From NCBI GenBank assembly GCA_000469685.2, contig LS997565.1, forward strand, positions 48,013,836-48,077,835: a stretch of DNA of 64,000 nucleotides, read 5' to 3'. Position 1 is the stretch's first letter. Every line of letters begins with the position of its first letter. Below are positions 1-64,000 of this stretch, piece by piece. The notes under the pieces are model-generated. The model was not told where the DNA came from, did not search any database, and saw only the letters and a program-made list of their open reading frames with translations. The DNA is from Haemonchus contortus (lineage: Eukaryota > Nematoda > Chromadorea > Rhabditida > Trichostrongylidae). The position numbers were made by a program, and so were the translations under genes.

Positions 1-239
1 AGAGCGTCTCCAATAATAAACTTAATGTTAGCTCCTTCCTTGATTCAAACATTACCTCTATCCATTCCCTTTTTACTAACCCCAAACCAATGAACCTCAA
101 GGGAAGGTGGAGATGGTGGTTCGTCTGGTGAAGAGGCGAAACGAGCCAGCTTTAGTTTGTGTGGTTATTATGTTTTTTTTGATGTGTTTGCTTAATGTCG
201 TTTTTATGCTCCACTGACTTCAATTTGTTGCACTTAACT

Positions 240-1170
240 TACTTATACATATACGGCTCATGTGCGAGCACCAGCAACAGACCATTCACTTCTGTCTTTC
301 GCGATCGCCATCCACGGTTGACTCGGAATTCGACGAAGATGTCGATGTGAGGAGTCGTTCAGCTGCTGTCGCAGCTGTTTCACGTAATCGACAAGCGCAT
401 CCACCCATCTCGCGGCAGGTCTACCTTTAGATTGTGAAGATCCTACGAAGTCCACTCAATGATATTCTTTTCCATCTGTAATAATCTCTTCTCAGTATAT
501 GACCTGCCCACCAAAATTTTGCATTCTTCTTCTTTTCCCCTAGATCATGGAGTCAAGACATTCTGCGCATATCGGGGCTGCGGAGGCCGGCTCGATATTA
601 AGTGAGCCGATTGAACCTCGAAAGTCCTCGCTCGAGCCTCTGTAACTTGTGCTCAAAACCTTTGACGTGGACGCACTGGTCACCCAAGTCTCCGACCCGT
701 AGCAGAGAGAAGCAGGAAAATGGTGGAATCGAACTGATCAGCGCAAAGCTTCGGGTTGGCCAGACGGTTAGTGACCTCTTTCAGAGGTCCCAAGGCTGCC
801 CCGCTGCTTTCTGCCGTCTCACCAATTCTTCGTCATGCCCTTGTTCATGTTCATGGAACGCTCGAGATACACGTAGGACGAGGTCTCCTTGATAGGTGTA
901 CCATCGATCTTAATTTGACCTTCGTTAGCCCAAGCATTGTTCATGAATCCTGTGTTCGTTTGGTTGATCAGTCCTACATTCTTTCTGTTTTACTAAGTTC
1001 AGCAAGCATAGTGCTTCTGCAATGCTACTTGAAAAGAGAATGATTTCGTCCGCAAAGCGGAGTGAACCGCCTATCCACACGGATGCGCTTTTCCTCCCAG
1101 TCTAACGACTTCATAACCCACTGCAGCGCGGCTGTGAAGAGCACCAGAACAGGCACTTGCTGCTTTCATA
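240..1170 (-). mobile_element. RTE-type non-LTR retrotransposon, decayed 3' part
   Basis: Minus-strand translation gives fragments typical of the end of an RTE reverse transcriptase. Around 1150-1050 there is LFTAALQWVMKSLDWEEKRI, then after a frameshift RFADEIILFSSSIAEA (the catalytic FADD box with D to E). Around 900-840 there is a remnant of the conserved SSYVYL block. 455-258 carries the C-terminal GRPAARWVDALVDYVKQLR and WMAIAKDRSEW. Several stops and frameshifts break the frame, so this is a dead element. The upstream part of the reverse transcriptase is missing: a MITE and then the unit 1 duplication begin at its edge. The RTE assignment comes from recalled family motifs, not a search. 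Confidence 0.8.
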
Positions 1171-1375
1171 GTCCACCGGCCGGCCGGCGCGCAGGCGCAC
1201 TGACGTGAAACGAATTAGTTCGTATGTAAAAAGTCTACGTCTGTTGCATCTTATTTTACGGTCAGAACAGGTCAGAGCCTGAAATGAAATGCAACAGACA
1301 GATTTCTCACATACGAATCAATTCGTTTGACGTGAGAGCGCCGGCGCTGGCTCGCTCGCCGGCTGGCCGGTGGAC
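1171..1375. mobile_element. MITE with long terminal inverted repeats and TA target duplication
   Basis: The element begins GTCCACCGGCC and ends GGCCGGTGGAC, and is flanked by TA at 1169-1170 and 1376-1377. The inverted repeats extend about 95 bp inward with mismatches, for example ACGTGAAACGAATTAGTTCG against the complement of the stretch near 1315-1335, so nearly the whole 205 bp folds back. There is no coding capacity. A TA duplication fits a Tc1/mariner-type non-autonomous element. It lies between the RTE relic and the left edge of the unit 1 duplication. Confidence 0.8.
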
Positions 1376-1394
1376 TATGCAACGAAAAACAAGG

Positions 1395-3080
1395 TATCAA
1401 AAACGTGACTTATTGACAAGGGCTTATTTCAGATGGAATTGTTCACCTTCAGCCGAGATATCATTCCTTGAGATTGAGTTGTCAGCTGATAAGAACCTTC
1501 TTCACAATCTCATAAGTTTTACAGCTTTACAGCCAACTTCGCAGACACGATCGTACTCCAACCGCTTGTTTTTGAACAAATACAGACTTGCTTTTGTATT
1601 TTACACAACATTTGCAGCGGCGGTGAACGATTTGTTGCATTACAATGATTGTGTTAATCAAAAAACGTATTTCATGAAAAAGCTTCTCCCGGAAAACAAC
1701 TCGGATTTGTTGTTCAAATCCAATGACTCACAACGATCCCGGATACAACTATAATATTGTGTTGCATGGTGAGTCCACGCCCGTTTTTCTTGTCAATGCT
1801 TAACCTTACCAAGCCCACACAGACTTATTTTGAAGGTTGTCTTCATTTTATCCTTGCTATGTGCGATAGCGCTAGCATATACACATGTATGAGTATGTGC
1901 AGTCCTTTTTCTGTCAAGGAGTTCATAATTTCCCTTACTCCATTACTTCACTTAACCTAGCGTACCCAAACGTCAAGGGACCGGAGGTAATAATAACGAA
2001 CTTCGCCACAGTGATTTGACCAGAGATCAACAGCCTAATGGACAAGTATTGTCCAATGTCTCTTTTTTGAAAGCCAACAGGACCAAAGTCATGGGGAATG
2101 TAAGCACATTTCCTTTCTAAGAAAATATGGCGGTCAACCCTTTATGCTTCCTCAGATTTTTTTATTACCCCCATTATAGTATATAAAGAATTAAAGGCAC
2201 AGTTCACCATAACTCAGAGGTACCCCTTTTCAGTCGAAAAACGAAAGTATAGATTGGGGATAGTTCTTCGATAGTGAAGAAAGCGGGAAAAATCGCCAAT
2301 TTCAAGAAAAATAAGGCTCTCGAAAAATGAAAATGGAGCTTGGACGAGATTACCATAACGGAAGTAAAATGGAAGCGGTATTCGGACAAGATTTCATTCG
2401 TTTTAGTTGCGCAAAGAGCAGACTAAATCAAGCTAGAACTGTACAGAACCGCCTTGCACTGTCGCTGTGGGTCATGACAAGCTGTTTGAAATTCCTGCAT
2501 GAGTTCCGCCTTTGAAATGCCGGTGAAACTCGTCCGAGCATGCACACGGTGCAATCTTTGAGCCTTTATAACACCCTATCCAAGCCATTTGGTATACGAT
2601 AGGGCCCGAAATATATCCTAAGGAAATATCTCATAAGCTTTTTTTATCGAGTTCTATGTCTGTATGCAAACTTTTCCCCCATGCCCTTTTACTACGTTTT
2701 ACTTTTACTAATTCTCTAACTTGATCGTTGATCCAAGGGTTTTGCTTAGGTCGATATGATTTCGTGTTGAACTCTCGCGAGGTTGTTATCAGACTGAAAT
2801 GACTGTCGTTTCGGCGGTATCGCCTCCCTTGGAGCCTAACAAGATCAAAACAATTTTTGCATATCCGACCAGATGCAGACAGAGCCAACTTAACTTCTTG
2901 TAGCTCTCCTCAAAAGTCCATCGAACCCGTTTTCTTAAAAATGAGGTGGGGAGGGGGGAGATTCATAAGCAATAACTCTTTCAGGTTTGAATCTATCCTC
3001 TGACTTAGCACTGAAAATATGCTCCTTTTCCGAAGTTCGCTACTATGTACCATTTGACTTATCATTTTTCTTGAAAGGAA
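1395..3080. other. Upstream region of the unit 1 chemoreceptor
   Basis: No supported gene is seen here. The DNA is AT-rich and is conserved in recognisable form in unit 2 (18340-19110), for example around 1540-1600 and 1750-1930. It therefore contains the 5' flank, and presumably the promoter, of the chemoreceptor gene. I see no distinct motif that I would name. Confidence 0.5.
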
Positions 3081-6000
3081 ATGCCAGTGAGCATAGTGCA
3101 AACGTTCTTGGAGGCTTTTATTTTATTTTTCTACATATTTGTTCTACTCACTATAGCAACATCTCGAGAGAAAATATTCTGTAGTGCGTTCTATATTCTA
3201 TTTATTTTTACAGGTTCGTCATCTTGCTATACTCAATCTACTTGAAATTTTGTTGAAAGTTTGTGCTTTGGAGAAGTATCTAATTACCTTGAAGCGTTTT
3301 GGACGCCATAAGGTTTCTCACTGCAGCATAAACAAGTCTAAGATTCTCAAGGAGGATGGAGAATTGGAATTCAATATTTAGAGTAAAAGCTTAGAATAGT
3401 GAGAGATCGAAGCCTTCCAGCAACAATAAATGACGTCGTATTTTTCATTGAAAGCGATCTCAAAGTGGTGTTCAAACAATTTGATGGTTTCACAATTTGT
3501 TGACTCTGGATCAACTTATTTCTCAACAAGTTTATTGAAAGGTCTTACTGAGTGACTACTCAGAGGCTAATGGAAAGACGTTGCTTTTGCTGTACCAGCT
3601 TCCTCTTTTGCAGAGAATAATCAGGATCATAATTTCTGAGAAACCTGAAGAGAACAAACGACTCTAAAGCACTGTAGACAACAATTTAGTATTTCTGATA
3701 TACAAAGCAGTGATGGAGTGGAATTATCTAAAAATTGGACGACCAACGAATGGACTGCAATGAGTTACCAAAGAATTGTAGAGGACAGTAAAGTTTGTGT
3801 ATAAAAAGTCTGGCAGCGGATGCACCGGGAACCAGCTAGATTCTTCTGCCAGCAAAAGGAGTCAATCGCGTGCTCATGCGTAGGAAGAGGTAGTAGGATG
3901 GATGAAAATATTATTCGATGATGATAGTGGAAGGTCAAGGATAATGTCACCGAACAAACAGTGCCCCACATGCTGCTTTCACGAGAAAAAATCGAAATAT
4001 ACGGTTCCCGGACCTTCTGCATGGAACAGTAGATGTATGTGTTACCGTTTTAAACAGACCCCTTTCTTCACGTTTCTGCGTAGGTGTCATGTCTCACCGT
4101 ATGAACACCTAGGGAAATCCGGAAATCCGGTACCTCTAAAAAGCCGAGCACTGGCGAGAGCGGTTCCCTTTAAGGTGGAGTCGCTATGAAAATTTCTACT
4201 AACGTGAATGTTTTGGGTCCACCTTACCCACTCTATCTTCCTCTAAGTTGGCGCAACACAACATTGACTGCATCAGGGATAGCATTTGCCTTTTGTACAA
4301 GGCTTCCTAGCTGTCAAAATCATTAATTTCGTCAGGTGCCTCTTTTTTACCATTAATACAATTCTCCGAGATCGTATTTTACCTCCAGTCAGCATACAAC
4401 TTAGTCAAGTCTAGGCCAGCCATCGAAGATCCATGAGCGTTACCAACATCCGCATCAGTCAGATATCACCAGAAGAAAAGTCAAAAGAAACGAGAAAGGA
4501 CCACCAGAAAATTCAGGAACGGTCAAATGAAACTAAAGGAAAGAAGAAATACGCACGTCAAAGAAAACGCAATAGTCACATTACCGCGAAACGATAGGAA
4601 TGGATGAATATAGATGGCTCTTCTCGCTTGTCTAACACTATGACCACTTTTGACGGAGCCTCATTAGTGGAATCAAAAGAAAAGAAGATGATGATAGGGA
4701 TAAGGTTCTCAATCCTAATAAATGTGATATCTAAGCTCGGATTGAGCTCAGAAGGCATCAAGAGTGAAGCAAACGGCAAAACACTGTAAAGTACGAAAAA
4801 CATACCGCAATAAATGTGAAGAATCAAAGTTGGAGAAGCCTGAACCTGGAATCGCCTCAAATTATAATAAATCCATCCGCCATCAATATAAAATCATAAA
4901 TAGAGAGGAGATAAAATCATGTCGAAGGTCATGTGGAATCAAGGGACATACCGATTGTGTTGGGAATTAGCCGACCTTTGTGGCTGTGGTCTCTGAAACT
5001 CTCTTGAATAGAATGTAGAGCGACAAAAGGTTGACTATTCGAAGATGTTGTTACCTTTTAGGCATTGCCGACATCATGTCACTTCTTTTTAATTTCGTTC
5101 TCCGACTTAACATCGAACTAAGTCTAAGCAGTGAATTTCGTTTCGTTATTCTTTATTGTATCACGGCTGGAAGAGCAATGTTTACTGCTCATATTCTTGG
5201 AAATACGTTCATCACCTTCAACCGATTTTCTTCCATATGTTTGATGCACAAGTACAATAAGGTACGCATTCAGTTAAAAAGAGCATTTTTCCAGCTAAGA
5301 ATCCCTCAGTAAGGTGTCGATAGTGCTGCTAAGCATCTTTGACTGCAACGGTCTATGCGTGTTCAGTACTGTACAGTCCCAAAGACGTCGACTATATGCT
5401 CAATTCCGCCCTCGAAGGAGAACCTAGCTAGTCTCAGTCGGAGACCCTTCAAACGATTACGCAATACTGGCCAACCACTTGCAATCCTTGTTATAATACG
5501 ATCCTTTCACTCCACAGCAAGTTTCGTGCTATCATAGGTTAATCCTTTTTAGGTTTTCTTTTCTCCTGAGTAGTTCTTTTCTCCAGGACGGGTAATTTCT
5601 GCAGGATTATGGCATCATCGCAGTCGGTTGCTATTAATGCTTCCTTGCTCGGGATGCGCGCAAAAACTATTTCGCCGCGCCTCCCAATCTGCTTCCTGCC
5701 ACGAACACAGGCCTTGTTCTTACATGATAGAATCCAACACTCAGCTACATCAACTTTTTCTTCGCTCTGAGCACACTACTAGTTCTACGAATGATCTCTT
5801 TCCTTCTGTGCTCCCCTATCCAATCGAAATTTTTTTCCACCATCCGTGGCTATTCAGATAAGGCTAGTATTGAAGCGAGAAAACAAACAGTCCTCCATGC
5901 AGTTTTTGTGGTACAAATAGCACATTCGACTAAAAGTGTGACCCTAGAGGCATTTTGTTCAGATATGGATACGAAGAAATGTATTTATCATCCTAACTGT

Positions 6001-9000
6001 CCAGTATGGTGTATCAATTGCCGCAGTTGCTTACACTGTCACGTCGAAAATTTTGTACTCTCAAAGTGAAGACGGAACGTATAAGTTTCGAGGAATAGAT
6101 CCATCCGTAGCTACGGTCAGTTTGAAGCCTTTTCAAGATGTAGCAGTGTATCCATTCAGTGAATTGTTCAAGAGTTACATTGTGTTGCACTCACTACTGG
6201 TCGTGAAAGAGAATTGAATTTCTATTCTATCCTTCCCTATCCCCTTATACACAGTTGTCTAATCTTACTTTTGAGCTTCAGTCATGCTTACCTCTGTGCG
6301 ATCGTGGTTACCCTTGTTGCTTCAAATGAGTGAGAGAGCAGTGCGTAGAGAGAGGTCTTGATGCTAAGTGGTTTCTAGAAACTGAACCCCAGTTTACCCT
6401 CGCAGTGTATTTTTCTACTAGAAGTGTATCAACAGAGAAGCAAACCAACAACCACTAGTAACCTCTTGAAAAAGTGTTATGAGAAACATGTAATATCAAA
6501 TTGATTGAATCACGTTCGAGTATTGGAAACATCCTCAAACAACTGTAGTTTCCTGCGCTTTCCATCAGCTTCCAGCGATTAACTGGACCTACCTCTTGAC
6601 CCTTGGTAGAATTTGCGGTATGCGCCTACGAGAAATCATCTCGAAGGAGGAATGAGGAGCGCGTATGCCTTCCAGCTCAACAGTTTCTCTATGCTGTACC
6701 AGCAGAACTTCAGTAGAACGGGCTCTTGAGCTTTTCACAAGGCATGAAATCCCAACCTTGACCGTTTGGCCCAGTCTGCCCCGGAAGTTTCACATTCGCA
6801 TTCATCATTCTCATCAAGCCGTGTGATAGATTCGGAACCGCACGATAATATGATCTTGAAAGTTCAAAATTTATTTGATCTCAAATTTAGCTTGTTGTTG
6901 CAGCCGCAGCATAGCTCCCATATATTAGGTTGGAAGATAAGTTTGCAAGACTTCGGACGATTTTTTGAGTTTTATATTTCTTTATCAATCTCTGTCTCTT
7001 GTATCAAGGACACGTGCCCATCTTTCGGGCAGCTTTTCGTTCCCTTTCTTCCAGAATTACGTGGCCGCGACGGGAAAAAATGGTCGTTTCCATTTTCGAG
7101 ATGACGACGATCATTAAATTTTGTGTCCCTTAGATGTGCTTCAGCGCTCTGGATAGGTGATGACCAGAAGGCGCTAGGCTCGGTAAGTAAGATGGATGCA
7201 ACAGTACTTCGTATCGAAGTTCCATAATTTTTAACGCGTTTCGTTGGCGTCATCCGGGCGTGCGTTAACGCGGTGTGGAAAGATATTGAGATTTTCGGGC
7301 GTAACTCTCGCATTACCCTGGCCACTTTTTGCAAGTGGTTAGCGTAGACTGTGGCCGTCACTGTAGTGCCACTGTTCAGCATACCCCATTAGATCATTCC
7401 ACCCAGCCACCAGCAACACAATAAAACCTTCTTCTCATGAAGGTCTGCGTCAGGCTCCGTAGGAAGCTTTTCACCTCGCGCAGCCCAGTGGCGCTCACGT
7501 GTATGGTTTAAGTAGAGCACCCCGTTCTCATCTCCGGTCGTTATGCCTCGTAAGTCCTTTACATTGGAACGAAGCAGAAGAGCAGAAGAGACAGCCACGT
7601 GCATCCTCTTCGTCTCGTCCCACAGGCGTAGTTCATGGTCAGACAGGCGTAGAGCATGAGAAACCTTCTCACGAGCCCTTTTATGTTCATTTTCGAAATC
7701 CTACAGAACACTCTATAGCAATCAGGTGCGAAAACATTCAGAAAGGGATTTGGTTTCTTCATGGAGGAACATGTTCAGTGTTGCAGGACTTATCTTCCAA
7801 CTTAATAGATGATGATCTTTCGATTTGAGTTCGAACCTCACGCACTGAATAATCGTAACTAATGCTCATCGTTCGTATAAATGAGCTTGTATAAAAAAAC
7901 CGCGATTTTCCTTTCACGAGCTGGTTCTGATACCTTCTTCCGAACAACACACAGCCGGTTGTCTTGAACGAATATAAACTTTGAATGGAACATTCCACAT
8001 TGCATTTTTTGCCAAATGATTTTCTTATTCGTTACCCGTGTTATAAGTTACATCAGCCTGAAAATCAGTAAAATATTCAGAGAAGGAATGCGGTATTCGG
8101 TGCTTCTCACAATTAGAAGGCAAACGATTCGCAAAAACACATCCAGAAAATATAGCCGAATCCTGGACCTTCTGACAAACTCCTTTTTCTTTTGACCAAA
8201 TTTTCTGTCGATGAAGCACTGTAGTTACGCGACAGAGCAAAGCTGTCTGCTTCAATGTAAACAAGAGACTTGACTTCTGGTTGGCGATCGATCTTAAAGG
8301 AAGAACTCAATGGTTCGTGCTTCATTCAGGTCAAATAGAAAGTGCCTATTCTTCAGGTCCAGAAAGTGATACCTTACTACTGCTTCTTGTGAAAATGTAG
8401 CTCTGGGAAGGGACACATAACATTTATCTAAAAATTGGCACTGTGTCCTGTGTTGTTCTGTGTTGTTCCGTGTCACACTAGGTCAATGCAATTTTTCAAC
8501 TCGGCCACAGTAGGGAAGGAGCGAGGGGTTAGGCGAGTTCTTTTCCGCACGAGGTAGCATCTCACTCATCCCGGTGCGTCTACCATCCCGAGCCTTAATA
8601 GAAAAAACCACATCCCCAGGCTGGACTCGCATATGAGCTCAAAGATGGCCGATGTCCACATTTTTCTTTTCATCTCTGACATAGTGCTAGTGTAACAATT
8701 AACAATAGTAACACCGGTTGAATTTTTCGTTACACTAACACACACTAACACTGTTATGCGCACCTCCCCCCTACATTCGCCCCCCCCCCTCCCTCTTGGT
8801 TGTCACCATTTTGTATAAAAAAATGGAGTAGTTCTGCTTTGTATAGCAAAGAGTGATCAAAACAGTGCACTACGAACACTACAAAAGTGATATGGACAGT
8901 AGAAGAAGAGACACACCGTGAACATTGATATTACAGGTCACCGGATGTATTTCTTCGATCATTGGTGTCGTTTGCTTAGTTACAAGCTTTGTTATGAATG

Positions 9001-10047
9001 TGAAACTATTTGTCACATGGCGGAATCTGCTAAAGAATAAAGACAGATCAACTGCGCGCCATACTGAAAAGGTAAGGTAACCCGTGATCACTGATACCGT
9101 CACTGATACCCTGTTCGGCTACTAGCAGGCGACCGAGTCATGTCTTACGCTAGCACTATTTTGCCAGCAAAATAGTTCAATTTCTTGGATGCTTTTTTGA
9201 TAAGGCCAAGCGCATACTTCAATAATCCGAACATACTTGATCAGACTGACATTTTATTTATTGATTTTTCACAAAAATTTATGCTTGATGTCTGTCTAGT
9301 CCTTGGACTTGGAAGGCTTCACTCTTGAAAAACATTCATTAAATTCATTAATTCAGGGTTTATTGATGTACATAATAACCGCTTTCACCTTAATGATGGT
9401 GATGTACACAGTAGATGTGTTATATGCAGTCTCTTCCGCATCTGAAAATCATGAACTATTCACATGGTTGAATGATCGTGTAAGTATTTTACCCTATCGT
9501 TTCAGCAATATTCATGCTCATTCTACAGCCGTGATGTTATCTTGAATCACGTATTTTCTCTGTAGTAGAGATACTGCTGAACTAGGATTTATACCCACAA
9601 GAAAGCTAACGCTCTGCTAAACTGAAAGCTGGAGCAGTAGCACTGGACCAGCTAGCTCTGGCTTTGCTCGTGAGCTCTTTTCACACAAACTCAGGGACGA
9701 GCTTTGATGTGGGATAAAACCTAGAAAACAGAATAATGATGTTGTGACGGCGTGCTCGGTATAGAAATTACACAATAGTTGACAAATACTCACCCATTAT
9801 TTTGTTCGGTTCAATCTGTGGAGATATTATCAGCATTACAAGAGATTGGCACCCTTCCGAAGGTAATTTTAAAAGTTTTCAGGTGTTCTGGATAAACGAT
9901 TTTTTGGTCACTGTGCCTCCGCTTTCTCTGTTATTGTTCTCCGCGGATCTCCGTCACGCTATTCTAAAGATCTTTCTCAGAGTGAAAGTGAAGCCACCAA
10001 TTTTCGTTACACCAGTTTCTTTCCGTAGAGGTAAGAATTTTGTTTGA
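3081..10047 (+). CDS. Seven-transmembrane serpentine chemoreceptor, six exons, apparently intact
   Basis: Proposed exons: 3081-3213, 5062-5261, 5963-6115, 8937-9071, 9357-9479, 9883-10047. They join in frame (phase 1 after exon 1, phase 0 thereafter) to 302 residues plus TGA, the usual size for nematode chemoreceptors. Each internal boundary has an AG acceptor and GT donor, conserved in unit 2. Exon 1 (ATG 3081) carries TM1 (FILFFYIFVLLTI). Exon 2 carries TM2 and TM3 with LGNTFITFNRFSSICLMHKY. Exon 3 begins IWIRRNVFIILTV and carries TM4 and a loop with SEDGTYKFRGIDP. Exon 4 is TM5 (SSIIGVVCLVTSFVMNVKLF), exon 5 TM6 (GLLMYIITAFTLMMVMY) and exon 6 TM7 (VFWINDFLVTVPPLSLLLF). The TM3 N-R signature and TM7 W-I-N-D fit the Srg/Srv superfamily; the exact family is uncertain. 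Such receptors sit in chemosensory cilia. Intron 3 holds a mariner relic. The start could lie further upstream. Confidence 0.75.
6925..7760 (-). mobile_element. mariner transposase relic in intron 3 of the unit 1 receptor
   Basis: Minus-strand reading shows a decayed mariner transposase: ITTGDENGVLYLNHTRERHW (the TGDE catalytic region with the W of DEKW lost), then LLCCWW, SGTTVTATVYANHLQK, and a C-terminal block LRDTKFNDRRHLEN. The HDNARPH and PPYSPDLAPSD blocks are scrambled by frameshifts. The downstream terminus TTAGGTTGGAAGATAAGTTT begins at 6925 after TA, as in mariner inverted repeats. The other terminus was not found, so the upstream limit is approximate. It is absent from the matching intron of unit 2, where exon 3 and exon 4 are only 0.85 kb apart, so it entered unit 1 alone. 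Confidence 0.75.
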
Positions 10048-10399
10048 AGAGTATAGGAGAGATGGGAACATAACTGCTAGCAAAGAATTCAAGGGCGCAA
10101 TGATACGTAGCACCATAGTTTCTCCTTAAAAAACAGTTTCAACTCTTACTTCGAAAGAGTAGCAGTAAATAAGAGAGTAGTGCAGAATAAAATCACCTAT
10201 GCCAAGTTCAGTTGACTGCCACTATTCGTCTATAATCAGGTGCCTCACTTATCGTGAACTGTCCCTTCAGACATGATGTCTCGGAATTCCAGAGCATGGT
10301 CGTAGAGCAAAATGTCCTGTAGAACTAGTTACTAGGAAACATACTCCAACGTGAATTAAAAAACTTCAGCACTTGATGGCGTACACCTATACTTTACTA

Positions 10400-10700
10400 A
10401 TCACAGTTGTCCACATGGAGGATAAAGGATTGGGGCGCGGCGGGAATTCCCTTCGAGAGATACGCACATGCACTCGACTTCCAATTAGAATCGTAGTGGC
10501 TTATTGAAAGCGTACGTGGCCTATACAATGGCTTGCGGCGGTCAACCGATGTACAAATTGCTTTTTTCATCTCACACGGACCTGGTACCAATAAACTAGA
10601 CCCGGAGGGAAGGAAGGCTTGATCGGCTTGGGCTCGGATATCGAACTGAAATTCGAACCCGTGATCGTCCGCTTGCCCCACTCTTTCATATCTTTCCCAA
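10400..10700 (-). mobile_element. tRNA-derived SINE, unit 1 copy
   Basis: On the minus strand the element begins near 10690 with a tRNA-like head. Its B box reads CACGGGTTCGAATTTC near 10655, followed by a unique body that includes GGTCCGTGTGAGATG. It is the counterpart of 30228-30490, which has the same relative orientation to its receptor copy (antisense), so the insertion predates the duplication. A third relative is at 63340-63570. Limits are approximate. Confidence 0.65.
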
Positions 10701-10999
10701 TATATATGATTCTTCATTAGAGAGTTGAACAGTGTTTTTCAGGTATTGCAAGAATCACAACAGGAGCGCCGTCACATCGTCGCAATATTGTTCAGCTATC
10801 GTAACTTCTTTTGATCAATGCTGCAGTGTTATCAGTAGAAAATTGACAAGTTACAGAATGAACTCTCTAATCATTGTAGTGTTTCATAATTGTGCAAATA
10901 AACGAAATCATCCCTTGTAAAATGTATCTCAAATGAAACATTGCAGGAGATTGTTTGTCCCCTGAAAAAAAAGTTTTTTCCCCCTTCCCGCACGTTTTC

Positions 11000-13900
11000 C
11001 TTTCAAATTTTTGCGATGAGCCAGATGTTTTGTATATGTGAAATTGAACTCAGAGAATAAGAGGTAGGATGATTGTGACGCTATGCTGGTCTTCCACTAT
11101 AAAAAAATTTAGTAGAACGTCGTTGATGAGTCACCTGTTCTCACGACAGCTTCATAACTTCGCTTTCATAAGCTCCCACAACTTCATATTCCCGACCAGG
11201 GTAGCCCAAAAATGGAAGCAAATGTGCCAAAAAAGCAAAGCAGAAGTCAGTTTGTCTAATCACGTATTTTAAGGCACTCTAAGAACTTAGAGCTGTTGCT
11301 CTTTTTAACCCAAGCACCCACTAACTTGCCAAACTAATTCAGTAGGTTCCCACAAGATGATAGACAACGTTCAGTCAAGTGCTTCGAGCACCTAGTTGCT
11401 TTCAGAACTGCTTCATAAACTTGCTCATGTACGTTATCAATTTCTATAACGAGAACTCGTGCGATACCTGCACAATTGGCACTGCTTACTTAACCGAAAA
11501 AAATTTGAAAGAAAGGATTTTATCCCGACAATCATTTCTAGCACGAAATTCAAGGGCAACAAAGAAGTTGAGCTCAAGATTATAAACCAAACCATTTCGT
11601 TGGAATTGAGTCAGATCATCGATGGAGGTATGGCCAAGAGGCCTGTTTCAAAAAAGGAGTTGCGAGTTCAAGTCAGATATCAACGTCCGTTGCACGTGTG
11701 ATACAGTAACCCCCTCGTGTCCCATCAAATAACACGTGTGACCTCATTCAAGTACCGTTGCGTCTGGTGTATGTGACGAGTGTTTGGAGGCATTTGGGCG
11801 TGTTTTCGGGTTACTGTATAACACTTATTCACGGGACTTTTATAACTCGTTTTTGTTGCAAACTGCCTTGGTAATTATCGCTGAATAGGTCGAATGAATG
11901 CTAGTTTGCTTTTCTTCAACCATGTTAATGCGCAGGAGCGCTACAAACTTGTAATTTCCTTGTTCGTTCATGCTTTCCTCTTATTACAAGATTACGCTAT
12001 CGTAGGGGAAAGACGCGAGTATTTTGGCTGTTCCTACATGTAACCGTGAAGCGAAATATTGTATTGGATCTCGAACAGCAAGCATGCTTCTGAAGGAATG
12101 AATACCGTCATTACAGATAACTTGGCTTTTGAAGCTGTGAAATTCTGTGTTTCCAAACTCAGCTCAAACTATGACTTTATATCCTTCTTTCCTTGACTGA
12201 ACGATGAAAACCGATTCATCAAATTTCCTGAGGCATGTCATTAGCAGCGACGTCACGGTCAGCGAATTATAAGGAATGCAGAGTCTACTTTTTGTTAAGT
12301 TTTGGAATATGATGACTGCTTAACAACTCCCTCAATACTTTCAATAGAAGTGATTGCCTTCTCGTCATAATTACAGCGAGCGTCGCTATTAATGGCGTGC
12401 TCCCAGGATTTTTGATGAACCTTTTGAATTTTTTAGTTTTTTTAGTATACCATTTTATAGAGGTCGTTGAGCTGAGTTTAACTATGTGACGTTATACTTA
12501 AGGAAAGAGAACTAACCAAGATATAAAGAAAAGATAAAAAAGACTCAAAACGCGTTTTTTTTGGCTTTTTTGAACTAGCGAAGCAAAATTCATGCGTCAT
12601 GCTGTATCTTGAAACTCTAGGCCTCTTGCACCAGAACCTGCTCTCTCGAAAATCCCTTTGCAATCTACAAGTAAATGAGTTGTCTTGCTGAATATTGTAT
12701 GATATCCGGCCCAAGCCTCTCTGCGATATGGTACCTCATGCAGTTGATTGCTGAAGCCCTCTCCAATAATAGATCGTCAGGATCAGTTATTCAGTTCGCA
12801 AATCATGCCTCCAGCGATCTAGTCTTGACTTCAAATCAATTTTGGATTTTGAACTGCTTTTTCCTATATTTTTTTTGCATGAGAGCACAGGAGGAAGGTA
12901 GAGGAAGCAGCCTCGAGCCCCAAGTACTCGAGAAAACGGTCTGTGCCCAACCATTAACGTGATTGGCCGCTGTTTGCAAAGGAGCCGAAGATGAATCCTT
13001 TTATCGTTGACCAATCCAGTGATAAATGGCATGGTCGGCTTGGGCAGGCACCTACCAGAGCTTCGATCTTACAGTTAGTCCATACCTGTGGTGTGGCACT
13101 AGCCTGTATCCCCTTACTGTATTGGGTAACGACTAATGAACTCCCTCAATCTCAATTCCGATATCTGGCAAGTAAATACAAGCCTCGTCGAGCTCTTTCG
13201 CTCTAGAGTAAGGACGGTAAACCCTCTCCCATTTTCAAATCTGAATCAATGACTCGACGACCCAACACATTTCTCTTAATGAGGTATTAGGAGCAGTCTC
13301 CAAAAGCCGAGGTATTAGCGTTGCAAATATTTACACGATTTACACGATTTTCAAAATATTCGTACGCAGCTAGCAGAGTTGCATTGCGGGCATTGCACTG
13401 TTACTGTCCCATGATTAGATTATGTGGGACCTACATTAAATCAACAGAGAGACAACTTGATGACAATTGAAGGCTTCCCAGTTTATTTACATGCTTACCA
13501 CTCCTTTGCAGGTTGGATGCAGTTTTTCAGGTAAAACTGTTCCCTGAAAAGTATTTCTTCTTTTTTGTCTTGCCTCTACAGTTCCAATCGCGTGGGCATG
13601 ATAATAGGATCCAATTATTATCATCCAAGAATATTTCGCACCCAGTTGATGCCCACGGTTGTTGAAAAGATTGTTTGTGAACAATTTCTATATGGTAGAG
13701 TGATGACATCCGCGAGATCGGAAGTTAGAATAGCTATTAGACATCGTTGATTGTTCAGATCCTGTAATATTCTCTATGATGAGATTGCATAACTTGGTTT
13801 CACTTATCGCTTAACAGCATCTCTGTTTTCTGCCGGACTACCGAAAATCGCGTCAACTTAGATAACCAGAACATTCAAGAAGTGCCATTTGGATTGTATG

Positions 13901-14400
13901 TTTCTCAGCAACTCTTCATCATACTGCAATGGGATACAACGGTCAAGAAGATACTAATGCTGTTGAAATTATAGATGTTACAACTGCCTAGGATTTATTA
14001 CAGGCAAATTGATATGTACGAACCTCTTTTGCTTTTGGTAGGGCAAATACAATGTATGCTGTAGTTCCACGGCCTACCTGAGATTCATTCGCTTCACAGT
14101 AAGCAGGAGACTTCAACCTGTTATTCTTCGAGATCCGAGCCTCCTTTTGAATACCTTGGCAACGGTATGACTTGCCAGAAATGTGATGTAAACCATTTTC
14201 CAAAACAGCTTCATGATAGTATTCAGAGAGCTGCTTTTTGAGATCGACTCAGAAAAAATATTTGTGAAGATGCTTTTTTCCGCTTCGATCCAGATAGTCC
14301 CAGGGTGAAGAAGTAAAATTCAAAATAAGTTATGAAATGTGCAAATTGAACAAGTGCCTTTGCCATCACAATGGGAACGTATCCATCAGCGACGTCAATA
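11000..14400. other. Region without a supported gene
   Basis: Only short open frames with no recognisable domains are present. Two stretches look faintly gene-like. 11630-11690 has a tRNA-like A box (TGGCCAAGAGG) and a weak B box, possibly an old SINE. 13060-13203 encodes a hydrophobic stretch that could be a very decayed chemoreceptor TM4. Neither is strong enough to call. Confidence 0.4.
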
Positions 14401-14470
14401 GCTTTTGTTTTTGTTGACATTTTTCAGAATCACAAGCCTAATATTTCCGATCATCATTGTTTTTTCAGAA

Positions 14471-16822
14471 GCAACGTCGATCATACTTCAGGCCATTATG
14501 GAAGTTGCACTCGCCTCTCTCTATACATTTGTTATTTTATTATTGCAAAGACAAAATATCCGAAAAAGTATTTTTCACAATGCTCATGGCTACAGGTGAG
14601 GCAATACACGAAGTTCCTCTCTCTTAAAAGTTAGAGTTTGTGATTAGAGCAAATTTCTCAGCAGAAAGGTGACACACTAAAAAGGAATATGCAACTCAGT
14701 AAAATAAGATCATCTACACTGGGATTCGGCGTGCCTCATACATTAGTGCTCTAACATATCAAGCCTGAAGGGCCATAATTTGCAGAAAGGGAACTGGACC
14801 GGTGAAAATATTTGGAATTCTTCAGCTTTCAATAGGGGCAAGTGTTAAACTTATTACGCTTATGACGGAAATCCGAAGATTTGGATGATTCCATCATTTC
14901 CTCTAGTGAAGTCTGTAGCCATCTATCAACTCAACAGAAAAGAGTTTATATGATTTTACAGACAGTTTTCGAAAGACCCAGTACCTGCTTATCTTTGATC
15001 TACCCTCCGGGAAAGATTAGTTATAATTATTCAGGATTCGCTGATATGACAGCCCTTTCTTCATCCTCCTTCGCTTGAACCGCGAACTCAATCTGGGTCA
15101 AGAATTCCTGCATGTTGTTTTGAAACTCGTTACGGCAAGTAGCATGAGTTTTGTAGCACATGTGTTAGGAAATATGCTTATAAATATCAGTCGCTTTACG
15201 TCTATTCGCTTCATGCAGAAACACGCTAAGGTTTGTCAAAGACGTTCATGGTTTAACGGAGACTTTTTCAGCTAGTTCGTTTAACATTTTTGGATACGAA
15301 ATCACGAAAGTGATTAGAGATTGATATTGAATGTGAACATCGCATACAATTTGTTGAATGAGTGAGTTGTTCTCAGATTTGGTCTTGAAGGAATGTTCGG
15401 ATTGCAATAGGAACACAGTATGTTGCAAGCTTTGCTGCTTGTTCTTATCTTGCAACAACGAGACTGGAGTATATCCAGAATAGCGATGGATATATTCGTT
15501 TGGTGGTCGACACCTCAAACTGAGGTAATTAAACCTTACGATAACATTAATGATCAACAAATCAAATCATTACAACAACCTAATTAGGAGAGGTCGAGAT
15601 CTGTTAAAAAACAATAAATGAGTGAGAAGGAGAAACTAATCAAATGAACGTTATGAGAATGGCGTCGTGCTTCAGGCCTTTTTGTAGGCGATTTCCCGAG
15701 CAATGACCGTTGACCATCCCAATCCATGCGCTTTGACCACCCAAACCTCTACAATGGAACTGCTGAAATTCAAAGGGTTCCAGAAGCACGCTGACTCGGT
15801 TGGTTTGTTTATTGAATACCTGTAAATAATTTGAGGATGTTCCAACCTTAGGGTAAGAAACTGCAACGATGCTTCGAAAGGCATTCGTGAAGCCTCTCTA
15901 AGATGGTTCATCCATGGATATCATGGCGTTGAGCTTGACATTAACGTTGACTGGTGGTTAGCTATTTCAACAGCAGTCACTTGAAGCTCACCTCGTGTCT
16001 AGTTGTTGTTACTTACTTTGATCACTAGGTAATTACTTGACGTTGTTGCTAAGAAATTTTCTGTTAAGTCACAGTCAAAGCATTTCATGAAAATGATCTT
16101 ACAGCTCATCAAGAGCACATTTGTTTAGACTCGTGCGGTTCATGCTACAGTGAGCGTTGTACTCAATGCGAATCTGCTTTTTGTCCGGCATAGAGTATCA
16201 AGAATGTCTGAATACTTGAGATTTAGTCGTAGCGAGAAGGTAAGAGCTGTTCACTTTGAACCTGATATCTCACGAGTCTTAGTAAGACGCTGCTTTGTTC
16301 AAAAGACTAACTCTTCTTGAGAACTACTTGGGCGTGACTCGAAGCTTGCTCATTCTCTCGCTTTAGAGTCTTTTGATGTATGTACACAGCTTTTGTGTTT
16401 GCCTTCACAGTGATGATGTGCTCACAGCAGTGTACTACAGGAATCGCTGCAGTTACTAACAACAACGAATTCTATCTATGGGCGAGCAGACAATTCGGTT
16501 TTGGCTCCATTTTTCCGATTAATTTTTCCTCCAAGCTCATTGAGAAGAAAGCATGCCTCCCTTCAAGCACATGCACCAACAACAATAAGAAGCCGTACTT
16601 CTGGAGCTGTATCCACAGTTGAAAAAGGCACAATTACGAACTGGAGTGGAAAAATAGGGCCATAATCTGTTTGATCCATTATTCGAGTTGCTTCAATTGT
16701 TGTTTCCGGTTTTTTTTTGGATAAATGACATCATAGTCAGTATATCACCGTTTTTTGTTTTACTGTTCTGTTCTGATCTTCAAGAAGCTGTACTCAACAT
16801 ATCCCGAAGGAAGAAAATTTGA
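14471..16822 (+). pseudogene. Chemoreceptor pseudogene, paralogue of the unit 1 receptor
   Basis: All six exons of the unit 1 gene can be aligned, in order and with matching splice sites, but broken. Exon 1 14471-14595 (TM1; frameshift before FFTMLMATG). Exon 2 15035-15230 (starts FADMTAL, one-base loss, then LLRLNRELNLGQEF and HVLGNMLINISRFTSIRF). Exon 3 15377-15524 (IWS-stop-RNV, then YVASFAACSYLATTRLEY). Exon 4 16105-16239, exactly 135 bp as in unit 1, with an in-frame TAG and VVLNANLLFVRHRV. Exon 5 16367 to about 16489, with a 4-bp tandem duplication (atgtatgt) shifting the frame. Exon 6 16709-16822 (WINDIIVSISPFFVLLFCSD, acceptor AG changed to CG). At least three frameshifts and two stops make this a pseudogene. 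It is more diverged than units 1-4, so it is an older tandem paralogue. Confidence 0.8.
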
Positions 16823-17860
16823 CTTACTGTCAATATCGTTGTTACTGCTTCGCATAAAAAGTCTACAACGTAGACGAGCTTCATTATCGGCAGCGCATGG
16901 AAACACCCACTTATTTACAATTTTTCAAACTGGCGGAGAGAACAGAAGGTGAGACGAGTTCAATAGTGCTGCGATTCTATTATTTATTTCCTAAGACAAC
17001 TCTCTATCTCAAAACAGCTCTTCGCAAATTTGTGCTGGTTTCCGAATAGCTTTTCAGGCATTTCTTTTGTTTTCTGTGAATAATTATGTTCTTCGCAGTT
17101 GATGAGCTTATTTCCAGTCACGTGTGACAACTTCCACGTACCAAAGGTAGGCGTTGGGGGCAGTAATGCCCAAAAGAACGGTCAGATTGGCACTTAATTT
17201 GCATTTTTAGCTCAGTAGCCGTGAAACAAACACAACAAATAAAAGAGATGATAAGACATTCGAAGTTTCTCCGATCAAAAACTTCCTAAAGCCATGTGAC
17301 TTGTAATAAGGAAGCTATGGAGATGACTTTTCACCATCTCATTCATACAAAGAATAGAAGAGTGAGAAGTAAGAACGAGGGGAGGAATGCAATGAACGTC
17401 GTTATTCACCGAATCTGAGCATGATTAATGAATAGATGGAGTGAAATCGAGTCTACAACAGCAAAGATCTGTGAACAATGTCAATGAGTTCAAGTTTCGA
17501 GCAATCCAAAGATCAGAAGTGATACTTTTTACATCATGTGAATGTATTTCTTCTAAGAAATAAGCCACTGTTATCACTCATTTCTACTTGACCAGCATGT
17601 GCTCTTTAGGAACCATTCTTTCAAAGTGAACATCATCTCTATATTTTTGCGGGTTTCAGATTCACTGAATAAGAGACAGTTTTGCCACAAGTTCCTTACA
17701 CTAGTGGGCACTCATCCCTACAAGCGCTCTTTGAGCAGTCGAGCAAATCTGGTACCCCCTAGGTACTTCGCCGCCGACACGGACCTGCCTGTCAATTTCA
17801 AATATTAAAACCTATAGAGAAAAAGAAATGAAAACAGTGATGATACACCATAATTCTCCT
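16823..17860. other. Region without a supported gene
   Basis: AT-rich DNA between the receptor pseudogene and the minus-strand fragment at 17863-18185. I see no domain, RNA gene or repeat boundary here. Confidence 0.4.
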
Positions 17861-17862
17861 AC

Positions 17863-18185
17863 CTTGACACATGAGTTCTATAAACCACGAGGCGGCCACT
17901 CCTAAATGATACATTGTACGGAATTTTCTGCCATTTTCGTGCATGAGCCTGATTTCTTTGACTGCTGCTGAGTTGAGGTGAGACAGTTGATCCTTTTTTG
18001 GCTGAAGCACTGCTTGATACCCTCGAAATTTTTGAAATCCTAGAATTTCCTCAGGATAGACAAAGTTGGGATCTACAGGTCTACCTAGAGAAGTGGGTGG
18101 GGTTAATAGGGTTGCCTGGTACCTCTTCTGCACGATAAAGTGCGACTATACGATTCACAAATTGTTTTGCAGAAATTCGACGCAT
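17863..18185 (-). pseudogene. Fragment of an unrecognised protein-coding gene, frameshifted
   Basis: Minus-strand reading from an ATG at 18185 gives MRRISAKQFVNRIVALYRAE, then PGNPINPT. A one-base shift near 18090 leads into GRPVDPNFVYPEEILGFQKF and continues to KFRTMYHLGVAASWFIELMC. It ends at a plausible donor (AAG|GTAGGA) at 17863. Composition and the conserved look of the segment suggest a real exon of a small protein with a hydrophobic end (YHLGVAASWFIEL), but I do not recognise the family. The frame change could be a mutation or a misread short intron. It lies just outside the left edge of duplication unit 2 and has no copy in unit 1. Confidence 0.4.
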
Positions 18186-19243
18186 TGAAACTCTCCAGCA
18201 TTCTCTACACTCACCAGGCCTGGCACTAACTGCCTTCCACTTCATGAAACATCTCGACAGCTTTCTGAAGAACCAAACATTCAAAATTCAGACGACGTGG
18301 GAACTGCCTTCCTCGGATTCTCGAAAACCAAACCAAAACAGCCCATCGAAAACGTAGAGAATTGACAAAGGGTTATTTCAAATGAAAATGTTCACCTTTA
18401 GCCATCATTTCTTGAGATTCAGTTGTTGTCAGTTGACAACAACGTTTTTTACAATGTCATAAATTTTGTTTTAGTTTACGGCCAATATAGTCTACATGAT
18501 CGTACTCCAACCACTTGTTTTTGGTGGATGTCACTTTGCTTTTGTATTTCATACAATAATTTGTGGCGGCGACGGACGATTTGTTGTTGTTTGATAATTG
18601 TGTTATTCCGAGAACGTATTTCATGAAAAAGTTTCTCCCGGGAAAACAACTCGGCTTTGTTGTCTAGATATCCAATGATTCGTGACGATCTTGGATACAA
18701 TCGAAATATACCGTGGCATAGAGAGCCCACGCCCGTTTTTCTTGGCAATGCTCACCTTACCGTGCCCACTCAGACTTGTTTTGAAGGTTGCCTGCATTTT
18801 ATCTTTGCCATGTACGCGCTACCATATACATGTGTAAGTATGGGTATGTGCACTCATATTTCTGTCACGAAATTCATAATTTCCCTTCCTCTCCTGAACA
18901 TAGCGCCCAAACTCTCGTCAAACGTTAAGGCAGGTAATAAGAACGAACTTGGTTTAGAGCCTGAAAATACCAAAACAGTTTCTGCACATCCGACCAAACG
19001 CAGATAATGCCAACCTGACTTCTTGTAGCCTTCACTAAGTATCGGGAACGAGTTGCTTTTTTCGAAGTTACTACAATGTATCACTTGACTTTTCTTTTTT
19101 TCGGAAGGTGATGCTAGTGAACATACTGCAAACATTACTGGAGACTTTTATTTTATTTTTCTACATAACCATTCTACTCACTATAGCAGCATCTCGAGAG
19201 AAAGTATATCGTAGTGCGTTCTATATTCTATTTATTTCTACAG

Positions 19244-21046
19244 GTTAGTCATCTTGCTACACTCAATCTACTAGAATTCCCTCGACTGAAATGGTAGTAA
19301 TAGTATGGAAATACCTTGGAGCGTTTTGGACGCCGTAAGGTCTCTCACCGCAGCATGAACAAGTCTAATATTCTCAAGGCGGATAGATATTGAGAGTAAA
19401 AGCTAAGAGTAGTGCGAGATCAGAGCCTTCCGGCATGTATACGCAAATGACGTCGCATTTTTCAAAGAAGCCATCGCCAATGGTCTAACCAATTTGATGG
19501 TTCCACAATTTGTTGTCTTGCTGGATCAATTTATTCAATTTCAAGGTTTCACTGATTGCCTACTGCGGACTACTGATTGACTACTTAGAGGCTAATGAAA
19601 GGCATTGCTTTTGCTGCACCAGGTTCGTAATTCGCAGAGGTTAATCAGGATCACATCAAATGTTCTGGGGAATCTGAAGAGAACAAACAAAAGTAAAGCA
19701 CTGTAGACAACAATGCAGTATTTCTGATCTATGTAGCTGTGATGGAGTGGGTATATCAAAAATGGACAAGCAAGGAATGGACTAAAACGAGTTACCAAAG
19801 AATTGCAGAGGGCAGTGAAGTTTGTGCTCAGAAAGACTTGTAGCCGACGTACCGGGAACCAGCTAGATTCTTCTACCAGCAAAAGGAGGTCACATGCTGC
19901 TTTCACGAGAAGAAAATCCAAATAAACGGTTGCCCGACTTCTTGCATAGAACAGTAGATATATGTGTTAGTTGGTTTATGCAGAACCCTTTCTTCACGTT
20001 CCTGGGTAAGTGTCATGTTCAAGCTTATGAACACCTAAGGAAATCCGGTACCTCTGAGAAGCCGAGCACTGCTGGGAGCGGTTGCCCACTAAGATGGAAC
20101 CGTTATGAAATTTTTCATTATCGAGAACCCAGAACAACAGACAGTTCTATTAACGATATTTCAGGCTTACCTTACCAACTCTATCGACCTTTAAAGAGGC
20201 GGCACCCAACATTTACTGCAACAGGAATGGCATATGCCTTCTGCACAAGGCTTGCTAGCGGTCAGAATTATGAATGTCGTCAGGCGCCTCTTCTTTTCCA
20301 TAAATATAACACCACGAGATCGTTTTCACCTGCAATCTGCACCATAAATACTTAGGTAGTATCTTTACAGATAATGCATTAAGCAGAGGTGCAGTAAAAG
20401 TTTCTTGTAGCATTCTATAATAGTTTTATAAAAAATCACTGCAGACACCTCACACCTTCACTTAAACCAGGTCTAGACCAGTCATCCGAGATTCAAAAGA
20501 GTTGCCAAGCTTTCCTTCAGTCACGTTTCGCAAAATTCAATGAGACGACGAAGAATATCAAGAAAAAAGTCAGAAGAAGTCTAATGAAAAGAAAGGAGAA
20601 ACACGCTCATCACAGAAATCTCAATAGTCACAAGAAGGAGAGATGAATACAGATGGCTTTTTTCCTTCTTCTACATCATCTCCAGAAAGGGCAAGGGAAG
20701 AGAAGGCTAGGATAGAGATAAGTTCTTTAATCCTAGCAAAATTTTAGAAAAAAAGTAAGAAAAGAAAAAGAAAGTAAGAAAAAATGTGTCACACTAAAGG
20801 CGGAGAATATCAGTTGGAGAGGGCAACCTGGAACTACATCAGAATATAATAATTCCATCCACTATCAATGTAAAACCACAAATAAAGAAGAGATAAAAAT
20901 ATATCAAAGGCAATGTAGAATCAAGGGACATACCAATTGGTGCGAAGTTAGTCAATCTTTTGTGGTCGCGGTCACTAAAACTTCCTGAATGGAATGGAAA
21001 ATTCTCCTCGAAGCCACAGGTGGTCGAAGATGTTATTACGGTTTAG
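19244..21046. other. Intron 1 of the unit 2 receptor
   Basis: No separate gene is supported. The stretch aligns with intron 1 of unit 1 (3214-5061). It contains short open frames, for example around 19894-20355, which also exist in unit 1 but share no reading frame conservation that I can see. Confidence 0.5.
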
Positions 21047-22066
21047 GCATTGCCGACACCATGTCCCTTCTCTTTTGTTTCGTTCTCCGACTTAACATCG
21101 AACTGAGCCTAAGCAGTGAATTTCGTCACATTATTCTTTTTTGTATCACGGCTGGAAGAGCAATGTTCACTGCTCATAATCTTGGAAATACGTTCATCAC
21201 CTTCAATCGATATTCTTCCATATGTTTGATGCACAAGTATAACAAGGTACGCATTTAGTTGAAATGGACGTTTACCCGTTTGGATTCAGTATAATTTATT
21301 TATTTATTTATTTATTCAAATACACCTCAAGGGTGTGCCCATTATGAACACAAAAAGAAGAATTTGGAAACATTGGTCTCATTTGGCTTGTAAACAAAGA
21401 AAAATGGAAGTGAATAACAACAAAAACAAGATAAAGGGATCAGATTTAGAAATAAATGAGAAAAGCAGATAGGTTAGCATGTCGAGATGTCAGTAAAAAC
21501 GAGAGGAGCTAGGGCATTACATTGTGAGGTTGATAAGCTTGTTTTCCCCTGTCAAGCAGATGAGGGGTCCCCCCGCAAGATCCTGGTCCTTGATCCAGAA
21601 CGCAAAAAGACAGAAGAACCGAGGCATGCTGACAACTTAGTCCGTTACGAACGAATTCGTCCGGAACCCCGGGCGAACAGACCAAGGGGGACCTCAAACG
21701 AGGGGGTTCATCAAACCGAAGGATCCTAAAACAACTAAGACTCACAACTAAAGCCCACAGCACGACGAATCAGAAACTGCTCATTGCATCGTTATCTGCC
21801 TGCTTCCAGAAAAAAAATGGGAGAAAATGAATTGCTAAAGGGATATCGGGAGGTAGAACTAGCACGCTCATGCTCAGTTGAACAAATATCATGCTTGACA
21901 TAATTCACATATACAGTGAAAGCAACACGAAGTCTGAATCATTTTCGATCAAGAACGAAGTCAATCAAGCCGGTTAAACTGTGGAAATGTCCGTCGAGAG
22001 TAAAAAGCAGATAACCTGTAGGATAAACATCAACGCAGTAATTGCCTGAAAAACAGTAAAAGGGAG

Positions 22067-24770
22067 TCAGATATACTCTGGAACATGCAAAGTTCGCAAT
22101 AAATCCATCTTGCTCAGCCTTATTTTGAATATTCTGCTGTTGGGTGCTTGAAGTACCTCAGACGGAAGCAGTTCAAGCCACCTGGCACAACGATAGAAAA
22201 AATTGTTGAACATCAAAGAGTACTGCCTAGGATGAATGTTGGCGTAGTGAAGGTTGAAGCCACCCAACCTTTCACTTGTGGGTTTGAAGCACCAGTACTT
22301 ACTAGCACGCAGCTTTACCTCTTTTCGAAGTACCCTGAAGCAGAGCACTAGATCAGCCGCTACGCGTCTGTATTGCAAGGACTTGAGGGAAAAGCGTTCT
22401 AGGCGCGCGCCGTACGAGGGTAAACGGGGTCGGTCAACACAAGGTGTCGACCTAAACCAAAGAATACGCGTGAATACGCGCTGGACCCGTTCTATCCTGA
22501 GGATATCTTTTTTGAGAGATGGGCTCCATACCTGCGAGCAATACTCCAGATAGGGTAAGACATAAGTTTTGTAAAGACGCAGTAGTATGGTTGAATCAGA
22601 GCATTTGATGTTCGTCGTCAACGCGAACATGGCGGCGAATGCTTTTTTTACAGCCTCATCAATTTGGTCAGAAAACTTGAGAGTTTTGTCAGAGATGATT
22701 CCAAGGTCCTTAGTCGAGTCACAAATTGGGAGTCTTATCCCATTTACGATGTAGTCCGTCGCAGCAGAGTTCCCAAAATGCATCACCAGGCATTTGCTCA
22801 GATTTAAGGGAATATCCCAGTCAGATGCCCATACTCTCATTTTCTCAACTGACAACTCCAGTGCCTTTTGTGTGGCTTCTCTATTTGAACATTCATACGA
22901 AGCGTACAGTTTAATATCATCAGCGTAGACTTGTACGTGGACATCGCTGCATGTTTTGAGTATTTGAGGCAACTCGATGGTGTATATCAAGAACAGCAAC
23001 GGTGATAGTACTCCACCTTGATGAACCCCACTGGTACAGATGAATTCAGAAGAGTAACTAGTACCAACCCGAACCGTTATGCTCCTGTCATTAAGGTACG
23101 ACCTTATCCAGTCAAGGGCTTTACCACGAATTCCGTAGTGTTCCAGTTTGTTAATGAGCTTAGGATAACAGACTTTATCAAAAGCTTTGGAGAGGTCGAG
23201 ATGAATAATGTCTACAGACTTTCCACGGTTTATAGCCCAGCAAACATCATACAGAGTATCGAGCAAGTTAGTACATGCAGAAGCCCCGGGTAGAAAGCCG
23301 TGCTGCTCAGCCGGGACGAGGTGGAACTTCTGAAACCAGGCTAGAAACTTTCCAAACATAATTTTCTCCATGACTTTAGCAGGGGTAGGCGTAAGGCTGA
23401 TAGGTCTGAAATCAGTAACACTAGCAGCTCCAGGGTGCTTCGGAATGGCAGTAATAATAGCTTTCTTCCAAAGACAGGGGACCTGTCCCAGAAGGAAAGA
23501 TATATTGAACAAGAAGGAAAGTGGATAACATAGTGAGTGACAGCATTTTTTGAAAACGATCTGAGGTATACCATCGAAAGGCTCACTAGTTGAAGGCTTC
23601 AAATTTTTCAGCACCAAACGAACGTCAGTAGGGTGAAAGTATATGTCGGGCAGGCTACGGTAGATATGCTTCAAGCTATTTCCTACGTCACCATCACAAG
23701 CACTCGCATCCAAGAAGACACTAGCGAAATATCGACCCAGAGCTTCAGCCTTAGCAGAGTCATTATGGAGATTCGACCCAGCTTGATCTTTTAATATAGG
23801 AAGGGATGGCTTGGGCTTAAGCTTGTTTCGAAGGTAAAGGTGCAGCCGACGCAACGAAGCAGTTCTACCAAAGCGACGCTCGTAGCTGGCAGCAAACTTT
23901 TTCAAATGGTAGTCAACGTCAGAGCAGACCTTTTTATAAAGCGGAGAACTCAAAGGGTAATCCAGTTCCTGGAAAAGGCGTTCCTTCTGGAATAGTAGGT
24001 TTTAGGCAGAGACGTAATGCTCAAATAAGTGGAGCCAATCAACATTCCGGAAGTACTCATCGAGACCAGCATAGTCAACGGAGGAAAAATTGGGGAAGGG
24101 AAGATAACATGCACGACCAAGCTCTTCAAACAATTTGAAGTGAACAACGTTGTGGTCTGAATTCGCCAGAGGAGCTGACACCGTAACATCTCTTATGTTG
24201 GAAAACGTAGACAGAACTAAATCGAGAATGCTATTGCCATGTGTCGGTACATGTACATGCTGCTGAAAGCCCATCTCTTGGAAAAATTCCAGAAAGGCAT
24301 TTGACGATGGATTAAGTGCGTGGTGATGCTCCCAGTCGATTGAAAGGTTAAAGTCTCCTACAATGACGTTATTGGCCTGGGACGAGACAAAGTCACGGAG
24401 TTGTCGAATTAGTTCTTCATCTTCACTCTTCAAGGAATTCGGTGGACGATACACAGCTGCAAAACGGATCCGAGACGCGTTACGAGGGCAGAATAGCTCA
24501 AAACAGAGCACGTCGGCTTTGGTTAAGCGAGTCACTTCGATAGGGAAAGTGAGAAGGTTGCCTTTGATTAGGCACCACCCCTTCGTTCTTTCCGATCACT
24601 GCGAAAAAGTACATAAGGCAAGTTAGCAACTATTTCCGAATCAAGAATGGTGGCCGTAAGCCACGTCTCAGTTACTATTAGAAGGTCTGGCTCTTCTTGA
24701 CAAATAAAAGCATGTAAATGTTCAAGCTTATTCGTTAGGCTACGGGCGTTTAGCAGGAAGCAGGTTAGGG
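22067..24770 (-). pseudogene. LINE ORF2 copy A: endonuclease-reverse transcriptase, broken
   Basis: The endonuclease starts with LTCFLLNARSLTNKLEHLHA and PDLLIVTETWL. A one-base loss at RRGG shifts the frame near 24575 (the first frame ends there in TAA). It continues FAAVYRPPNS, NVIVGDFNLSIDW and SDHNVVHF. At 24002 there is TAA where copy B continues; copy A lacks 105 bp (35 codons) present in B at about 45844-45950. Downstream, in the same frame, comes the reverse transcriptase: DFRPISLTPTPAKVMEKIM, HLDLSKAFDKV, GVHQGGVLSPLLFLIYTIEL (copy B has the canonical PQG) and YADDIKLYAS, then the C-terminal domain ending LRTLHVPEYI at 22067. Frameshift, deletion stop and P-to-H change make it inactive. 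Confidence 0.85.
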
Positions 24771-24788
24771 CAGTTTGACCGTGCGCCG

Positions 24789-25463
24789 CTAGAGGTTTCC
24801 CGAGCGTCTGTGCGGTAATTCAGATACATGTTTCAGTTGCCCCTGGTAGACAACCCACTCGCGAAGAGTTTTGCCCTTGTTTCGCTCGCGCGCCTGCTGA
24901 CGTAACTCACTCTCGCGTTTTCTTTCGTCTTCGGTCATGCTTCTGCGGATGAAGACGTTGGACAACCCGGCACCGCGAAGTAAGCGTGCGTTAGCCAGAG
25001 CCCGCCGCCAATGAGTCCTGGTAGGCAGAACCACCTTGACAAGACGCGGGCGCTCAGGGTCTGGCCTGCCCATCCGGTATACCTCAGCCGGTCGACATTC
25101 GACGTTCAATACATCTAACACAGCACTAACCTTCTCTTCCAAATCCTTCTGACGGGTTGAAGCCGGAGCCGCACCTTGGATCTCATCAAGGCCGGAGATG
25201 ACAATGCTTCGGGTGCGTTTATCACTCTCAATAAATTCGGAAAATTCCGTTGGAATTTTTTCGGAAAGAGCGATAAGCATATTGCCGATCACCGGATCCT
25301 GATTTAGCTCCATTATATTTTTTATAAGCTCCATAGCCGACATGTTTTTGAACGTAGGTGCCGGAGAACTAGGTGCAGGCTGCGTACCACCCCTCCCACT
25401 CGAGGTAGATGGGGGCTGCGAGGAAGCGGAGCTTTTCTTGGGACGCAGTTCTTTTGGGGGCAT
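24789..25463 (-). CDS. LINE ORF1 protein, copy A (RNA-binding, L1-ORF1-like)
   Basis: First ATG at 25463 gives MPPKELRPKKSS and 224 residues; the frame is open further upstream but without ATG. Low-complexity basic, Ser/Pro-rich N-terminus (residues 1-35), a middle with DPVIGNMLIALSEKIPTEF, then an RRM-like block RSIVISGLDE, YRMGRPDPERPRLVKVVLP, and a basic C-terminus (SMTEDERKRESELRQQARER). This layout resembles ORF1 proteins of L1/CR1-type elements, which bind the element RNA. The frame is open in all three LINE copies and the protein is identical in A, B and C as far as I can read. No CCHC knuckle is visible. Confidence 0.75.
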   Translation of the reverse strand: MPPKELRPKKSSASSQPPSTSSGRGGTQPAPSSPAPTFKNMSAMELIKNIMELNQDPVIGNMLIALSEKIPTEFSEFIESDKRTRSIVISGLDEIQGAAPASTRQKDLEEKVSAVLDVLNVECRPAEVYRMGRPDPERPRLVKVVLPTRTHWRRALANARLLRGAGLSNVFIRRSMTEDERKRESELRQQARERNKGKTLREWVVYQGQLKHVSELPHRRSGNL

Positions 25464-26142
25464 CTTTGTGATCTTTGATTTACCAGAAGTAGAGTCAATA
25501 CCCAGGGGCCTTACCAACTTGCCGAGAAAGAAAAAAAAACTAGTTAGTAACCAAAAAAACTAACACCAAAAACTATGTATTAAAAACAAATTTTGAAGTC
25601 TAATATTTACCTAAAATGTGGTCTAACAAAAAGCTTATAAAGTAGAGAACGATGTACAAAAAAATTAAAATAAAACACAAGCTCACGGGAAGACGACCGG
25701 TCGCTGCGCGTGCAGATGTTGTTGATTCTGAGGAAACCGGAATAAAAGCTAAGTAAGGTATCAGTAGTGCTGCTGGGCAACTTTGACTGCAACGACCTAC
25801 GTTTGTATAGTAATGTATAGCCCTAAAGACATAGATTATATGCTCAATTGTGTTTTAGCGCTTGGAGGAGATCAAGCCTAATTTCAATCGGAGATCCTTC
25901 GAACAATTTCATGATACTGCCCAACCACTAACAATTTTTCAAGCTCCTTTCACTCACTAGCAAGCCTCATGCTAATCTTTCTTTAATCACGTTTGACTCT
26001 TCTTTTCTCCGACCTGACCATGATGGGTACCTTCTGCAGAGTTACGACATCATCCCGGCGCCCACCTCAATAGACAGTATTGCACTCCCATCCGGGAACT
26101 CATCCACTCTCAGTGCTTCCTTGCCCTGAATCCGCGCAAATA

Positions 26143-26372
26143 TAATACTATAAAGAAAAACATCGCCTTATCACTCGGCGATGAGCTGATTGTGTGTGGG
26201 TCCAAGAACAAACAGCTGCAATCTGTACTGTCTCGACACTCGTCTGACATGACATCGATCGAGGAGCGGAAAAGCGGATCAAGACAGCAACAGGGCTTCC
26301 TCTATGCTCTGATCGTCGAGATTTTAGAAGAGAGGGGGTATCTTCTACCACCTATGGGGGCCATTGAGTATT
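26143..26372. other. Insert ahead of exon 3, present in units 2-4 but not unit 1
   Basis: Unit 1 runs from the GGGATGCGCGCAAA area (5656) to the next conserved block without this DNA. In units 2, 3 and 4 about 230 bp follow GAATCCGCGCAAA. A minus-strand-independent open frame on the plus strand reads SLGDELIVCGSKNKQLQSVL and ends VEILEERGYLLPPMGAIEYF before TGA at 26377; it has protein-like composition but I recognise no family. Its left edge coincides with the A/T step used later as the Helitron target in unit 3. Confidence 0.5.
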
Positions 26373-28396
26373 TCTGAGGGAAAAACTCAGTAACCATTTC
26401 TATCGTGAACCATTCCTTTGATAGATAGAATCATCCCTTTGTGAGATAGAATCTAGTGCTTACCTACATCAACTTTTTGCCAATGTCAGAGCCATTCTGA
26501 AGCTTGTCTGACGGCCTACTTCGCTCAATGTACACTGCTAATCCACCAAACGTTTTCTCATTGCATGTAGGCTGCGCTCTCTTTCTGTGCTCCCTACCCA
26601 ACCGGAATCTCCCCCCCCCCCCATCAGTCAGATAGGTCTGATCTTGAAGCGAGTCAACAAACACTTCCACATACAGTTTTTCTGATAGAAGCAGCAAATT
26701 CGACTGGAAGAGTGAACGGAGATCTATTTTGTTTAGATATGGATACAGAGAAATGTATTTATCATCGTAGCTATCTAGTATGGTGTATCAATTGCCGCAG
26801 TTGCTTACACTGTAACATCGAAAAATTTGTACACTCAAAATGAAGACGGAACATACAAGTTCCGAGGATTAGATCCAAACGTAGCAATGGTTAGTTTGAA
26901 GCATTTTCGAGAAGTGAAGTGAATTATTGAATTGCTAAGGGTTATTCTGAGTTGAACTCAGTACTGGTTGTGTAAGAAAATTGAACCTCTACTATTGTAC
27001 GAAACAGTCTAATCTTACTTTCAGGACTGGTAATTATGCTTACATTGTGCATAGGAAGAGATCACAGTGCTACATGTTTCTAGAAACTGTAACCTAAGTT
27101 AATCTTATAGCGTAATGTACTTCTTCTTGAAACATAGTAATCAGTGAACCACATAAGTGATTCTTAATGACCTTTCGAAGAAGGAACAGGCAATATCAAT
27201 TTGAACGAACATGCTTGAGTTTTGGAAACACTCACACACAAATGTGATTTCCTGCGCTTTCTATCAGCTTTCAGTGATCAACCGGTTCTTCCTGGAAGAT
27301 AGTGGGAAACTTGCTCTTCTATTTCTCGCACACCAAAGACATGCAAAAAAATGAGCCCAGTAGGGCAGGAGCGAGAAGATGAGCGGGTTTTTAGCTTAGT
27401 GCGCGAGGTATTTCTGCATCTCACTTACCTAGGTGCACCTACCACCCCGAGACCTAGTAAAACATCTTTACCCCCTGGTGCCCACATTTCTTTTCGTCTC
27501 TGATGAAGTGCTAGATTAGCAAGGATTGGCACGTAATCTCGCGTTAATTTTTTGTTATACTAAGACTGTTATGTGTGTTCCCTCCCCCCAACTATATTTT
27601 TGTTTCCTTTGGTTGTCATCCTTTCGTGTGGGGAAAAATAATGAACCAGTTCTGCAATGTATAGAAGAGAGTAACCAAACAGTGCGCCACAAAAAAGACA
27701 TGGACAGTAGAATGTTAGACACACCGTGAATATGTTTTTACAGATCACCGGATGTATTTCTTTGATCATTGGTGTCGTTTGCTTAGTTACAAATTTTGTT
27801 ATGAATGTGAAACTGTTTGTCACATGGCGGAATTTGCTGAAGAATGAAGACAGATCAACTGCGCGCCATACTGAAAAGGTAAGGTAACCAGCTACCACCG
27901 ACACCCTATTCGGCTGCTAGCAGGTGACCGAGTCATGTCTTATGCTAGCTCTAGTTTGCCAGCAAAATAGCTGTAATTGTTAAAGCTGTTTTGATAAGGC
28001 CGGATGAAACTGTAGCGATACGAACATACTCCGGCATACTGACGTCATTGAACCTACATGAAAATTCTACACTTGAAGAATAGTCCTTGAATGGCCTCAA
28101 GTAATGAAAAATGTTTAATTCAGGGTCTACTAATGTACACAGTAATCGCTTTCACTTTGATAATGGTGATGTGCACAGTGGATTTTCTATATGCAGTCTC
28201 TTCCGCGACTAAAAATTATGGACTGTTCACATGGTTGAATGATAGTGTAAGTTTTCTAACCTATCGTTCCTTTAATTTCCATGCTCATTTCACAGTAGCA
28301 GTGTTGTATTAACCGAATCAGCCTACCTAAATTTGGATCACGTACTTTCTCCGTCGTTGAAATGCTGCTCTGCTAGGATTCATAACCACAAAGAAG

Positions 28397-29220
28397 CATG
28401 TCGCAAATTAGTTGCGTAGGACAATGAGCTCCTCACCTGGGCTGGTGTTGTTATTCTGGCACGCGTCAGTGCGGTCCTCTCTGGAGTAGCCCCAAATTGA
28501 TGCGGGAGCCTACAGAATGAGGGTACTGTAGCAGGTATGTTGTGGCACTCATTGCCTTAATCCACCTGCACCTGCGAACTCTACTACGTCCGGCTGTCCG
28601 TATGGGCGTGCTACCTCTTAAGGTATAAACTACTGACTACATAAATACTGCATGAGATTATAACCCAAAGAGCATTCGATATGGAAGGGACTTGCCCATC
28701 TAAGTATTATCAAAGAAACAAGACATAAATATAATAAAATTCATCTTCATACACGAATGAGCGATATAAAAAACCTACGGGCACGCTTCTTTGTCACCAG
28801 GAGACTTCGGCACCCGCTGCCCTCGGGGAAGGAGACAAGCACAGTGTCCGCGGACGTCTTTGAGGTCCCTTGGTGCGCGCGTTCCCCACGACCTGCAGTT
28901 AACCATAGCTGCCCGGTGGCAGCTAGCAGCCCGTTCTCCGTCCGTGGTACTGGTGCCTGCGATCATTTGTCCCCCTTGCTGACGAGGCCGGTTGACGACG
29001 ATGACTATGCGCTAGGAGAAGAGTCGATCGAGCGATTCTCGACATGGAGAAGAGCGGCAAAGGTGTTGCGTGCACACTTCGCGGCGCCCAATGCCGCGTG
29101 GCAATCGGTGTGAACGGCCCGGAGCGTGATGGGTGGAAACGGTGCTGCGCGTCGAATAATGAGAATGCCATGCGGTAACAGCCCTTTGCATAGATGGAAG
29201 TCGTAGGCTTTACAACAAGC
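28397..29220. other. GC-rich insert in intron 5 of units 2 and 3
   Basis: Unit 1 has nothing between its counterparts of CATAACCACAAAGAAG and AGGCGCCCTGCTAAA, while units 2 and 3 (mirror 31377-32200) carry about 820 bp. The inner part (28790-29130) is clearly richer in GC than its surroundings and has long open frames on both strands, a composition effect rather than evidence of a gene. It could be a captured fragment or a non-autonomous transposon; I see no terminal repeats. Confidence 0.55.
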
Positions 29221-30227
29221 AGGCGCCCTGCTAAATTAGAAGCTGAAGCAGTAACCGTGGACAGGCTAGCTCTCCTGCGCGTACGCTTTGCTTGTAAGTC
29301 CATTCTTCACACAAACCTGGCGTCAGAGAAGAACCCGATGTGAGGAGAATAATGAAGTTGTGACGGAGGGCTCGGTATCAAATTTGCAAAATTGTTGGCG
29401 AATACTCAAGTCATTAATTCTATTCTGTTTAATTTGTCGAGCAGCATTACAGCAGCATTATATCAGCATTAAAATCTTCAAGAGGTAATTTTGAGCAGTT
29501 TTTAGGTGTTCTGGATAAACGATTTTTTGGTCTTTGTGCCTCCGCTTTCTCTGATGCTGTTCTCCGCGGATCTTCGCCACGCTATTCTGAAGGTCTTCCT
29601 CAGAATGAAGTCACCAACTCTTGTTACTCCAGTTTCACGTTCTTTGCGTGGAGGTCAGAGTTTTGTTCAAGGAGCATAGGAAAGATGGAGTTACATAGGA
29701 AAAGAATGGCTGGTGATGAATTTGAGAGCGCGATGGTGGCACCAAGTTCCTTTTCAAAGAAATAGCCCCTATAAAAATTCTTGTGATCAATATTTTTCTG
29801 AATTATTGCTCTGGAAAGTAGCAGTGAATAAGAGATAAGCACAGAATATACGAAACAGCTGGCTTATCGCAAAGATTTGGAAGAAAAGGAAATGTGCAGA
29901 AAGGGGGCAAAAAGAATTGTCCTACGGGCAATAAGCTCCTTCCATAACTCTTTTGGGATACATTTTATTACAAGGAAGAGTTCCGTTTATTGGGCTTGTA
30001 CAACCACGAAACGTTACAGTGATTAAGAATATCATTCGACAACTTTTTAAATTTTCAGAGTAAGAAATGAATGAACTGCGAGCCGATATAGTACAGCATT
30101 AATGAGGAAAAATTACGAAAGCTGAACAATGTTGCGGCGATGTGACGGCGCTCCTGTTGTTGTTCCTTGCATATCTGGAAATCACTATTTATCTCTCCAT
30201 AAAGTATCACATATGATTAACTAGGGC

Positions 30228-30490
30228 AGAGGTGGCGTAATGGTATGTGCCGCACTATCTTACAGGCACGATCACGGGTTCGAATCCCGGCTCGGTATCC
30301 GCCTAGGCCGACCAAGCCTTTCATCCCTACGGGTCCGCTTTAATGGTACCAGATCAGTCTGGGAGGATAGAATCACTGACTTGTACATCGGCTGGCCACC
30401 GCAAGCCATTGTATAAGCCACATGCGCAATCACTACGCCACTGCGACTATGAATGGAAGTCGACTGCATGAAGATGCATGAATCTCTTGA
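30228..30490 (+). mobile_element. tRNA-derived SINE, unit 3 copy
   Basis: The head has RNA polymerase III-type boxes: A box GTGGCGTAATGGT (30234) and B box GGGTTCGAATCCCGG (30278), with a perfect CGGG/CCCG T-arm stem. The acceptor ends do not pair, so it is not a functional tRNA. The body contains TACGGGTCCGCTTTAATGG and GCCATTGTATAAGCCACATG. It is the counterpart of 10400-10700. It is antisense to the unit 3 receptor, as in unit 1. Confidence 0.7.
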
Positions 30491-30917
30491 ACAGAACTGT
30501 TTAAGGCCCTAGCTCTTTAGACTTATATAAACAACTGCAATTGAGATGTACGCCATCAAGCACTGAAGTTTTTGAATTAACGTTGAACTATGTTCTCTAG
30601 GAACTGGTTGTATAGGATATTTTGCTCTAAGGTCATGCTCTGAAATTTTCAGACATCATGTCTGAAGGCACAGTAAACGATACTTGAGGTACCTGGTCAT
30701 AGACGAACAATGGCAGTAATAGTCAACTGGACTTAGCATAGGAGATTCTATTCTGTGCTTATCTCTTATTCACTGCTACTTTCCAGAGCAATAATTCAGA
30801 AAAATATTGATCACAAGAATTTTTATAGGGGCTATTTCTTTGAAAAGAAACTCGGTGCCACCATCGCGCTCTCAAATTCATTAACAGCCATTCTTTTCCT
30901 ATGTAACTCCATCTTTC

Positions 30918-33860
30918 CTATGCTCCTTGAACAAAACTCTGACCTCCACGCAAAGAACGTGAAACTGGAGTAACAAGAGTTGGTGACTTCATTCTGAGGA
31001 AGACCTTCAGAATAGCGTGGCGAAGATCCGCGGAGAACAGCATCAGAGAAAGCGGAGGCACAAAGACCAAAAAATCGTTTATCCAGAACACCTAAAAACT
31101 GCTCAAAATTACCTCTTGAAGGTTGTAATGCTGATATAATGCTGCTGTAATGCTGCTCGACAAATTAAACAGAATAGAATTAATGACTTGAGTATTCGCC
31201 AACAATTTTGCAAATTTGATACCGAGCCCTCCGTCACAACTTCATTATTCTCCTCACATCGGGTTCTTCTCTGACGCCAGGTTTGTGTGAAGAATGGACT
31301 TACAAGCAAAGCGTACGCGCAGGAGAGCTAGCCTGTCCACGGTTACTGCTTCAGCTTCTAATTTAGCAGGGCGCCTGCTTGTTGTAAAGCCTACGACTTC
31401 CATCTATGCAAAGGGCTGTTACCGCATGGCATTCTCATTATTCGACGCGCAGCACCGTTTCCACCCATCACGCTCCGGGCCGTTCACACCGATTGCCACG
31501 CGGCATTGGGCGCCGCGAAGTGTGCACGCAACACCTTTGCCGCTCTTCTCCATGTCGAGAATCGCTCGATCGACTCTTCTCCTAGCGCATAGTCATCGTC
31601 GTCAACCGGCCTCGTCAGCAAGGGGGACAAATGATCGCAGGCACCAGTACCACGGACGGAGAACGGGCTGCTAGCTGCCACCGGGCAGCTATGGTTAACT
31701 GCAGGTCGTGGGGAACGCGCGCACCAAGGGACCTCAAAGACGTCCGCGGACACTGTGCTTGTCTCCTTCCCCGAGGGCAGCGGGTGCCGAAGTCTCCTGG
31801 TGACAAAGAAGCGTGCCCGTAGGTTTTTTATATCGCTCATTCGTGTATGAAGATGAATTTTATTATATTTATGTCTTGTTTCTTTGATAATACTTAGATG
31901 GGCAAGTCCCTTCCATATCGAATGCTCTTTGGGTTATAATCTCATGCAGTATTTATGTAGTCAGTAGTTTATACCTTAAGAGGTAGCACGCCCATACGGA
32001 CAGCCGGACGTAGTAGAGTTCGCAGGTGCAGGTGGATTAAGGCAATGAGTGCCACAACATACCTGCTACAGTACCCTCATTCTGTAGGCTCCCGCATCAA
32101 TTTGGGGCTACTCCAGAGAGGACCGCACTGACGCGTGCCAGAATAACAACACCAGCCCAGGTGAGGAGCTCATTGTCCTACGCAACTAATTTGCGACATG
32201 CTTCTTTGTGGTTATGAATCCTAGCAGAGCAGCATTTCAACGACGGAGAAAGTACGTGATCCAAATTTAGGTAGGCTGATTCGGTTAATACAACACTGCT
32301 ACTGTGAAATGAGCATGGAAATTAAAGGAACGATAGGTTAGAAAACTTACACTATCATTCAACCATGTGAACAGTCCATAATTTTTAGTCGCGGAAGAGA
32401 CTGCATATAGAAAATCCACTGTGCACATCACCATTATCAAAGTGAAAGCGATTACTGTGTACATTAGTAGACCCTGAATTAAACATTTTTCATTACTTGA
32501 GGCCATTCAAGGACTATTCTTCAAGTGTAGAATTTTCATGTAGGTTCAATGACGTCAGTATGCCGGAGTATGTTCGTATCGCTACAGTTTCATCCGGCCT
32601 TATCAAAACAGCTTTAACAATTACAGCTATTTTGCTGGCAAACTAGAGCTAGCATAAGACATGACTCGGTCACCTGCTAGCAGCCGAATAGGGTGTCGGT
32701 GGTAGCTGGTTACCTTACCTTTTCAGTATGGCGCGCAGTTGATCTGTCTTCATTCTTCAGCAAATTCCGCCATGTGACAAACAGTTTCACATTCATAACA
32801 AAATTTGTAACTAAGCAAACGACACCAATGATCAAAGAAATACATCCGGTGATCTGTAAAAACATATTCACGGTGTGTCTAACATTCTACTGTCCATGTC
32901 TTTTTTGTGGCGCACTGTTTGGTTACTCTCTTCTATACATTGCAGAACTGGTTCATTATTTTTCCCCACACGAAAGGATGACAACCAAAGGAAACAAAAA
33001 TATAGTTGGGGGGAGGGAACACACATAACAGTCTTAGTATAACAAAAAATTAACGCGAGATTACGTGCCAATCCTTGCTAATCTAGCACTTCATCAGAGA
33101 CGAAAAGAAATGTGGGCACCAGGGGGTAAAGATGTTTTACTAGGTCTCGGGGTGGTAGGTGCACCTAGGTAAGTGAGATGCAGAAATACCTCGCGCACTA
33201 AGCTAAAAACCCGCTCATCTTCTCGCTCCTGCCCTACTGGGCTCATTTTTTTGCATGTCTTTGGTGTGCGAGAAATAGAAGAGCAAGTTTCCCACTATCT
33301 TCCAGGTAGAACCGGTTGATCACTGAAAGCTGATAGAAAGCGCAGGAAATCACATTTGTGTGTGAGTGTTTCCAAAACTCAAGCATGTTCGTTCAAATTG
33401 ATATTGCCTGTTCCTTCTTCGAAAGGTCATTAAGAATCACTTATGTGGTTCACTGATTACTATGTTTCAAGAAGAAGTACATTACGCTATAAGATTAACT
33501 TAGGTTACAGTTTCTAGAAACATGTAGCACTGTGATCTCTTCCTATGCACAATGTAAGCATAATTACCAGTCCTGAAAGTAAGATTAGACTGTTTCGTAC
33601 AATAGTAGAGGTTCAATTTTCTTACACAACCAGTACTGAGTTCAACTCAGAATAACCCTTAGCAATTCAATAATTCACTTCACTTCTCGAAAATGCTTCA
33701 AACTAACCATTGCTACGTTTGGATCTAATCCTCGGAACTTGTATGTTCCGTCTTCATTTTGAGTGTACAAATTTTTCGATGTTACAGTGTAAGCAACTGC
33801 GGCAATTGATACACCATACTAGATAGCTACGATGATAAATACATTTCTCTGTATCCATAT
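30918..33860 (-). pseudogene. Chemoreceptor gene, unit 3 copy, exons 3-6 only
   Basis: Minus-strand exons: 33708-33860 (exon 3), 32719-32853 (exon 4), 32351-32473 (exon 5), 30918-31091 (exon 6). They mirror unit 2 and share its exon 3 nonsense codon (CTA at 33819-33821 on the plus strand), so the stop predates the palindrome. Exons 1 and 2 are absent because unit 3 is truncated at 47077, inside the LINE of intron 2. The Helitron is inserted upstream of exon 3. The copy cannot make a receptor. Confidence 0.8.
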
Positions 33861-34464
33861 CTAAACAAAATAGATCTCCGTTCACTCTTCCAGTCGAATT
33901 TGCTGCTTCTATCAGAAAAACTGTATGTGGAAGTGTTTGTTGACTCGCTTCAAGATCAGACCTATCTGACTGATGGGGGGGGGGGAGATTCCGGTTGGGT
34001 AGGGAGCACAGAAAGAGAGCGCAGCCTACATGCAATGAGAAAACGTTTGGTGGATTAGCAGTGTACATTGAGCGAAGTAGGCCGTCAGACAAGCTTCAGA
34101 ATGGCTCTGACATTGGCAAAAAGTTGATGTAGGTAAGCACTAGATTCTATCTCTCAAAGGGATGATTCTATCTATCAAAGGAATGGTTCACGATAGAAAT
34201 GGTTACTGAGTTTTTCCCTCAGAAATACTCAATGGCCCCCATAGGTGGTAGAAGATACCCCCTCTCTTCTAAAATCTCGACGATCAGAGCATAGAGGAAG
34301 CCCTGTTGCTGTCTTGATCCGCTTTTCCGCTCCTCGATCGATGTCATGTCAGACGAGTGTCGAGACAGTACAGATTGCAGCTGTTTGTTCTTGGACCCAC
34401 ACACAATCAGCTCATCGCCGAGTGATAAGGCGATGTTTTTCTTTATAGTATTACCAGTTGAGCT

Positions 34465-34482
34465 GCGCACGGTATTGTGCGC
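34465..34482 (-). other. Helitron 3'-terminal hairpin
   Basis: GCGCAC (34465-34470), loop of six, GTGCGC (34477-34482), seven bases from the terminal CTGG (CCAG at 34454-34457 on the plus strand). A GC-rich hairpin just before CTRR is the transposition stop signal of Helitrons. Confidence 0.88.
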
Positions 34483-34682
34483 GTTTCATGACCTTCGATA
34501 AAAGGACTCTCTCAGAGATAACTCTAAGCGGATGTATTCTAGTAGCTCAGAAAAGGAGTCCATCAACAGTGGATTAATAACGACTTTTTTCTGCAATAAT
34601 CGGATCGCTTCTCCTTCAAATCGTAAAAATAGCCCGTCGCCTACGTTTCCTGCAAATTTGGATGCCCTGGTTTAGTTGAACA

Positions 34683-34741
34683 GGGGGGAGGGGGGGTGGG
34701 GGGGGGAAATATTTTCGGCTAAACACACACACACACATACA
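34683..34741. repeat. G-rich run and CA microsatellite inside the Helitron
   Basis: 34683-34707 is a nearly unbroken run of G on the plus strand, a potential quadruplex. It is followed at about 34721-34739 by a CA dinucleotide repeat. Both lie between the two Helitron 3' termini. Confidence 0.7.
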
Positions 34742-34811
34742 CTTCGTGAGCGCCTCACCCATCATGAATTTAGTTCGGCTCAACTTATTTGTTCAAAAAA
34801 GCAGTTGGGCT

Positions 34812-34829
34812 GCGCACGATACCGTGCGC
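34812..34829 (-). other. Second, internal Helitron 3' terminus
   Basis: The same hairpin (GCGCAC, loop, GTGCGC, extendable by one pair) recurs 347 bp inside, followed on the minus strand by GCCCAACTGC. Its last four bases are CTGC instead of CTRR, so this end looks inactivated. The subterminal sequences of the two ends remain similar (compare 34483-34600 with 34830-34950). Confidence 0.8.
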
Positions 34830-36017
34830 GTCTAATGGCTCCTCATAAATGGATTTCCTTGAGGATAACCTGAGGCGCAATGGTTTGGCAACTCAGTAAC
34901 CGTTCTCTCCCAAAAAATGGGAGGGAGCTGTTTTTCCACCGCAACTAATAACGTCATAAGCCGTCTACCGAAATCATTTATTCCTAGTGGATTGCACTTG
35001 AGTATCGTGAAAGTTTGTTATAACCTCCCTGTACTAACCTAGACAATCCTGAGAATCGAAAAAAGGTCTCGAGTTCATATTCAGTTTAATTGTCGCCACT
35101 GTTGAAATACCTGTACTACGCTGAAGATATAATGAGAACTCATTTCCACTTGCATTCATCCATACTTGTCAGAGTGGGCATTTGATAACATAGCATTCGG
35201 CTATCCCCTAGGTCCATTATTTCCTTTACTGAACTTTCAGGCAAAATTCATGTTAAGCATGTAAACGCAAAGGTTGTACAGAAATGTTCATCTTCAGAAA
35301 TTTTCAAAACATTTTGACCTAGCTAAACAGTAAATCTCTAGAGGTACGTGGAGTTTGTGAAGGATTAAATCGTCAAATAATATTGATTCCTGTCATGAAC
35401 ATATCATTCACTCTGCTGGTGGAGTAGTGCAGCTTTCTCCATCCGGAGTCATCGAGCGCAACATTCGAGGTGGTTCTTTCAGCAATAAATTCAGAGCAGA
35501 GAGAATACAAATCACAGTGAATAGTCGACTTCTTATTGAAGCAATTAGACCGCTTCTAGAGCGTAAACTTTCTCTTGATCTTTGGAATCAGGTTTCCAAA
35601 CATCACCCTCTCGTGTTTCGTATGACCTTCAAAAAACAGTTGTACAAAAGGGTATATATTATTTGTTGGTTTTCGATCGACGTATTTTGTAGCAGCAAAA
35701 AGTACTATGAAATGAAGTTTTTGAGTAGAGCAGAAACAATGGCGGCGGAAGGTACATGGAACTGAAAACATATGGTTGACTATATGGTCAGCCCTACAAA
35801 GTTAGTAATAACGTTGTTGTTAGTTTTGTGTGCTAAGTCGAAAAGGAAAGGGATAAATGGACACGAACCTGATTATGATACTTTTGTCGTCGTTGCATCA
35901 TTTTCGTCTGATGTGATGAGGCGAAATTTTGCAGATAATGATGATCGGGTAGAATGCAATAATTTGATATGGCAGAGTTTTTAGGTGTTTGGTAGTAGTT
36001 CGAATCAAATACCTTTT
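34830..36017. other. Helitron 3' non-coding region
   Basis: AT-rich, with no supported gene. An open frame at 35427-35765 on the plus strand has no recognisable domain. At 36018-36036 a perfect eight-base stem (CTACAAAA / TTTTGTAG) overlaps the helicase stop codon and might act in 3'-end formation. Confidence 0.45.
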
Positions 36018-39000
36018 CTACAAAACATTTTTGTAGACAATATTCTTGATTTTAGTTTTCGATGAAAGAACTTTCACTGAGTCAGCATTCCGAGCTCTCG
36101 ATAGCGCAACATATAGTTGCCCATGAGAGAATACATCTTCGGGTAGATATATTCCAACTTTTGTCAGAGTCTGGCCCTGAGCCTTATTGATCGTAGTAGC
36201 AAAGGCCAAGCGAACTGGAAATTGTCGCCTTCGAAGTCGAAAGGGAAGTCCTTGATCTGTGTAGAGATCTATTCGAGGGATGAGAACAAATTCGTTTTTC
36301 CTTATTCCAGTAGCAAATCTGCAACCCAACACGTATTGTCCACATTGATCAACAATAAGTCTTGTTCCGTTGCAAAGGCCTTTGGATACGTCAAGATTAC
36401 GGAGCAGCATAACGATGCATCCTTGCTTCAGCTTGAGCTCGTGCGCAGGCATCCCACTTGGCTGCAACCTGTTCAGATGCTCCACTTGATAACTGAGTAA
36501 GTCATCCGGGTCTGCATTTTCCACTTCGTCAATGCTCTTGTATACTTTGAGTTCCAGATGCACAGGCATTCGCTCCAGCGCGAGATCGTTCATGTGCGCT
36601 ACATGAATATTTTTTGGAGCAAGTATTGCCTTTTCCGCTAGCTCTGCTATGCCGTCTACTTCAATGGTATCACCAAAAACTTCACGGATAAGGTCTCCTT
36701 GGCTATTGAGGGTGGAAGGCAGTTCGATATAACCAAACTCATCTTCTGGATATGTTCCTCCTTCTGTATCAGCATCCTTGCCCATTCGCCACTGTCTGCT
36801 GTAGCCCTCATATTGATTGAAAGATGATAGGTGGTAAAGTTTTGCCACAAATGAGACTTCTTTATGCATGCGTTTTCCAAATCTTCTTGTCGCCCTCTTT
36901 CAACAACTGGGAGGACCTGTCGAAAGTCTCCCCCTACAATCATAATTTTGCCTCCGAAAGGCGAATCGTTTTGCATAATATCCCTCAGCAAAAGATCCAC
37001 CGCCTCCAATGTCCACTTAGGCACCATCGAGATTTCATCCCAAAAAATAACGGAAACATCATGCAGTGCCCTCGCCTCTGTTGACTCTCTTGTCATTGTG
37101 CTTGTCTTGCAGCCATCGTGAATGTTCAACTTGAAGGTGCTGCTTGCAGTTCTACCTCGAGGAAGCAGATTAGCAGCAATACCCGTCCAAGCCACGCATA
37201 TAACGTTTTTTCCTTTTCCAAGAAGGGTATGGTACAGAGCTGTATACAAAAACGTTTTCCCACTTCCACCCGGACCATCAATGAAAAAATGTCTTCCAAC
37301 ATGTCGAGCATCTATTGTTTGCAAAATGGCGTCTGCTGCTGATCTCTGATGAGCATTCAAATTATCAAGCAGTTCCCTCCCGCGGGCTGCATGTTCTGTT
37401 TCCGTTTCATAATCTTCATCGATATAACCTGGCCTTCGAGAGGCAGGAGGAGGGATGAAATTTCTTAAATTCACTCCACTTATCTGTAATCTGTCCGCAA
37501 TGTCATAGTATGCTCGGATTACTGCTTCATCGTCGCTCATGCCACGATGCACGTAATCTTCTGCCATGACTGACTTAAACCGTTCCCATAGCTGCTCTGG
37601 CTCTGTGACATCGCAAAAGCAAATAAGGCTGCTGAAAAGTGATCGCAATTCTGGCGGCATTCGGAACGCTGCTGCTTCTCTAAGGCAACTCTCGTAATGC
37701 GAATCATCGTGCATCAGCCCAAGAGCCTTTGCGGCCTCTTTGAAGCTACTGTAGGTCGACCCGCTTACGGTTCTGAGTTCATCAAATGACTTGGCTCCCC
37801 TTCTGTTAAGAAGAAGAAGTCGAAGGCTGTAACGCTCCACATCTGAAGGGTTTGCCGTGTACATTCTTCCTATCTCACGACCATATTTCTTTCTTGCAGT
37901 CCACTTTTTAGTTTGCTGATTGAACGTGAAATGTTCTGGCAGCTGAACATAGAGTAGTGTTCGAGCGTCCACTTGCCCTTGCGGTGCATTTCCAGCTCCG
38001 TATGCGACCTCATGCTCTGCGTTCAGCTTGAAATAAGCTGTGAGAGTTGTGTCGCGCTCTGAGGCACGGCGGAGAGCTTCTTCCTCTTGACCACCTTGGA
38101 ATACCACGCCTTCCTGTTCTGGCAGATGCACCTGCAATCTGTAAACAGTGTGAGATTTGGACTGCAGATCGAATCCCAACAATCTGTGCACAGATTCTGG
38201 CGCACAGACATATCTAGCATTTATAAAAGCGTCGATTTCGTTAAAAGCCCCTTCTTCTCCGTTTGTTCTTATCATATGCAGTGCCGCTCTATCTGGGCCT
38301 TTATATACGTATTTGTAAATATACTTCACCGCGTGAATCATAGCACAGATCTCGACATTCAAATGTCCGCCATAGCGCAGTGCTAAGTACCTATTATATG
38401 GAACTACAGACCTATTGTCCAGTGTTGTGTTTCCATACTCGACGATCCTGCCATCGTTTGGTCGCCGATAATCGGGGTAGCCGTCCACCTCTATATTCGT
38501 ATACTCTCTGAATTGTTTAGGATACCCTTTTGTACACTGACCATTTACCATGCACGGCGAACTTGGATTAGCTGGACCGCAGGGCCTATGCATCATGCAA
38601 GTCGTTACAATACGATGGAGTCGTGGCTCCGTTTCAGGATCGGGTATTACAGCTTGCACAATGGCGTCCACTTCAGCGGCACTCCCTGGCTTATCATCTC
38701 CGGCCAATGTCAGTAAGATATGACAGTGAGGGAGCCCTCTTTTTTGCCACTCCATCACGCTGATATGAGCAACCACAGTTCCGAATAATTTCCGTTTGAA
38801 GAGATCTGTGTACAGTTCTTGCAATTTAATATGGAATACGCGGGCGACAATGTCGGGGCGATCGGAAGCTGTTTGTCCCAGAAATAACTATTCCACTATC
38901 TCCCTCCATGCCGGGTTGCAAGTGAATGTAATGAATAGATCTGGCTTTCCATATTTGGCAACAATTGCCATGGCATCTTGATAGCTTTGCACCATAGCTC

Positions 39001-40759
39001 GAGGAGATCCAGGGAACGACGAAGGCAGAATAATTCTCCTCATCCCTGGTGGGCCTGCGATGTCTGTATCTCCTGCGACATAGTCAGCCAATCCACGGTA
39101 TGTGTCTGCTCGCAGTTCCCTCTGGTGTGTTCGATCATAGTTCAAACGATTTTGTTCGACTTTCACATAGCTGTCTACCAAAAATTGCTGATACAATTTG
39201 CCGCAGAAGTGTAGAGGGTTGAATCCGGCTCTCACAGCTATCATATTAGAATAGTACTCTTTCTGAGTTATTCTTGTTCTTCGCCGCTCCGATGGGTTTT
39301 TTCTCATGTTTGGATGCCAGCCAAGCTCGCCACGAGGAAACAAAATCGGGTAGGAAAGTGGATCACATCCGGCATCATAGACGCGGATATTCCGCAGGCC
39401 TCCCGATCGTAAGTGCACGGCAAGGTTGTGTTCAACTGGCACGTCCCCTTCTTCTCCAACGTAAACTACAGCTACTTCGTTTGCTGTCGGCTCATTATAA
39501 CGACGTGGATCCAAATTCGAGCCTTGAAAGATCATTTTTACCGGCATCGCTGATCTTCTTTCCCTTGCAGCTCGAGCCTCCTCTTCGAGAGCAACGTCGT
39601 TAAGCATTCTGTATGCTTGTGCAAAAACATTAATCGCATGGAAAAGTGTGCTAAGTGACCGGATCAGTCTGGGGTTGCAACTTATGTTAGCTGGATTCCC
39701 TGCTCTTTCATCTGCCGCCATTGATGTGTCAAGAATGTACACCTGGCCGTATCGCGGCGGCTCACCTTCCTCTGGGAGTGCAGGTCCAATCCTGTGGTAA
39801 AGTTGACCGTGTATGCGAAAACAGTAAGGCCCTCGCCCTGGAATATCCAGCTGAGCTCCAATGGATGCAAATGCAAAGGCACTGTTGTAATTGCGGATAT
39901 GCTCACGGAATTCCTTCGCCTCGGCATCTTGACCTGTTAGTAATTGACGGAGTTCTTCTGGGTAGTGGGTGAAATGTTCTAATGTTATGGTTCCATGATT
40001 ACAACAGTCATTGAAAGTTCTCCTGCCCCCTTTCGACTCGGATCTGAAGTGCCTGGCTCCACAGCTCTCACATACAACATTCATAGGCCCGTCGTAGTGC
40101 TCCTCCGGTTCAATATTAGAGCGGGCTATAAATCTAGTCCCATCTGCCGCTGTTCCAGCTCCTACCTGTCGTCTCCAAGATCTCCTTCGTTCCGCTTCTT
40201 GAGACTGTCGAGCTCTCCGCTGCTCTTCGCTTTCTTGCTCTCTTGAGACTCTTGCTCTTTCAGCAGCTCTTTCCAGACGGGCTCTCCGCTGTTCATCTCC
40301 TTCCTGTTCCATTCGCATTCTAGCTCTCTGAGAGTCTGCAGACAGGCGTGCTCTTCGCTGCTCTTCGCTTTCTTGCTCTCTTTGCACTCTTACCCTTTCA
40401 GCGGCTCTTTCCAAGCGGGTTCTTCGCTGCTCTTCTCCTTCCTGTTCCCTTCGCGTCCTTGCTCTCTGAGATTCTGCAGAAAGGCGTACTCTCCGCTGCT
40501 CATCGCTTTCTTGCTCTCCTTGCATTCTTGCCCTCTCAGCAGCTCTTTCCCGACGGACTCCTTGCTGTTCTTCTCCTTCCTGTTCCCTTAGCATAGTAAC
40601 CCTTATCGCAGCTCTTGCCAAGTGAGCCCTTCGTTGTTCTTCAACTTCTTCACGTCTTCGTATTCCAAATGCTTCGTTTTCGCGCGGAAGACGACGTCGT
40701 TGATCTCGCTCATCTCGTGGCCTTTGCAATCTTGCCCTTCTTGAACAACTACTCTCCAT
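36018..40759 (-). pseudogene. Helitron Rep/helicase (RepHel) gene with one stop and one frameshift
   Basis: Minus-strand gene starting at ATG 40759. Residues ~1-200 are a charged repeat (units such as REQESEEQRRARLS alternating with REQEGEEQRRTRLERAAER), probably coiled coil. A zinc-binding block CESCGARHF ... CCNHG follows. The Helitron-like N-terminal domain runs to NPAWREIVE, where TAG (38888-38890) interrupts. The frame continues with the Rep domain: HUH motif GLPHCHILL and tyrosine motif AVKYIYKYVYKGPD. Then the PIF1-type helicase: Walker A GPGGSGKT, Walker B FWDEISMVPKW, IVGGDFRQVLPVVERG. A frameshift near 36770 separates this from the C-terminal part with GCIVMLLRNLDVSKGLCNGT, NKAQGQTLTKVGIYLPE and LYVALSRARN. 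The protein nicks, unwinds and transfers DNA in rolling-circle transposition. With two lesions it is probably inactive, though otherwise complete. Confidence 0.9.
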
Positions 40760-42900
40760 TTGTTTTCTGATATCTCGTGTTTCTCACCTCTTTTCGCTGC
40801 TATTGCTTTTATTTATCCCGGTCGTCCTCTTAAGACTTCGAAATGACTTCTTACACGTCCACTCGCTATCCTCTGCAAAGAAGGGTCACTTTAGGTAGAA
40901 GAACAAATTAGGTTTCTTTCTAATGGCTTTATCCAGAAACGAAAATTGGGTGTAAGAGGATTGTTAGTCATCTTGGCCTCAATTCCAAGGTTTCTCTTTT
41001 CGTTTTTTGTTCATTTCTTATTTCTCAGCTTTTCTCGATTTTGCAACGACCTTGAAGGTGGTAGGGCAATTTTTTTTCTCCTCCTCTCACCTCAACGAAT
41101 AACAATTGTTAGAGCGTTTTCTCGCACCGAACATTGTGAAATCCCTGCTGATACATTAAAAAATTACGACGGATAGAACACTCGTTTGGCCTCTTAGTAA
41201 TGTCTTATCCAACACTAAATAGGTCCCAGTTTCCCTCATTGTTAGTGGTAAAGCTATAAACGCAACATTGACTAAAATCTCAGTTCAAAAGATCAAACGA
41301 CAGATAATAGCGTTTCATCGAATTTTAGCCACTGCACTTCAATTTGGAACTTGTTCCCGAATTGACGCCTTTTCTAGCATTATGTACTATGCTAATTCTC
41401 GGAACAGTTATTCTAGGCCAGTTCACTTCTATTTTCAAAAATCTAAGAACGACATGCATGAGCCCAGTCTGGCATATACAAATTTTAGCTTCTCTTCTAA
41501 TCACTCCTCGAAAAGAAGGAATTGAGGGACGATTTCCTTCAAAGTTGATTAGTTCCAAAGGTTTGCTCCCTTACGTAACATCAACTCATTTTTATTCCCT
41601 TTTCATACTCGTTTCGCTCTAAATTCTGAATCTAACCCATGTAGGGGCGTCGCTTCGAGCGAAAAGTTGAAACTAAACAAATGCTTTGAAACCTTTCAGT
41701 CGTCTGATACTCTTCAAGAACCCACGCGTTAACTGCAGGTTCCGACTTCGCGTTAAACCACTGTTCCCTTTCCTGTTATGCCTCATCTAATTACCTGATA
41801 CTGTTTATGAAAAAGGGTAGCTGGCCTTTGACGCGACCGATAGTGAAAATTTTTATGGTAAGAGGAAATGCAAAATTATAACGTGAAGTGTACAAATGAT
41901 GCACTCAAGAAAAGTATCGTACCTTGCAAATAAGCTATCGCTGCGAAATGTACAGGTGAAAAAATATATGCCTTGAGATGTGGTGTTGAGCCAAAAACTG
42001 TAGTATTAAAATGTAAATTCGAATAAAATCACTTCAGTATCGAAGCCACAACAAAAATAGACTAAGAAACTGGTCTTAAAATACAATGAGCTTTTATGTG
42101 GTTGGGCTCAAAAATCGTAATACATAAAAATTAAAATGACCTTAGACCTTAATTAATTGGCATTAGGGTATGAGTGCTGAAAAGGGTCGTAGAGGATGAA
42201 AGCAAGTCTACCTTGAAACAGCCAGAGCATTGAGCCCAGAGCGTCAGAATTGAAAAATGTAGCGAGAAGCTGGTTACGATTTTAACTCATGGATTTATCT
42301 TATGGTTATGGTTTGAGGTGTTATGTCGAAGAGAGGTACAGAACAAAAGAAATAGAAAGATAAAGTCCCATTAAAATTGAAGCAACATTCGTTATTAAAC
42401 TAATTTGCACTCATGATTTATCGAAAGTGAGAGTCATCATAGCACAAAGCCTCACAATATCTGGAGAGTCCTATGATTAACTTCAATATCGTTCCGTATA
42501 AACACGTGAAGAAGCGTATCATAGTGCTAAGTGACTGAAAGCCAACACAATCCCACGTCACAATTGCTAAGGTACACTACTGATAGAGTGGTATATTTTA
42601 CTGCAAAAGTCGAAGGGTGGGTAATATCCCAAAAAGAGAGGGTTGTGGTACAGTACACTGCAGCTGGTTCCTCAAGAACAGTGTCAAAGAATGTCCAGTT
42701 GCGCGCACCTGGCGATTTTTTTTGGTTGACTTCTGGAGTGAGTCGAACAACTGGTAGACAAAGAAATTGCCCTTCGAGCATCAAATAGTAGATTGCAAGT
42801 AGTCGCCATTACTGTTCGGATAAATCACAATTATTGGTGCTGACGAAACAAAAACAATAGCCAACCAATTTTTTCGCTAACACTCATTTTTCATGTGTTT
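40760..42900. other. Helitron 5' non-coding region
   Basis: About 2.1 kb upstream of the RepHel ATG, AT-rich, without a supported gene. It should contain the promoter. Short hydrophobic open frames near 40946-41176 and 41344-41622 look like composition effects. Confidence 0.45.
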
Positions 42901-42906
42901 TTCTAG

Positions 42907-43440
42907 CTCTGCACTTTCCAACGCTAGCACACTCGGAAAATAAGTAGAATCGGTGGCGTATTTCAGTGTTTCGTAGTTGTCCGGGTTGCTGTCAGGAAAA
43001 GTGAGACCCAATTTTTATGCATTTTCGGCATCTCTTCACTTTCTAACGCTACCACATTTAGAAAGAGGAGTCGAATCGATGGCGTATACTAATATTTCAT
43101 AGTTGTCCAGGTTGCTGTCAGGAAAAGTGTGGCTGATTAGCAGTCCTTTCACTGACACCCAATTTTTATGCATTTTGGTAACTTCTCTGCTAAATTTGAA
43201 CGCCTCAGGTCCAAGTGACTATTTTTGAGGAAACCCGGCCCCCAGGAGGCGGAGTCTACACCTGTCACCTACCACTGGTTTCCCATCTCCCCGCCTACAT
43301 CTCTGCCAAATTTGAACGACCCAGGTCCAATTTGACTGTTTTTGAGGAAACCCGGCCCCCACTGGGCGGAGTCCACACCTGTCACCTACCATTAGTGTTC
43401 TCATCTTGCCGCCTACATCTCTGCCAAATTTGAGTACTCT
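42907..43440. repeat. Two sets of tandem repeats near the Helitron 5' end
   Basis: Set 1: about 125-bp units beginning near 42907 and 43032, each with a TTTCBAACGCTA-like start and the shared GTTGCTGTCAGGAAAAGTG. Set 2: about 117-bp units beginning at 43185, 43301 and (partial) 43419, each with CTCTGCYAAATTTGA and the shared TTTTTGAGGAAACCCGGCCC and GGCGGAGTC. They lie within 0.8 kb of the Helitron 5' end. Confidence 0.8.
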
Positions 43441-44387
43441 ACGCTCAGGAGCAAAGGAGTTACAGATTTACCGCGAACTACACTATTCTTGCAAGCCCCG
43501 CTCCTATTGGGCGGAGCCTAGCTTAGATCACGTGTACCCAAGGAGTTTGGCTCATTTTCCACTTGTTCTTCCTCAGTCCCCACATGTTCCAACCTGTCTG
43601 AGCTGTTCCACGTGTTTCGACGCCCTAGATAGTGATAAGATAGTTACATTGATAAGGACACACAAACATACAGAAAAACGGACATTTGTGGTTTATATAT
43701 AGTAAGGATATTTGCGCGGATTCAGGGCAAGGAAGCACTGAGAGTGGATGAGTTCCCGGATGGGAGTGCAATACTGTCTATTGAGGTGGGCGCCGGGATG
43801 ATGTCGTAACTCTGCAGAAGGTACCCATCATGGTCAGGTCGGAGAAAAGAAGAGTCAAACGTGATTAAAGAAAGATTAGCATGAGGCTTGCTAGTGAGTG
43901 AAAGGAGCTTGAAAAATTGTTAGTGGTTGGGCAGTATCATGAAATTGTTCGAAGGATCTCCGATTGAAATTAGGCTTGATCTCCTCCAAGCGCTAAAACA
44001 CAATTGAGCATATAATCTATGTCTTTAGGGCTATACATTACTATACAAACGTAGGTCGTTGCAGTCAAAGTTGCCCAGCAGCACTACTGATACCTTACTT
44101 AGCTTTTATTCCGGTTTCCTCAGAATCAACAACATCTGCATGCGCAGCGACCGGTCGTCTTCCCGTGAGCTTGTGTTTTATTTTAATTTTTTTGTACATC
44201 GTTCTCTACTTTATAAGCTTTTTGTTAGACCACATTTTAGGTAAATATTAGACTTCAAAATTTGTTTCTAATACATAGTTTTTGGTGTTAGTTTTTTTGG
44301 TTACTAACTAGTTTTTTTTTCTTTCTCGGCAAGTTGGTAAGGCCCCTGGGTATTGACTCTACTTCTGGTAAATCAAAGATCACAAAG

Positions 44388-45062
44388 ATGCCCCCAAAAG
44401 AACTGCGTCCCAAGAAAAGCTCCGCTTCCTCGCAGCCCCCATCTACCTCGAGTGGGAGGGGTGGTACGCAGCCTGCACCTAGTTCTCCGGCACCTACGTT
44501 CAAAAACATGTCGGCTATGGAGCTTATAAAAAATATAATGGAGCTAAATCAGGATCCGGTGATCGGCAATATGCTTATCGCTCTTTCCGAAAAAATTCCA
44601 ACGGAATTTTCCGAATTTATTGAGAGTGATAAACGCACCCGAAGCATTGTCATCTCCGGCCTTGATGAGATCCAAGGTGCGGCTCCGGCTTCAACCCGTC
44701 AGAAGGATTTGGAAGAGAAGGTTAGTGCTGTGTTAGATGTATTGAACGTCGAATGTCGACCGGCTGAGGTATACCGGATGGGCAGGCCAGACCCTGAGCG
44801 CCCGCGTCTTGTCAAGGTGGTTCTGCCTACCAGGACTCATTGGCGGCGGGCTCTGGCTAACGCACGCTTACTTCGCGGTGCCGGGTTGTCCAACGTCTTC
44901 ATCCGCAGAAGCATGACCGAAGACGAAAGAAAACGCGAGAGTGAGTTACGTCAGCAGGCGCGCGAGCGAAACAAGGGCAAAACTCTTCGCGAGTGGGTTG
45001 TCTACCAGGGGCAACTGAAACATGTATCTGAATTACCGCACAGACGCTCGGGAAACCTCTAG
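44388..45062 (+). CDS. LINE ORF1 protein, copy B
   Basis: Same 224-residue protein as copy A (ATG at 44388): basic Ser/Pro-rich N-terminus, RRM-like centre with RSIVISGLDE and RMGRPDPERPRLVK, basic C-terminus. No lesion seen. It is followed directly by the ORF2 frame, which overlaps the ORF1 stop and has no ATG nearby, so ORF2 would depend on frameshifting or re-initiation. Confidence 0.75.
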   Translation: MPPKELRPKKSSASSQPPSTSSGRGGTQPAPSSPAPTFKNMSAMELIKNIMELNQDPVIGNMLIALSEKIPTEFSEFIESDKRTRSIVISGLDEIQGAAPASTRQKDLEEKVSAVLDVLNVECRPAEVYRMGRPDPERPRLVKVVLPTRTHWRRALANARLLRGAGLSNVFIRRSMTEDERKRESELRQQARERNKGKTLREWVVYQGQLKHVSELPHRRSGNL

Positions 45063-45069
45063 CGGCGCA

Positions 45070-47077
45070 CGGTCAAACTGCCCTAACCTGCTTCCTGCTA
45101 AACGCCCGTAGCCTAACGAATAAGCTTGAACATTTACATGCTTTTATTTGTCAAGAAGAGCCAGACCTTCTAATAGTAACTGAGACGTGGCTTACGGCCA
45201 CCATTCTTGATTCGGAAATAGTTGCTAACTTGCCTTATGTACTTTTTCGCAGTGATCGGAAAGAACGAAGGGGTGGTGCCTAATCAAAGGCAACCTTCTC
45301 ACTTTCCCTATCGAAGTGACTCGCTTAACCAAAGCCGACGTGCTCTGTTTTGAGCTATTCTGCCCTCGTAACGCGTCTCGGATCCGTTTTGCAGCTGTGT
45401 ATCGTCCACCGAATTCCTTGAAGAGTGAAGATGAAGAACTAATTCGACAACTCCGTGACTTTGTCTCGTCCCAGGCCAATAACGTCATTGTAGGAGACTT
45501 TAACCTTTCAATCGACTGGGAGCATCACCACGCACTTAATCCATCGTCAAATGCCTTTCTGGAATTTTTCCAAGAGATGGGCTTTCAGCAGCATGTACAT
45601 GTACCGACACATGGCAATAGCATTCTCGATTTAGTTCTGTCTACGTTTTCCAACATAAGAGATGTTACGGTGTCAGCTCCTCTGGCGAATTCAGACCACA
45701 ACGTTGTTCACTTCAAATTGTTTGAAGAGCTTGGTCGTGCATGTTATCTTCCCTTCCCCAATTTTTCCTCCGTTGACTATGCTGGTCTCGATGAGTACTT
45801 CCGGAATGTTGATTGGCTCCACTTATTTGAGCATTACGTCTCTGCCGACGATGCATATGCCAGGTTCTGTAATGTTGTCTATAGAGGCTTAGCGGGCTTC
45901 GTACCAATAAAGTTCCCGAAATCTTCCATCATAAGGTATCCACCACAGATAAAAAACCTACTATTCCAGAAGGAACGCCTTTTCCAGGAACTGGATTACC
46001 CTTTGAGTTCTCCGCTTTATAAAAAGGTCTGCTCTGACGTTGACTACCATTTGAAAAAGTTTGTTGCCAGCTACGAGCGTCGCTTTGGTAGAACTGCTTC
46101 GTTGCGTCGGCTGCACCTTTACCTTCGAAACAAGCTTAAGCCCAAGCCATCCCTTCCTATATTAAAAGATCAAGCTGGGTCGAATCTCCATAATGACTCT
46201 GCTAAGGCTGAAGCTCTGGGTCGATATTTCGCTAGTGTCTTCTTGGATGCGAGTGCTTGTGATGGTGACGTAGGAAATAGCTTGAAGCATATCTACCGTA
46301 GCCTGCCCGACATATACTTTCACCCTACTGACGTTCGTTTGGTGCTGAAAAATTTGAAGCCTTCAACTAGTGAGCCTTTCGATGGTATACCTCAGATCGT
46401 TTTCAAAAAATGCTGTCACTCACTATGTTATCCACTTTCCTTCTTGTTCAATATATCTTTCCTTCTGGGACAGGTCCCCTGTCTTTGGAAGAAAGCTATT
46501 ATTACTGCCATTCCGAAGCACCCTGGAGCTGCTAGTGTTACTGATTTCAGACCTATCAGCCTTACGCCTACCCCTGCTAAAGTCATGGAGAAAATTATGT
46601 TTGGAAAGTTTCTAGCCTGGTTTCAGAAGTTCCACCTCGTCCCGGCTGAGCAGCACGGCTTTCTACCCGGGGCTTCTGCATGTACTAACTTGCTCGATAC
46701 TCTGTATGATGTTTGCTGGGCTATAAACCGTGGAAAGTCTGTAGACATTATTCATCTCGACCTCTCCAAAGCTTTTGATAAAGTCTGTTATCCTAAGCTC
46801 ATTAACAAACTGGAACACTACGGAATTCGTGGTAAAGCCCTTGACTGGATAAGGTCGTACCTTAATGACAGGAGCATAACGGTTCGGGTTGGTACTAGTT
46901 ACTCTTCTGAATTCATCTGTACCAGTGGGGTTCCTCAAGGTGGAGTACTATCACCGTTGCTGTTCTTGATATACACCATCGAGTTGCCTCAAATACTCAA
47001 AACATGCAGCGATGTCCACGTACAAGTCTACGCTGATGATATTAAACTGTACGCTTCGTATGAATGTTCAAATAGAT
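45070..47077 (+). pseudogene. LINE ORF2 copy B: endonuclease-reverse transcriptase, least damaged but truncated
   Basis: Endonuclease start LTCFLLNARSL, PDLLIVTETWL, then the same one-base loss after ERRGG near 45280 as in copies A and C. From there the frame is open to 47077: YRPPNS, GDFNLSIDW, SDHNVVHF, the linker missing from A and C (45844-45950), then FRPISLTPTPAKVMEKIM, LDLSKAFDKV, GVPQGGVLSP and YADD. The RT thumb and C-terminal domain are missing because of the junction. The open frame runs on through 35 codons of chemoreceptor exon 2 to a stop just past 47181, a chimeric frame without likely function. Confidence 0.85.
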
Positions 47078-47181
47078 GTATCACGGCTGGAAGAGCAATG
47101 TTCACTGATCATATTCTTGGAAATACGTTCATCACCTTCAATCGATATTCTTCCATATGTTTGATGCACAAGTATAACAAG
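47078..47181 (+). pseudogene. Chemoreceptor exon 2 fragment (TM3)
   Basis: Encodes ITAGRAMFTDHILGNTFITF and NRYSSICLMHKYNK, then the donor GTACGC. It corresponds to 21142-21246 of unit 2 with a few substitutions (for example D for A after MFT). No other receptor exon is present in this copy, because the block ends at 52482 ahead of exon 3. Confidence 0.85.
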
Positions 47182-48000
47182 GTACGCATTTAGTTGAAAT
47201 GGACGTTTACCCGTTTGGATTCAGTATAATTTATTTATTTATTTATTTATTCAAATACACCTCAAGGGTGTGCCCATTATGAACACAAAAAGAAGAATTT
47301 GGAAACATTGGTCTCATTTGGCTTGTAAACAAAGAAAAATGGAAGTGAATAACAACAAAAACAAGATAAAGGGATCAGATTTAGAAATAAATGAGAAAAG
47401 CAGATAGGTTAGCATGTCGAGATGTCAGTAAAAACGAGAGGAGCTAGGGCATTACATTGTGAGGTTGATAAGCTTGTTTTCCCCTGTCAAGCAGATGAGG
47501 GGTCCCCCCGCAAGATCCTGGTCCTTGATCCAGAACGCAAAAAGACAGAAGAACCGAGGCATGCTGACAACTTAGTCCGTTACGAACGAATTCGTCCGGA
47601 ACCCCGGGCGAACAGACCAAGGGGGACCTCAAACGAGGGGGTTCATCAAACCGAAGGATCCTAAAACAACTAAGACTCACAACTAAAGCCCACAGCACGA
47701 CGAATCAGAAACTGCTCATTGCATCGCTATCTGCCTGCTTCCAGAAAAAAATGGGAGAAAATGAATTGCTAAAGGGATATCGGGAGGTAGAACTAGCACG
47801 CTTATGCTCAGTTGAACAAATATCATGCTTGACATAATTCACATATACAGTGAAAGCAACACGAAGTCTGAATCATTTTCGATCAAGAACGAAGTCAATC
47901 AAGCCGGTTAAACTGTGGAAATGTCCGTCGAGAGTAAAAAGCAGATAACCTGTAGGATAAACATCAACGCAGTAATTGCCTGAAAAACAGTAAAAGAGAG

Positions 48001-50704
48001 TCAGATATACTCTGGAACATGCAAAGTTCGCAATAAATCCATCTTGCTCAGCCTTATTTTGAATATTCTGCTGTTGGGTGCTTGAAGTACCTCAGACGGA
48101 AGCAGTTCAAGCCACCTGGCACAACGATAGAAAAAATTGTTGAACATCAAAGAGTACTGCCTAGGATGAATGTTGGCGTAGTGAAGGTTGAAGCCACCCA
48201 ACCTTTCACTTGTGGGTTTGAAGCACCAGTACTTACTAGCACGCAGCTTTACCTCTTTTCGAAGTACCCTGAAGCAGAGCACTAGATCAGCCGCTACGCG
48301 TCTGTATTGCAAGGACTTGAGGGAAAAGCGTTCTAGGCGCGCGCCGTACGAGGGTAAACGGGGTCGGTCAACACAAGGTGTCGACCTAAACCAAAGAATA
48401 CGCGTGAATACGCGCTGGACCCGTTCTATCCTGAGGATATCTTTTTTGAGAGATGGGCTCCATACCTGCGAGCAATACTCCAGATAGGGTAAGACATAAG
48501 TTTTGTAAAGACGCAGTAGTATGGTTGAATCAGAGCATTTGATGTTCGTCGTCAACGCGAACATGGCGGCGAATGCTTTTTTTACAGCCTCATCAATTTG
48601 GTCAGAAAACTTGAGAGTTTTGTCAGAGATGATTCCAAGGTCCTTAGTCGAGTCACAAATTGGGAGTCTTATCCCATTTACGATGTAGTCCGTCGCAGCA
48701 GAGTTCCCAAAATGCATCACCAGGCATTTGCTCAGATTTAAGGGAATATCCCAGTCAGATGCCCATACTCTCATTTTCTCAACTGACAACTCCAGTGCCT
48801 TTTGTGTGGCTTCTCTATTTGAACATTCATACGAAGCGTACAGTTTAATATCATCAGCGTAGACTTGTACGTGGACATCGCTGCATGTTTTGAGTATTTG
48901 AGGCAACTCGATGGTGTATATCAAGAACAGCAACGGTGATAGTACTCCACCTTGATGAACCCCACTGGTACAGATGAATTCAGAAGAGTAACTAGTACCA
49001 ACCCGAACCGTTATGCTCCTGTCATTAAGGTACGACCTTATCCAGTCAAGGGCTTTACCACGAATTCCGTAGTGTTCCAGTTTGTTAATGAGCTTAGGAT
49101 AACAGACTTTATCAAAAGCTTTGGAGAGGTCGAGATGAATAATGTCTACAGACTTTCCACGGTTTATAGCCCAGCAAACATCATACAGAGTATCGAGCAA
49201 GTTAGTACATGCAGAAGCCCCGGGTAGAAAGCCGTGCTGCTCAGCCGGGACGAGGTGGAACTTCTGAAACCAGGCTAGAAACTTTCCAAACATAATTTTC
49301 TCCATGACTTTAGCAGGGGTAGGCGTAAGGCTGATAGGTCTGAAATCAGTAACACTAGCAGCTCCAGGGTGCTTCGGAATGGCAGTAATAATAGCTTTCT
49401 TCCAAAGACAGGGGACCTGTCCCAGAAGGAAAGATATATTGAACAAGAAGGAAAGTGGATAACATAGTGAGTGACAGCATTTTTTGAAAACGATCTGAGG
49501 TATACCATCGAAAGGCTCACTAGTTGAAGGCTTCAAATTTTTCAGCACCAAACGAACGTCAGTAGGGTGAAAGTATATGTCGGGCAGGCTACGGTAGATA
49601 TGCTTCAAGCTATTTCCTACGTCACCATCACAAGCACTCGCATCCAAGAAGACACTAGCGAAATATCGACCCAGAGCTTCAGCCTTAGCAGAGTCATTAT
49701 GGAGATTCGACCCAGCTTGATCTTTTAATATAGGAAGGGATGGCTTGGGCTTAAGCTTGTTTCGAAGGTAAAGGTGCAGCCGACGCAACGAAGCAGTTCT
49801 ACCAAAGCGACGCTCGTAGCTGGCAGCAAACTTTTTCAAATGGTAGTCAACGTCAGAGCAGACCTTTTTATAAAGCGGAGAACTCAAAGGGTAATCCAGT
49901 TCCTGGAAAAGGCGTTCCTTCTGGAATAGTAGGTTTTAGGCAGAGACGTAATGCTCAAATAAGTGGAGCCAATCAACATTCCGGAAGTACTCATCGAGAC
50001 CAGCATAGTCAACGGAGGAAAAATTGGGGAAGGGAAGATAACATGCACGACCAAGCTCTTCAAACAATTTGAAGTGAACAACGTTGTGGTCTGAATTCGC
50101 CAGAGGAGCTGACACCGTAACATCTCTTATGTTGGAAAACGTAGACAGAACTAAATCGAGAATGCTATTGCCATGTGTCGGTACATGTACATGCTGCTGA
50201 AAGCCCATCTCTTGGAAAAATTCCAGAAAGGCATTTGACGATGGATTAAGTGCGTGGTGATGCTCCCAGTCGATTGAAAGGTTAAAGTCTCCTACAATGA
50301 CGTTATTGGCCTGGGACGAGACAAAGTCACGGAGTTGTCGAATTAGTTCTTCATCTTCACTCTTCAAGGAATTCGGTGGACGATACACAGCTGCAAAACG
50401 GATCCGAGACGCGTTACGAGGGCAGAATAGCTCAAAACAGAGCACGTCGGCTTTGGTTAAGCGAGTCACTTCGATAGGGAAAGTGAGAAGGTTGCCTTTG
50501 ATTAGGCACCACCCCTTCGTTCTTTCCGATCACTGCGAAAAAGTACATAAGGCAAGTTAGCAACTATTTCCGAATCAAGAATGGTGGCCGTAAGCCACGT
50601 CTCAGTTACTATTAGAAGGTCTGGCTCTTCTTGACAAATAAAAGCATGTAAATGTTCAAGCTTATTCGTTAGGCTACGGGCGTTTAGCAGGAAGCAGGTT
50701 AGGG
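48001..50704 (-). pseudogene. LINE ORF2 copy C: endonuclease-reverse transcriptase, broken
   Basis: Same lesions as copy A: one-base loss in the endonuclease RRGG region near 50510, TAA at 49936 at the site of the 105-bp deletion, and HQG in place of PQG in the reverse transcriptase. The rest of the RT is open (FRPISLTP, LDLSKAFDKV, YADDIKLY) to LRTLHVPEYI at 48001. Confidence 0.83.
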
Positions 50705-50722
50705 CAGTTTGACCGTGCGCCG

Positions 50723-51397
50723 CTAGAGGTTTCCCGAGCGTCTGTGCGGTAATTCAGATACATGTTTCAGTTGCCCCTGGTAGACAACCCACTCGCGAAG
50801 AGTTTTGCCCTTGTTTCGCTCGCGCGCCTGCTGACGTAACTCACTCTCGCGTTTTCTTTCGTCTTCGGTCATGCTTCTGCGGATGAAGACGTTGGACAAC
50901 CCGGCACCGCGAAGTAAGCGTGCGTTAGCCAGAGCCCGCCGCCAATGAGTCCTGGTAGGCAGAACCACCTTGACAAGACGCGGGCGCTCAGGGTCTGGCC
51001 TGCCCATCCGGTATACCTCAGCCGGTCGACATTCGACGTTCAATACATCTAACACAGCACTAACCTTCTCTTCCAAATCCTTCTGACGGGTTGAAGCCGG
51101 AGCCGCACCTTGGATCTCATCAAGGCCGGAGATGACAATGCTTCGGGTGCGTTTATCACTCTCAATAAATTCGGAAAATTCCGTTGGAATTTTTTCGGAA
51201 AGAGCGATAAGCATATTGCCGATCACCGGATCCTGATTTAGCTCCATTATATTTTTTATAAGCTCCATAGCCGACATGTTTTTGAACGTAGGTGCCGGAG
51301 AACTAGGTGCAGGCTGCGTACCACCCCTCCCACTCGAGGTAGATGGGGGCTGCGAGGAAGCGGAGCTTTTCTTGGGACGCAGTTCTTTTGGGGGCAT
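50723..51397 (-). CDS. LINE ORF1 protein, copy C
   Basis: Starts at ATG 51397 (MPPKELRPKKSS). Identical in reading to copies A and B, with the RRM-like centre and basic C-terminal region, and open over 224 residues. It is probably not expressed unless the element 5' promoter is active. Confidence 0.75.
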   Translation of the reverse strand: MPPKELRPKKSSASSQPPSTSSGRGGTQPAPSSPAPTFKNMSAMELIKNIMELNQDPVIGNMLIALSEKIPTEFSEFIESDKRTRSIVISGLDEIQGAAPASTRQKDLEEKVSAVLDVLNVECRPAEVYRMGRPDPERPRLVKVVLPTRTHWRRALANARLLRGAGLSNVFIRRSMTEDERKRESELRQQARERNKGKTLREWVVYQGQLKHVSELPHRRSGNL

Positions 51398-52482
51398 CTT
51401 TGTGATCTTTGATTTACCAGAAGTAGAGTCAATACCCAGGGGCCTTACCAACTTGCCGAGAAAGAAAAAAAAACTAGTTAGTAACCAAAAAAACTAACAC
51501 CAAAAACTATGTATTAAAAACAAATTTTGAAGTCTAATATTTACCTAAAATGTGGTCTAACAAAAAGCTTATAAAGTAGAGAACGATGTACAAAAAAAAT
51601 TAAAATAAAACACAAGCTCACGGGAAGACGACCGGTCGCTGCGCGTGCAGATGTTGTTGATTCTGAGGAAACCGGAATAAAAGCTAAGTAAGGTATCAGT
51701 AGTGCTGCTGGGCAACTTTGACTGCAACGACCTACGTTTGTATAGTAATGTATAGCCCTAAAGACATAGATTATATGCTCAATTGTGTTTTAGCGCTTGG
51801 AGGAGATCAAGCCTAATTTCAATCGGAGATCCTTTGAACAATTTCATGATACTGCCCAACCACTAACAATTTTTCAAGCTCCTTTCACTCACTAGCAAGC
51901 CTCATGCTAATCTTTCTTTAATCACGTTTGACTCTTCTTTTCTCCGACCTGACCATGATGGGTACCTTCTGCAGAGTTACGACATCATCCCGGCGCCCAC
52001 CTCAATAGACAGTATTGCACTCCCATCCGGGAACTCATCCACTCTCAGTGCTTCCTTGCCCTGAATCCGCGCAAATATAATACTATAAAGAAAAACATCG
52101 CCTTATCACTCGGCGATGAGCTGATTGTGTGTGGGTCCAAGAACAAACAGCTGCAATCTGTACTGTCTCGACACTCGTCTGACATGACATCGATCGAGGA
52201 GCGGAAAAGCGAATCAAGACAGCAACAGGGCTTCCTCTATGCTCTGATCGTCGAGATTTTAGAAGAGAGGGGGTATCTTCTACCACCTATGGGGGCCATT
52301 GAGTATTTCTGAGGGAAAAACTCAGTAACCATTTTTATCGTGAACCATTCCTTTGATAGATAGAATCATCCCTTTAAGAGATAGAATCTAGTGCTTACCT
52401 ACATCAACTTTTTGCCAATGTCAGAGCCATTCTGAAGCTTGTCTGACGGCCTACTTCGCTCAATGTACACTGCTAATCCACC

Positions 52483-53475
52483 CAGAAGACAATTTTCCAG
52501 CGTGCATAGCCCCAATAATTCCTAAAACTTCATTTAAAGAGTCTGGTCCAGGTGATTCAGAAAATGGCAACATGGAATCATTCACATATTGAGTGTCAAT
52601 TGTCGAACGCAATGGTAGGGACGGATAAACCTTTTCTACGAATGCATCACAAAAACTTGACAATTTGGCTCCGGAGATCTGAAGGGAGCAGTAACAGAGA
52701 TGGCGGCAAGATAGTTTCCATAATGTTGTTCATCCAGTGAAAAAGGGGTCTAACAAGAGGGATCGAGAAAATTAATAAATTCTCTGGCACTATTTACCCT
52801 TTACTGCCCCACTCTGTCGAGAAAGGGCTGGATTTCTACCGATTTTTTTCAAAGAAGATGAAACCGACTAAAATTTGTCTACAGGGGTAGTTTGACCCGT
52901 AGAACACGAATATTGCATCCATTCGTTATAAGAATGCCTAGCGCTTGCGCTACAGGTGCCTGTGCCAAATCGCTGGGTCACCGCTTCTGCTGAAAACTTG
53001 CCCCTAACTAGTGACCCAGGCGTTTTCATGATGAGTGGATGCGATATTCGTGTTCTACGGGTCAAATTACCCCTCTAGGCAAGTTTCTAGCCGGATTCAT
53101 CTTCTTTAAAAAAATTCGATAGAAATCCAGCCCTTTCTCGACAGAGTGGGGCAGTAAAGGGTAAATAGTGCCAGAGAATTTATTAATTTTCTCAATCCCT
53201 CTTGTTAGACCCCTTTTTCACTGGATGAACAACATTATGGAAACTATCTTGCCGCCATCTCTGTTACTGCTCCCTTCAGATCTCCGGAGCCAAATTGTCA
53301 AGTTTTTGTGATGCATTCGTAGAAAAGGTTTATCCGTCCCTACCATTGCGTTCGACAATTGACACTCAATATGTGAATGATTCCATGTTGCCATTTTCTA
53401 AATCACCTGGACCAGACTCTTTAAATGAAGTTTTGGGAATTATTGGGGCTATGCACGCTGGAAAATTGTCTTCTG
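52483..53475. repeat. Short palindrome: 443-bp arms around a 107-bp loop
   Basis: 52483-52925 and 53033-53475 are reverse complements (paired positions sum to 105958) with few mismatches; the loop is 52926-53032. Both arms encode the fragment FCDAFVEKVYPSLPLRSTID ... NEVLGIIGAMHAGKLSS, on the minus strand in the left arm and on the plus strand in the right arm. The left end joins unit 4 bluntly at 52482/52483. The right arm runs on into the larger 53.46-59.26 kb palindrome. Confidence 0.85.
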
Positions 53476-53486
53476 CGAATATGCAA
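53295..53486 (+). pseudogene. Exon-like fragment of an unrecognised gene
   Basis: Open plus-strand frame encoding SFCDAFVEKVYPSLPLRSTI, then SKSPGPDSLNEVLGIIGAMH and AGKLSSANMQ, followed by a possible donor (CAA|GTTAGT) near 53487. A copy lies on the minus strand at 52483-52663. The block NEVLGAIGTMHAEKLSSAN recurs on the minus strand near 59255-59200, where it is preceded by a likely acceptor (TTTTGCAG). This supports a real, spliced gene. I do not recognise the family. It presumably leads into the exon at 53545-53921. Confidence 0.45.
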
Positions 53487-53544
53487 GTTAGTAGTCTAGC
53501 ATTCGAATGAATTTTTTTTCGCAAACGGGCTGCGGACCTGTTTA

Positions 53545-53921
53545 GCATGAATGCAGCTGAATACCTATTTCAAGTCAGAGAGCGAAACCGTGACATTACA
53601 CCTCACCCTACCCCGATCTTACACTCTTTACACCCAGAAGTTTTGAACAATTCATTGCCACTCGATTTCAACACATTTTCAGTTGTTGACACGTAACATG
53701 TGCTTTTTCGCCGGTTTGCATGCGCGAATGAATTAGCTTTAAATCCTCGTTGGCTATTTTTGGCACTTCTTGAGGTCTGCTTCACCCAATTTCTTTTCGC
53801 ATACAGAGACGACTTTGTCAATCAGTTGAGATGGGGTAACATCCTTGACACGATTCATAAAATGACCTTGAGCCATGTTCGATACCTTCTGAGATCTGGT
53901 CAATCGTTGAGATTCCAATAA
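53545..53921 (+). pseudogene. Unrecognised conserved protein, left-arm copy with a stop codon
   Basis: Reads AADLFSMNAAEYLFQVRERN, then PHPTPILHSLHPEVLNNSLP. TAA at 53695-53697 falls where the right-arm copy has a tyrosine codon. The frame continues LFRRFACANELALNPRWLFL and FAYRDDFVNQLRWGNILDTI, ending SLRFQ at 53921. Residues are mostly conserved with the right-arm copy (58745-59128), which is open, so this was a real coding exon. Family unknown. Confidence 0.5.
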
Positions 53922-55292
53922 AAGAACAAGTTAAAGTTCGAATTCATTCTTCTTTTAAGCATGTAACATCATCGAGCTACGGAGAGAGCCGGAGATAATC
54001 CCGTCTACGAAGTCTCCTGATGCTGCAGAGCAGATTACAAGAGAAGCTAATTTTAGAGCAGGCAGTCGCATATGCATATTTCTCGTAATATGCCGGTTTT
54101 CGGGTTTTCTTCGCAAGATACACCGAAATTATCGTACTGGCCCATAATCCCCTTGAGATAAAGCTGTGGCCCCTTGTCATACCATATGTGGTGCAGTCAA
54201 GTCGGAAAACAGCCTAGATAAGGCATTATAAAAACTCAGAGATTGTCCCATGTGTATCCTAGGACGAGTTTCACAGGTATTGTGAAAGCTGTATCGATCA
54301 CAAGGGAAGCCATGTCAGGAAGTTCAAACAGCTTGTCATGAAACATAGCGACAGTGAAAGGCATTCTGGACAGTTTTGGCTTTATGTAGTCAGCTCTTTG
54401 CGCAATTGCAACAACTGAAATCTCGTCCAAATGCTCCTTCCATTTTGTTGCGGCCATGGTAATCTCGTCCGACCTTCATTTTCCCAACATTTGAAGAGCC
54501 TTATTTCTCTCAAACTTCCCGCTCGCGAACTCGCGAACTTCCCGCTTTTGCCACTACAGATGAACTATTTCTAATCTATACTTCTGCTCGTCGGCTAAGA
54601 AGGGGTACCTTAAAAATAAAACGATACCCAACTGTGCCGTCAAGTTGAGCGTGGCCAAGTGGCGCCGTACAGCTTCATCGGTGTAGTGGCCTATCTTAAG
54701 CATAGTTCAGATATCAATACCAATCCGGACCAGCCGACCATTTCACTATTACATCCCCATTCGTTTGCTACCATACTAGTCTGGAAATATCGAGAACACT
54801 GCCACTGCAGAGCTGTTCAGAACTTCTTTGAGATTGCAAGGAATTGAGTACCTAAGAGATTTCGTTTCAATTGCTAATATCACATGAATGGTAGTGTCAT
54901 GTTTCGGAAACATTATGCTCCTTGAATTGTTATTCCTTGTCAGTATCTTGTAAGATTTGGGACAGCGGTGATGGGGCATTACTACCGAATTTCTGACCGT
55001 GTGTCCCACACTATCTGAGCTGATCGGATTTTGTGCCACATATTCGAATAGTCTTCCTTGAAGAGATGAGGCAGTGGGGTTTGGTGTTGCTACCACACGC
55101 ACAGCTCAGAAGTTTACGTTACTTGAGCATGTTGTTTAGCCGGGTTTACTAATCGGTTTCAGAATCGCTCGAAAGAAAAGAATTTTGGGCTTTCAAACCA
55201 CACAGCCTTGAGCTTCAAATGTTTGCTGGAGGCTGGAGAACATACTGGGCCGTTACTGCGATGCGAATGATCACGCCAATGTAAGGCTTATC

Positions 55293-55590
55293 ATGAAGAG
55301 ATGGTCCATTCTGGTTGCTTTAACTTGGACTTTACTTGCCTTACTTTGTCAGTCCTTTGACTGCCATTTATTCACTATATTTATTTGCTTATTCATTTAC
55401 TCACTGCTACCTTTTCCGAGACGGAAATCACCAGCTCTGCAGGTCCAAACTAACGAATCATGCAGCTGGTGTATGAGGAATGATGTCTATAAGTTCCATG
55501 TAGACAGGGACTTCCTATTCATCCCTCGGAGCCCATTTAATGAGATCACATGCAAAGTGATGGCGCCACTTTGCAGGAACATTTGTAGGG
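55293..55590 (+). CDS. Possible first exon of a membrane or secreted protein (left arm)
   Basis: ATG at 55293 begins MKRWSILVALTWTLLALLCQ, a convincing signal peptide or membrane anchor, followed by a second hydrophobic stretch LFTIFICLFIYSLLPF. Then come NESCSWCMRNDVYKFHVDRD and PLCRNICR, with GTAGGT just after as a possible donor. The mirror copy on the minus strand near 57690-57400 has the same start (MKRQSILVASTCTLLVLL) but a stop and frameshifts. Conservation at both arms argues for a real exon. The protein family is not recognised, and the stretch could also be a decayed receptor fragment. Confidence 0.4.
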
Positions 55591-57996
55591 TAGGTCCCGG
55601 TGGGTATTCGCTCAAACCACTTAACTTTAACCATCACACCCCTCCTCCATATCAATCGCCCAAAAACTGATTAGTCTGGAAGGATAAAAGCATTTGCATC
55701 AGTTGAAAAATCTTTACAGTTGGACCAGAAAACTTAAATCTGAAGCTATTAGGTTCGATCTGTCCTATTTAGTATGAGTGAGAAAACTCCACATTTTTGC
55801 AGAAATACAAATATTGCTGCTGACTTATTTGCATATCGGTCGCTCTCCCATGACATCGCATCGATGTCATACTTATTCAAAGTTCCATGCGGTATCAAAG
55901 GCTGACAAGGGTAGCATAGGGGTTAACTTACTACGGCATTCGCAAGTGTGGAAAGGCCACGAAAAGAATAGAAACGATTTTGAGAGAAAGTCAAATGGGC
56001 ATATTTCGTTTAAGCCTAGAACTCCTTTCATCCTTTTTCCCTGTGAAGAAAACTTTGCACACTCCTCCAAATCAGCACTGTTTTTCAGTAGCTGATAAAA
56101 AGCAAAATATGATTAAGCTATTTCCATAAAACAAGCCTAGATCCAGAAATGCCGTGGGGGAAGCAATTGTCTAGAATTCCCAGGGCTATCAAAGGTTTCA
56201 TCGAGCAGCAAAGGTTTCCACAATCGTCGGAACTATCGCAAAATGTTGAAACTCAAAAGCGAAATTCGCTTACGAAAGTGTTTTGTTGATTCGTTGCTAA
56301 ACATTTGGTTTTTTCCGCTGTGAGAAATCCGCTTTATAGGAGCAAAAGGGCTTGGACACAATTCGCTTCAGGAGGTCTTGAACAGTTCATCCTGTTTTTT
56401 CCAGTGTTAAGTATGTATGAGCTTATTAGTCAAGAAAAGGTAGTCTGCATAGAAGGAATGAAAGCAGCGGGCTGAAATCACATACTTCAGCCCAGGATCC
56501 AGCACTAAAGAAGAGTTAAACAAACAAAAAATGGTGAAAACAGTAACAAACAAAACAAGGCACAGCACCCTATGCGACGGGTTAAACTATTTGGAGAGAC
56601 ACCGAAGCAACCTCCTGAAGCGAATTTTGTCAAACCCCTCTGCTCCTATAAAGCGGCCATCTCAAACTGTTTTTGAATTTCAACATTTTGCGATGGTTTC
56701 CACGTTTGTGGAAACACTCGCTTTTCGATAAAACCTTTGATACCCCTTGGAATTCTGTACAATTGCTTTCCCCCGCACCCTTTCTGGATTTAAGCATTGT
56801 TCTATGGAAATAGCTTAATCATATTCTGCCTTTTATTAGCCGTTGAAAAATAGTGTTGATTTGGAGGAGTGTGCAAAGTAATTCATCACAGAAAAGAAGT
56901 ATAAAAGGAATTCTAGGCTCACACAAAACATGCCTATTTGATTTTCTCTCTAATCGTTTCTGTTCTTTCCGCCGGTCTTTCCACACTTGCCAATGCCGTA
57001 GTAAGTGTACCCCAATGCTACCCTTGTCAGCCCTCGATACCGCATGGGACTCTGAATAAGTATGACATCGATACGATGCCGTGAAAGGGCGGCCGATGTG
57101 CAGATAAGCGGCAGCAATACTTGTAGTTCTGAAAAACCTTTGAGATTACGGCTCATACTCAATAGGACAGGTCGGACCTAATAGCTTCAAATTTAAGTTT
57201 TCTTGTCCAACTGTAAAAATCTTTCAACTGATGCAAATGCTTTTATCCTTTCGGACGGACAGTTTTTGAGCGATTGAAATGGACGAGGGGTGTGATGGAT
57301 AATGTTAAGTGGTTTGAGCGAATACCCAGCGGGACCCCATAAACTGACCATACGTAGTACGTACGTGTAGTAGTGGCGCGATCGTGTACACCCCACTTCT
57401 ACCCTAAAATTCTTCCTGCAAAAAGGCATCACACTTCGCGCACGATTTCGTTACGTGGGCTCCGAGAGACGAATATGAAATCTCTGTCTACATGGAAATT
57501 ATTGACATCATTCCTCATACAACAGCGGCATGACCCGTTTGTTTGGAATTGCAGTACTTGTGATCTTCATCCCGGGAGGAGTGGCAGTGAATAAATGAAT
57601 AAGCAAATAAATATAATAAATAAATGGCAGTCAAAGGACCGTTAAAGTAAGACAAGTAAAGTACAAGTTGAAGCAACCAGAATGGACTGCCTCTTCATGA
57701 TAAGCCTTACATTGGCGTGATCATTAGTACTGCTTTAACAGCTCGGTAGTAGTAACAGCCCCCTCCAGCCCTCCAACAGACAATGGCCGCTCAGGGCTGA
57801 GTGGTTTGAAAGCCCAAATTCCTCTCCTTCGGAATGATTCTGAAACCGATTAGTGGACCCGGCTTAACAATTGCTCAAGTAACATAAACTGTCGCGATTG
57901 GATCTCTGAGCCGTGCCTGTGGTAGCAACACCAAACTTCACTTCCACATCTCTTCAAGGAAGACTATTCAAATATGTGGCATAAAATCGGACCAGG

Positions 57997-58203
57997 TCAG
58001 ATAGAAAGGGAATTTCTTGTCACGACGAGAAATCCGGTAGTAATGCCCGCTATCACCAAATCATACAAGATACCGACACGGAATATCATTTTGAGGAATC
58101 CAATGATTCCAGAACATGAAACTACCATCCATGTAATATTAGTAATTGAAAAGAAAACTTTCAAGAACTCAATTCCTTGCGTTCTCAAAGAAGTTCCAAA
58201 CAC
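57997..58203 (-). CDS. Hydrophobic exon-like frame, right arm
   Basis: Open minus-strand frame FGTSLRTQGIEFLKVFFSIT, WMVVSCSGIIGFLKMIF and VGILYDLVIAGITTGFLVVT, with two or three membrane-like segments. The left arm (plus strand, about 54820-55080) has the same stretch with at least three stops. It could be part of a multi-pass membrane protein, possibly a receptor, but family signatures are not visible. The opposite-strand frame at 57974-58342 is also open, so coding strand is uncertain. Confidence 0.3.
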   Translation of the reverse strand: MFGTSLRTQGIEFLKVFFSITNITWMVVSCSGIIGFLKMIFRVGILYDLVIAGITTGFLVVTRNSLSI

Positions 58204-58744
58204 CTCTGCAATGGCAGTGTTCTCGTTGTTTCCATTGACTGCTCTTCTTGCGCTGATTGGCTCCGCAATCAGCGAACCCGGAGATAATGGTGATTGCCAA
58301 AAGTGTAAGGCACGTCATTTTCTTTCCTTAATTATCAGATAAAAGTCTGGTAGTCAGATGTTGTTTCACATCACTTGTTAATTCGTTATTTTGGGGAAAC
58401 TCATTTGATCCAGGAAAATTCCACCTCCAAACCGAAATTGCAGCAATGTTTCAACACGTTCTCACCCATTCAGGACAGTAGGGGCCCTAGCCGCATATGC
58501 TATACAAAGGACCCACGAGTTTATCCTGAGAGGATATCTCATAGGCCATGTTTACGAAAATTTTCGGGTACCTTGTCCCTAACGAAGAAAGCCCGAAAAT
58601 CGGCATATTCAGAGAAATATGCCTATGCGACAGCCTGCTCTACAGCATCAGCAGACTTCATAGACGGAATTTTCAGGGCTCGCCCGTAGCTTGATGAAAA
58701 TACACTTTCAAAAGGAGAATGAATTCGAACCTTTATTTGTTCTT

Positions 58745-59128
58745 TTATTGAAATCCCAACGATTGATCAGATTTCAGATGGTATCGAACATGGTTTAAGG
58801 TCATTTCATGAATCGTGTCAAGGATGTTACCCCATCTCAACTGCTCGACAAAGTCGTCTCTGTATGCAAAAAGAAATTGGGTGAAGCAAACCTCAAAAAG
58901 TGCCAAAAATAGCCAAAGAGAATTTAAAGCTAATTCATTCGCACTCGCAAGCCGGCGAAAAAGCGCATAATACGTGTCAACTTCTAAAAATGTGTTAAAA
59001 TCGAGTGGCAATGAATTGTTCAAAACTTCTGAGTGTAAAGGGTATAAGATCGGAGTAGGGTGTGGTGTTATTTCACGGTTTCGTTCTCTGACTTGGAATA
59101 GGTTTTGAACTGCATTCATGCCAAACAA
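58745..59128 (-). CDS. Unrecognised conserved protein exon, right-arm copy, open
   Basis: Open frame of 127 residues: MNAVQNLFQVRERNREITPH, PTPILYPLHSEVLNNSLP, DTYYALFRRLASANELALNS, a hydrophobic stretch LWLFLALFEVCFTQFLFAYR, then DDFVEQLRWGNILDTIHEMT and SDQSLGFQ before the stop at 58745. It is the intact partner of the broken left-arm copy at 53545-53921. Upstream on the minus strand lies the NEVLGAIGTMHAEKLSS block, probably the preceding exon. I cannot assign a family. The combination of polar N-terminus and one hydrophobic helix is all that can be said. Confidence 0.5.
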   Translation of the reverse strand: MFGMNAVQNLFQVRERNREITPHPTPILYPLHSEVLNNSLPLDFNTFLEVDTYYALFRRLASANELALNSLWLFLALFEVCFTQFLFAYRDDFVEQLRWGNILDTIHEMTLNHVRYHLKSDQSLGFQ

Positions 59129-59255
59129 GTCTGCAGCCCGATTACGAAAAAAATCTTCTGAGCGCTAGACTACTAACTTTACTTAAACATTCGCAGAAGA
59201 CAATTTTTCAGCGTGCATAGTTCCAATAGCTCCCAAAACTTCATTCTCGTTCTGC

Positions 59256-60101
59256 AAAAAAGGTTAAAGCCATGACTGAATTTCGTTCATTAACGAATTG
59301 GACTGTTCACCTAATTGATTTGCATACAAAGAGCTCTCTTTCTTTCCTACCTGAAACTCCATTCAGATGTGTTAGAATGTCATGAATCGTATCGCCGGTA
59401 TTGTTAGGGAGACCTGGTCATCGAAAAAATTAGCTTCTTCAGAGCAGATGTCCATGACAGTGTTGGATGAGTGTGGCACTCAGCTACTGAATCAATTTTT
59501 CTGGTCGCAGTTTTGTCAGAACACCTCTCCACTGGAATCTCGGTGCTCGGATTATATTTTAATTCCCCGTCAAATTTCTCTCGACTATACTCAAATTCAA
59601 AAGTAACTTGAAAGTCATAATCTCAACTATGGAATTTGCGTTGTAGAAAAAACTTCTAGTGCTCGTAGAAGAAGTAAAGCTCACTTGAGTTATTACTAAG
59701 ATACTGAGGTTTAAGTTATGAGTGAAAAAACGAACCTTTTTTGTGAGTTGTTGTACACACATCAGTGTAATTCTTTGATAGAGTGCTTTACACCAAAGTA
59801 TTAAAGTATTAATAAATCAAGGGATTTCGGCAGTGTAGTTATATCAAAACCAAAGGATTCAAAGGAAATTAGATATAATAATTATACCGCTGCTGCATGG
59901 AAGATGTCACAAATTTCTCTGGTCGGTTCTTCGATTAACCCTCTACTTGGTCCCACGGTTAGCTGTGCGCAGCTTCATTTAGAAGAAATCTCGAAGCATA
60001 GTCGCAGTGTGAAGACATGGCACCCTTGTGAACCTTAGCAGTAGTTACACTGATTCAGTGATCATCATTTCGGCTTATACCGAGCCTCATTTTTTCTGCA
60101 G
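59256..60101. other. Region without a supported gene
   Basis: No convincing exon or repeat. It may hold further exons of the minus-strand gene that ends at 58745, but no conserved partner exists in the left arm to support this. Confidence 0.35.
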
Positions 60102-60309
60102 GATTGGAATACCAGACGAACTCCCTTCATATGAACGTATAAGCATTTCGGTTTACGAAACTTTACACTCTTCAAAGACAAATCGTAGAGTACTTCTTTT
60201 CACCTCTTCACCTCTTTTCGAAAGGAAGATCCCTTATCTTTACCAGGACTTTCTTCAGTATTTACAAAAACAGTTGAGCGCCATGGATCCAACAATTTCT
60301 GCCAATTAA
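60102..60309 (+). CDS. Possible terminal exon of an unrecognised gene
   Basis: A strong acceptor (TTTTTTCTGCAG) ends at 60101. The frame that follows encodes IPDELPSYERISISVYETLH, SSKTNRRVLLFTSSPLFERK and YLYQDFLQYLQKQLSAMDPT before TAA at 60307-60309. Composition is protein-like and an AATAAA-like signal (AATAAA within ATAATAAATC) follows near 60371. No family recognised and no upstream exon identified, so it could be a chance frame. Confidence 0.3.
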
Positions 60310-60899
60310 CGCGCCTTGCCCACATACATGTACTTATAAGCTGCTACCACACCCTTCTCCTTTCACTTTATAATAAATCTATCTTATTCAATCCATAACG
60401 AAAGAGCTAAGGGCTCCATTGTTATTACGAAGGTAATAACAGCTATGAGGGTTTCCCTTCTGAAGGTCTTATCGGCCTTACCCCTGAAAAGATCTCTGTG
60501 ATCTTAATGTGTTCCTGTTTTGACAGGTGATATTGATATTCACATATACAATACATTACAATAAACAAACTTCGTCATACATAGATCGAAATTGTATTCT
60601 GTAAGTCTCTAGTTGAATTTGTAGCTACGCATACCGGATGTAATTGTAACAGATGTCTCACATCGCCTAATGACTCGATTTGTTTGAAACTGTTTATTTT
60701 ACTTAGGAGACAGAGGAATATTTCCCTTCAGGTTATGAAATCCTTGGGGATTGTTTTGAAGCGTTCATTTCGGAACATGTGTAAGTACACGTTAATGCCC
60801 TATTCGCGCCCTATCTGCCGTAGCATTTCGCAATGGTTACAGCTGCAAGAATCGCTCTCGACTTGAAGCGAGTCAGACTGCCGCTGCTTAGTAAGTCCA

Positions 60900-61950
60900 G
60901 AAAAAAAGGTTAAAAAGGTTAATCCAATTTGAGCTTTGAGCGACAGAAGAAATATGTGATGCAATAGGACCGTGCATTGTTTCTCACTGCACAACAAGAA
61001 ATTGGTACCACAGTTCAAAAGTGGTCACTTTGACTGGACCGAAAAACCACGATCTGAAATACTAGCTGAGCTCAATGACGACTACTCCTGAAGCTGGTTG
61101 AGGAGGATTCCAGGTGTAGTACCCGTGAGCTGAAACAGGAGCTCGTAGCCATCATGACACAGCAGCTGCCCATTTGCATCGCCTCGGAAAGACATGGAGA
61201 TTCGAAGATATGATTAAGTTGTGAGCTGGGTTGTCACCACCTTCGAATGAGGAGAGATTCATGCCTCAAATTGTTGACTTTTCAGCGCACCTTTGCATGG
61301 CTGTAATACTCTCTGGCGACAAGAAGTGCGTTCTCTGCTTAAACTGCACGAGGAAGCGCCAGTGGCTTGGATGCGTATAGCGTGGAATCCCTATCTCCAA
61401 ACCAGAATTTCTACCTCAGAAAGCAAAGCTAAGCGTTTGCTAAGCGTTTGAAGTCATTCGAACGGATCGTTCACTGGTTCCTTCTACCTCTAGACTCCGC
61501 TGTCAGCACTGAAGCCTAGAATACACTGTGGACTGGATTACTGCAGCTCTAGGAGAAAAACCGGGGAATGTTTATTTCCTCCACGACAGTGCTTGCCGAC
61601 ACATTTCGAAGGAGGCCCAAAGAAACTTCAAAACTTGGGATGACGTGCTCTGGCCCACCCACAGCATTCACCAGACATGGCTCCGACGGACTAACACCTG
61701 CTTCTGTCGCTGTCAAGCCATCTGAGAAATATGAAGTTCGATTATGTGAATCGACTCGAGACGTGCATCGACGACTTTTCTCCTCGAAACCTTAGGAATT
61801 CTACGCAAGCAAGATCCACAAGTTGCCTGACAACTGGCAATACCTTGTCGATAATTACGGTGCATTTATATGTTGATTGTTAATCGTCGTAAAGGAAAAA
61901 ATAAAATTGAAAAAATTGCAAAATGTTCAAAGACTTTTGCGCCCACCTAA
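60900..61950 (+). mobile_element. mariner transposon relic
   Basis: Plus-strand fragments of a mariner transposase in order: SGHFDWTEKPRSEILAELND, LKLVEEDSRCSTRELKQEL, LSGDKKCVLCLNCTRKRQWL (the TGDEKW region, D kept, E lost), then VYFLHDSACRHISKEAQRNF (the HDNARPH region) and DDVLWPTHSIHQ (decayed PHPPYSPD). Many stops and frameshifts. The 3' inverted repeat ends GCCCACCTAA at 61950, followed by TA. The 5' repeat is not visible, so the start is approximate. It differs from the 6925-7760 relic and is not part of the palindromes. Confidence 0.8.
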
Positions 61951-63340
61951 TATAACGGTTTGCCACCGCACGTCTTCCTGAAGTTCCAACACACATTCAG
62001 AACTGCAACTACAATCCAGAGTGGGTGTGAAGTGAATGTGATCTCAAGAACTGCCTGATAGACAGTTAAGACTTGATCCTCTACCCTTCAGAGCAGTTGA
62101 AATTCTGAAGCCTTTCCAGCCTTCTGAACTACACACCTTGCCTACAGCGCAGCCATTACTTAGACTGAAGTAGATGTTTCATGGAAATAGAAATTTTCCA
62201 TGAGAAAATCTGGTCAAGTTTGATGCTATAAGAAAGTTCCGACCCCTTCTAGACAACAAATGAGCCAAAAAGAGGTAATTCGAAACAATGAAAAGGATCA
62301 GTGAAAGAACATTAAAGGAATATAGAGATCTCTTTCACGGACACATTCTGCTCGTTGCGAATTCGCCGATCTGTAAAGAGACACTCAGCCCACAATGTGA
62401 TTTTGTTATCGTAATTTTATGCCAAATACCATAATACCATGCGTACAAGATTATTAGAAATATCCTTCACCAAACAAACAGAGCAATTTATTTTGGATTG
62501 AGTACCCAACATGAGTTTCAAATTCTTTGAAATATGTTCGCTATATACGCAGGGCTGGGGCAGCGTTGACAAGAAGGACTCGACATCTTCTTCTTCTTCT
62601 GTACAGTAGTTTAACGATTTCTTCACGAAGGCTTGAACACAGTAGCAACAGCGAAAAAGGTGGAATGCTGACCATCACGTCGTTTATCCAAAAGTGCTAC
62701 AAAAAAATGTATGAGGCAGTTTTTCTTGGGCATTTTTTTCGATCATATAGGCACCATTTCTACACCTCAAAAAACTGATGAACAGGAAAAAAGCATTTTT
62801 AACAACATTTGCCTTATTTGAAGGCGGGATATCCTTGCCCATAGTTGTTTCCGACCTGCTTCTGACTCATTTTTCCGAGCCCAACAATTTTGTGTCACAT
62901 GCAGACCATAAAGGAAACGCTGTTATGAGCGACCCTCGATCCCCGTTTCTTGGAACCGATTGTGCGAACATTGCTTCTATCCGTGCGTAGGAGCGGTCGA
63001 CGGAAAGAAGGTTCATGCGTTACATCAGTAATAGCGACCAGGAGATGATGATGATGAAGAATCACGGCTTCCCCTAGACGATATTGAACACTTTCGTCTT
63101 CTTCATTTCGTCATAGTCGTCTCATCATCTCAATCAGTTCAAATTTGTGAAGTAAAAGGATTCTATACCGATCGCCTCTGTGCACCTATGAAGATTAGAT
63201 AGTAACCTAAGGTACCTACCTAAGGTAACCTGGCATAAGATTTCCACAAAGAAATGCATTTGTACATGCATGACGTTGCATTTTCAGAAATAAAATAAAG
63301 GGTAAGTTCAAAGAAAAAAGTTTTGAAGAGTTAACCAATC
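61951..63340. other. Region without a supported gene
   Basis: AT-rich DNA with only short open frames. I see no domain, RNA gene or repeat boundary. Confidence 0.4.
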
Positions 63341-63570
63341 CGGTTGAGCGATGCGCCCCGCTTTCGACTTTCACTCAGAATCGTAGCGGTGGGTGCCCCA
63401 CACAATGACTTGTGGTGATCAGCTGAAGTCATTGTCAGTGTTATCCTCACAGACGAGTCTGCTATAAGTTAAGCGCCACCAGAGGGATGGAAGGCTCGTT
63501 TGGCTTAGAAGGATACCGATTCGAGGTTTCAACCATTGACCATACAAGTGTGATGTACGTGACTTGTCAC
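63340..63570 (-). mobile_element. Degenerate SINE related to those at 10.5 and 30.3 kb
   Basis: Shares with the other two copies the body segments AGAATCGTAGCGG, ACAATGACTTGTGGTGATCA and GGAAGGCTCG, in the same order and orientation as 10400-10700. The tRNA-like head near 63510-63570 is decayed, with no clear B box. Limits are approximate. Confidence 0.5.
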
Positions 63571-64000
63571 TACACGAGCTCCGATCTAGAAATCAAAATG
63601 GAAATAGACAAAAGGTCATATTAAGGAATGGATAATGTTTTGAAAACGAGATGCAGCTCCCTGAACAAGAATGAATTTGCTGTTTTTTTTTTGAGGGAAG
63701 TCGTTCAACTTATAGTAAACATATCAAACCCTACGGGATGGTTCTTTGCTGCTTGTGGTCAACGTTGTAAAAGTGAGGTAAAAGTGTCGTTGAATCAAAT
63801 TTGACCAGTCCTTATAGTTAACACTTTCAAAACACGGTACAATCTGTACTACAATCGCTCCAGGCCGGTGATATATCCTTTTCGAGAATTCTGAAGGAAG
63901 GAACAAACGAAATAACCTGCATTGTTGCCCATGCGTCCAACTCTTTGTTATTAGTCATGATAGCGAATGTTTTTATAAGTTGTTGTGAACACGACATCGC

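Follow-up and report, generated by a model that had tools for sequence, protein, structure and literature searches.

A Haemonchus contortus chemoreceptor locus that seems to have been copied backwards and then forwards, giving a near-perfect 7-kb palindrome and a third copy

Haemonchus contortus is a nematode parasite of sheep. The window analyzed here is a stretch of 64,000 nucleotides (C4:48013836-48077835) on C4, which we take to be an autosome, and it was compared with itself and with the genome (283,439,308 bases in 7 contigs); positions are counted from its first base, and positions outside it are given on the same scale unless marked C4. It contains exons of an Srv-type chemoreceptor, found by comparing paralogues and then mapped by tblastn, together with two mobile elements:

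19111..19242, + strand: Srv exon TM1, outside every duplicated segment
21091..21246, + strand: Srv exon TM3; the homologous exon contains the start of copy 3
21297..25724, - strand: LINE retrotransposon (RVT_1, Exo_endo_phos_2) inside a receptor intron; ends approximate
26779..26883, + strand: Srv exon TM4, copy 1
27744..27878, + strand: Srv exon TM5, copy 1
28124..28246, + strand: Srv exon TM6, copy 1
29506..29679, + strand: Srv exon TM7 with stop, copy 1
34454..43708, - strand: Helitron, 9255 bp (Helitron_like_N, PIF1 helicase), splitting copy 2

The joined copy 1 exons match Pfam 7TM_GPCR_Srv (PF10323; E 4.5e-9, 36.5 bits versus a curated cutoff of 21), with Srg (PF02118) also above its cutoff (24.3 versus 22). 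No chemoreceptor family of Pfam passed its cutoff for single ORFs or for exons taken singly or joined in small numbers, and the joined exons of the neighbouring gene gave no Pfam match; one joined exon pair reached Sru and Srv, both below cutoff. No TM2 exon was resolved by paralogue comparison or tblastn. The wider region is an Srv-like cluster according to tblastn.

The earlier note on this DNA described a large near-identical palindrome of two chemoreceptor copies, tail to tail. Self-BLAST confirms such a palindrome in the assembly, with 22880-29848 repeated inverted in 30749-34453 plus 43709-47076, and the earlier coordinates are correct to within 1 base (the arm ends at 47076). It is not a simple two-armed palindrome, however, as self-BLAST also finds a third, direct copy that had gone unremarked (47077-52482 against 21142-26547, 99.78% over 5407 bp). 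From left to right, the order is copy 1 (+), spacer, copy 2 (-), and copy 3 (+), the last adjoining copy 2 at 47076/47077:

21142..29848, + strand: copy 1, the template copy, extending left into the old flank
29849..30748, no strand: spacer of 900 bp; reversed, it continues copy 2 naturally, being collinear with a paralogous locus
30749..34453, - strand: copy 2, inner part (29848-26143 inverted), with TM7-TM4 exons at 30921-33818
43709..47076, - strand: copy 2, outer part (26142-22880 inverted), mainly LINE
47077..52482, + strand: copy 3, a direct copy of 21142-26547 with 105 bp of the TM3 exon, the LINE, and intron

A core (22880-26547) is thus present three times, while 21142-22879 is found only in copies 1 and 3, and 26548-29848 only in copies 1 and 2. 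The arms formed by copies 1 and 2 differ by 12 substitutions in 6967 bases in a piecewise ungapped recount. In the self-BLAST, the inverted matches are 99.76% over 3706 bp (26143-29848 vs. 34453-30749), 99.68% (24005-26158 vs. 45846-43692, the final 16 bases of which extend into the Helitron), and 99.82% (22880-24003 vs. 47076-45953). Identity this high over kilobases does not arise by chance.

The mapped exons bear out the tail-to-tail orientation of the arms, but the arms do not hold two chemoreceptor copies. TM1 and complete TM3 exons occur only in copy 1; copy 2 carries only the TM4-TM7 exons, without a single difference from copy 1 over 537 bases of the four exons that both contain, and the 105 bp of TM3 exon in copy 3 contain 2 amino-acid differences. 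Copies 2 and 3 are receptor fragments, the 5' receptor exons being in copy 1 alone, and a gene model placed at 30.9-33.8 kb would miscount such a fragment as a second gene.

The LINE makes up ~41% of each palindrome arm. In copy 2 it has 106 bases where copies 1 and 3 have 1 base, a difference absent from the earlier note, and this stretch is kept in 5 of 5 aligned LINE copies elsewhere (at least 72 genome matches). Helitrons are characterized by a Rep/helicase gene, insertion between A and T, a 5' TC, a 3' hairpin followed by CTRR, and the lack of a target duplication. The element interrupting copy 2 lies between an A and a T without target duplication, and its reverse strand starts with TC and ends with a GC hairpin (read by eye) and a terminal CTGG; by these hallmarks it is a Helitron. 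None of the matches listed by a genome search with 7001 of its 9255 bases (36000-43000; 39 candidates scored) was both long and near-identical; they include relatives with 79% identity along 4.1 kb, shorter stretches of up to 89-91%, and fragments of <200 bp at 94-95%.

A paralogous locus 127-131 kb downstream has the same order without LINE, inversion, or Helitron. Segments 20659-21296, 25725-27421, and 27418-29848, together with the reversed spacer, match 151658-157591, with the empty LINE site at 152294-152296; the left flank of copy 1 (18345-21264) is likewise collinear with paralogues. Since the paralogous locus keeps the same order without the inversion, the inverted structure is derived, and since the reversed spacer is collinear with it, the spacer is the natural continuation of copy 2. 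As neither LINE nor inversion is present there, the order of events would be LINE, triplication, and then Helitron in copy 2. All three copy pairs are alike in divergence, at 0.17-0.22% substitutions (copies 1 and 3 have 10 in about 5.41 kb and copies 2 and 3 have 8 in about 3.67 kb, next to the 12 given above for copies 1 and 2). The earlier suggestion of a very recent rearrangement holds in that the structure is younger than the paralogous split.

The copies meet each other and the flank at three junctions, the last bordered by a further inverted structure:

29848..29849, no strand: J1, inverted; 3-bp microhomology (ATA), read by eye against the paralogue, which is not the true ancestor
47076..47077, no strand: J2, inverted; no microhomology (by eye)
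52482..52483, no strand: J3; no microhomology (by eye); copy 3 joined to the flank, which is other cluster sequence
52483..53475, no strand: small palindrome; its 303-nt arms have 3 differences and flank a dispersed ~387-bp palindromic repeat

Overall, we consider it fairly probable that this is a young duplication-inverted triplication-duplication within an Srv chemoreceptor cluster, generated by replicative template switching, with later exchange or haplotype templating. Template switching is indicated by an inverted triplication with short or no homology at its junctions. With the LINE already in the receptor intron, the locus would have been copied by replication in an MMBIR- or FoSTeS-like fold-back, in which the strand turned ~900 bp beyond its rejoining point (J1), ran back through the locus to 22880, switched a second time, now to 21142 (J2), and was extended forward as far as 26547 before joining the flank again at J3. 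The two turns would measure 900 bp at J1 and 1738 bp at J2. The Helitron would have landed afterwards in the inverted copy 2, and the copies would then have exchanged sequence, or would have had slightly different haplotypes as templates, leaving copy 1 a mosaic. The sequence itself shows the arrangement in the assembly, its polarity, the gene content, and the derived changes common to pairs of copies; replication as the mechanism, the order and direction of the switches, and conversion as the cause of the mosaic are inferred. The original right flank is missing after J3; because copy 3 stops there, one or more further junctions, or else a subsequent deletion, would be needed. A triplication in tandem whose middle copy was inverted later is unlikely, as the inversion would have to fall exactly at both junctions.

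The small palindrome beside J3 is absent from the earlier note, and its central repeat has at least 39 other copies at 91-95% (40 candidates scored). It may represent a further fold-back of the same event, or a slightly older fold-back.

The explanations weighed against template switching are partly compatible with it, and the probabilities that we attach to them need not sum to one. That alleles or chimeric reads of pooled heterozygous worms were joined into a false palindrome strikes us as distinctly improbable. Copy 2 is split by a Helitron with both flanks inverted, no long near-identical Helitron being found among the matches listed for 7001 of its 9255 bases, and a one-sided spacer of 900 bp does not fit missed-adapter reads. 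There is a 5-kb N gap 37 kb right of J3, but it falls inside a stretch collinear with the paralogous unit. These counterpoints come from the assembly sequence, not from reads, and the copies do differ little; moreover, according to its description, the worms behind the assembly were pooled and comprised two major haplotype groups, and its subread N50 was 10.3 kb (PMC7652881). The main text of that paper does not mention amplification (WGA, MDA, or multiple displacement), which bears on the chimeras raised in the earlier note.

On a larger scale, stretches between -59 kb and 30 kb lie in the same order as 71-157 kb, shifted by about 126-133 kb (offsets of 122-134 kb searched). Identity is 65-87% left of -23951 and 98.3% for the 43 kb that follow, and the collinear run includes the N gap (89501-94500). 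We considered whether the block 105742-157591 is an unpurged haplotype instead of part of a duplicated unit. To either side of the N gap its flanks are collinear at 65-87% (offsets 122-134 kb), which argues for an old tandem unit, but given the unexplained jump to 98.3% at -23951/105742, a haplotype switch inside the contig is possible.

The derived changes common to two of the three copies fall into two groups. Copies 1 and 3 have such states at 23022 and 25583 as well as the LINE deletion, and copy 3 has no substitution relative to copy 1 in 22880-25650; copies 1 and 2 have theirs at 26277, 26400, and 26441, positions at which copy 3 agrees with the paralogue. Derived states common to copies 2 and 3 were not found in this three-copy comparison. 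As the two groups are not interleaved, a single exchange point between 25583 and 26277 is sufficient. Probably the copies exchanged sequence by gene conversion or derive from different haplotypes, copy 1 being a mosaic; the sequence data fit either. The earlier remark that the gene is in position for arm-to-arm conversion agrees with these common derived changes, which suggest exchange; they do not fit a single event without later exchange. We also rejected the idea that the paralogous locus converted copy 3 at 26277-26441, since at many intervening sites copy 3 agrees with copies 1 and 2 and not with the paralogue.

The same sites bear on a stepwise origin, in which an inverted duplication produced copies 1 and 2, and copy 3 was added later from copy 1 or another haplotype. 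The LINE deletion that copy 3 has in common with copy 1 and their lack of substitutions in 22880-25650 speak for such an origin, and the older states of copy 3 at 26277, 26400, and 26441 look as if they came from a different allele. Nevertheless, we regard it as unlikely, because the divergence of all three pairs is alike and copies 2 and 3 adjoin at J2 without leftover sequence.

Half of the copy 1-copy 2 substitutions (6 of 12) lie in 29472-29749, beside J1. A clustering scan gave P 0.0014 (377-bp window) and 0.0004 (278-bp window), both windows having been picked after the data were seen, and the cluster could be consensus error. Older paralogues were rejected as donors here, as just one of the four copy-1-private states near J1 (29713) matches, in one of three paralogues. 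At 29715, copy 2 matches all three paralogues, the polarity there being unsure.

Gene conversion could also have acted for much longer, keeping an old palindrome near-identical from arm to arm instead of a recent duplication having produced it. The three derived changes that copies 1 and 2 have in common in 26277-26441 and their identical 537 exon bases agree with this, as does the site pattern of a neighbouring older palindrome and its paralogue:

53424-59245, no strand: older palindrome (U2), arms 79-85%
C4:47929349-47935785, no strand: paralogue of the older palindrome (U1), also a palindrome, arms 82-97%

When these arms are aligned four ways (1705 columns free of gaps), grouping by locus is favoured at 97 sites, versus 13 and 16 for the other two groupings. 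Such a pattern would be given by arm-to-arm conversion after duplication of the unit, or by separate origin of the two palindromes. Whole-arm identities, on the other hand, are mixed (80.6% within U2, 87.8% within U1, and 76.1-81.3% between loci), the U2 arms being no more alike than one of them is to the U1 arms (81.1-81.3%); a 714-column part shows 85.3% and 87.4% within loci and 81.8-82.7% between them. These mixed identities lower the probability of a palindrome kept old by conversion. Further, the LINE that is missing from the paralogue is at the same place in all three copies, so conversion would have had to spread it as well; the Helitron has not spread, and direct and inverted copy pairs are equally close. 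Altogether we find long maintenance by conversion very improbable.

The inverted duplications of the cluster have arm identities of 99.8%, 99%, and about 81-88%, which may reflect different ages, and at least one of them surrounds a palindromic repeat. As a speculation that we hold doubtful, though worth stating, the Srv cluster may be a recurrent palindrome nursery in which arms keep exchanging and receptor ends evolve in concert, and the tail-to-tail arms might yield hairpin RNA that silences related receptors. With population data, the older palindrome and its paralogue would allow arm-to-arm conversion in this cluster to be tested.

None of the titles listed in a literature search concerns this locus, which does not prove absence, and the main text of the V4 assembly paper mentions no palindromes, inverted or segmental structures, Helitron, chemoreceptor, or GPCR (PMC7652881). 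Inverted gene duplicates and conversion between their arms are already known in Caenorhabditis, and the kind of rearrangement is known from human disease loci. Near-perfect inverted repeats between paralogous genes, with conversion proposed, are described in Caenorhabditis, where the arms are likewise near-identical within a gene family and convergent orientation is among the examples (PMC1803023); at the present locus, in contrast, one arm has only a gene fragment, LINE sequence accounts for ~41% of the arm, and a third copy is present. Newborn duplicates in C. elegans, among them partial or chimeric ones, are reported to be often adjacent and inverted, and to be structurally incomplete as here (PMC2728529), whereas here the junctions are resolved, a paralogous locus gives polarity, and there are three copies. 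The earlier claim that such arms are rare therefore stands in part: long inverted repeats are called rare generally in PMC1803023, but the near-perfect paralogue cases in that same paper and the inverted newborn duplicates (PMC2728529) speak against it.

Yeast ODIRA inverted triplications also have three copies with the middle one inverted, with turns described as under about 100 bp (PMC10766183), as opposed to 900 bp and 1738 bp here; junctions at short inverted repeats already present within about 100 bp, as expected of an ODIRA product, are not seen at this locus. The closest match is DUP-TRP/INV-DUP, as described at human PLP1 and MECP2, which likewise places a triplicated core, inverted in the middle, between duplicated segments on either side, and has two inverted junctions with short or no microhomology as well as point changes near a junction, with raised point mutation reported there (PMC4352052). 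The nematode locus shares the middle-inverted triplication between duplicated segments and the microhomology or blunt junctions, and works like this human rearrangement without being claimed as a strict member: no long pre-existing inverted repeat is seen at J1, and copy 3 stops at J3 instead of continuing into normal distal sequence, so that two junctions are not sufficient. It also differs in its kilobase scale and in coming from a nematode reference instead of patients. It is an inverted triplication resolved to the base in the reference genome of a parasite, for which a nearby unrearranged paralogous copy supplies the polarity, and it shows one route by which nematode chemoreceptor clusters acquire partial inverted copies.

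The stretches -23951..29848 and 105742..156687 (window-scale; flank sequences L012-L024) are 98.3% identical over 43 kb. This block starts abruptly at -23951/105742 and sits within a tandem duplication that is elsewhere 65-87% identical, at an offset of 126-133 kb; it may reflect either the copying of a large segment not long ago or an assembled sequence that changes haplotype there. At window-scale 148744-150121 (flank sequence L023), an insertion of ~1.24 kb, related to 60729-61955 at 79% identity, interrupts exon 1 of the receptor gene at the paralogous locus.

At the inverted junction between copies 2 and 3 (J2), the open frame of the copy 2 LINE crosses into copy 3 (45256-47190), in frame with its truncated TM3 exon, and reaches the splice donor of that exon.

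Further repeats:
52786-53172, dispersed palindromic repeat (~387 bp), centre of the small palindrome adjoining J3, the copy 3/flank junction
53424-59245, older palindrome, arm identity 79-85%
C4:47929349-47935785, its paralogue, likewise palindromic, arm identity 82-97%
40197-40610, tandem repeat with 69-bp spacing, inside the Helitron coding region

A genome search found at least 39 further copies of the ~387-bp repeat (91-95% identity) on C1-C6, and a match to a TM7-like exon, at E 0.004, lies in the arms of the small palindrome. Among the four arms of the older palindrome and its paralogue, grouping is by locus at 97 sites, vs 13 and 16 for the alternatives, although identities over whole arms are mixed. 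The Helitron repeat weakly matches STPRs, and a comparable array was among the matches listed, at C6:18213922-18222853.
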